34,074 nucleotides of DNA from Syntrophaceae bacterium (GTDB lineage Bacteria; Desulfobacterota; Syntrophia; Syntrophales; Smithellaceae), in assembly GCA_016927935.1 (NCBI GenBank), contig JAFGLS010000167.1, positions 1 through 34,074 of the forward strand, in the 5' to 3' direction. The translations under genes and the position numbers were made by a program. Positions 1 to 34,074 of the stretch are shown piece after piece. Position 1 is the first letter of the stretch. Each line of letters begins with the position of its first letter. The notes beneath the pieces are model-generated. The model did no database searches. It saw nothing but the letters and a program-made list of their open reading frames with translations, and was not told the origin of the DNA.

Positions 1-1
1 A

Positions 2-86
2 TGGTGCCGAAGACTGGACTTGAACCAGCACGGGAGGTCCCACCACCCCCTCAAGATGGCGTGTCTACCAATTCCACCACTTCGGC
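2..86 (-). tRNA. tRNA-Leu (anticodon GAG)
   Basis: The minus strand folds as a class II tRNA of 85 nt. The acceptor stem pairs GCCGAAG with CTTCGGC and is followed by an encoded ACCA end. The anticodon stem pairs CCATC with GGTGG around the loop TTGAGGG, giving anticodon GAG at plus positions 50-52, read as leucine CUC/CUU. A long variable arm and the T-arm sequence GGTTCAAGTCC agree with tRNA-Leu. It lies about 90 nt downstream of secG on the same strand, the same arrangement as secG-leuU in Escherichia coli, so it may be transcribed from the secG promoter. Confidence 0.96.
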
Positions 87-176
87 ATCATAACAATTTG
101 CAATATTCTCCGCAGGCAGCCTCTTTAAAAGTTTAACATTTTGTATCCGGCCGCCTGATTGTCAATGTATAAAAAT

Positions 177-554
177 TTATTTATTTACCGGTGCGGAAGG
201 TTCTGCCGGCACTTTAGCTGCATCCGGGCTTGGCACAGGAGCCGGCACTTTAGCTGCATCCGAACTTTGCACGGGAACTGTTTGGTCTGAAACAGGCGGC
301 TTTTGCTCCATTAAAGAAGAAGAACTTCTGTGGGTTGCCATATAGGTGAGCATCAGGGATGTTAGCATAAAAATTACAGCGACTGCCGCAGTCATTTTTC
401 CCAGAAACGTTCCCGCGCCGGAGGAACCGAAAACCGTCTGACTGGAACCGCCGAACGCGGCGCCCATATTGGCGCCCTTGCCTGCCTGTAAAAGAACTAC
501 CAGAATCAAAACAAAACAAACTAAAATGTGCAGAAAAATCAATAATGTATACAT
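177..554 (-). CDS. secG: Preprotein translocase subunit SecG
   Basis: This 125-aa protein is the small SecG subunit of the SecYEG translocon in the inner membrane. Residues 1-22 form the first membrane segment. The conserved cytoplasmic loop follows (LLQAGKGANMGAAFGG, then QTVFGSSGAGTFL), and residues 53-73 form the second membrane segment. The remaining tail is hydrophilic, rich in Pro, Ala and Ser, and contains DAAKVPA twice. This tail is an extension beyond the two-helix core. The start ATG is preceded by an AAGAGA-type ribosome site, and a sigma-70-like promoter lies about 40-70 nt upstream. tRNA-Leu(GAG) follows on the same strand, as in many proteobacteria. tpiA, the common upstream partner, is not in the window. 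Confidence 0.95.
   Translation of the reverse strand: MYTLLIFLHILVCFVLILVVLLQAGKGANMGAAFGGSSQTVFGSSGAGTFLGKMTAAVAVIFMLTSLMLTYMATHRSSSSLMEQKPPVSDQTVPVQSSDAAKVPAPVPSPDAAKVPAEPSAPVNK
203..270 (-). repeat. Imperfect 36-bp tandem repeat inside the secG tail
   Basis: GCCGGCACTTTAGCTGCATC occurs at about 207 and again about 34-36 bp later at 241. The duplication encodes the two DAAKVPA units in the SecG C-terminal tail. The two units differ by only a few bases, which points to a recent in-frame duplication. Confidence 0.8.
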
Positions 555-594
555 AAAAATCTCTTTTTAAAAAATTCGCCTTTTGAGCGGCTGG

Positions 595-623
595 ACAATA
601 CCAAAACACCAAAGGCTAGTCAA
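595..623 (-). promoter_or_regulatory. Sigma-70-like promoter for secG
   Basis: On the minus strand TTGACT is followed after 17 nt by TATTGT. This places a transcription start near 588, about 34 nt before the secG ATG. It is a pattern match only. Confidence 0.55.
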
Positions 624-782
624 CTTTTTTCTTTACCCTTTTAGAAAGCCCTGCTTCTGAGCAGAGATGATTTTTTTCATCGAATAAAGCGTTTAATGCT
701 CCGTATGAGCCTACCATTGGGAAAGTAGAAAACTTTCTAACGGGGTTTACTTAATTATTTAGGAAACTTAAATTTCCTATAA

Positions 783-899
783 CTGCGCCCCAAGGGGCGG
801 GGAATTAGCCCCACATATATCCCGCTCGGCTTCGCCTCGGGGATAATTCGACCATCAAATTTCAGTGCACTTTGTTTCTGAAATTTGGGTCTCATTAAA
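783..899 (-). repeat. Dispersed structured repeat, copy A
   Basis: Read on the minus strand the element starts TTTAATGAGACCC at its right edge. It then forms a perfect 10-bp stem CAAATTTCAG/CTGAAATTTG (878-887 with 856-865), with GACC and GGTC pairing outside it. It continues into a GC-rich part with CCCCGAGGCGAAGCCGAGCGGG and a CGCCCC/GGGGCG hairpin. Related copies lie at 9101-9305 and 22638-22827 on the plus strand. Its first bases supply the TAA stop codon of the MBL-fold gene. The rest of the 555-894 gap holds the secG promoter and no convincing gene. Confidence 0.8.
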
Positions 900-1782
900 T
901 TTTGACATACCTGTCTTTATCCAGTTTTACTTTCCTCCGTTTTTCTAAATATTCAATATGTTTGTTAACCAGTGCGCGTTCGTTGAACTCAAAAAATTCT
1001 CTGGGTTCCCTTGGCCTTCCATAGATCAGCCATGCGGATAGAATTTCCTGCAGCGTTTTTGGTTCTTTTAGAAAATTCAGGATTTTTTCTTCGCGTTGAT
1101 AAATGATGTTTTCGTAATCGTCCCATAGTTTCCCGGGGTTTTTTTCGAAAAGTCCGGTGTTGTGCGAAGCAATCCATCTACTGGCAGGAATTGTTTTTAG
1201 CTTGTGAATTGATTCTATGGTTTGTTCGATGCTGGAATAGACATCACCATACCAGGGACCGAACGAGGTCAAATCGTAATCGCCCAGAAAAAGAATTTCT
1301 TCGTCAGGGAAGAAAAAGGAAAGATGCCCAGGCGTATGTCCGGGTGTGGCAATCACCTGAACCTTGAGTGAACCTAAATCAATCTTTTCATCATCATTAA
1401 GAAATAAAGCTTCTCGTTGCGGATGATAATTAAAGCTATTCAATATAATACTTTTCCAGAGCCCACGGAGGTATTCTTCCTTAATTCCGTACCAGTCCAG
1501 AAAAATATCAATATCTGTCAGAGGCGGAAAATCTTTCTCCGAGATTCGCAAAACACTGTTGTCAAAAAGATTTAAAAATCCCATGTGATCTTCGTGCCAA
1601 TGCGACAACCATACCTGATCAACGCTTTCTTTGAGTTTCAAATCAGAAAGTTTTTGCGGACTGCAGGAAGGATCAATGATTACTCTAGTATCTTCGCCTT
1701 CCATATATACGGAGTGATTGAAGGGATATTTCCCGCCGTTATCACCTCGAATAAAGCAAATCCGGCCAAACTGAACGTTCAT
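895..1782 (-). CDS. MBL-fold metallo-hydrolase
   Basis: This 295-aa protein has the metallo-beta-lactamase fold of binuclear zinc hydrolases. The metal-binding motif HWHEDH is near residue 62, a further His lies in TPGHTPGH near 148, the bridging Asp is in LFLGDYD near 167, and the last His is in ASHNTG near 205. The C-terminal 80 residues are charged and helical and could be a winged-helix-like tail as in LACTB2-type enzymes, but this is weaker. There is no signal peptide, so it is probably cytoplasmic. The substrate cannot be told from sequence; thioester or nuclease activities are both known for the fold. The stop codon TAA lies inside repeat copy A. The gene stands alone, with the methyltransferase 137 nt upstream on the same strand. 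Confidence 0.85.
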   Translation of the reverse strand: MNVQFGRICFIRGDNGGKYPFNHSVYMEGEDTRVIIDPSCSPQKLSDLKLKESVDQVWLSHWHEDHMGFLNLFDNSVLRISEKDFPPLTDIDIFLDWYGIKEEYLRGLWKSIILNSFNYHPQREALFLNDDEKIDLGSLKVQVIATPGHTPGHLSFFFPDEEILFLGDYDLTSFGPWYGDVYSSIEQTIESIHKLKTIPASRWIASHNTGLFEKNPGKLWDDYENIIYQREEKILNFLKEPKTLQEILSAWLIYGRPREPREFFEFNERALVNKHIEYLEKRRKVKLDKDRYVKI

Positions 1783-1919
1783 GATTAATTTGTTTTCCTC
1801 TAAAATTATCTATCTTGGTCTATGCTTAACGCCAATGGTCACCACCCGCAAACCTGCGTCAGCAATCTAACTGGAGCTAAGTAATTCACAAAACGACAAA
1901 TTTCCAGGGAACGAGTGGT

Positions 1920-2597
1920 CTAATGTCTGGAGGATTCTTTTATTAGTTTTTTTGCAATATATAAATGAACACTTCCAAAACCCCCAATTTCTTCTTCAGT
2001 GTATTCAAAATAAAAATTTTTAAGTATTTTCGAGATATCTCGTATTGTATCACCAGACGATTCCATGAGTTTTGTAAGCCAAAAACCAAATATATTTCTA
2101 TTTGAAGGATAATCAAAATCAACAATTAGTAATCTCCCATTTTCTTTCAATACTCGATAAAATTCTGCCATCGCCCGATTTCCACTTGGGTAACCTGAAA
2201 ATGCCATTGTATTAACAATAGTATCAAAATAGCTATTCGGAAAAGGAAGTTTTTCAACATTTGCCCACTGAAGCGATGCTGTGACACCTTTCCGGGATAA
2301 ATTTTTCTTCGCCACTTCGATCATATTATTGTTGAAGTCGATGCCATAAGTTTCGTAATCATTGGCATATTGTAACAATAAATATCCCGTCCCAAATGAA
2401 GCTTCTAAAACACGATTACCTTCAATGTATGGAATAACTGCCTTTATCCAAGTTTTCCAGACAGGAAGCAGTTTTACAGCTATATCATATGCTTTTGCAT
2501 ATTTTGAATATTCTTTGTCGAGTTTTTCTGTATACTCAATTGATTTTTCAGGCGTTTTTGAGTAAAAGATCTTTTCTTTTGATACTTTAAATAGCAT
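1920..2597 (-). CDS. Class I SAM-dependent methyltransferase (Methyltransf_11 type)
   Basis: This 225-aa protein has the Rossmann-fold methyltransferase layout. The SAM-binding motif I is LEASFGTGYLL near residue 64, the acidic residue after strand 2 is in YGIDFN near 85, motif II/III is VEKLPFPNSYFDTIV near 115-130, and FYRVLKENGRLLIVDFD follows. The N-terminal region carries many Tyr and Lys. The motif I residues E-A-S-F-G replace the usual D-x-G-C-G, but Gly-Thr-Gly is kept. The acceptor is unknown; it could be a small molecule, quinone-like compound or lipid. The gene is clearly more AT-rich than its neighbours and sits between two non-coding AT-rich gaps, which hints at separate acquisition. 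Confidence 0.8.
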   Translation of the reverse strand: MLFKVSKEKIFYSKTPEKSIEYTEKLDKEYSKYAKAYDIAVKLLPVWKTWIKAVIPYIEGNRVLEASFGTGYLLLQYANDYETYGIDFNNNMIEVAKKNLSRKGVTASLQWANVEKLPFPNSYFDTIVNTMAFSGYPSGNRAMAEFYRVLKENGRLLIVDFDYPSNRNIFGFWLTKLMESSGDTIRDISKILKNFYFEYTEEEIGGFGSVHLYIAKKLIKESSRH

Positions 2598-2697
2598 AAT
2601 TCAACAATTTAAATTTTTTAGACTAACAATTAATACACCAACTTGGTTTTCACGATTATTTGTTATCAACCTATACTATCTGTTAGTAAAAGAAAAG

Positions 2698-2873
2698 AGA
2701 GAATGTCCTTAAAAATCAAACTTAATAAACTTTTACTACTGGGCTTTTTGTCTTTATTATCGGAAAAAGCGAAGTTTGTTATTTATAAGAAATTTGTTCA
2801 ACGCAAGCAAAACAGAAGTTAACAAATACTGTTTTAAAGAGTGTATAAATTTGAAAATTTTCTGACATTCTCT
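2698..2873. repeat. Inverted repeat pair AGAGAATGTC / GACATTCTCT
   Basis: A perfect 10-bp inverted repeat bounds an AT-rich stretch of 156 bp between the methyltransferase and nth. I see no gene inside and no clear target duplication. It may be a decayed miniature element or chance. The rest of the 2598-2883 gap is AT-rich with nothing I can name. Confidence 0.3.
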
Positions 2874-2883
2874 TTAGGATAAG

Positions 2884-3540
2884 TTATCGGCTCAAGGTAA
2901 CACCGATTCGTTCGCAATATTTATTTATCGGACATTGGCTGCAAAGAGGAGATACCGGCTTGCAGGTTTTTTGGCCGAAGGCAACCATGATGGTGTTATA
3001 AATAATCCAATGTCTGCGCGGCAGTTTTTTTCTGAGAGCGAATTCAGTTTCTTCAGGAGTTTTTGTATTAACATAGCCGAGGCGATTGGAAATCCTGTGT
3101 ACATGGGTATCAACGCAAATGGCGTCTTTGCCGTAGGCAAGCGAGACAACGAGATTGGCGGTTTTTCGACCGACGCCTTTGATACTCAACAAGTCGTCTA
3201 AGTTGTCAGGAACTTTTGAAGAAAAACGTTTGATTAGTTCCTTGCATGTATGATGAATGTTTTGCGCTTTGACGCGGTAAAAACCCACCGGATAAATAGT
3301 CTTTGCTATTTTATCTAAAGGAACTTTCAACATTTCTTCCGGCGTGGAAGCGAGTTCGAAAAGTTTTTCCGTTGCCACAGCCGTAACCTCGTCTTTTGTC
3401 CGCAGGCTAAGAAGGGTGGAAATTAAAATGACAAAAGGGTCATGCTGATTTTCTGCCAGATGCGAGACAATCGGCATGTTGCCCACGGCCAGTTCTTTTT
3501 TCAAGATTTTAATGATGGTATTTATTTGATTATCATTCAT
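2884..3540 (-). CDS. nth: Endonuclease III (DNA glycosylase/AP lyase)
   Basis: This 218-aa protein is endonuclease III, which removes oxidised pyrimidines and cleaves the abasic site in base excision repair. The helix-hairpin-helix is LLSIKGVGRKTANLV near residues 111-125 with the catalytic Lys in GVGRKTA. The catalytic Asp is in CVDTHVHRI near 138. The C-terminal iron-sulfur loop has the exact spacing C-x6-C-x2-C-x5-C (CKPVSPLCSQCPINKYC), typical of a [4Fe-4S] Nth. Length matches the family (about 210-220 aa). It is cytoplasmic and appears to be a single gene. Non-coding gaps on both sides carry repeats. Confidence 0.96.
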   Translation of the reverse strand: MNDNQINTIIKILKKELAVGNMPIVSHLAENQHDPFVILISTLLSLRTKDEVTAVATEKLFELASTPEEMLKVPLDKIAKTIYPVGFYRVKAQNIHHTCKELIKRFSSKVPDNLDDLLSIKGVGRKTANLVVSLAYGKDAICVDTHVHRISNRLGYVNTKTPEETEFALRKKLPRRHWIIYNTIMVAFGQKTCKPVSPLCSQCPINKYCERIGVTLSR

Positions 3541-3591
3541 GCATTAACAAATCCTTATTATTTATCTTCCATAATCATGTCTTTTGTTTTT

Positions 3592-3720
3592 CCCCCGCTG
3601 GCGGGGGATTAAGGGGGTGGAAATATATATTTCGTTGTAATTTTTCAATTAATTATCGTCTGTAAATCTTTTATCCACCTCCGTCCCGATTTTGCATCGG
3701 GACACCTCCGCCAACGGAGG
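3592..3720. repeat. GC-rich palindromic intergenic repeats
   Basis: Three hairpins are visible between nth and the next gene: CCCCCGC-TG-GCGGGGG (3592-3607), GTCCCGAT-TTTGC-ATCGGGAC (3683-3703) and CCTCCG-CCAA-CGGAGG (3705-3720). The pieces GGGGGTGGA and TCCACCTCC also face each other. They look like REP-like dispersed elements and could end transcripts from either side. No gene lies in 3541-3791. Confidence 0.65.
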
Positions 3721-3791
3721 ATAGACAATGACATTTGTTCTCATGGTTATACAGTTTCTTATTGAATGATTAACGTTATCTCCGGCTTCTT

Positions 3792-4559
3792 TCAAAAATT
3801 AAATGCCGGTTCGTTGACTACGGATTTAATAAGAGCTTCTGCTGCCTTTTCCTGGGCAGGTTTGCCGTTGACAATCAGCCAGATGCTTCCTTCCGCGCCG
3901 CTTACACCGCCTGCGGCGACTAGAGATGCTGAAGCGCCGGAGAGAAGGGCAATCGCGTCCAGCTCGGTAAAAATTTCTCCCGGTACAGGCAAAAGACGTG
4001 GACCCTGAGCATCTGGAGCATTCATTTTGGCTGCCAGTTCGTCCAGATTTTCGTGAACGCGCTTTTCCAGGCCGATCGGTACAATCAATTGCACGCGTCT
4101 GCCAAGCACAGCCGGCAAAGCGGCGCCGATGGTTCCAGCTTTGGGAGCGGCAATCAGAATAGCCGCTTTTCTATGTATCAAATCAACTGCATTGGCCCCC
4201 TTAAGGATGACATCTCCTTCGCGCAAATCGTCAACTACATCAAATATGGTTTTACCTTTTTGGAGCTCGCCATTTGTGATGACCACGTCACCGGGAAATT
4301 TGCTTTCATCATAGCTTCTTCCTGTGGATGTTTTCGGACGATGTGGAGGAAGAATGATTCCACGATAAAAATGATCCCGTTGAAATGTTTTTACCTGACT
4401 AATCTTTTTCAGAATTTCCTGAGCCACGTAGCCATTGGTCGTTCCGGCGACTATAACAACAGTTCCATTTTTCAACGCTTTTGTAACTGCGGCATGCTTA
4501 GCTATAGCTTTTCCAATTAAACGTTTACCCGCTGCCGGAGTTAAAACAAATTGCTTCAT
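3792..4559 (-). CDS. Conserved protein of unknown function (255 aa)
   Basis: I do not recognise this family with certainty. The chosen ATG (4559) has a strong AAGGGGG ribosome site 8 nt upstream, and the ORF extension before it is probably untranslated. The protein is soluble, with no signal peptide or membrane helix. Glycine-rich turns follow beta-like strands: [17 protein letters not shown] near residues 34-50, [12 protein letters not shown] near 118, [23 protein letters not shown] near 145-167, and [18 protein letters not shown] near 215-232. This pattern suggests an alpha/beta nucleotide- or sugar-phosphate-binding fold, perhaps related to NagB/RpiA/CoA-transferase folds, but that is inference. 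It is the last gene of a three-gene operon, 42 nt after the flavodoxin/ferredoxin gene, so a redox or C1/CoA-related role is possible. Confidence 0.6.
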
Positions 4560-4601
4560 AAGTATTTCCCCCTTTTTGAAGATCAAATATTGTACTTAAT
4601 T

Positions 4602-5552
4602 TCAACTGCACGTTTTGAATTCTTCCGGCTCCATAATAGTAATATTGTTTCTTTTTAAATACTCAAAGAAGCCATATAGACGTTCGCCACTGTATTCCAT
4701 CACCACAGCGCCCGCAGGACAATTATTCAGACAGCCGAAACAGGCCAGACACTTATTTCTATCAACAACCTGCTGAAAGGGATTGATTGCCTTGGTCGGA
4801 CATTTCCTGACGCAGGTACCGCATCTGATACATTTGGTGGCGTCCACGGTATGTTTGTTTATTGCCTTTTTGTTCATCCAAACCAGCGGCAGAGCCCGCA
4901 AAATTTCTCTCATTTCTATTTCATAGCTGATGGAAATCGTTTCTCCCCGTGAAATTCTTTCCAGCGTATCGTTGGTAAAGCGGCGCACCTGGTCAAATGT
5001 TGCTGCATTCGGCAGATGCTGTCCGGAAATCTGATTATCGCTGTCCCATCTGGGCGTGGGATAAGTGGGAATATTTCTGAAAGCGTCTCTCCCGACGGGA
5101 ACACCGCCTTTTTTAGCCAGAAGTTTCAGGATATGACAAGAGGCATTATGCTGATTGCCTTCCGGACCGCCGAAGGAAACGAACGATGCAACAGCTATTC
5201 CTTTGATGGATGGAATTGTCTCCAGCCAGTCGCTGACATTGGAAGGGGTATCATAATAAAATACCGGTGTGCCGATAATTATAAAATCGTAATCCGGCAG
5301 AATTTTCTTATCTGCTTCCTGAAATTCACGTTCATCTACCGTGAGATTTTTCTCTTTGAGAATGCATCTTATAAGACGGGCGTATCTACGTGTATGGCCT
5401 GTCTGGCTGTACCATAAAATCAAGACTTTTTTCGGTTCACCTGTTTTTAAGACAGGGTAAGTTGCAAGACATTCCCGTGTCAGAGCAACAGGGAAGCACA
5501 AAGCTGCTCCTATGATGGCACTTTTTTTGATAAAGTTTCGTCGTGTGTCCAT
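4602..5552 (-). CDS. Flavodoxin domain plus 2[4Fe-4S] ferredoxin protein with Tat-like leader
   Basis: This 316-aa protein joins a flavodoxin domain to a bacterial ferredoxin domain (EFR1-like family). Residues 1-30 look like a twin-arginine leader: TRRNFIKKSA matches the RRxFxK rule and is followed by a hydrophobic stretch. The flavodoxin part begins KVLILWYSQTGHTRRYA near residue 43, where the S-x-T-G-x-T phosphate loop binds FMN. It continues through IIGTPVFYYD. Two perfect CxxCxxCxxxCP motifs follow (CIRCGTCVRKCP near 241, CLACFGCLNNCP near 269) for two [4Fe-4S] clusters. It would pass electrons between FMN and iron-sulfur centres. Export would be unusual for this fusion. It lies 13 nt after the DUF2007-like gene, in one operon. 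Confidence 0.85.
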   Translation of the reverse strand: MDTRRNFIKKSAIIGAALCFPVALTRECLATYPVLKTGEPKKVLILWYSQTGHTRRYARLIRCILKEKNLTVDEREFQEADKKILPDYDFIIIGTPVFYYDTPSNVSDWLETIPSIKGIAVASFVSFGGPEGNQHNASCHILKLLAKKGGVPVGRDAFRNIPTYPTPRWDSDNQISGQHLPNAATFDQVRRFTNDTLERISRGETISISYEIEMREILRALPLVWMNKKAINKHTVDATKCIRCGTCVRKCPTKAINPFQQVVDRNKCLACFGCLNNCPAGAVVMEYSGERLYGFFEYLKRNNITIMEPEEFKTCS

Positions 5553-5565
5553 ATAGTCTCCTTTA

Positions 5566-5895
5566 TTAATATGTTTTCAGGAATCCCAGATCCCGCAAAA
5601 TATTTCTTGCCTTGTCTGCTTCGTCGGCTTTAACCAAAAGGCGGGCATACGCTCCTGCTGCGATAAGCATAATGGAGCTTTCTCCTTGGAAAAAATAGGT
5701 GATGCCTTCTCCCTCAAAGACGGATTTTATAAAGGCTATGTCACCTTGCTGATAAGTAGAAAAGACTTCCACGAATTCTTCGCTGACGGAATTATCAGAC
5801 ACTTCCGGTGATAAATGATAAACCAGATCGGTGCCGCAGTCAGAGCACTTGTAAAAACCTTCCCTGTATTCGCTTTTACATTTCGGGCAGAACAT
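5566..5895 (-). CDS. Small zinc-ribbon protein with DUF2007-like domain
   Basis: The protein is 109 aa from the ATG at 5895, which has TTAGGA 6 nt upstream; a longer reading frame to 5919 lacks such a site. The N terminus is a zinc ribbon with CPKC near residue 3 and CSDC near 18. The C-terminal part, EVFSTYQQGDIAFIKSVFEGEGI through LLVKADEADKARNILRDLGF, matches the ferredoxin-like alpha/beta fold of DUF2007 (putative signal-transducing protein). It is probably cytoplasmic and regulatory or protein-binding. It is the first gene of the operon with the flavodoxin/ferredoxin protein. Its promoter diverges from that of the PEBP gene. Confidence 0.75.
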   Translation of the reverse strand: MFCPKCKSEYREGFYKCSDCGTDLVYHLSPEVSDNSVSEEFVEVFSTYQQGDIAFIKSVFEGEGITYFFQGESSIMLIAAGAYARLLVKADEADKARNILRDLGFLKTY

Positions 5896-5948
5896 GTTAT
5901 TTCCTAACTTTGCGGGCAATCAGCCGCCGTAAAAAACGAGCTTTTTTA

Positions 5949-5976
5949 ATGATACCATAGGAAGAATATGTGTCAA
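5949..5976 (-). promoter_or_regulatory. Sigma-70-like promoter for the DUF2007/flavodoxin operon
   Basis: The minus strand reads TTGACA, 16 nt, TATCAT. The -35 box lies 18 bp from the oppositely directed -35 of the PEBP gene, so the two transcripts share one control region. Confidence 0.6.
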
Positions 5977-5994
5977 CAAATCTCATAAGAGCTA

Positions 5995-6023
5995 TTGACA
6001 GCAATATAATATCCGGTTAAACT
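5995..6023 (+). promoter_or_regulatory. Sigma-70-like promoter for the PEBP gene
   Basis: The plus strand reads TTGACA, 17 nt, TAAACT. The implied leader is about 150 nt long before the ATG at 6179. I see no riboswitch that I can name in it. Confidence 0.55.
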
Positions 6024-6178
6024 CGCAAATATAAAGTCAGCTTAAGATTTCCGGACTTGGTAACAATGAAAAAATATTTTAATTGTTTTTTTCTGAGTAT
6101 TTTTTAATAGCCGGGGGCGCTTTTTTGCCTGTCGGTGCGGAAAATCAATTTAACATCAAGGAAAAAGGAGGCAAAATT

Positions 6179-6637
6179 ATGGAGATAAAAAGCGCATCAT
6201 TTAATCATGAAGACATGATTCCGTCAAAATACACCTGCGACGGCCAGAATATTTCACCGCCGCTTTCCTGGAGCCAAGCTCCGGAAAAAGCAAAAAGCTT
6301 CGCGCTTATCTGCGATGACCCTGATGCACCCGTGGGCTTATGGGTACACTGGATTATTTTTGATATTCCGGCAAGTGTCAATTCCCTGCCGGAGAAAGTT
6401 TCACGTGATGAAGAAGTCGCGGGACTGGGGAAAAACGGAAAAAATACTTCCGGAAACTGGGGCTATGACGGTCCCTGTCCTCCCGGTGGAACTCATCGCT
6501 ACTATTTTAAATTGTACGCTCTTGATACAATGTTGAATAAGAAACCCGGCTTGACCAAAGATGAACTGCTCAACGCAATGAAAGGTCACATTTTGGCGGA
6601 AGCTGAATTAATGGGCAGATATAGCAGAAAGAGATAA
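6179..6637 (+). CDS. YbhB/YbcL-type PEBP (Raf kinase inhibitor-like) protein
   Basis: The protein is 152 aa from the ATG at 6179, which has a perfect AGGAGG 8 nt upstream; the reading frame extends further left but without a good site. It belongs to the phosphatidylethanolamine-binding protein family. The core motifs are DPDAPVGLWVHWIIFDIP near residues 45-62 and GPCPPGGTHRYYFKLYALD near 97-115, whose Asp, His and Pro residues form the ligand pocket. Length matches bacterial YbhB (about 150-160 aa). The molecular role of the bacterial members is poorly known; binding of a small anionic ligand or a protein partner is usual. It stands alone, convergent with the following methyltransferase. Confidence 0.93.
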   Translation: MEIKSASFNHEDMIPSKYTCDGQNISPPLSWSQAPEKAKSFALICDDPDAPVGLWVHWIIFDIPASVNSLPEKVSRDEEVAGLGKNGKNTSGNWGYDGPCPPGGTHRYYFKLYALDTMLNKKPGLTKDELLNAMKGHILAEAELMGRYSRKR

Positions 6638-6667
6638 TTTGTTTCTAAAGTAAACGTAAGACCTGTT

Positions 6668-7555
6668 TTACCAGGAAATGTGAAGAAATAGATTTACGCC
6701 CAGCGGTTCTGATTTTACGGAAATTTTCTCGCGGGGAATACCGCATTCCCCGGCTATTTTAATCAAATCATCTGGTGAACGATGATAAAGAAACCAGTTG
6801 CCGCATTCCATGTAATCCCGCGTGGGATTATTCGTGGAAAAATTTCCGATAATCAGCTCTCCGCCGGCCTTTGTAAAAGAAAGATGCTTCGTTAGCAGCC
6901 ACTGGAAAGTTTTATCGTCCAGATAGTCGAAGAGCCCCGCTGACCAGATTAAATCAAATTGTTTGGACGGCTTGAACTTTAATGCGTTTTGAGGATGGAA
7001 TTCTATATTACTTAGCAATCCTTTTTCCTTGACTTTGTTGAGTGAATACTCGATGGCATCTTTGTCGTAATCCACACAGTCAAAAAACACCTGACATTTT
7101 CCTTCTGATAAAAACTCCACAACATCCTGAGTCGGGCCGCATCCCACATTCAGAACGTCACATTTTTTCTCTTTAGCTTTGAGAGAACGCAATATATCAA
7201 GAAAATATTTTTTCCGGTTTATAAGCGCACGGGGAGCTTCCTGAGCGTGAAAAAAACGATCCCAGTTGAGCAGATGCGGTTGGGGAGACAACCAACCCGA
7301 GTAAATCCTTTCAATTATGACGTAATCACCGGTGTATCCATGAGGCTTGAGAAGCACGTATCCCTGCATTGTATCAGTGGTACAATAAACGTCAGGCAGT
7401 GCCTGCCATATGTTGAGGATATCACTGTCCTTCATGATTCCTTTTCTGCGCTTCGAATTTACAGACTTGTATAACTCACCCAGTTCTTCGTAATCACTTT
7501 CCGAGGGGCCGCCCTTCTGAGCTAACTCTTTTAAGTATTCAATCTCCGATCTCAC
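6668..7555 (-). CDS. SAM-dependent methyltransferase with conserved N-terminal region
   Basis: This 295-aa protein starts at a GTG with AGAGGA 7 nt upstream. Residues 1-125 form a helical region containing KPHGYTGDYVIIERIY near 69-84, a motif that I associate with a family of two-part bacterial methyltransferases. The catalytic Rossmann domain follows: motif I VLNVGCGPTQDVVEFL near 134-149, acidic motif II FDCVDYD near 159, motif III FDLIWSAGLFDYLDD near 205-219, and GGELIIGNFS near 236. It is soluble. The acceptor cannot be assigned; fatty-acid or signal-molecule methylation occurs in related proteins, but that is inference. A GGDEF gene lies 168 nt upstream on the same strand. Confidence 0.8.
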   Translation of the reverse strand: MRSEIEYLKELAQKGGPSESDYEELGELYKSVNSKRRKGIMKDSDILNIWQALPDVYCTTDTMQGYVLLKPHGYTGDYVIIERIYSGWLSPQPHLLNWDRFFHAQEAPRALINRKKYFLDILRSLKAKEKKCDVLNVGCGPTQDVVEFLSEGKCQVFFDCVDYDKDAIEYSLNKVKEKGLLSNIEFHPQNALKFKPSKQFDLIWSAGLFDYLDDKTFQWLLTKHLSFTKAGGELIIGNFSTNNPTRDYMECGNWFLYHRSPDDLIKIAGECGIPREKISVKSEPLGVNLFLHISW

Positions 7556-7723
7556 AAATTATCCTCTAATAAATTTCAGTTTACAAGGTAACTGTAATTC
7601 AAATTTCACCGCCGCTTTTATATCATATTTTATTTAGAAATGATGTTGGTTTTTATGATGGCTCAACGATGAAAAGAAGCGGCAACGCCTAAACTTAAAT
7701 ATTTTAGCTTTCTCTGAAAGCGA

Positions 7724-8899
7724 TTAACCGGAAGTAATTCTGTCTTTTCCATCTTTTTTGCTCTGATACATAAGATGGTCAACCCTGCTGACAAATTCCT
7801 TCAAAGCTTCATTTTTTCTATGCTGCGCAATTCCTATGCTGACTGTCAGGTTGACATATTCATACATTGCCGGAGAAAACTTTTCTTTTTTAACTTCTTC
7901 TCTGATTCTCTCCGCGATAATCACGCCCTCCTCTTTTGTGGTCATGGGCAGAATAATTGTAAATTCCTCACCGCCATAACGATAAGCGGAAGCTTCCTTC
8001 CTCAGGCATCTTTTTATAATCTGACCGAGCTTCACCAAAGCATGGTCTCCCTCGATATGGCCGTAGGTATCGTTGAATTTCTTGAAATTGTCGAGATCGA
8101 GAAGCATGAGAGATAATGGATATTCACGACGTTCAAGCCTATCTAATTCCATCTTAAGCTGATTGTAAAAACATCTGGAATTGTAAAGCTGGGTCAGGGA
8201 ATCAATAATACTCAATTCTCGGTATCGTTCTTCACTTTCCTTCAACTCCTCATTTGCCTTGATGACATTTTCCCTCTCCATTTCCAGCTGTTGCTTCATA
8301 AAAAAATCACGCCGGGAGTAGTATTCAATGGCGTAACAGGCCATCATTCCCATAAAGTTAGCGCTGATAAAGAAAAAAAAGTTGCTGATAAAAACCGAGT
8401 CGGGTGTCGGATTTATCAGGATAGCAGTGATTTCATACAGTATTACCAGCACCCATCCGGCCAGACAGGCCCAGATAAAAAAGAGGCGTATGAGCGAATA
8501 GCCCCATATAAAAACAAGCATCAGGCCGGCATAATAGGAATAACTTACCGGCGGTGGAGCAATGGCTATCATGCAGATAATTCCTGTGCCTGCAGTAATG
8601 TAAGCAATCACCAGGATACGCTGCATATGTTTTTCAAACGTGCTGGAAAAAGATAGCAACAGTACAGTTACGAGTCCCGGACCAACGACGATGAAGCGGA
8701 TGAACCACATGATAAATTTTTTTTCCGGCATGACTACCATATCCAGAATGCCGAAAGATGCGTACAAAAGGGCTCCCAGAATCATCAACACACGAATGTG
8801 GAGAAGAGAGCTCCTATAATAATCTTTCAAAAAGGGCTCTTCAAAATTCGACGATTCGCCGGTAAATTTCAGAGTAAGTGGATTAAGTTTCATGTTCAT
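7724..8899 (-). CDS. Membrane-bound diguanylate cyclase (GGDEF)
   Basis: This 391-aa protein would make cyclic di-GMP from two GTP at the inner membrane. Residues 30-190 hold about six hydrophobic segments. A coiled-coil-like linker follows (near 200-225), then a full GGDEF domain at about 225-391. DSLTQLYNSRCFYNQL opens the domain, LLDLDNFKKFNDTYGH binds metal and substrate, and the active-site loop is RYGGEEF, a functional GGEEF variant. The inhibitory I-site RxxD normally found five residues before this loop reads RKEA, so product inhibition is probably absent. The sensory membrane region is not one I can name. The start may be the ATG at 8899 or 8893; neither has a strong ribosome site. 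Confidence 0.9.
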   Translation of the reverse strand: MNMKLNPLTLKFTGESSNFEEPFLKDYYRSSLLHIRVLMILGALLYASFGILDMVVMPEKKFIMWFIRFIVVGPGLVTVLLLSFSSTFEKHMQRILVIAYITAGTGIICMIAIAPPPVSYSYYAGLMLVFIWGYSLIRLFFIWACLAGWVLVILYEITAILINPTPDSVFISNFFFFISANFMGMMACYAIEYYSRRDFFMKQQLEMERENVIKANEELKESEERYRELSIIDSLTQLYNSRCFYNQLKMELDRLERREYPLSLMLLDLDNFKKFNDTYGHIEGDHALVKLGQIIKRCLRKEASAYRYGGEEFTIILPMTTKEEGVIIAERIREEVKKEKFSPAMYEYVNLTVSIGIAQHRKNEALKEFVSRVDHLMYQSKKDGKDRITSG

Positions 8900-9088
8900 G
8901 ATTTGTCTAATACCAATCAGCGATTAAATATTTAAATTCCGATTAATCTGTATAATTTTTTTAAACAAGTCCGTATCATAATAATCAGGAAATGACAATA
9001 TTCCCAATAAAAATAAATCTGAATAATTTACAATACTTATATAACTGAAGGAGGCATATTTTTGAGAAAGATGACCTGAACATTATTG
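8900..9088. other. AT-rich non-coding gap
   Basis: This stretch upstream of the GGDEF gene holds no open frame of note. A good ribosome-site sequence AAGGAGG occurs at about 9047, but the frames after it stop within a few codons. It leads directly into repeat copy B. Confidence 0.5.
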
Positions 9089-9305
9089 TGAGACTCAAGT
9101 TTTAATGAGACCCAAGTTACAGAAACAAACAACCTAAATACCCTAAAGGGCACCATGGGGTCACTATAGGTGTACTGAAACTTGTAGGTCGAATTACCCC
9201 GCATAGCGGAGGTAATGACACTCGCTAAGAACGAGTCCCGACAAGTCGGGACGAAGTTCGAAGCGCAAGTGGAACAATCCCGCATAGCGGAGGGTACTAT
9301 AGTAC
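9089..9305 (+). repeat. Dispersed structured repeat, copy B with nested module
   Basis: TTTAATGAGACCC (from 9101) opens the same element as copies A and C. The stem is CAAGTTACAG/CTGAAACTTG, flanked by GACC/GGTC. Its loop is enlarged by about 40 bp: AACCTAAA, then a CCCTAAAGGG palindrome, then GGTCACTATAGG. After GGTCGAATTA the right half carries CCCGCATAGCGGAGG twice (9199 and 9280), a perfect hairpin GTCCCGAC-AA-GTCGGGAC, and ends in the 16-bp palindrome GGGTACTATAGTACCC, which contains the stop of the ligase gene. A partial extra left arm, GAGACTCAAG, precedes it at about 9090. Confidence 0.8.
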
Positions 9306-10685
9306 CCGTGACTTCTTTACGGTGAGGAAAATTTTTTCAATCCGGCTGCGATCAATTTTTCCGGCCGGTGTTCTGGCTATGGAGGAAACAATTTTAACAA
9401 GGCGTGGAACAGCATAGGGTTCCAATATATCCATCAACAGTTTTTTCAAATGGGTTTCCGTCAGACCACAGGCGACAACAGCCGCGACAACGCTTTCTCT
9501 ACCTTTATCTGAAGGCAGAGCCAAAACATAAGCATCGCTGACAGTGGGAAGTTTTTTTATTTTGTTCTGAATATCCAGCAAATCAACTCTTTTTCCGGCA
9601 ACCTTGACAATGCCGTCAGCTCTGCCCAGCAGGACAAAACGGTTTTCCTTCTCCCGGCGAACCTCATCGCCGGTAAGGCAAAACCCTTCCATGTCCCGCT
9701 CCATTTCCGGTGACGTGAAATCCGATTTTACTGATAACCTGCTACCCGTCAATTTCCATGATACGATGTCGAATGCTTTCCAGCTTTCTGTTTGTTCGCT
9801 GATATTGCGTGAAGCAATACCTCCGGTTTCCGTCGAGCCGTATATTTCCGTTATTCCCACTCCTGTTTTTTTATAGAAATGCAGACCATCGGAACGGTCC
9901 AACGCGCCGGCGGAGGAAAATGCTATTTTGAGCGAAGGGACTGACAAATTATCAACTTTCAAAGCACGATAATGAATGGGAATGCTTATTAATACAGAGG
10001 CTTTATGCTTGTTTATGGCGGAAATTATTTCCTGCGGAAAGGTGTAAATATCGGGCAATACCCTGGCGTGGGCGACAAAGGGAACTAAAACGGAAAAGAG
10101 CAAGCCGTAAATATGGTAGGGCGGCACGGTGGCAACAAAAAGGTCTTTCTCCGACAGGGCGAACGTTTCCTTCAGATAAAAAGCTTCCGCCAATAAGTTG
10201 CGCGGTGATTTTGACCAGACTTTCGGCTTGCCGGTTGAGCCGCCGGTAAAAAGACACAAAAAAGGTTTATCCGGATCGCGCATTATTTTAGGCTTGATAT
10301 TCCCCGGCTCATCGGGAAGCGGCGTGATTATTTCAACCCCAGGAGGCATTTCTTCGGGGTGATCCGCTATGGCCAGATTAAAGCCTGTAGCATCATACAT
10401 CTCCGACAGGGCATGGGACGAAAAGGAATAGGGCAAAATCAATCTGCAGAAGCCGGCAAGAGACGCCAGAACGCAGGCGGCTGTAACCGCCTTGTTCGTG
10501 GTGCAGAGGCAAAGAATTTTTTCCCCGCTGCGCTTGGCCAACGTTTTTTTCAGGCCGGCGGCCAGTTCCAAAACATTGCCGTAACTGTATCCGGAAAAGG
10601 TGAATTCTTTCCGGCAAACGTTTTTGGGCAGTACCAGAATTTTCTCATATAAATTGATAAAGGAATCTTTTTTTACGCCAGTCAT
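9297..10685 (-). CDS. Acyl/aryl-adenylating ligase (ANL superfamily)
   Basis: This roughly 460-aa protein belongs to the ANL family, which activates a carboxylic acid with ATP and loads it on CoA or an acyl carrier protein. The phosphate-binding loop is LFTGGSTGKPKVW near residues 148-160. The adenine motif is EIYGSTETGG near 283. The hinge and C-terminal domain show LLGRADGIVKVAGKRVDL near 352-369 and the catalytic Lys in TPAGKIDRSRI near 444. The protein is shorter than typical acyl-CoA synthetases (500-560 aa) and resembles the carrier-loading ligases of aryl-polyene-type clusters. It is divergent from the hotdog-FabG operon, so it probably supplies the starter unit. The start may be the ATG at 10685 or a GTG at 10691; neither has a clear ribosome site. 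The stop lies in repeat copy B. Confidence 0.85.
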   Translation of the reverse strand: MTGVKKDSFINLYEKILVLPKNVCRKEFTFSGYSYGNVLELAAGLKKTLAKRSGEKILCLCTTNKAVTAACVLASLAGFCRLILPYSFSSHALSEMYDATGFNLAIADHPEEMPPGVEIITPLPDEPGNIKPKIMRDPDKPFLCLFTGGSTGKPKVWSKSPRNLLAEAFYLKETFALSEKDLFVATVPPYHIYGLLFSVLVPFVAHARVLPDIYTFPQEIISAINKHKASVLISIPIHYRALKVDNLSVPSLKIAFSSAGALDRSDGLHFYKKTGVGITEIYGSTETGGIASRNISEQTESWKAFDIVSWKLTGSRLSVKSDFTSPEMERDMEGFCLTGDEVRREKENRFVLLGRADGIVKVAGKRVDLLDIQNKIKKLPTVSDAYVLALPSDKGRESVVAAVVACGLTETHLKKLLMDILEPYAVPRLVKIVSSIARTPAGKIDRSRIEKIFLTVKKSRVL

Positions 10686-10763
10686 ATTCACATATTTCAG
10701 AAAACAGTTTTCTTAATATCTACCGTAAAAAAGAAAAAAAATCACTTATTATAAAAATGATTC

Positions 10764-10802
10764 ACAATTCTTGTTGACTTCCACGTGGTTTTTTCATTAC
10801 TT
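10764..10802 (+). promoter_or_regulatory. Control region of biosynthetic block 1 with shared motif
   Basis: ACAATTCTTGTTGACTT (10764-10780) recurs with one change at 30009-30025, before the second biosynthetic block. It contains a -35-like TTGACT; a weak -10 TTACTT follows after 17 nt. The palindrome CCACGTGG sits in the spacer at 10781. On the opposite strand TATAAT at 10748-10753 could serve the ligase gene. Confidence 0.5.
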
Positions 10803-10829
10803 TAAATTAAACTATCAAAGAAATTGCTT

Positions 10830-11255
10830 ATGCTCAACATTGATATTGACAGTTTAATACCGCACAGAAAGAAAATAAAAATTATCAGCGGAGTTCTTGA
10901 TATACAGGAAAATTCCGCTGTCAGTACAGCGATTGTAAATCCTCAATGGCCTCTTTATGAAAAGGAAAAGGTTAATTCACTGGTTTTAATCGAAGCTATT
11001 GCTCAGACTGCCGCCGTTTATGAAGGGTATAAGAGAAAAAAGAAGGGTCTATCCGCGGTTAAAGGATGGCTTGTCGGCATCAAGAACGCCGAATTTTATA
11101 TTGAGAGAATACCTGTTAACACAAATCTAATCATCATGCTGGAAAGCAGGTATTCTTTTGATAAATACGGCGTAGTGGAGGGAACGGTTAAAACCGGTGA
11201 TAAAGTTCTGGCAACAGCGACCCTTCAGGCCATGCGGCTGAATGAAGACAGTTAA
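10830..11255 (+). CDS. Hotdog-fold 3-hydroxyacyl-ACP dehydratase (FabZ/ApeI-like)
   Basis: The protein is 141 aa from the ATG at 10830; a TTG two codons earlier is a less likely start. It has the single hotdog domain of FabZ-like dehydratases. LIPHRKKIKIISGVLDI near residues 9-25 carries the active-site His in PHR, and LIEAIAQTAAVYEGY near 51-65 is the central helix with the acidic partner Glu. It would remove water from 3-hydroxyacyl-ACP to give the trans-2-enoyl chain. Sequence is well diverged from housekeeping FabZ, consistent with a specialised pathway like aryl polyene synthesis. FabG-like reductase follows after 24 nt. Confidence 0.8.
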   Translation: MLNIDIDSLIPHRKKIKIISGVLDIQENSAVSTAIVNPQWPLYEKEKVNSLVLIEAIAQTAAVYEGYKRKKKGLSAVKGWLVGIKNAEFYIERIPVNTNLIIMLESRYSFDKYGVVEGTVKTGDKVLATATLQAMRLNEDS

Positions 11256-11279
11256 CAATAATAAGGAGTGAGGCAAAAT

Positions 11280-12008
11280 ATGAATGATGAAAGAACAGCG
11301 ATAGTCACAGGCGCGAGCCGGGGCATCGGTCGCGCCACGGCCGTGGAGCTGGCCAAAGCCGGGTATTTTGTAATCATCAACTTTAAAACCAATGAAAAAG
11401 CGGCGATGGAAACATTGAGCCTTGTTCAGTCTGCCGGCGGAGACGGAGAGATTTCTCAGTTTGATGTTGCCGATAACGCACAGACCAAGGAAGCTGTCAA
11501 GGCGATTATAGAACGTCATAAAAATATTCAGGTGCTCGTTAATAACGCCGGAATAACCGCTGACGGTCTTTTTATACTGCTGGGTGAAGAAGAGTGGGAC
11601 AGCGTTGTCAACACAAGTCTGAAAGGTTTTTATAACGTCACGAAGCCTGTTTTGAGGGAAATGGTCAGGCGTAAATGCGGCTCTGTTGTTTCGGTTTCTT
11701 CACTTTCGGCGCTGCTGCCCAATAGAGGGCAATCCAATTACTCGGCGGCGAAGGCAGGAATAATTGCCGCTTCCCGCTCGCTGGCCACGGAAGTGGCGCG
11801 CTTCGGCATCCGTGTCAATGTGGTTGCTCCGGGTTTGATTGAAACGGATATGATTAAGGATGCGCCGGTGGCTGAAATAAAAAAAATGATTCCCATGGCG
11901 CGTCTGGGCAAGCCGGAAGAAGTGGCCGGTGTTATTCGTTTTTTGTGTTCAGATGACGCTTCTTATATTACCGGACAGGTAATCGGCATCAATGGCGGAA
12001 TATGTTAA
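11280..12008 (+). CDS. 3-oxoacyl-ACP reductase, FabG-like
   Basis: The protein is 242 aa from the ATG at 11280, which is preceded by AAGGAG and GAGG; a GTG at 11268 is less likely. It is a classical short-chain dehydrogenase. TGASRGIGRAT near residue 12 binds NADPH, NNAGIT near 88 supports the active site, and the catalytic Ser lies in VSSLSAL with Tyr and Lys in SNYSAAKAG near 150. The C-terminal SSD..YITGQVIGINGGI is typical of FabG. It would reduce 3-ketoacyl-ACP in the pathway formed with the neighbouring dehydratase, carrier and ketosynthase. Its stop overlaps the next gene by 7 nt, so the two are co-transcribed. Confidence 0.9.
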   Translation: MNDERTAIVTGASRGIGRATAVELAKAGYFVIINFKTNEKAAMETLSLVQSAGGDGEISQFDVADNAQTKEAVKAIIERHKNIQVLVNNAGITADGLFILLGEEEWDSVVNTSLKGFYNVTKPVLREMVRRKCGSVVSVSSLSALLPNRGQSNYSAAKAGIIAASRSLATEVARFGIRVNVVAPGLIETDMIKDAPVAEIKKMIPMARLGKPEEVAGVIRFLCSDDASYITGQVIGINGGIC

Positions 12009-12643
12009 AAAAAAATTATCGCAATTTATATGTTTTTGTTTGCACACTAACAGGCATTTTTTATATTTTCAGCCCGCTGATTCATGCAGCGGAAAACAAT
12101 TTTGAAAAATTGCGCAGGGAATCGGCCAAAATAAAAACTCTGCAGGCTGATTTTGTCCAGAAGAAATTCATGAAGATTCTATCCCAGCCTCTTATCTCTG
12201 AAGGACGTCTGTATTATGCCGCCCCTGATTCTTTTCGCTGGGAGTACTTTAAGCCTTTAAAGAGCGTTGTCATTAACCATGAAAACAGCAGCAAGCGTTA
12301 CGTTTATTCGGAAGGGAAAATGGTGGAAGACAAAACAGGCGGCGTGCAGGCAATGAAGATAGTGCTGAACGATGTTGCTAATTGGCTGAGCGGCAGTTTT
12401 GATCAAAATCCCTCATTTAAGGCAATCATCAGGGAAGGAGCAAGTATAATAATAATTCTGACTCCTGCGGAAAATACTATGAGGGATATGATTGAAAAAA
12501 TCGAGATTACTCTTTCTAAAAAAACGGCTACTGTCCGGTCCGTGAAGATTATTGAAGACGCCAATTCCTCCACACAGATAAATTTCCGTAATATTCAAAT
12601 AAATAAAGCAATCAATTCTTCGGTATTTCAGGATGCGCAATGA
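12002..12643 (+). CDS. LolA-like outer-membrane lipoprotein/lipid carrier
   Basis: This 213-aa protein has a signal peptide (about residues 1-28, ending near PLIHAAEN). The LolA/LppX-like fold follows: LRRESAKIKTLQADFVQKK near 35-53, LISEGRLYYAAPDSFRWEY near 62-80, and YSEGKMVEDKT near 100-110. Chaperones of this fold carry hydrophobic chains across the periplasm. LolA paralogues encoded inside aryl-polyene clusters are thought to move the product to the outer membrane, and the context here is the same. It overlaps the FabG-like gene by 7 nt and the next gene by 4 nt (ATGA). It is unlikely to be the housekeeping LolA because of this tight coupling. Confidence 0.85.
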   Translation: MLKKNYRNLYVFVCTLTGIFYIFSPLIHAAENNFEKLRRESAKIKTLQADFVQKKFMKILSQPLISEGRLYYAAPDSFRWEYFKPLKSVVINHENSSKRYVYSEGKMVEDKTGGVQAMKIVLNDVANWLSGSFDQNPSFKAIIREGASIIIILTPAENTMRDMIEKIEITLSKKTATVRSVKIIEDANSSTQINFRNIQINKAINSSVFQDAQ

Positions 12644-13305
12644 AAGGCATATTTTTAATATTAACTTTTTTTCTATTCTCCTGCCAAACACTGCCGTTGA
12701 TTAATCCACCTGTTTCTTTGTCCGAGGAAAAGTCCCTCACTTGCCCCTCTCCTTTTTTGAAACAGAAATATCGTCTGATACATTCCATAGAAGCCCGTTT
12801 AAACGGCAATGCGCAAAGTGCGGTTATTGGCATAAATCTGGCAGACCCTTCCACGCGCGTTGTTTCCTGCGCCATTTTAACCGCAGAAGGAATGGTGCTT
12901 TTGGAAGCAGAGTCAGATTCCGGGAGAGTCGTAATCAAGAGAGCTCTGCCTCCTTTTGATTCAGAGAATTTCGCGAAAAACATGATTGAGGATATTAAAC
13001 TGATTTTTTTCCCGTCGGAAGGTCATCACTATCAGAAAGGGTATCTTCCCGATGGATCAAAGGTCTGCCGCTACCGCCAGGATGACGGCGGTTGGGTTGA
13101 CGTGATTGCCGATAAAATGGAAGGTACGGAAATAAAGCGTTATTCGTCATCAGGCTCTCTAAAAAGACGTATCCTTTACGACAAGGCGACAAAGAATATT
13201 TATCAGCGCATTGAACTACAGGCATATGAAACCTTTGATTATTTTCTGTTGATGAAGCTTATTGAGGCTCAACCGGTAAAAACAAAAGAAGTAAAAAGAA
13301 GATAA
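12640..13305 (+). CDS. DUF3261-like lipoprotein of the polyene-type cluster
   Basis: This 221-aa protein begins with a short lipoprotein signal: a hydrophobic run to FLFSC, where Cys15 would be lipidated. The mature part is beta-rich, with YRLIHSIEARLNG near 46-58, MVLLEAESDSGRVVIKRALPP near 89-110 and VCRYRQDDGGWVDVI near 142-156. Length and architecture match DUF3261 proteins found beside LolA-like genes in aryl-polyene clusters. It is probably an outer-membrane lipoprotein that receives the lipid product; this role is inferred from context. The start overlaps the LolA-like stop (ATGA). It is the last gene of block 1. Confidence 0.7.
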   Translation: MKGIFLILTFFLFSCQTLPLINPPVSLSEEKSLTCPSPFLKQKYRLIHSIEARLNGNAQSAVIGINLADPSTRVVSCAILTAEGMVLLEAESDSGRVVIKRALPPFDSENFAKNMIEDIKLIFFPSEGHHYQKGYLPDGSKVCRYRQDDGGWVDVIADKMEGTEIKRYSSSGSLKRRILYDKATKNIYQRIELQAYETFDYFLLMKLIEAQPVKTKEVKRR

Positions 13306-13328
13306 ACGTTACTCAGACTACGTTTTTA
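13304..13328 (+). terminator. Possible weak terminator after block 1
   Basis: AAACGT and ACGTTT form a 6-bp stem with a 10-nt loop, and a run of five T follows. It directly follows the DUF3261-like gene. The stem is short. Confidence 0.3.
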
Positions 13329-13420
13329 AAAGATGCGGTTAAACGAGTTAAAAAGATAATTAGAATCAGCTGTTGTCCAGCTTTCTTCTTTGGCACGAAT
13401 TTTTTTCGGCCAGATTTGCC

Positions 13421-13449
13421 TTGACACACCAAAAGATTTCTCATATACT
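13421..13449 (+). promoter_or_regulatory. Strong sigma-70-like promoter for the activase gene
   Basis: TTGACA, exactly 17 nt, TATACT. This is a near-consensus promoter with a start near 13456, about 67 nt before the ATG at 13523. The same hexamers and spacing occur before the foldase gene at 29959-29987. Confidence 0.7.
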
Positions 13450-13522
13450 TCCTCGTCTGCAAAAAGGAAGTTCTTGTCATTATGTTTTATTTAGAAATAG
13501 CCGGGTTTGTCTGGAATGAAAA

Positions 13523-16500
13523 ATGACGGATCGGCGGTCGCAACATAGTGGGAAAATTCCCCCAAAAAATCAAGAGAAAGATGTCGTGGTTGCCGGATGC
13601 GACCTGGGTAAAGCAACCGCCAAGTTCGTTCTAATCAGGATTAGCGGTGATGGAACACTGTTTTGGGAAGATTACCGCATAATTATTCATAACGGGCGCC
13701 CGCTTGATACGTTCAGAAAATGGTACCGCGAAAAAAATATTGCCTTATGCGCTGCTGTGGCTGCTACCGGTTTGCATTCCAACGAACTGATTGCGCCGGT
13801 CATTTCCGAACTGCCGGAAGATGCCTGTCTCGCTGCGGCTCTGAGGATGCGCAGCAATATTAATGGAGCGGTTAATCTTGTGAGTTTGGGTGCCCGTGGA
13901 TATTCCGTATTCACTCGAGACCGGCAGGGACATGTCCACTATATCGAAAACGATAAATGCTCCTCCGGAACGGGCGAGACAATAATCAAGATTGCGGGTC
14001 GTTTCGGATTAGGCATAGAAGAAGCTGACAGGCTGGCTGCGAGCGCATCCACCAGTATTCCTATTACCGCCCGTTGTTCAGTCTTTGCCAAGAGCGAGAT
14101 GACCCACTTCGGTAATCAGGGGAAACCGATCGACCAGCTCATGAGAGGTTATTTCGAATCGGTTGCCCGCAATGTGGCGGCACTTCTGTCGAAAGTACGC
14201 ATTGACGGCCCTGTCTATCTCATTGGTGGTGGCACAAAGATTGTCACTTTTACACAGGCTTTCCAGAAGTTGATTGGCAGCAACGTTCAAGTGGCTTCGG
14301 AGCCGCAGCTCTTCGAAGCGTTAGGCGCGGCTGTTTTGGCTGCCGAACAGCACAGTGGAGAAAAACTATTAAAGCTGCCTGATAATCCGGAACAGCTGAT
14401 TACTCCTCGCCAGATAAGATTCCGTATTCATAAACCGGCGGAACTGTCTGCATCAAAAGTCACCTATCAGAAATCTCCTTTAGTTAATGAAGATCCGTCA
14501 ACCACACCAACCGTTCTAGGTCTTGATCTCGGATCCACGGGCAGCAAGGCAGTACTGACTTCTATCAAGACCGGCAAACAGTTGCTGGACGTATATGACC
14601 GCACCCGTGGTAATCCGGTAGATGCATCATCGCGGCTGCTGGAGGCGATTTTGAAGCAAACAAAACCTGATATCCGGGCGATTGCCTTGACCGGTTCCGG
14701 ACGTGAAGCCGCCGCTACGGTTCTCCGTGCGGTATTCCCGTCACTTGCTCAACAGATTGTGGTCTTAAATGAAATCGTTGCCCACGCTGCTGCCGCTATC
14801 CGGTGTGATGATAAAAATGGCAGAAGCCTCTCTATTGTCGAGATCGGCGGGCAGGATGCCAAGTTCATCCAGATTGCCGGCGGCCAGATAATCGAAAGTG
14901 ACATGAACAAAGCCTGTAGTGCCGGAACGGGATCGTTTCTTGAAGAACAGGCCGTGTTCTATGGCGTGCATGATGTGCAGGAGTTTACTCAACTGGCCAG
15001 AAAAGCGACACGTCCTCCTGATCTCGGACAGATGTGCACGGTTTTTGTTGCCGATGCTGCGGCCGAAGCGCTCAACGAAGGGTTTGATATCGAAAATCTC
15101 TTTGGCGGATTCCAGTATTCGGTCATTCACAATTATATAAACCGGGTCATGGGAGGCCGAACGTTCGGCGAGCGGATATTCTTCCAGGGTAAACCGGCCA
15201 GCGGACCTTCGCTTGCTTGGACACTTGCTGCCGTTACCGGCCGGGAGGTGATCGTTCCACATAATCCAGGAGCCATGGGCGCCTGGGGGATAGGGCTTTG
15301 CGCGTTAAAAGAATTGGGCGAAGAAAAACTCCTTCAAGCCGCTAATTTCGATTTGAATCTGGCACTCGATGCCCGGGTCGTGTCTCGAAAAGAATTCCAG
15401 TGTGCCGATTCTAAATGCCAGAACATGTGCCGCATTGATAAAACGACTGTTTCTGTTGGCGGAGCGGAACATACGGTTTTGTCCGGAGGCGCTTGTCCCA
15501 AATATGAAATCTCATCTGGCGGTTCACAGAAACTCCCGAAGGATGCCCCCAACGCGATCGAAGAGAGGATGACGCTTCTGGAAAATTTCTGGGAAGCCGG
15601 CTCAGGTGATCGATTGGTGGGAGTTCCCTATGTGGGAGCCCTTTATGGATACCTGCCGTGGATAGTGACGTTTCTATCAAAAATCGGGCTTCGCGTGAAA
15701 GTTTTGCGTGCCGACAGCAAATCGCTGGCTCGTGGTGAAGAGCGCTGCTTTTCGTATGATTCCTGCGCACCCGCCAAAGTCGCCCACGCGGTGGCGGACG
15801 CGGACATCAGCACACTCGTGTTTCCGAAATTTCTGGACCTGTATGACCGGGAAGGAGATGGTGGCCGCACCTGTCCCATGGAACAGGGCATGGCTGATAT
15901 GGCCGACCACGCGCTGAAGGCACGCGGCCGGAATATAAGATTCGTCAAGCCGGTTTTTAACCTAAAAGACGACCTGCTAAATAAGCGACTGCTCAGGCGC
16001 CTTAAGTGGCTTGCCCGTGAGCTGTGCATGAATGACACTAAGGCAATAAAGGCGGCACGCCGCGCGGCGCAGGTTCAGCAGGAGTATGAGAGTGCGCTCG
16101 CGGAGATCGGGCGGCGAACCTTGAACTACGGGCGTGAACACCGGATTCCGATTGTTGCCGTTGTCGGCTCGCTGCACATGATCTACGACCGTGCGGTGAA
16201 CGCAAACATTCCGGCACTACTTCGCCAGAATGGCGTGCTTCCTCTCCCGATGGATTGTTACCCGCTTCCTAAAAACATCCATCCGCTGCCACGGATTGTC
16301 TGGGAGGACGCGAACCGGGCACTCCGCGTCGCTCTCTTGGCCAGGGAACAAGGGGATGTTTTTCCTGTCCTCCTGTCGTCGTTCGGCTGCGGGCCGGCTT
16401 CCTTTACGGAGCATTTCTTCCGGCACCTCATGGAGGGTTACCCGCACACAGCACTGGAGAGTGATGGACATGGCGGTTTTGCAGGCTTTGTGACGAGAAT

Positions 16501-17827
16501 CCAAGCGTTTTTGCATACAGTCCGCCAGCACAATGGCCGGCCGGTTCCTGTTGAACCGGAAAGACTCAAACTGTTCGAACCGCTCAAAGGCCCGTCGCTT
16601 AAGTCAGAAAAGGATTCCAAGTTCGTGGTCCTCTCAATAGGCGACCAGATAGCACCGATTATAGCGGCTACCTACCGGTCCTATGGCTATGATGCGGTTC
16701 CGTCGGTTATTACATCTGCAGCATCGCTGGCTGCCGGGCGAAGAGACTGTTCCGGCAAGGAGTGTATCGCCTACCAGCTCATCTGGGGATCGTTTCGAAA
16801 ATACCTTGATGACAACCCTCCTGAAAAGAGAACAGTGCTGCTTGAAATCACCGGCAGGGGTGCCTGTCGTAACTGCAACTTCTCCATCAAGGATCAAATT
16901 TCTGTCGGGAAGATGGGTCTTTCCGATCGTGTCGCACTGCGTCACCTTGCTCCAGAAAAGGAAGCTCCTGGCTTGTTGGCACGGTACTATACCGGTACGA
17001 TGCTATGGGACTTGTTAAACCAGTTTGCGGCGTTTTACAGACCATACGAACGTGAACCGGGCGAAGTCGACAGAATCTATCAGGAATACTGCGATGAACT
17101 GATCCGGATGATGGAAATCCCCAAAAAACAAGGAGGACTATCTGAAATCATCGAAAAGTTGCGGCGCCTCGAAGCCTTTGGTCAATTTATTCGTAAGGCT
17201 TCGGCACAGTTTGCAACTTTGCGGGAGGGCTGGCTGGATGAAAGATCCTTCCGGACGGTTTTTCTTACTGGTGACATCTATCTGCGTCTCGACGATTTCG
17301 GAAGTGACAGCATCATCCGAAGGCTCAATGCCCGTGGAATGCGTGTTATTGTGGAGCCTCTGTGGGTGCTGGTAGAATACCTCATCGAAGAACGCTCTTC
17401 AGAGCTGTTTAATCTTCCTCAGGGAACTTTTAAAAATCCATACCTTAAGTTCATGATGCAAAAAGCCCGGAAGCGGTTCTACAAAGTGGCCCGGGAAGAT
17501 AACCCCTGGCTGCCCACACCCGATGTCCCGGATATGCTGAAAAAGGCGAAGCCCATCATCAACCGTCATCCGCGTGGCGAAGCGCCTATTACTGTGGGAA
17601 GCGTCATTCACCACTGGGATGAAGCGCTCTGCGATGGTGTAGTGATTGTCGGACCATGGGGTTGCGGACCGGCAATGATTGCCGAAAGCCTGCTGAAGCA
17701 TCAGCGGCAAATTCCGCTGTTTTTTGTTTATAATGATGGGTCTCCCATTGATGAAAGGCGACTGAATGGATTCGTTTTCCGGCTGCGTCGCCATCAGCCG
17801 CGTGTTTTTCCACTCAGGAAAGCTTGA
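13523..17827 (+). CDS. Giant 2-hydroxyacyl-CoA dehydratase-type activase (two BadF/HgdC ATPase domains + DUF2229 + HgdB-like)
   Basis: This 1434-aa protein belongs to the large CoA-dehydratase activase family. Two ASKHA ATPase domains come first: one from about residue 25 (AGCDLGKATAKFVL; cysteine motif CSSGTG near 146; CSVFAKSE near 184), and a second from about 330 (GLDLGSTGSKAVL; IGGQDAKF near 441; CSAGTG near 465; CTVFVADAAAEAL near 504). Paired cysteines in such domains hold a [4Fe-4S] cluster at a dimer interface. A DUF2229 domain follows near 690-930 (GVPYVGALYGYLPW, CFSYDSCAPAKV), then an HgdB-like region to the C terminus (SGKECIAYQ near 1080, CRNCNFS near 1115). Relatives energise electrons with ATP for radical dehydration or reduction. 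No dehydratase partner is nearby, so the substrate is unknown. GC content is visibly higher than in the neighbours around 15.6-16.5 kb. Confidence 0.93.
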   Translation: MTDRRSQHSGKIPPKNQEKDVVVAGCDLGKATAKFVLIRISGDGTLFWEDYRIIIHNGRPLDTFRKWYREKNIALCAAVAATGLHSNELIAPVISELPEDACLAAALRMRSNINGAVNLVSLGARGYSVFTRDRQGHVHYIENDKCSSGTGETIIKIAGRFGLGIEEADRLAASASTSIPITARCSVFAKSEMTHFGNQGKPIDQLMRGYFESVARNVAALLSKVRIDGPVYLIGGGTKIVTFTQAFQKLIGSNVQVASEPQLFEALGAAVLAAEQHSGEKLLKLPDNPEQLITPRQIRFRIHKPAELSASKVTYQKSPLVNEDPSTTPTVLGLDLGSTGSKAVLTSIKTGKQLLDVYDRTRGNPVDASSRLLEAILKQTKPDIRAIALTGSGREAAATVLRAVFPSLAQQIVVLNEIVAHAAAAIRCDDKNGRSLSIVEIGGQDAKFIQIAGGQIIESDMNKACSAGTGSFLEEQAVFYGVHDVQEFTQLARKATRPPDLGQMCTVFVADAAAEALNEGFDIENLFGGFQYSVIHNYINRVMGGRTFGERIFFQGKPASGPSLAWTLAAVTGREVIVPHNPGAMGAWGIGLCALKELGEEKLLQAANFDLNLALDARVVSRKEFQCADSKCQNMCRIDKTTVSVGGAEHTVLSGGACPKYEISSGGSQKLPKDAPNAIEERMTLLENFWEAGSGDRLVGVPYVGALYGYLPWIVTFLSKIGLRVKVLRADSKSLARGEERCFSYDSCAPAKVAHAVADADISTLVFPKFLDLYDREGDGGRTCPMEQGMADMADHALKARGRNIRFVKPVFNLKDDLLNKRLLRRLKWLARELCMNDTKAIKAARRAAQVQQEYESALAEIGRRTLNYGREHRIPIVAVVGSLHMIYDRAVNANIPALLRQNGVLPLPMDCYPLPKNIHPLPRIVWEDANRALRVALLAREQGDVFPVLLSSFGCGPASFTEHFFRHLMEGYPHTALESDGHGGFAGFVTRIQAFLHTVRQHNGRPVPVEPERLKLFEPLKGPSLKSEKDSKFVVLSIGDQIAPIIAATYRSYGYDAVPSVITSAASLAAGRRDCSGKECIAYQLIWGSFRKYLDDNPPEKRTVLLEITGRGACRNCNFSIKDQISVGKMGLSDRVALRHLAPEKEAPGLLARYYTGTMLWDLLNQFAAFYRPYEREPGEVDRIYQEYCDELIRMMEIPKKQGGLSEIIEKLRRLEAFGQFIRKASAQFATLREGWLDERSFRTVFLTGDIYLRLDDFGSDSIIRRLNARGMRVIVEPLWVLVEYLIEERSSELFNLPQGTFKNPYLKFMMQKARKRFYKVAREDNPWLPTPDVPDMLKKAKPIINRHPRGEAPITVGSVIHHWDEALCDGVVIVGPWGCGPAMIAESLLKHQRQIPLFFVYNDGSPIDERRLNGFVFRLRRHQPRVFPLRKA

Positions 17828-17908
17828 TATTAATATCGGATACGGAGGGAAAAGACAGCCAAGTCGTAAAAATCTCATTTAATTTACAGATAAATTTTTA
17901 GGAATAAA

Positions 17909-17940
17909 AAGAGGGACTGTCTTTATGAACAGCCCCTCTT
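17909..17940 (-). terminator. Bidirectional terminator between activase and lipase
   Basis: AAGAGGGACTGT and ACAGCCCCTCTT form a 12-bp stem with one mismatch and an 8-nt loop. On the minus strand the stem is followed by a T-rich tail (CTCTTTTTATT), so it ends the lipase transcript. It may also stop the convergent activase transcript. Confidence 0.75.
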
Positions 17941-17998
17941 GATGTTAGAAGTAACGTACAAGTCAGTTCGGAAACAGAAAAGTACGTCGTTAAATTTT

Positions 17999-19015
17999 TT
18001 AATAACCAGCCTTCTTTAAATTCTTGGCAATATTAACATAAAAACCAGATGCATCAAAACCGGGAGTATAACCAAAGAACTGGTCAATTTCATAGAAATG
18101 GTTGACACCAGGGAACAGAATAGAAGTGGTTATATCACCTTTGTAAACAGGAGTCTTGCAATATTCACCTTTCTTGCATAAAGTTGGAATATGTGCACTT
18201 GCTGTAGTTACAAGACTATCATTATTACCGACACCCATTATACCCATGACTGCGTAGCAAATAGCTGAAACACCCTGTCCGAGTGGGTCAACAAGCAGGT
18301 TAATGTAGTTAATCTTTCCACCGTAAGCCTGATACATAACACCGGCTCTGTTGGGTGTGTTCGGATTGAATACATTTGTTACAGTAGGAGTAATAAGGTC
18401 AATCAATAATGCCTTGCAATCCTGCTCTGAAGCTAATTCTAGCATACCACCAAAAAGGTTAATCGCCTCGGAAACTATAAAACCAATGGCTTCAGGTATG
18501 AAAGTGTATTTAAGTAGGGGAATATCCCACCATGCCCAGGCGATGAAATCAGCAACTTCCGAACCTGTATGAGTTCCGCTGATGCTGGTCAGACTGGCAA
18601 CTTTCTTATTGCACGTGCCGGCTGCGCAGACACCGGGAATAGCCAGGTTGGAAATAACATTTCTGCTGTCCAATGGACCCATGGAATGGGCAATTAGGTT
18701 TACCTTGGACCAGCCATTAATTGCAAACTGAACAGCCAGCTCATCAGCAACCTGCTGTGCCCTTGCCGCCTCGGAATTGAACGGATCCTGATTGGTTACA
18801 TAAACTGTAGCGCCTTTATCTCTTAAAGCTTTAGGAATTGACCACCAATAATCAATGCCAAGCAGGTTCTTGTCACGCCAGAAAGCGCCATGAACCAAAA
18901 CTATCGGATACTTTGTTTTGCAGCTGGTATCCGAAAAGAAAAACCAAGCATGGGATACTGAAACGGTTCCCACTAACATTATTATGCAAATTGCTAATCC
19001 TAATAACTTTTTCAT
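17999..19015 (-). CDS. Secreted family I-like triacylglycerol lipase
   Basis: The protein is 338 aa from the ATG at 19015, which has AAAGGAGG 5 nt upstream; the longer frame is not used. Residues 1-23 are a Sec signal peptide ending SHA. The oxyanion strand is YPIVLVHGAF near 36-45. The nucleophile is Ser111 in AHSMGP, the acid is Asp266 in NNDSLV, and the base is His306 in GVNHFYEIDQ. This order matches true lipases of families I.1/I.2, which need the foldase Lif; a Lif gene lies at 28878-29900. Oddities: the usual HSxGG reads HSMGP, and the calcium-ligand Asp of NHxDE is Tyr. A sigma-54 promoter and an enhancer-like array lie upstream. Likely acts outside the cell on long-chain glycerides or esters. 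Confidence 0.88.
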   Translation of the reverse strand: MKKLLGLAICIIMLVGTVSVSHAWFFFSDTSCKTKYPIVLVHGAFWRDKNLLGIDYWWSIPKALRDKGATVYVTNQDPFNSEAARAQQVADELAVQFAINGWSKVNLIAHSMGPLDSRNVISNLAIPGVCAAGTCNKKVASLTSISGTHTGSEVADFIAWAWWDIPLLKYTFIPEAIGFIVSEAINLFGGMLELASEQDCKALLIDLITPTVTNVFNPNTPNRAGVMYQAYGGKINYINLLVDPLGQGVSAICYAVMGIMGVGNNDSLVTTASAHIPTLCKKGEYCKTPVYKGDITTSILFPGVNHFYEIDQFFGYTPGFDASGFYVNIAKNLKKAGY

Positions 19016-19178
19016 AAAATCCTCCTTTAAATTTTTCTCGTTTGGATGATGAAAATGTGCAATCCACACTAAACCATTAACCACCTGATTTATGTGGATC
19101 TAAGTGATGGGCTAGAACGTGCAGGCGAGGAGGAAAAACGTACCACAGTGAATTTGAATCCCATTTGTCCTGTTTTAG

Positions 19179-19194
19179 TGCATGAAGCGTGCCA
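19179..19194 (-). promoter_or_regulatory. Sigma-54 promoter for the lipase
   Basis: The minus strand reads TGGCACG, 4 nt, ATGCA, against the consensus TGGCACG-N4-TTGCW. All seven bases of the -24 element match and the -12 GC is in place with one mismatch beside it. The start would be near 19168, giving a leader of about 150 nt before the lipase ATG. Confidence 0.75.
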
Positions 19195-19260
19195 GTTTTA
19201 ACCGGTACGTCACGAGGGCTATAAGTATTTAAAATATAAAGCAAAAACACAATATTAAAC

Positions 19261-19280
19261 AGAGCCGAATTTGCTCTTTT
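19261..19280 (-). terminator. Possible terminator after the sigma-54 activator gene
   Basis: AGAGC-N7-GCTCT is a 5-bp stem with T-rich sequence on both sides. It could end the activator transcript before it reaches the lipase promoter. The stem is short, so this is tentative. Confidence 0.3.
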
Positions 19281-19357
19281 TATTCTTTGGGGACGCTATA
19301 TTCCTCCATTTTTGCCTGTTATTTACTAATCCTTTTTATTATTAAATATTTATTTGA

Positions 19358-19408
19358 TGGGGCACGTTTGCCTCAATGCGGGGTACGAATGTCCCGATAC
19401 GGGGCAGG
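19358..19408. promoter_or_regulatory. Phased enhancer-like array (activator binding sites)
   Basis: GGGGYA cores start at 19359, 19380 and 19401, exactly 21 bp apart (two helical turns). The half-sites TGCCTCA and GTCCCGA between them oppose these, so overlapping imperfect dyads arise, for example GGGGTAC facing GTCCCG. The array lies about 215 bp upstream of the lipase sigma-54 start and directly beside the stop codon of the sigma-54 activator gene, as expected for upstream activating sites. Confidence 0.55.
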
Positions 19409-19417
19409 CTAATAAAT

Positions 19418-22093
19418 TTAATGATGAGTCAACCCAAATTTTTGCATTTTTCGGAAAAGGGTCTTTCGGTCAATGCCCAGAGCCGTGGCGGTTCGCTGGC
19501 GATGCCATTTATTTTCAGACAAGGCTTTCATAATACGATCTTTTTCCAGTGTATCCAAAGTCATGTTGGCTTCTTTCATGGGAGTATTATACTGAAACGG
19601 CTGGACCTGTCCGTTAGGAAAGTCATCCATGGTGAAATCTTTAATGGCCGAAACCCTCCTGTCTTTCAATAATCCCCGAGCCGGCTTGGTTTCCGGCACA
19701 CCGGTAAAATCCAGTTTTTTCAACGTAAGATAGCGGTGCAATACATTCTGAAGTTGACGTATATTTCCCGGCCAATTGTAATTAAGCAGTGCTTCCAAAA
19801 CGTGCATGGGAAGCGGCGCGTGATTTTCATCGTAAAGATTGAGAAAATGGTCAACCAGAAGCGGCAGATCATCTTTCCTCTCCCGCAGAGGAGGAAGATT
19901 GATGGGAAGGATGTGGATCCGGTAAAAGAAGTCCTCCCGCATGATTCCCTGCTTGACCAGCTCCCACAGGTTACGGTTCGTGGCCGCGATAATCCGGACA
20001 TCAGCATTTTTTGTTATACTGCTGCCCACAGGCGCATATCCGCCTCCGGCGATGGCCCGCAGAAGCTTGACCTGCATGTTCAATCCTATTTCTCCCACCT
20101 CGTCGAGAAACAGAGTCCCTCCGTCGGCTTCATCAAGATAGCCCCGCTTGTCTGTAGCGGCCCCCGTAAATGCCCCTTTTTTGTAGCCGAAAAACTCGCT
20201 TTCCATAAGTGTTTCCGGAATTGCCCCGCAATTGACAGTGACAAAGGTTTTTTTGCTTCTGTCGCTCGTATCGTGAATAGCCTTGGCTACCAGCTCTTTT
20301 CCTGTTCCTGACTCTCCGTAAATGATAACATTGGCCTGAGTCGCCGCCGCCTGGAGAATAAATTCGTAAACCTCCTGCATGACCTGGCTCTTGCCGATGA
20401 TGTCACAGAACCGGTAGCGTTCCCGGATGGACGAACGGAGACGAATGTTTTCTCTCTGGAGGTGTTCCCGGCTTTCCAGCAGGGCAACCTCGGCCTGCTT
20501 GCGGGAGGTGATATCCGTGAAGGAGGCGATGAATTGGCCTGCCAAGGGAATGTGCCCTATGCGGATGAGGACGTCAAACTGTTCCCCGTTATGGTGGGCA
20601 ATCCGGCACTCGTGTTCCACGGGCTTGTCTTTCCGGCAACGGGAAAACTTTTCCATGAGGGCATCGTGATCTTCCGAAACTATAAAGTCCGTGAATTTCA
20701 TCTTGCCTTCTATTTCATTTTTTTCATACCCCAACATTTCCATAAACCGGTCATTAACCATGAAGATTTCCAGGGAATCTTTCATGATTATCATGGGGCC
20801 CGCATTCTCAAAGATGCTGCGATAACGTTCTTCACTCTTTTTCAGGGCTTCTTCCGCCTGCTTGCGTTCGGTGATGTTTCTTCCTTCACCTAAAACAGAC
20901 AAGGGTTTTCCGTTCTCGTCTCTGATGAAACTGAAATTGCATTCTCCCCATACGGTTTTGCCGTCCTTGCAGATGAATTCGAGTTGCACTGTGCGGGTTA
21001 AGACATAAGTTGGAGGAGCGGCCAGAGCCTTGGGCATCTCTTCGTTAAAGAAATCCATCGCCGCTTTAAAAGATGCCGGGGTAAAAAGCTTATCCAAAGG
21101 GAGTTGAATAAGGTCATTCAGTGTGTATCCCAGTAATTTTTCCACAGATGGACTGATGTAATTTACTTTTAAGTCCAGAGTCATTGTCCAGACCTGATCT
21201 TTCATGTGGTCTGCCAGAAGACGGTACTGGGTTTCTCTTTGTTTTAGCAATGCTTCCGTCTGCTTGCGTTCAGTGATGTCGCGGATAATTCCTCTGAACC
21301 CAATCGGTTTATCTGATAAATCTTTTCGCAGAGATGCGGAGGCTTCAACATATCTTTTAGAGCCGTCTTTTCTTATAATCAGCCAATCGAATCCTTCATT
21401 GGGCACTTCTGTTTTGTAAATTTTATTAAATGTCTGAAAAACCTTGTCCGAATTTTCCTTATCTGAAAACTGCCTGTAATTGGCTCCGGTCAATTCCCTT
21501 CTGGAACATCCTGTCTCCCGGCACAATGAATCGTTGAAAAAGGTAAAGTTGCCGGAAAGGTCAACTTCAAAATAGCTGTCCTGAATGTTATCAAGAATAC
21601 TCCTGTATTTTCCCTCACTGAGGCGCAATGAATCTTCAATTTGTTTGCGTTCGGTTATGTCGTTTACAACTCCGATAAATCCTGTCGGTTTGCCGTCTGA
21701 GTCTTTTTGTAGGGATATGGATGTTTCAATGTATCTTACAGAACCGTCTTTCCTTCTGACCTGCCAGCGAAATCCTTCGGAGGGTTCCCCTCTGTTGTAA
21801 ACTTTGTTGCATTCTTCAAAAATCCTTTTTGCGTTTTCTTCATCTGAATACTGCCGGTAATTTATTCCCATCAATTCTTCCCTGGGATACCCGAGTACAC
21901 GGCATAATGAATCGTTAAAGAAAGTAAAGTTGCCGGCAAGATCTATTTCAAAACATCCATCATTAACATTTTTAAGGAAGTTGCGGTATTTTTCCGCTCT
22001 CTCGTGCTGTATCTTGTCACTCTGCCGGCGCAGGGAGACGCGATCTTCAGTACCGGTTTTATTTATCTGTGCTTCGTCACTTTTCTTTTTCAT
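19418..22093 (-). CDS. Sigma-54-dependent transcriptional activator with four PAS domains
   Basis: About 890 aa from the ATG at 22093; a GTG at 22108 with AAAGG close upstream is an alternative start. Four PAS domains in a row each end in an ITERKQ-like or ITSRKQ linker (about residues 35-155, 160-275, 280-410 and 420-535). The sigma-54 AAA+ domain follows with Walker A YGESGTGKE near 590, the sigma-54-contacting GAFTGA near 640, and Walker B GGTLFLDEVGE near 660. The C-terminal Fis-type helix-turn-helix is TATALGIDRKTLFRKM. There is no receiver domain, so signal input is through the PAS domains. PAS1 and PAS2 closely resemble the PAS of the giant kinase at 23336-28717. The adjacent lipase promoter is the obvious target. 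Confidence 0.93.
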   Translation of the reverse strand: MKKKSDEAQINKTGTEDRVSLRRQSDKIQHERAEKYRNFLKNVNDGCFEIDLAGNFTFFNDSLCRVLGYPREELMGINYRQYSDEENAKRIFEECNKVYNRGEPSEGFRWQVRRKDGSVRYIETSISLQKDSDGKPTGFIGVVNDITERKQIEDSLRLSEGKYRSILDNIQDSYFEVDLSGNFTFFNDSLCRETGCSRRELTGANYRQFSDKENSDKVFQTFNKIYKTEVPNEGFDWLIIRKDGSKRYVEASASLRKDLSDKPIGFRGIIRDITERKQTEALLKQRETQYRLLADHMKDQVWTMTLDLKVNYISPSVEKLLGYTLNDLIQLPLDKLFTPASFKAAMDFFNEEMPKALAAPPTYVLTRTVQLEFICKDGKTVWGECNFSFIRDENGKPLSVLGEGRNITERKQAEEALKKSEERYRSIFENAGPMIIMKDSLEIFMVNDRFMEMLGYEKNEIEGKMKFTDFIVSEDHDALMEKFSRCRKDKPVEHECRIAHHNGEQFDVLIRIGHIPLAGQFIASFTDITSRKQAEVALLESREHLQRENIRLRSSIRERYRFCDIIGKSQVMQEVYEFILQAAATQANVIIYGESGTGKELVAKAIHDTSDRSKKTFVTVNCGAIPETLMESEFFGYKKGAFTGAATDKRGYLDEADGGTLFLDEVGEIGLNMQVKLLRAIAGGGYAPVGSSITKNADVRIIAATNRNLWELVKQGIMREDFFYRIHILPINLPPLRERKDDLPLLVDHFLNLYDENHAPLPMHVLEALLNYNWPGNIRQLQNVLHRYLTLKKLDFTGVPETKPARGLLKDRRVSAIKDFTMDDFPNGQVQPFQYNTPMKEANMTLDTLEKDRIMKALSENKWHRQRTATALGIDRKTLFRKMQKFGLTHH

Positions 22094-22278
22094 TTTTTCG
22101 TTTAACACAAAACCTTTCGCGGAATAAAAGATTATGGCCAAGGTTTTTAGGATTATTTTTGTCGGCAATAATATACGAAAAAATACTTTGTGTCAAAAAA
22201 ATGACGGCCAAATATTAGGTTTAAATATCTGACAATGGGCGTAAATAGTGTTTATTGATTTGAAGACCTTAAAATCCA

Positions 22279-22307
22279 TTGACAATCATAGGTCTTTGGC
22301 TTATGAA
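22279..22307 (+). promoter_or_regulatory. Sigma-70-like promoter giving a probably leaderless mRNA
   Basis: TTGACA, 17 nt, TATGAA places the start at about 22313-22314, on the ATG of the XRE gene itself. No ribosome site precedes this ATG. An inverted pair AAGACCT (22263-22269) and AGGTCTT (22290-22296) flanks the -35 and could be an operator. Confidence 0.55.
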
Positions 22308-22312
22308 AAACT

Positions 22313-22597
22313 ATGACACCTGAAGAATTAAAACAATGGAGAGAGGCCAACGGATATAGTCAGAAAGGTTTGGCGAGAGCTTTATCATGTCATGTGATGA
22401 CTATAAGCCGTTGGGAACGCGGCGCAAGGGAAATTCCTTCCTTCCTCAAATTGGCTCTTGGTTATCTGGAACTAAAAGGGGATAAGACGGAGCTTAAACC
22501 AACAAAGCCTGAAAAAGATAACGCAGTCGTAAATGAATACGGGGAATATTTGCAGGCGTGGAACCGTCTTCTGGAGTCTGTATTTCCTAAATGGTGA
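22313..22597 (+). CDS. Small XRE-family helix-turn-helix regulator
   Basis: This 94-aa protein has an N-terminal XRE-type DNA-binding domain: ELKQWREANGYSQKGLARAL, then HVMTISRWERGAREIP, where SQKGLARAL and VMTISRWERG form the two helices of the motif (about residues 18-42). The remaining 45 residues are hydrophilic with no recognisable domain, ending YLQAWNRLLESVFPKW. It is divergent from the sigma-54 activator gene and could control it or itself. Leaderless translation is suggested by its promoter. Repeat copy C follows 40 nt downstream. A prophage or toxin-antitoxin role is possible, but no partner gene is next to it. Confidence 0.85.
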   Translation: MTPEELKQWREANGYSQKGLARALSCHVMTISRWERGAREIPSFLKLALGYLELKGDKTELKPTKPEKDNAVVNEYGEYLQAWNRLLESVFPKW

Positions 22598-22637
22598 GTA
22601 AATATTATTTATTACAGAGGTGATCACTGAGATATTG

Positions 22638-22827
22638 TTTAATGAGACCCAAATTTCAGAAACAAAGTGCACTGAAATTTGATGGTCGTAATGAGACTCA
22701 AAATTCAGGAACATCGTGAACTGAATTTTGTAGGTCGAATTATTCAATCCTCGATTTATCGGGATTGGGAATTATCCCCGAGGCGAATAACCTAAAGGTC
22801 ACTATAGGCCAAGCGGGATAAATGTAG
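22638..22827 (+). repeat. Dispersed structured repeat, copy C with tandem hairpins
   Basis: The element begins TTTAATGAGACCC and has two hairpins in a row. The first stem is CAAATTTCAG/CTGAAATTTG as in copy A. The second is CAAAATTCAG/CTGAATTTTG, in which both arms have changed together. GACC/GGTC (or GACT/GGTC with a wobble) pairs outside each. A third hairpin CAATCC...GGATTG follows, then CCCCGAGGCGAA. Here a 20-bp module (ACCTAAAGGTCACTATAG) interrupts the sequence that is continuous in copy A, before GCCAAGCGGGATA resumes. The copy ends just before the stop of the convergent membrane protein gene. Confidence 0.85.
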
Positions 22828-22831
22828 CCGG

Positions 22832-23296
22832 CTATGACAAAACACTTTTTTGCGGCTGTGAATCTTTTGTTTTTTCTCTCCGTAATTTAGCTTGACGGCC
22901 AAGCCAGACTCCCGCCAATGATGACAAAAACCAGTATATAGGTATTCCGAACATGAGCAAAGTAGTGGTGAGCGGAATCCTTATATCTTTTCTGAATTGT
23001 ATGGCAATAGTCAATGCTATCATGAGAAAAGAGGGATAAAGCCCCGGAGAAACAACTGTAAAACCGAGCCAGGATTTTAGATGAGGATGACTTAAGTATC
23101 CGATTAAACAACTGCCCAAAAAGAATACCACGGGAATTACGCCAAAAAATATCACCCATAATACAGGCGAGCTTTTTTGCTGAAAACGCAATGTAATGGC
23201 AAAACTGGAAAGTAGCAAGATCATCACTAATGCAATAATAAAGGCAACAATGAAACCAAGTAGAGCGACACGGGTAACTTTTGCTGTATTTTTCAT
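22832..23296 (-). CDS. Small polytopic membrane protein of unknown function
   Basis: This 154-aa protein has four hydrophobic segments (about residues 10-32, 44-68, 80-100 and 110-132) and a positively charged tail (RQAKLRREKTKD). AAGGA lies 8 nt before the ATG. I do not recognise the family. It lies 39 nt after the giant kinase/HD-GYP gene on the same strand and is probably the last gene of the foldase-kinase transcript. Its stop abuts repeat copy C. Confidence 0.75.
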   Translation of the reverse strand: MKNTAKVTRVALLGFIVAFIIALVMILLLSSFAITLRFQQKSSPVLWVIFFGVIPVVFFLGSCLIGYLSHPHLKSWLGFTVVSPGLYPSFLMIALTIAIQFRKDIRIPLTTTLLMFGIPIYWFLSSLAGVWLGRQAKLRREKTKDSQPQKSVLS

Positions 23297-23335
23297 TTAA
23301 TGTCCTTTTTATAGAGAATTTCTTCTTTATTCTTT

Positions 23336-26300
23336 TTAGGTAATCTTATATCCTTTCTCACGGAATAATCTCAGGCAGGCATCTACGACAGTGGCGTCAT
23401 AAAGAATTCCCCTGTTTTTTTCGATTTCTTCCAATGCCGTTTCAATACCCAGAGACGAACGATAGGGTGGACGATGGGAAACCATAGCGGACACCACATC
23501 GGCTACGGCCAGAACACGCGCTTCCATTAAAATTTCATCTCCTTTCAAATTTCTGGGATATCCTGATCCGTTCATTCGTTCATGGTGCTGGTGAACAATT
23601 TTTGCCAGCGGCCAGGGGGATTCGACGTTTTTCAGCATCTCGTATCCGCTTCGGGAATGTTCTTTAATCAAAGCAAATTCAACATTGGTAAGTTTATCGG
23701 ATTTTGCCCATATATCCGGGGGTATGGATAATTTTCCTATGTCATGAATGGCCCCGGCCATGCGGATGCCGTCGATTATATCCTGCGAAAGTCCCATTTC
23801 CTTGGCAATATCCCGGGCAATGTCCGCGGACCGGACCTGATGAAGGGCTGTATAGGGATCCCTTATTTCCACAGCGGAAACCATTACCTGAATGGTGCTG
23901 TCATACGCTTTGCTGACACTTTCCAGTGTTTGCTGAAGTTTTTCCTCCATCTGTTTACGCTCGGTAATGTCACGTGAGATTCCTCTGAATCCTATAGGTT
24001 TGCCCGTTGAATCTTTTTGCAGCGATGTGGATACCTCAATGTATCTTTTAGTTCCGTCTTTTCTTGTAGTCTGGTAACCAAATCCTTTGAGAGGTTCTCC
24101 TGTTTTGTAAACTTCATTAAAGGCCTGGAAAACTTTTTTTGCGTTCTCTTTATCTGAGCACTGCTGGTAATTCATACCCAGCAATTCTTCCTTGGAATAT
24201 CCGTGAAGCTGGCACAATGAATCATTAACAAAGGTATAATTACCGGCCAGATCAACCTCAAAATAACCGTCCTGTATTTTTTCAAGAGTAGTGGCCATTT
24301 CAAAAAGCCGGGCGTTTTCGATGGATATAGCAGCTTGGGCGGAAATTATACGGAGAATCTCCAGACGCTCCGGGGTAAACGTATTGGTGGTCAGGTTGTT
24401 TTCCATGTAAAGAATACCTGATATCATGCCCTTGCTTATAATAGGAGTACATAAGATGGATTTGCAGTCCTTTTCCATTATATAGGGGTCGTTCATAAAG
24501 GAACCTTCCTGTGAAGCATTGCCGAGAACAATATCTTTTCCGCTGCGATATACGTAGTTGACGATAGCCTGACAAATGTCTGCGCAATCCTTTAGCGACA
24601 CGGATTGCATCACCTGACTTTCACCGGTATTCACATCTTCACTGGCTTCTATGGTCAGTTCGCCGCTCGACACCAGAAGAAGGTAGCCGCGCTGGGCGCC
24701 GGCATTGACAATGGAGATGTGCATAATCTTCTGCAGAAGTTTATCCAGCATAATCTCGCTGGAGATAACCTGGGAAACCTGCATAACAGTGGACAGGTCA
24801 AGCGCTGTTGCCAGAGTGTCGCTTGTCGATGAGGCTCTGTCGGCAGCAGTATCGCGGGAAATCCTGGCGGAGGATGGAATCATATGGGGATACAGCCTGT
24901 GCAGTTTGTCCAGAAGCCCTGTCGCTCCCCACTTGGAATAGCATCTATAAGCCTCGTTCATAAAGTGTTTGGCTTTTTGTTCATCTCCTATCTGACGATA
25001 TGTCCTCGCTATAATCTCATTGGCAATGCCCTCCACGACGAAGTCTCCATACTGCCGGCAAAGCGCGACTACCGTATGGAGAATTTTTTCCGCTTTGGCA
25101 ATATTCCCGTGAATACTCCATGCGTATTTAGCGCGGACTGCGTGATACATGTGCAGGCAATTCATGGGAGCGCTTCTTGCCCAAATCCAAAACTTAAGTT
25201 GATTTATTCCGATCATCACACGGAATTTCAGTTTCTTGAACAGAGAAACATCCTTATAAACCATCAGCCTGGCTACCGAGTCCAGCAAAACGGCGTATCG
25301 GTTTATGGAATTTCCCTGCTGGGAATCCATATACTTTCTGTATTGGTCGGAAGCCTGGAGAGCCAGTGGGTATTCGTTGTATAGTGAATACAATATTAAT
25401 TTTATGAACCAGTAAACAGAAAGAGAGCCGAGGTTCCTGGTCTTTTCCCATGAAGGCAGAAGCTTTTCCGCGTCTATCGCCCTGCCGGTTAATTCAATTG
25501 GATTATCGCATTCTCCCAGCAAATTCAGAATTGACTGCCAGGTCATTGACTGCAGTGTAAACGTATGTCCTTGTTTCAGTCCGCCTATTATTTTATTGTT
25601 TCTTTCCATGTATCTGGAAAGTTCGGAAATGTCCATGCCGCTGAATATATTGTGCACTTCCGTAAAAAAGAGATTGAAGGTGGCAAAGCCCAGATCCCCT
25701 GTTTCCAACCCGGTTCTGTATCCCTCCAGAAAAGGTTCTATGCTTTCTTTCATGGAATACTTCCAATGCCTGATCAGGGCATTATATACAAAGATTATTC
25801 TGCATTCATAGGCTTTGGCGTCCAGCTTCTCCATGAGCTTGAACCCGAGTTTTCCAAATTCAACAGCTCCATCTAAATCAAAAAGGACCGCCCGCACGAT
25901 TCCGTAAGAGGTAAATCCAAAAGCATGTTCAGGAGCAAGTCCATACTTGAATGCCTGTCTGTTTGATTTGAGGATTATTAAAGCAAGCAAATTGGGGTCA
26001 TCATAAAACGCGGCATGTCCCACGCTCGCCAAAATCTTCCCCGCCGCCAGTATTTCAGGATCTGTCGCCTTGGGCATGTTTAGAATGTCCTCGGGTTTTT
26101 TCCACAAGAGATTGATTAACAAAAGAAATAATTCGATTCCGATGTGAATCTTAGTGGTTTTTTGGGGGATTTTGATACCAAACTTGGAAGTGAAGAGTTC
26201 CAAACTGGGCATTGCCGCGTTGATCGCTCCACGATAATCTTCACGGGCAATGCAGGCATTGATACGCGCCGTGAAAATCTTCACTTTCTCCAGTGTCGTT

Positions 26301-28717
26301 TTTGCCCTCTCCAGCGTGATCTCAGCCAGTTTGTTCATCGTGTCGTAATTACCCATCAGATACGCCGCTTCGGTGGATTCGATATAAAGGGCTACGGTGA
26401 GATCGTACTGTTTTTCCCAGGGATTGTCTTCCAGAAGTTCGATACCGCTTTTCAGGTATCCGAACGCCGGCGCGTAAGCGGCGGATGACTTGGCCTTTTT
26501 CCCAGCTTCCAAGTTGAGTCTGGCAAGCTCTTCGCGATCCTTGCTGTTTGTTACCATTTTGACGCCGAGATTTAACTGATCCACTATGTAGAATAGCTTG
26601 TTTTGCAGCTCATCTCCGGTTCCCTTCTCTAAAGTCAATTTGCCAATCCGGTAATGAAGCGCCGATTTTTCAGAATCAGTCACCAGCGAATACGCCGCCT
26701 CCTGGATTCTGTCATGATGAAAAACGTACATGTCCCCGAATTGACTTACCAGTCCATCGTTGATTGCCGGGGTAAGATCACCCAGCGCTTTTTCCACCGA
26801 TGTATCCCGCACGGAAGCCAGAGTCTCTAAATCAAACCTGTTGCTGATGCAGGCGCATATTTTCAAGACCTCTTTCGTATTCACCGGAAGTTTCACTATC
26901 TTTCCGGCCATCATTTCCACCAGATTATCCGTCACGCGCATTCTGTTGATGCTTTCCGTGTCCCATTTCCAGCCGCGCGCGCCATCCAGTACAATCATCT
27001 TTTCGTTATACAGTGTATGGAGGAACTGATTGACAAAGAACGGATTGCCTCCTGTCTTTTTTTGCACCAGCCTGGCCAGTTCGGCTCCCTTCTCCTCGGA
27101 ACACCTCAGGAAATTAACGGTGAGATCCTTTACATCTTTTTCTTTCAAGGGTTCCAGCATGATTCTGTCTATTTTTATGTTAGCCTTCTGTGCCTCTTTC
27201 AGAAAATCCGCCACTGGATGCGTTTCATCAACTTCGTTGTCCCTGTAGGAAAATATTATGAAGAGATACTGTATATCGCCGGGCAGTATATTTTTCATCA
27301 GCTGAAGGCTGGCCATGTCCGCCCATTGCAGATCATCCAGAAACAGGACGACCGGATGTTCCTTTTGCGGAAATACTCTCATGAATTTTTCAAAGACGAA
27401 ATTGAATCTGTTTTTGGACTCCTCGGAGTTCAACTCCGGAAGCTCCGGTTGTTTCCCGATTATCAATTCTACTTCGGGAATCACATCGGTTATAATCTTT
27501 CCGCTTGTGCCCAGCGCATCTAAAAGATTATTCTTCCATAGGCCGATTTTCTCTTTGCTCTCCGACAATATGTGTTTCACGAGTACCTGGAAAGCCTGAA
27601 TAATGGCGCTGTAAGGCTTGTCCCTCCTGAACTGCTCATATTTGCCGGAAATGAAATATCCCTTCCGGGCCACTATCGGCTTATGAATCTCATTAACCAT
27701 TGCCGATTTGCCTATACCCGGCGCTCCCGCAACAACCATGACGGAGGTTCCTCTTTCACGGTTGGCGACAGCTTCAAAGCTCGACAGCAAATCCCCCAGT
27801 TCTTTTTCCCTGCCGTAAAGCTTCGGCGGGATGATAAATCTGTACGATATGTCTCTTTTGCCCAGTTCAAACGGCTCTATGCTTTTCTTTTCTTCGAGCT
27901 GTTTTAAGCATTGTCTGAAATCAGCTTCCAGACCGAAGGCGTTCTGGTATCTTTCCTCGGGGTTCTTGGCCAGCATCCTTATGATGATGTCTGAAACAAC
28001 GTCAGGAATGCCGTGATCAAGCTTGGCCGGCGGTATCGGCATGATTGCGATATGTGAATGGATGAGGTCCATCGGATCTTGCGATTTGAATGGCAGATAT
28101 CCTGTAATCATCTCGTAAAGAGTTACCCCGAAGGAGTAGAGGTCAGTCCGGTAATCCACGGTACGATTCATCATTCCCGTCTGCTCAGGCGACATATATG
28201 ATAATGTGTCGGCTATGAAATCAGGATTGTATATCTCTTTGTTCTCATGCGTCAGGATCGCTGATATGCCGAAATCCGTTATCTTTACGTCGTTGGTTGA
28301 TGGATTGATCAGAATATTGTGTGGTTTGATGTCCCGGTGAAAAACTCCTTTTGTGTGAATGCTTCCCAGCGTTTCAGCGATTTTTGCCGAGATTTCCAGA
28401 AACGATTTAAGAGCAAATTTCTTTTTTCCCTCCTGAAGGCTTTTGATGGAAACACCGTCGAAATCCTCCAAAACAATCGCGAATGTATTATTATAGCTGA
28501 TTATGTCAATTGTCCTGACAATGCCTTTGATGTCCAGACCTTTGATTTGTTCATATTCTTGCCTGAACTGGGCAATTTCTGAAGGTGAAGGATGCCTCGT
28601 TTTCAACTGTTTGATAATTAGAGGATGTGTTTCGTTTTCTTTATGTCCACGGTAGACATTGGAATTTCTGGTGTCCTGGATTTTTTCATGAAGAATGTAA
28701 TCGCCGAGCTTTTCCAT
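23336..28717 (-). CDS. Giant Ser/Thr kinase-AAA ATPase-GAF-PAS-HD-GYP signalling protein
   Basis: This 1793-aa cytoplasmic protein combines several signalling modules. A Ser/Thr kinase occupies about residues 7-270 with HRDIKPHNIL near 126, DFG in ITDFGIS near 147, and the ATP Lys in LIIKQLK; the glycine-rich loop is degenerate. An AAA-type ATPase follows near 297-560 (Walker A GAPGIGKS near 332, Walker B VLFLDDLQWAD near 460). A long helical TPR-like region spans about 620-1250. A GAF domain (about 1296-1470) and a PAS domain (about 1476-1587, ending DITERKQ) precede a C-terminal HD-GYP domain with HDIGK near 1657 and HHERMNGSGYP near 1714, which hydrolyses cyclic di-GMP. Relatives usually end in a histidine kinase, so an HD-GYP end is unusual. 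It follows the foldase gene by 160 nt. Confidence 0.93.
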   Translation of the reverse strand: MEKLGDYILHEKIQDTRNSNVYRGHKENETHPLIIKQLKTRHPSPSEIAQFRQEYEQIKGLDIKGIVRTIDIISYNNTFAIVLEDFDGVSIKSLQEGKKKFALKSFLEISAKIAETLGSIHTKGVFHRDIKPHNILINPSTNDVKITDFGISAILTHENKEIYNPDFIADTLSYMSPEQTGMMNRTVDYRTDLYSFGVTLYEMITGYLPFKSQDPMDLIHSHIAIMPIPPAKLDHGIPDVVSDIIIRMLAKNPEERYQNAFGLEADFRQCLKQLEEKKSIEPFELGKRDISYRFIIPPKLYGREKELGDLLSSFEAVANRERGTSVMVVAGAPGIGKSAMVNEIHKPIVARKGYFISGKYEQFRRDKPYSAIIQAFQVLVKHILSESKEKIGLWKNNLLDALGTSGKIITDVIPEVELIIGKQPELPELNSEESKNRFNFVFEKFMRVFPQKEHPVVLFLDDLQWADMASLQLMKNILPGDIQYLFIIFSYRDNEVDETHPVADFLKEAQKANIKIDRIMLEPLKEKDVKDLTVNFLRCSEEKGAELARLVQKKTGGNPFFVNQFLHTLYNEKMIVLDGARGWKWDTESINRMRVTDNLVEMMAGKIVKLPVNTKEVLKICACISNRFDLETLASVRDTSVEKALGDLTPAINDGLVSQFGDMYVFHHDRIQEAAYSLVTDSEKSALHYRIGKLTLEKGTGDELQNKLFYIVDQLNLGVKMVTNSKDREELARLNLEAGKKAKSSAAYAPAFGYLKSGIELLEDNPWEKQYDLTVALYIESTEAAYLMGNYDTMNKLAEITLERAKTTLEKVKIFTARINACIAREDYRGAINAAMPSLELFTSKFGIKIPQKTTKIHIGIELFLLLINLLWKKPEDILNMPKATDPEILAAGKILASVGHAAFYDDPNLLALIILKSNRQAFKYGLAPEHAFGFTSYGIVRAVLFDLDGAVEFGKLGFKLMEKLDAKAYECRIIFVYNALIRHWKYSMKESIEPFLEGYRTGLETGDLGFATFNLFFTEVHNIFSGMDISELSRYMERNNKIIGGLKQGHTFTLQSMTWQSILNLLGECDNPIELTGRAIDAEKLLPSWEKTRNLGSLSVYWFIKLILYSLYNEYPLALQASDQYRKYMDSQQGNSINRYAVLLDSVARLMVYKDVSLFKKLKFRVMIGINQLKFWIWARSAPMNCLHMYHAVRAKYAWSIHGNIAKAEKILHTVVALCRQYGDFVVEGIANEIIARTYRQIGDEQKAKHFMNEAYRCYSKWGATGLLDKLHRLYPHMIPSSARISRDTAADRASSTSDTLATALDLSTVMQVSQVISSEIMLDKLLQKIMHISIVNAGAQRGYLLLVSSGELTIEASEDVNTGESQVMQSVSLKDCADICQAIVNYVYRSGKDIVLGNASQEGSFMNDPYIMEKDCKSILCTPIISKGMISGILYMENNLTTNTFTPERLEILRIISAQAAISIENARLFEMATTLEKIQDGYFEVDLAGNYTFVNDSLCQLHGYSKEELLGMNYQQCSDKENAKKVFQAFNEVYKTGEPLKGFGYQTTRKDGTKRYIEVSTSLQKDSTGKPIGFRGISRDITERKQMEEKLQQTLESVSKAYDSTIQVMVSAVEIRDPYTALHQVRSADIARDIAKEMGLSQDIIDGIRMAGAIHDIGKLSIPPDIWAKSDKLTNVEFALIKEHSRSGYEMLKNVESPWPLAKIVHQHHERMNGSGYPRNLKGDEILMEARVLAVADVVSAMVSHRPPYRSSLGIETALEEIEKNRGILYDATVVDACLRLFREKGYKIT

Positions 28718-28877
28718 TATTTTATATCTCTGTAAAAATAACTATCCAGCCGAATAGTTAACATCAAGTGTTCCAATAAAAAATTCGTCAACTATATAAT
28801 AATTCTCCAACGCGTAAGCAATTTTTAACAACAAAATTAAAAATCCTGGGAGAAAGAAAGTAAACCGAAATATATTT

Positions 28878-29900
28878 TTATTTTTTAAGATATTTCTCCG
28901 AAGCTCTTTTGATTGCCAGACTTCTTCGAAAAGCTTCAGCCTCTTCTCCATACATCTGATTCTGCAGTTCCTGAACCCTATTTTCTTTTTCTTGTTGATT
29001 AAGGTCGGGATCGTTCATTATTTCGCCCTCTCTGGCGTTATAATCCGACTCTTTTTGTCTATTGTCAGCTATAATCTTTTCAACATTTTCCCACCTTTGT
29101 ATCTGATCCTTTGTAAATAATTCCTCTCTGAACGCTCGTATTTGCGCTTTTTTCCCTTCGTCATCCAGTTCCGAAAGATCTTTGTCATACATAGCCAGCT
29201 TATCCTTATATTTGGCGTAAGGTTCGGCAAATGCATCAACTTTATCTGCTTCATCTCCCCACATATCCTCGTTTAACTGTTGTATCAGTTTTTCTTTTTC
29301 AGCGCCGTACATATCCTTGTTGCTTAGAATAATTCCCCGTCTGAGAGGATATTCTTCCGCCTTTACACTGGCGCCAAAGAGGGCGTCCGCAACCTCCTTG
29401 CCGAAAATTTCTCTCCGGTAATCCTGAAGCATGTGCAGGAAACTTATCACTTCTTCTTTGCTCTTGGGCATTCCCCCCCATTCACTTATTCTTCTGCCTG
29501 CCGTCATCTGATACGAAAAAAACTTCTTGTATAAGTCAAGCAGCTTGTCTGCCATATCCGCAGGCATTGTTGAATGAAGATACCTGCTGACGTTTTCAAA
29601 AAGATCCTTCTCGTTATCGATATCTTTAAAAATCTCATCGAGAAACTTGAAAAATTTTACCGTATAAGGGTTGATTACGCCATCCTTGAAGTAATTTTTG
29701 ACATTTTCTTTTTCTTCTTTAAAATCAATAACCTTGTAGTATGTTTCAATATCCTTCAGCTTTATATCGGAGCTTCTATCAAAGACGAAACCTTCATCGA
29801 CATTAATCTTTTCGGGCGTCACCATTTTTTTAATTGCCAATCCTGTGATTATTACAAGAAGGATGATTCCCGCAATTACAATTATCTTTTTTTTGCTCAT
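28878..29900 (-). CDS. Lipase-specific foldase (Lif, lipase chaperone)
   Basis: This 340-aa protein resembles lipase chaperones of the LifO/LipB family. Residues 5-24 form a single N-terminal membrane anchor, and the rest is helical and highly charged, facing the periplasm. The stretch REIFGKEVADALFGASVKAE near 167-186 matches the conserved RxxxFGxEVAxAxFG region of Lif proteins, and the repeated helix pattern up to AFREELFTKDQIQRWENVEKI near 257-277 agrees with the extended helical fold. The classical N-terminal RxxFDY motif is degenerate (NPYTVKFFKFLDEIF). It would fold the secreted lipase encoded at 17999-19015. GGGAGG lies 10 nt upstream of the ATG, and a strong promoter precedes it. Normally lip and lif are adjacent; here about 10 kb separates them. 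Confidence 0.8.
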   Translation of the reverse strand: MSKKKIIVIAGIILLVIITGLAIKKMVTPEKINVDEGFVFDRSSDIKLKDIETYYKVIDFKEEKENVKNYFKDGVINPYTVKFFKFLDEIFKDIDNEKDLFENVSRYLHSTMPADMADKLLDLYKKFFSYQMTAGRRISEWGGMPKSKEEVISFLHMLQDYRREIFGKEVADALFGASVKAEEYPLRRGIILSNKDMYGAEKEKLIQQLNEDMWGDEADKVDAFAEPYAKYKDKLAMYDKDLSELDDEGKKAQIRAFREELFTKDQIQRWENVEKIIADNRQKESDYNAREGEIMNDPDLNQQEKENRVQELQNQMYGEEAEAFRRSLAIKRASEKYLKK

Positions 29901-29958
29901 GAAAAGATATCCTCCCTACGATATTTTTTGATAAACAATATATCTCAGAATGGCAGGA

Positions 29959-29987
29959 AGTATAAGAAGAAGTTCTTATTGTGTCAA
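29959..29987 (-). promoter_or_regulatory. Strong sigma-70-like promoter for the foldase operon
   Basis: On the minus strand TTGACA, 17 nt, TATACT. The start is near 29952, about 52 nt before the foldase ATG. The lipase instead uses a sigma-54 promoter, so foldase supply appears to be constitutive or differently controlled. Confidence 0.65.
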
Positions 29988-30008
29988 TGGAATTTTTCCC
30001 TTTAATTT

Positions 30009-30047
30009 ACAATTCTTATTGACTTACAGGACATGAATTAATACAAG
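30009..30047 (+). promoter_or_regulatory. Control region of biosynthetic block 2 with shared motif
   Basis: ACAATTCTTATTGACTT (30009-30025) matches 16 of 17 bases of the motif at 10764-10780 before block 1, and the match extends a few bases further left. TTGACT serves as -35, and TACAAG follows after 17 nt as a -10. Confidence 0.5.
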
Positions 30048-30073
30048 TAAAACAATTCAGGAAAATCAAAAGA

Positions 30074-31558
30074 ATGAAAAATTATACTGAAGGAAAAAAT
30101 ATTGTTGTCATCGGCTCCGGCATAGGCGGACTGAGTGCGGGGATTATTCTTGCGCTTTTTAATTTTAAGGTTACAGTTGTGGAAAAAAATCCTTTTCCCG
30201 GCGGGCTGATGCGTTCCTACTGCCGTTCGGGATTTGACTGTTCGGTCGGCGTGCATTATGTCGGTGCTCTCGGAAATAATGAGCCTCTCGGCAAAATGTT
30301 CCAGGTTCTGGGAATACCGGTTGATGATTTATTTTCTTCCATGGGGCAAGAAGGAATTATCGACCGCTACATTTTTGATGATTTAATTTTTGATTTACCG
30401 GATGCCGGTATTGACGCGCTGGAAGATAATCTGCGAAGCACTTTTTGCCGGGACGAGGCGGCTCTGAATATTATCATGAAAAATTTGCGCGATATTTCCC
30501 GGCGCATGATGGAGCCTTCTTTTTTGCTTAATCAGGGCGATCCCTTCCAAAATATTGACTACTACAGACCAGTGGGAGAATTATTGAACAGCCTTCAGGT
30601 ATCTCCGGGATTGAGGGCGGTATTATCCATGCCCTGTCAGCTTACAGGCGTGCCGCTTAACGATTGTCCTATCATTTTCCATCACATAGTTTTGGTAAGC
30701 TATTTGCTTTCCTCCTGGAAACCAAAGGAAAACGGCCGAAAAATGACGGAAGTTTTTGTGCGCCGTTTTGAAGAACTGGGAGGAATGCTCGTCCTTAGTA
30801 ACGGTGTCAAAAAAATATCGCTCATTGATGGAAAGGTGGGCGAAGTGATACTGGAATCGGGAGAAAAGCTTCCGTCTGATGTTGTGGTTGCCGCCATACA
30901 CCCGAAAATAATGCTACAATTACTGGATGAGAATGTTCTTCGTGATACTTACCGCAGGCGCATACGGGGATTGAAAGAAACCGAGGGAGTTATCGTGGTC
31001 AATGCAAGCGTAAATGCGGCGGCGCATCCTGAAATAGATCATAATATCTACCGGCTCTCCACAGACGAAAACGGCTTTATAGAAGATGGATTTTTTTACC
31101 AGTTGCGCAACGGAAATTCGCCAAGTTCTAATCTGCTTTCCATTATCACTAAATCACTTTACAGCGAGTGGAGTCCATGGGAAAATACTTCCACAGGCAA
31201 ACGCGGCAATGAATATGAAGAAAAGAAAATGAATATCGCGGACAGTTTGCTGAAAAAAACCAAGGGAATTTTTGGTAATCTGAAAGATGCAAGCATAATT
31301 GATGTTTTTACTCCTCTCACCGTCAGGGATTTTGTAAATGCTCCCGAAGGGGCCTGCTACGGGGCAATGCGCTCTTCACGTCAATTACTTAAAATTGCTT
31401 CTTTAAATAATCTTCCAGTGCCTGGTCTCTGCATCGCGGGGCAAAACGCCGTGGCGCCAGGAGTTATGGGATGCTTGCTTGGTTCCTTCAACGCGGCAAG
31501 ACAGATTGTTGGTGTGGAGAGATTTAATAAGGAAATTGAAAGAAGTTTAAGTCTCTGA
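30074..31558 (+). CDS. CrtI-like NAD(P)/FAD-dependent oxidoreductase (phytoene desaturase/RetSat type)
   Basis: This 494-aa protein has the FAD fold of the phytoene desaturase family (COG1233). The N-terminal dinucleotide motif is VVIGSGIGGLSAGIIL near residues 10-25, followed by VVEKNPFPGGLMRS near 35-48. The C-terminal FAD motif includes GLCIAGQNAVAPGVMGCLLGSFNAA near 455-480. Family members desaturate or saturate isoprenoid and polyene chains, and related proteins occur in anaerobic lipid clusters such as those likened to ladderane loci. It precedes an acyl carrier protein by about 80 nt, so it may act on a carrier-bound acyl chain. Direction of the reaction (adding or removing double bonds) cannot be decided here. 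AGGA lies about 12 nt before the ATG. Confidence 0.85.
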   Translation: MKNYTEGKNIVVIGSGIGGLSAGIILALFNFKVTVVEKNPFPGGLMRSYCRSGFDCSVGVHYVGALGNNEPLGKMFQVLGIPVDDLFSSMGQEGIIDRYIFDDLIFDLPDAGIDALEDNLRSTFCRDEAALNIIMKNLRDISRRMMEPSFLLNQGDPFQNIDYYRPVGELLNSLQVSPGLRAVLSMPCQLTGVPLNDCPIIFHHIVLVSYLLSSWKPKENGRKMTEVFVRRFEELGGMLVLSNGVKKISLIDGKVGEVILESGEKLPSDVVVAAIHPKIMLQLLDENVLRDTYRRRIRGLKETEGVIVVNASVNAAAHPEIDHNIYRLSTDENGFIEDGFFYQLRNGNSPSSNLLSIITKSLYSEWSPWENTSTGKRGNEYEEKKMNIADSLLKKTKGIFGNLKDASIIDVFTPLTVRDFVNAPEGACYGAMRSSRQLLKIASLNNLPVPGLCIAGQNAVAPGVMGCLLGSFNAARQIVGVERFNKEIERSLSL

Positions 31559-31637
31559 TCTCACATTATTACATTGAAAAGCAATGTAATATTTGCTAAA
31601 AGCGACAAAATCCATTCAGGAAGTTAAATCAGGAAAA

Positions 31638-31907
31638 ATGACTCGTCAGGAAATCGAACACGAAGTTAAAAATGTTTTTCAGCGGGAATTTGAAATCAAA
31701 AATCCCGATATGGATGCCGATTTGCGCAAAACTTATGAATTTGACAGCATAGACGCTATTGAACTTTTACTGGCGATAGAAAATTTCTTAGGCACGGAAA
31801 TAAGCCAGGAAGAAAAAAAACAGGCCATCAATATCCGCACGATAAATCAGATTTGCGACTATATTGAAAAAATCGCGAAAAATAGAAACCTGTTTTCACC
31901 AGCGTAA
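31638..31907 (+). CDS. Acyl carrier protein
   Basis: The protein is 89 aa from the ATG at 31638, which has AGGA immediately upstream; a TTG start at 31593 is less likely. It is a small acidic four-helix carrier. The phosphopantetheine site is the Ser in YEFDSIDAIELLLAIE near residues 35-50 (DSxD, with Ile where the housekeeping protein has Leu). The helix after it, LGTEISQEEK, is typical of ACPs. It carries the growing chain between ketosynthase, FabG-like reductase and dehydratase. It ends 7 nt before the ketosynthase start. Confidence 0.9.
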   Translation: MTRQEIEHEVKNVFQREFEIKNPDMDADLRKTYEFDSIDAIELLLAIENFLGTEISQEEKKQAINIRTINQICDYIEKIAKNRNLFSPA

Positions 31908-31914
31908 AATAATT

Positions 31915-33153
31915 ATGGAACGCAGAATTGTCATCACAGCTGCTTCAGCTATTACACCTATCGGTCACGGAAAAGACCGGATTGTCCAGAGCCTGCTCAA
32001 TGGAATTTCCGGGATAAAACCTTTGCGTGAAGAAGAATTTCTTAGTCGCTATATTCATTCCAAAGTTTATGGAACGGTGGATTATCCTGTTGAATATGAT
32101 TTCAAAAGAAATCACCGGAAAACTATGGGTCCTGTCGCCCATTATGCCTGCCAGGTAGCGAAGGAGGTTCTGGAACAGTCGGGATTGAGCGAAGATTTCA
32201 TCACATCCGGAAGACTGGGGGTGGCTTTCGGTTCTATCCACGGTTCTCCAACGGTACAACGGAATATTTACCGTATTTTCTTTGGAAAAGACGATAAATC
32301 TTCGGTGCAGGGAGTAGGAGCGGTTGATTACCTGAAATCAATGGTCCACACTACAGCTGTCAACATAACAAAAATGTTCGGCATTACCGGCCGCGTGATA
32401 TCTTCATGTACAGCCTGCACGACAAGCGCGCAGTCAATAGGTTACGGTTATGAATCTGTCAAATTCGGCATGCAGGACGCGATGCTCTGTGGAGGTGCTG
32501 ATGAATATGATACAACCACGGTGGCTGTTTTTGACAATCTGTTGGCCTGCTCCACAGCATTCAATTCCGAGCCGCACAGAACCCCCCGTCCTTTTGACAA
32601 ATTGCGCGACGGGCTGGTGGTAGGCGAAGGCGCCGGGGCGGTAATGCTGGAAGAATATGAATTTGCCAGAAAACGCGGCGCTAATATTCTAGGAGAAGTC
32701 ATCGGATTTGCCTGTAATAATAACGGCGGTGACATGATTCTGCCGAATTTAACAGGCATAACCAATACTCTCCAACTCGGCGTAGAAGCTGCTCAAATTA
32801 ATCCTCAAGAGATTGACCTGATCAGCGCGCACGCCACGGCCACAAAGATGGGCGATATAGTTGAAGCTCAGGCCATCAATACCGTATTCGGGAATAATCC
32901 TTACGTCATTGGTTTAAAAAGCTATACGGGCCACACAATGGCTGCCTGCGGCGCTATTGAAACAATTATGACCCTCTATATGATGCAGGATGGATTTATC
33001 GCACCGACATTGAATCTGGAAGAGATTGACGAACGTTGCACAATTATTAAACATGTGCAAAAAGTATTACAGAAGCCGGTTAAAACAGCAGCCATACAAA
33101 ATTTCGCCTTCGGCGGTGTTAATACAATCCTGATGATTAAAAAATTTCCCTGA
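31915..33153 (+). CDS. Beta-ketoacyl-ACP synthase II-like ketosynthase
   Basis: The protein is 412 aa from the ATG at 31915. It has the thiolase fold of KAS II (FabF-like) condensing enzymes. The nucleophile Cys lies in SCTACTTSAQSIG near residues 164-176, the first His in AHATATKMGD near 304-313, and the second His in LKSYTGHTMAACGA near 337-350, with the KS-type Lys. GGADEYDTTTV near 192-202 also fits. All three catalytic residues are present, so it should be active rather than a chain-length factor. Sequence is diverged from housekeeping FabF. It follows the carrier protein closely and is followed 7 nt later by the acyltransferase, all in one operon. Confidence 0.92.
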   Translation: MERRIVITAASAITPIGHGKDRIVQSLLNGISGIKPLREEEFLSRYIHSKVYGTVDYPVEYDFKRNHRKTMGPVAHYACQVAKEVLEQSGLSEDFITSGRLGVAFGSIHGSPTVQRNIYRIFFGKDDKSSVQGVGAVDYLKSMVHTTAVNITKMFGITGRVISSCTACTTSAQSIGYGYESVKFGMQDAMLCGGADEYDTTTVAVFDNLLACSTAFNSEPHRTPRPFDKLRDGLVVGEGAGAVMLEEYEFARKRGANILGEVIGFACNNNGGDMILPNLTGITNTLQLGVEAAQINPQEIDLISAHATATKMGDIVEAQAINTVFGNNPYVIGLKSYTGHTMAACGAIETIMTLYMMQDGFIAPTLNLEEIDERCTIIKHVQKVLQKPVKTAAIQNFAFGGVNTILMIKKFP

Positions 33154-33160
33154 GATTAAA

Positions 33161-33952
33161 ATGTTCCTTTCCGGTTTTCTGCATTTTATAATCGATTTGT
33201 CTGTAACTTTGATTTTGTGGTTTTATTTCATGTTCGGGTATCTTTTTATTTTATTATTTTCGTTTATACCCATTTATATTTTCGCGAAAAACCGTGCCGC
33301 AACCCTGCAATATTTAAATCACATACATTTGAAAGTTTTTTTCGCGTTGACGCGTCTGCTGATTCCCCGCGCAAAATTTGACATTCCCGACAATATACGG
33401 AAAATTAGTTCATCCGTTATTGTGTGCAATCATTTGTCCTATCTCGATCCCATTTTGCTTGTATCGCTCTTTCGGCGGCAAAAAACGATTGTAAAAAACA
33501 CTTTTTTTAAAGTGCCCATTTTCGGCTGGTTTTTAAAAAATTACGGTTATATTTCCTCCGGTTCCGAAAAGATGAATGGATCGGCAATGATCGGCAATTT
33601 GGAAGATATCAAGCAACATCTTTCAACGGGAGGCGTTTTGTTTGTTTTTCCCGAAGGGACCAGAAGCCGAGACGGCAATCTTGCTCCTTTTAATAAGGGC
33701 GTTTTTACCATCGCCCGTTACTGCAACGCACCGCTAAAGCTTGTTTTCATCAAGGGAACAAATAAATTGTTTCAGCCTGGTCATTTTCTGTTTAATACTC
33801 ATGACCATAGCGAAATTCAGTTGGAATTAATCGGTTCTTTAAATCCGGATTACAAAAGCAGTAATTTTTCCATTTCCACTGTCGCTGATGAGGCCAGAAA
33901 AATTTTTGAAGAAAAAATTGCCAATGTAAAAATGGAAGAAACAAAACATTAA
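33161..33952 (+). CDS. PlsC-type lysophospholipid/glycerolipid acyltransferase
   Basis: This 263-aa protein has one or two N-terminal membrane segments (about residues 5-45) and the PlsC acyltransferase core. The catalytic motif is CNHLSYLD (HxxxxD) near 87-94, and the substrate motif is FPEGTRSRDG near 160-170. PlsC enzymes move an acyl chain onto a glycerolipid or lyso-lipid at the inner membrane. In aryl-polyene and related clusters such a gene attaches the finished chain to the lipid anchor. It begins 7 nt after the ketosynthase stop. The 120 nt beyond its stop hold no recognisable gene in the window. Confidence 0.92.
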   Translation: MFLSGFLHFIIDLSVTLILWFYFMFGYLFILLFSFIPIYIFAKNRAATLQYLNHIHLKVFFALTRLLIPRAKFDIPDNIRKISSSVIVCNHLSYLDPILLVSLFRRQKTIVKNTFFKVPIFGWFLKNYGYISSGSEKMNGSAMIGNLEDIKQHLSTGGVLFVFPEGTRSRDGNLAPFNKGVFTIARYCNAPLKLVFIKGTNKLFQPGHFLFNTHDHSEIQLELIGSLNPDYKSSNFSISTVADEARKIFEEKIANVKMEETKH

Positions 33953-34074
33953 GAGTAGTGTAATGTCTCATAGATATCTATACAGCATGTCATTTCGGGT
34001 ATAAAGGTAGGTAAAGTGTTGCTACTTAATACCCATTTTTTAAATTAATGTACCAAGCAAAATAATTTTGCCTA

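What the first reader, a model, noticed from the sequence alone, without database searches (positions are those of the whole stretch)
9297..33952. A polyene-type lipid cluster split in two by about 17 kb of unrelated genes
Seen: ligase, hotdog dehydratase, FabG-like, LolA-like and DUF3261-like genes at 9.3-13.3 kb; CrtI-like oxidoreductase, ACP, ketosynthase and PlsC-type genes at 30.07-33.95 kb. Known: this gene set (ligase, ACP, KS, KR, DH, LolA-like, DUF3261, acyltransferase) is the signature of aryl polyene clusters, where they are normally contiguous. Inference: an insertion or rearrangement split one pathway, or two sub-operons serve one product. Such a pathway in a probable strict anaerobe, where polyenes would not protect from oxygen, is notable.
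Basis: partly seen in the sequence, partly recalled or inferred. Interest (0 to 1): 0.78.

Follow-up and report, generated by a model that had tools for sequence, protein, structure and literature searches.

The report
Aryl-polyene gene cluster split in anaerobe
A pigment-lipid (aryl polyene) type gene cluster of an oxygen-shunning Smithella-type bacterium was cut in two by unrelated genes, yet both halves carry the same rare promoter-like signal, which suggests that they still work as one pathway.

Summary
Ligase, hotdog dehydratase, FabG-like, LolA and DUF3261-like genes (9.3-13.3 kb) and CrtI-like, ACP, ketosynthase and PlsC genes (30.07-33.95 kb) are intact and 16.8 kb apart, in a Smithellaceae contig that ends with the window. 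The DUF3261 and CrtI genes are adjacent in 6 of 6 informative genomes of the family's other genera, and in 5 of 15 informative congeners; 10 are split. So one pathway was interrupted. Every block protein except CrtI has a fitting counterpart among E. coli's 18 Ape proteins. The missing parts (ketosynthase/chain-length-factor pair, thioesterase, glycosyltransferase, MMPL exporter, ammonia-lyase) lie on contig C20; in relative G021 all parts lie within 32 kb. New: a 14-base promoter-like element has two perfect matches in the assembled genome, 57 and 62 bases before the two half-operons. Its TTGAC-17-TACA core precedes CrtI in 10 of 10 split genomes and in 0 of 8 contiguous loci, one of which keeps a decayed version. 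CrtI-like, B12-radical-SAM and FakA-like genes, absent from E. coli's set, accompany many of the phylum's clusters, so this is an anaerobe variant. The product is inferred.

The parts
9297..10691 (-). block 1: AMP-forming aryl/acyl-ACP ligase, ApeH-like, divergent from the rest
   Evidence: Pfam AMP-binding; ApeH 29.5% identity over 332 residues, E 3e-27 in an 18-protein set
10767..10780 (+). promoter-like element ATTCTTGTTGACTT, 57 bases before the listed DH start
   Evidence: one of two perfect matches to ATTCTTRTTGACTT in the assembled genome; 17 of 21 loci examined have 12 or more of 14 bases within 150 bases upstream of DH
10824..11255 (+). block 1: hotdog dehydratase, ApeP-like
   Evidence: NCBIfam fabZ E 1.4e-7; ApeP E 2e-10 in an 18-protein set
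11268..12008 (+). block 1: ketoreductase, ApeQ/FlxB-like
   Evidence: ApeQ 45% identity; best NCBIfam FlxB 309 bits, cut-off 340
12002..12643 (+). block 1: LolA-like carrier, ApeL-like
   Evidence: Pfam LolA; NCBIfam LolA2_flexi 124.2 bits, cut-off 125
12640..13305 (+). block 1: DUF3261-like lipoprotein, ApeN-like
   Evidence: DUF3261 sub-threshold here, above cut-off in the G387 counterpart; lipobox by eye
13306..30073 (.). insert that splits the operon
   Evidence: absent between D3261 and CrtI in 6 of 6 informative genomes of other genera and in 5 congeners
13416..13453 (+). left inward-facing promoter-like repeat (TTGACA-17-TATACT) of the insert
13523..17827 (+). insert: BcrAD/DUF2229 2-hydroxyacyl-CoA dehydratase activator-like protein
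   Evidence: orthologues at 76-79% only in G005 and G013 of 25 genomes searched (G016-G023 were not among them), both at this site
17999..19084 (-). insert: alpha/beta-hydrolase, lipase-like
   Evidence: Pfam Abhydrolase_1 25.5 bits, just under the cut-off 25.8; lipase role inferred from the foldase in the same insert
19418..22168 (-). insert: PAS-sigma54 activator
22313..22597 (+). insert: HTH protein
22832..23296 (-). insert: small protein without a Pfam match, membrane-like by eye
23336..28717 (-). insert: Ser/Thr kinase-AAA-GAF-PAS-HD protein
   Evidence: counterparts of 69-71% in the inserts of G003, G005, G011, G013, G015
28878..29900 (-). insert: lipase foldase (LifO-like)
   Evidence: Pfam Lipase_chap E 8e-23; remnant at the same place in G005
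29955..29992 (-). right inward-facing promoter-like repeat of the insert
30012..30047 (+). promoter-like element of block 2: ATTCTTATTGACTT, with TACAAG 17 bases after TTGACT
30074..31558 (+). block 2: CrtI/CrtD-like flavin oxidoreductase
31593..31907 (+). block 2: acyl carrier protein, ApeF-like
31864..33153 (+). block 2: initiating ketosynthase, ApeR-like, catalytic Cys-His-His present
   Evidence: ApeR 38.7% identity, E 8e-97 in an 18-protein set; alignment read by eye
33161..33952 (+). block 2: PlsC-type acyltransferase, ApeD-like

Best explanation
The two blocks are the two halves of one aryl-polyene (APE)-type pathway whose operon was interrupted between the DUF3261 gene and the CrtI-like gene in an ancestor within the window's genus. 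The second half gained its own promoter, with the same rare upstream/-35 element as the first half, and so probably stays co-regulated. A third part of the pathway (KS plus chain-length factor, ammonia-lyase, B12-radical-SAM enzyme, thioesterase, FakA-like protein, glycosyltransferase, MMPL exporter fused to a methyltransferase, lipid-A-type acyltransferase) lies on contig C20. Proposed working, step by step (inferred): an aryl-propenoate or similar starter from the ammonia-lyase is loaded by the ligase onto the ACP; the ApeR-like KS starts the chain; the C20 KS/CLF pair elongates it; KR and DH leave a conjugated polyene because no enoyl reductase acts; CrtI-like and B12-radical-SAM enzymes tailor it without oxygen; acyltransferases and glycosyltransferase attach it to a lipid; MMPL, LolA and DUF3261 proteins carry it to the outer membrane. 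Shown: gene content, contiguity in relatives, co-occurrence, promoter-like element. Inferred: substrates, product, regulation.
For: In the genus 5 of 15 informative genomes are contiguous and 10 split; G006 and G012 are incomplete and uninformative. Larger union: G018 has ACP-KS-PlsC-KSa-KSb-LIG2-ACAD-B12rSAM-HAL-DegV as one run, with CrtI before it across a 690-aa frame and GT2 after a 147-aa frame; G021 holds all parts within about 32 kb, with about 9 kb of other frames between KSa and PlsC. Homology: each block protein except CrtI has its best match, among the 18 Ape proteins only, to a fitting one; KSa has Cys-His-His and KSb has lost all three, as in a chain-length factor (by eye). Co-occurrence in 40 genomes: 26 have the KS orthologue; of these 26 have the ligase, 26 the ammonia-lyase, 26 the MMPL fusion, 25 DUF3261 and 25 CrtI. 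Of 14 without it 1, 2, 1, 1 and 1 have these (each search had its own E cut-off; CrtI counted at 1e-100, G025 has a weaker hit). Promoter-like element: two perfect genome matches, one before each half; TTGAC-17-TACA before CrtI in 9 of 10 split genomes by script and in the tenth (G016) by eye, none in 8 contiguous loci. Not an assembly fault: the same insert genes stand at the same place in G005 and G013.
Against: No chemistry. The window lacks an elongating KS/CLF, thioesterase and exporter. CrtI-like, B12-radical-SAM and FakA-like proteins have no place in the described E. coli pathway. The ammonia-lyase substrate cannot be read: its selectivity pair reads Phe-His by eye, which fits none of the pairs I recall; and of 11 loci read from more distant members of the phylum only G077 shows an ammonia-lyase. 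Flexirubin models FlxB and LolA2_flexi are just missed. The DUF3261 assignment is weak in the window itself, and its profile against ApeN gave probability 1%. Split and contiguous genomes interleave on the tree, so a single clean insertion is not demonstrated. The full 14-base element is poorly kept before CrtI in some split genomes (9 of 14 in G015, 11 in G005 and G009). Co-regulation rests on sequence alone, and block 3 does not carry the element.
Confidence: 0.82

Rival explanations
1. The machinery is APE-derived but the product is not an aryl polyene: a polyunsaturated fatty acid, hydrocarbon or ladderane-like lipid made with CrtI-like and radical-SAM enzymes, as proposed for Kuenenia and Desulfotalea clusters.
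For: CrtI-like (15 of 27 KS-positive genomes) and radical-SAM genes accompany the cluster in the phylum. An ammonia-lyase was met in only 1 of the 11 distant loci read (G077). Rattray et al. (PMC2649909, passages) describe FASII clusters in Desulfotalea with phytoene-dehydrogenase-like and radical-SAM genes, a phenylacetyl-CoA-ligase-like gene and a membrane protein, and found polyunsaturated hydrocarbons. A separate Ole-type set with its own KS and CrtI-like gene sits at C20:64.7-75 kb.
Against: An aromatic ammonia-lyase is present in 26 of 26 KS-positive genomes among the 40 relatives and on the same contig in several. The transport trio and the ApeH/ApeR/ApeQ-type enzymes fit APE.
Confidence: 0.2
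2. History only: repeated independent insertions, not one ancestral split, separated the blocks in different species of the genus (compatible with the best explanation of what the cluster is).
For: Split genomes are not one clade (p-AU 0.0069; an earlier tree had been seen, but the group was defined by the split state) and the state needs 3 changes on the tree; insert contents differ.
Against: BcrAD (G005, G013), STK-HD (G003, G005, G011, G013, G015) and lipase/LifO (G010, G016) counterparts stand at the same junction and orientation, and G005 keeps a LifO remnant there. G002, contiguous, keeps an 82-base spacer that resembles the window's CrtI promoter region (score 52; none of 300 shuffles reached it), as if an insert had been lost; but that spacer resembles G005 (126 of 300 shuffles as high) and G011 (17 of 300) no better than chance or little better.
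Confidence: 0.35
3. The two blocks belong to two unrelated pathways that happen to be neighbours.
For: In the window they are 16.8 kb apart, and in G016 on different contigs.
Against: Adjacent, often overlapping, in sister genera; co-occurring; sharing a promoter-like element found perfectly nowhere else in the genome.
Confidence: 0.03
4. The split is a chimeric assembly of a metagenome contig.
For: The genome is in 239 contigs, with 5.03% contamination estimated.
Against: The same order D3261-BcrAD(+)...STK_HD(-)-CrtI appears in G005 and G013, separate genomes.
Confidence: 0.02

Closest known systems
Aryl polyene cluster of E. coli CFT073 (apeA-R)
   Same: ligase, DH, KR, LolA, DUF3261, ACP, initiating KS, PlsC in the window; on C20 GT2, thioesterase, MMPL, KS and CLF
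   Different: split into three blocks; ammonia-lyase, CrtI-like, B12-radical-SAM and FakA-like genes added; GT2 and acyltransferase are separate genes while both match the one protein ApeJ; methyltransferase fused to MMPL in the relative G026 (the C20 copy aligns over residues 8-1024 of 1029)
Flexirubin-type clusters of Bacteroidota
   Same: best NCBIfam models for KR and LolA are FlxB and LolA2_flexi, both just below cut-off; an ammonia-lyase is present on C20
   Different: dialkylresorcinol genes were not looked for; different phylum; extra radical-SAM and CrtI-like genes (composition of flexirubin clusters is recalled)
Kuenenia/Desulfotalea FASII clusters discussed for ladderanes (PMC2649909, passages read)
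   Same: phytoene-dehydrogenase-like and radical-SAM genes with several KS, a ligase and a membrane protein in anaerobes
   Different: no sequence comparison was made here; the Smithellaceae set has the LolA-DUF3261-MMPL trio and an ammonia-lyase

Membership tests
Aryl polyene (APE) pathway | ApeH-type ligase and ApeR-type initiating KS | tested here: met
   E 3e-27 and 8e-97 (18-protein set)
Aryl polyene (APE) pathway | ApeQ-type KR and ApeI/ApeP-type dehydratase | tested here: met
   ApeQ 45%, ApeP E 2e-10; one dehydratase only, no match to ApeI
Aryl polyene (APE) pathway | elongating KS with chain-length factor | tested here: met
   not in the window; KSa/KSb on C20:58592-61070, KSb without catalytic residues; a further KS-like gene at C20:32001-33158 is a second candidate
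Aryl polyene (APE) pathway | two acyl carrier proteins | tested here: inconclusive
   one in the window; a second was not searched for; apeF deletion keeps partial pigment in E. coli (PMC8253772, section 6)
Aryl polyene (APE) pathway | LolA, DUF3261 and MMPL transport proteins | tested here: met
   LolA; DUF3261 weak in window, above cut-off in G387; MMPL on C20
Aryl polyene (APE) pathway | acyltransferases, GT2, thioesterase | tested here: met
   PlsC in window; GT2, 4HBT, LipA-type acyltransferase on C20
Aryl polyene (APE) pathway | genes in one cluster | tested here: not met
   three blocks in this genome; all parts within 32 kb in G021, and within about 37 kb but without CrtI in G026
Aryl polyene (APE) pathway | yellow aryl polyene product | not testable with these tools
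   needs lipid chemistry
Flexirubin pathway | FlxB and LolA2 above curated cut-offs | tested here: not met
   309 of 340 and 124.2 of 125 bits
Flexirubin pathway | DarA/DarB dialkylresorcinol genes | not tested
   no dedicated search
Ladderane-type cluster | antiSMASH ladderane rule | not testable with these tools
   antiSMASH not available

The most novel reading that the evidence does not exclude
Anaerobes of the phylum carry a distinct oxygen-independent branch of the aryl-polyene pathway, with a B12-radical-SAM enzyme and often a CrtI-like flavoenzyme as tailoring steps, and in Syntrophales an ammonia-lyase for the starter. Many clusters labelled 'ladderane' in non-anammox anaerobes are this branch. 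When its operon was split, the separated half was rescued by acquiring a copy or mimic of the first half's own promoter element, so a regulon of two half-operons was born from one operon; insertions at this spot that duplicate flanking DNA (seen in G010 and G013) show one way in which a promoter can be copied.
Probability: 0.35. Interest if true: 0.75.

Novelty: new variant of a known kind. Interest (0 to 1): 0.56.

Why it matters
Aryl polyenes are explained mainly as shields against reactive oxygen; a conserved set in obligate syntrophs asks for another role or for a role in brief oxygen exposure. The split gives a natural experiment in how an operon becomes two units and whether co-regulation survives, with contiguous, split and possibly re-joined states in one genus. 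The recurring CrtI-like and B12-radical-SAM partners give testable candidates for anaerobic polyene tailoring and may help to sort out unexplained 'ladderane' calls in anaerobes.

Tried and rejected
Rejected: two unrelated pathways (contiguity); chimeric contig (same insert order in G005 and G013); a mobile element as carrier of the insert: no transposase or integrase among the seven insert proteins scanned (frames under about 90 residues were not scanned), and the 38-base inverted repeat at its ends (13416-13453 and 29955-29992) is better read as two inward promoters. The C131 ketosynthase was set aside as housekeeping FabF-like by judgement only. Ten insert proteins of other congeners were scanned: a secretory lipase recurs in G003, G005 and G011 at the D3261|CrtI spot, while the ligase|DH insert of G007 holds PilZ, B12-radical-SAM and enolase-like proteins; two had no match besides the 470-aa frame of G010. 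Block 3 on C20 does not carry the element (one hit of 12 of 14 bases on C20, inside OleC), so co-regulation is claimed for the two window blocks only. The sigma-70 consensus scan did not list the CrtI element.

Paper searches, all nine: 'aryl polyene' with Smithella 0 papers; two of 'aryl polyene', 'strict anaerobe', 'flexirubin' 28 (listing); 'arylpolyene' with Syntrophales 0; flexirubin, gene cluster, ammonia lyase and LolA 0; ladderane, phytoene desaturase, radical SAM, gene cluster 2 (passages of PMC2649909 read); 'aryl polyene', Deltaproteobacteria, anaerob 10 (listing); 'arylpolyene' with Desulfobacterota 6 (listing); 'aryl polyene' with radical SAM 8 (listing; passages of PMC9902471 read); with phytoene desaturase 3 (listing; passages of PMC8253772, whose sections 5 and 6 were read). 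The library holds only open-licence papers, so this says little about what is in print.

A structure prediction of the DUF3261-like protein had not finished and is not used. A tree from cluster genes alone cannot separate species history from replacement of the cluster; it also joins two long branches (G020, G033) and G001 fills only 49% of its columns.

Full report
WHAT IS THERE. The window is the complete contig C220 (34,074 bases) of a 3.38-Mb, 239-contig genome, about 91% complete. Its genus contains Smithella sp. M82: locus L038 (record title) and genome G004 have practically identical cluster proteins (tree branches near 0); lineage Syntrophales, Smithellaceae. That Smithella are strict anaerobes is recalled. 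The dehydratase is FabZ-like. The DUF3261 label is weak in the window, but the corresponding gene in a distant member of the phylum passes the Pfam cut-off; a profile comparison with ApeN alone failed.

ONE PATHWAY. The 18 Ape proteins of E. coli CFT073 were the reference set (E-values are for that small set). LIG matches ApeH, DH ApeP, KR ApeQ (45%), LolA ApeL (E 2e-4), D3261 ApeN (E 0.007), ACP ApeF, KS ApeR (39%), PlsC ApeD; CrtI matches none. According to PMC8253772 (sections 5 and 6 read) ApeR initiates, while ApeO with ApeC elongates and sets length. The window therefore holds the initiating but not the elongating ketosynthase. The missing parts are on contig C20: LipA-type acyltransferase 37551-38507, MMPL exporter with a methyltransferase part 42776-45841 (fusion seen by Pfam in the relative G026; the C20 copy aligns over nearly its whole length), GT2, FakA/DegV-like protein, 4HBT thioesterase, aromatic ammonia-lyase and B12-radical-SAM (48734-54415), and a KS pair 58592-61070. 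Of the pair, KSa keeps Cys-His-His and KSb has lost all three (by eye), as chain-length factors do. Another KS-like gene (C20:32001-33158) matches ApeO better than ApeR and is a rival candidate for elongation.

CO-OCCURRENCE. Among 40 genomes including the own one, 26 have the ketosynthase orthologue (E below 1e-200). Of these 26, the ligase is in 26 (fragments in G013 and G018), ammonia-lyase in 26, MMPL fusion in 26, DUF3261 in 25 (missing in G018, whose contig is cut), CrtI in 25 (missing in G026). Of the 14 without it, the same genes are in 1, 2, 1, 1 and 1 (CrtI at E 1e-100; G025 adds a weak hit at 3e-27). Four of these six strays are in G006 and G012, which are 71% and 79% complete; the others are G036 and G030.

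THE SPLIT. In other genera of the family, D3261 and CrtI are neighbours in 6 of 6 informative genomes, and in G263. The genes overlap by four bases (ATGA) in L040, L041, L042, M82, G007 and G008, and by one base in L043. Small departures exist there too: in G022 the ligase is on another contig, and in G018 and G019 other frames stand between CrtI and ACP. In the genus (17 genomes) 15 are informative. Five are contiguous (G001, G002, G004, G007, G008). Ten are split: G000, G003, G005, G010, G011, G013, G015 on one contig, and G009, G014, G016 with the two genes on different contigs. A second spot, between the divergent ligase and the dehydratase, has its own inserts in G004 (as M82), G006, G007, G008 and G014; this does not cut an operon. 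Several split genomes share insert genes at the same junction and orientation: BcrAD at 76-79% in G005 and G013, the only two of 25 genomes searched apart from the window's (G016-G023 were not searched); STK-HD at 69-71% in G003, G005, G011, G013 and G015, next to CrtI or nearly so (in G003 one large gene away); and lipase with LifO in G010 and G016, with a LifO remnant in G005. Two inserts carry duplicated flanks: in G013 a 46-residue remnant of the D3261 end lies beyond BcrAD, and in G010 a copy of the CrtI promoter lies 2,012 bases upstream of it. The split state is thus old within the genus, but the tree of four cluster proteins needs 3 changes and rejects the split genomes as one clade (p-AU 0.0069). 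Loss of the insert or replacement of the locus is therefore likely in G002 and in the G007 group, or else insertions were repeated.

THE THIRD BLOCK. In G018, G020, G021, G026 and G033 the C20-type genes lie on the same contig as window-type genes. In G018 ACP-KS-PlsC-KSa-KSb-LIG2-ACAD-B12rSAM-HAL-DegV is one run, with CrtI before it across a 690-aa frame, and GT2 after a 147-aa frame; no thioesterase was met there. In G021 all parts lie within about 32 kb, with about 9 kb of other frames between KSa and PlsC. In the window's genus the ammonia-lyase is on a different contig from the KS, ligase and D3261 in every genome that has them all, except G016. In G007 the two loci are on contigs of 940 and 293 kb, at positions that leave at least about 255 kb between them (my arithmetic). 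In G016 block 1, an insert ending in STK-HD and LifO, and block 3 follow each other on one contig, with block 2 on another.

THE SHARED ELEMENT. Upstream of the dehydratase stands ATTCTTGTTGACTT (10767), upstream of the CrtI gene ATTCTTATTGACTT (30012). These are the only two perfect matches to ATTCTTRTTGACTT in the assembled genome; with one mismatch there are four more, against four in all for the reversed control pattern. In 56 fetched loci, mostly of the family (1.98 million bases counting both strands; at least two places are held twice), there are 21 places with 13 or more of 14 bases: 15 before DH (two of them about 150 bases upstream, by position), 5 before CrtI, and one orphan copy of the CrtI promoter in G010. 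Before CrtI the arrangement TTGAC-17-TACA was found by script in 9 of 10 split genomes and by eye in the tenth (G016, where my first start choice was wrong), and in 0 of 8 contiguous loci. Strength varies: 9 to 14 of 14 bases, G015 lowest. G002, contiguous and the window's sister in the tree with moderate support (87/63), has an 82-base spacer whose best local match is the window's CrtI promoter region (score 52 against shuffled mean 19.2; none of 300 shuffles as high), with the -35 decayed. Against that: the contiguous genomes without spacer also score above shuffles (32-36), because the last 40 bases before CrtI are alike in many, and G005 and G011 score only 20 and 24. The simplest reading is that the split created a need for a promoter, and the half-operon got one that answers the same control as the first half. 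The pattern was chosen after seeing both sites, so the genome-wide count is the fair part of the argument. A sigma-70 consensus scan of 29700-30300 did not list the CrtI element.

BEYOND THE GENUS. Of 395 genomes drawn from the phylum, 27 have the ketosynthase at E below 1e-110 and 17 the CrtI-like protein at E below 1e-60; 15 have both, so 12 KS-positive genomes lack CrtI at that cut-off (the first look scored only 3-4 candidates a genome). Eleven loci were read, chosen partly for their CrtI hit. Seven (G085, G387, G405, G125, G077, G370, G263) have KS, KR, LolA and D3261 on one stretch. Six (G387, G405, G125, G077, G370, G313) have the B12-radical-SAM gene next to D3261 at 65-71% identity, and G120 has one about 7 kb from its KS. 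A FakA/DegV-like gene is in seven, CrtI in seven, the window-type ligase in six, an ammonia-lyase only in G077. G053 and G168 show only ACP-KS-PlsC (G053 also a radical-SAM gene) in the part read. CrtI-like, B12-radical-SAM and FakA-like genes thus accompany many of the phylum's clusters; the ammonia-lyase may be a Syntrophales feature.

MECHANISM AND CONFIDENCE. One interrupted APE-type pathway: 0.82. Aryl polyene as product, given that: about 0.75. Roles of the CrtI-like and B12-radical-SAM enzymes: unknown; isomerisation, desaturation or reduction, and C-methylation, are guesses from families. PMC2649909 (passages read) links similar CrtI-like and radical-SAM genes in anaerobes to polyunsaturated hydrocarbons, and PMC9902471 (passages read) reports ladderane calls in non-anammox phyla of an anoxic basin with unknown function; whether these are the same family was not tested here.

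VERDICT. The added value is the third block, the shared element, the contiguous and possibly re-joined relatives, and the recurring anaerobe-type partners. A new variant of a known kind; interest 0.56.

Noticed in passing
G000:C20:64719-74930 (L003, L048): An Ole-type olefin set (KASIII/OleA, alpha/beta hydrolase, AMP ligase, short epimerase-like frame) combined with its own KS, CrtI-like and second flavin oxidoreductase, KR, FabA-type dehydratase and enoyl reductase; it looks like a polyunsaturated-hydrocarbon pathway, and its KS and CrtI-like genes are beside block 3 in G005 and G016 too.
   Followed up: partly
13416-13453 and 29955-29992: Inverted 38-base repeat (74%) at the two ends of the insert: two inward promoter-like sites TTGACA-17-TATACT before BcrAD and LifO, suggesting joint control of the inserted genes.
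   Followed up: partly
L090:16103-16240 and L081:10686-10744: Duplicated flanks inside inserts: a remnant of the D3261 end beyond BcrAD in G013, and a copy of the CrtI promoter around an unassigned 470-residue frame in G010. One search also lists a short D3261-like piece beside the MMPL gene of G009 (C124).
   Followed up: partly
17999-19084 and 28878-29900: A lipase-like hydrolase and a lipase foldase separated by 9.8 kb inside the insert; foldase-like genes occur in 7 of 25 genomes searched, own included (G016-G023 not searched), and a remnant stands at the same place in G005.
   Followed up: partly
23336-28717: 1793-residue Ser/Thr kinase-AAA-GAF-PAS-HD protein; orthologues or paralogues stand at both insertion spots of many congeners.
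   Followed up: partly
177-4586: SecG, EndoIII and an unassigned gene, left of the cluster here, stand right of PlsC in L039 and L040 (two of them also in L043), so the neighbourhood was also rearranged.
   Followed up: no
L042:10672-11817: An IS110-type transposase directly after the CrtI gene at the end of this contig.
   Followed up: no
L131:1789-3930: In G387 a KS fused to a Ketoacyl-synt_2 domain in one 713-residue protein near the cluster, perhaps a fused elongating KS and chain-length factor.
   Followed up: no
L110, L111, L112, L113, L114 and C20 upstream of B12-radical-SAM: Block 3 has its own conserved upstream motif, about TTTTTATTGGCG-N-AATATTGTAAAC, in six genomes by eye.
   Followed up: no
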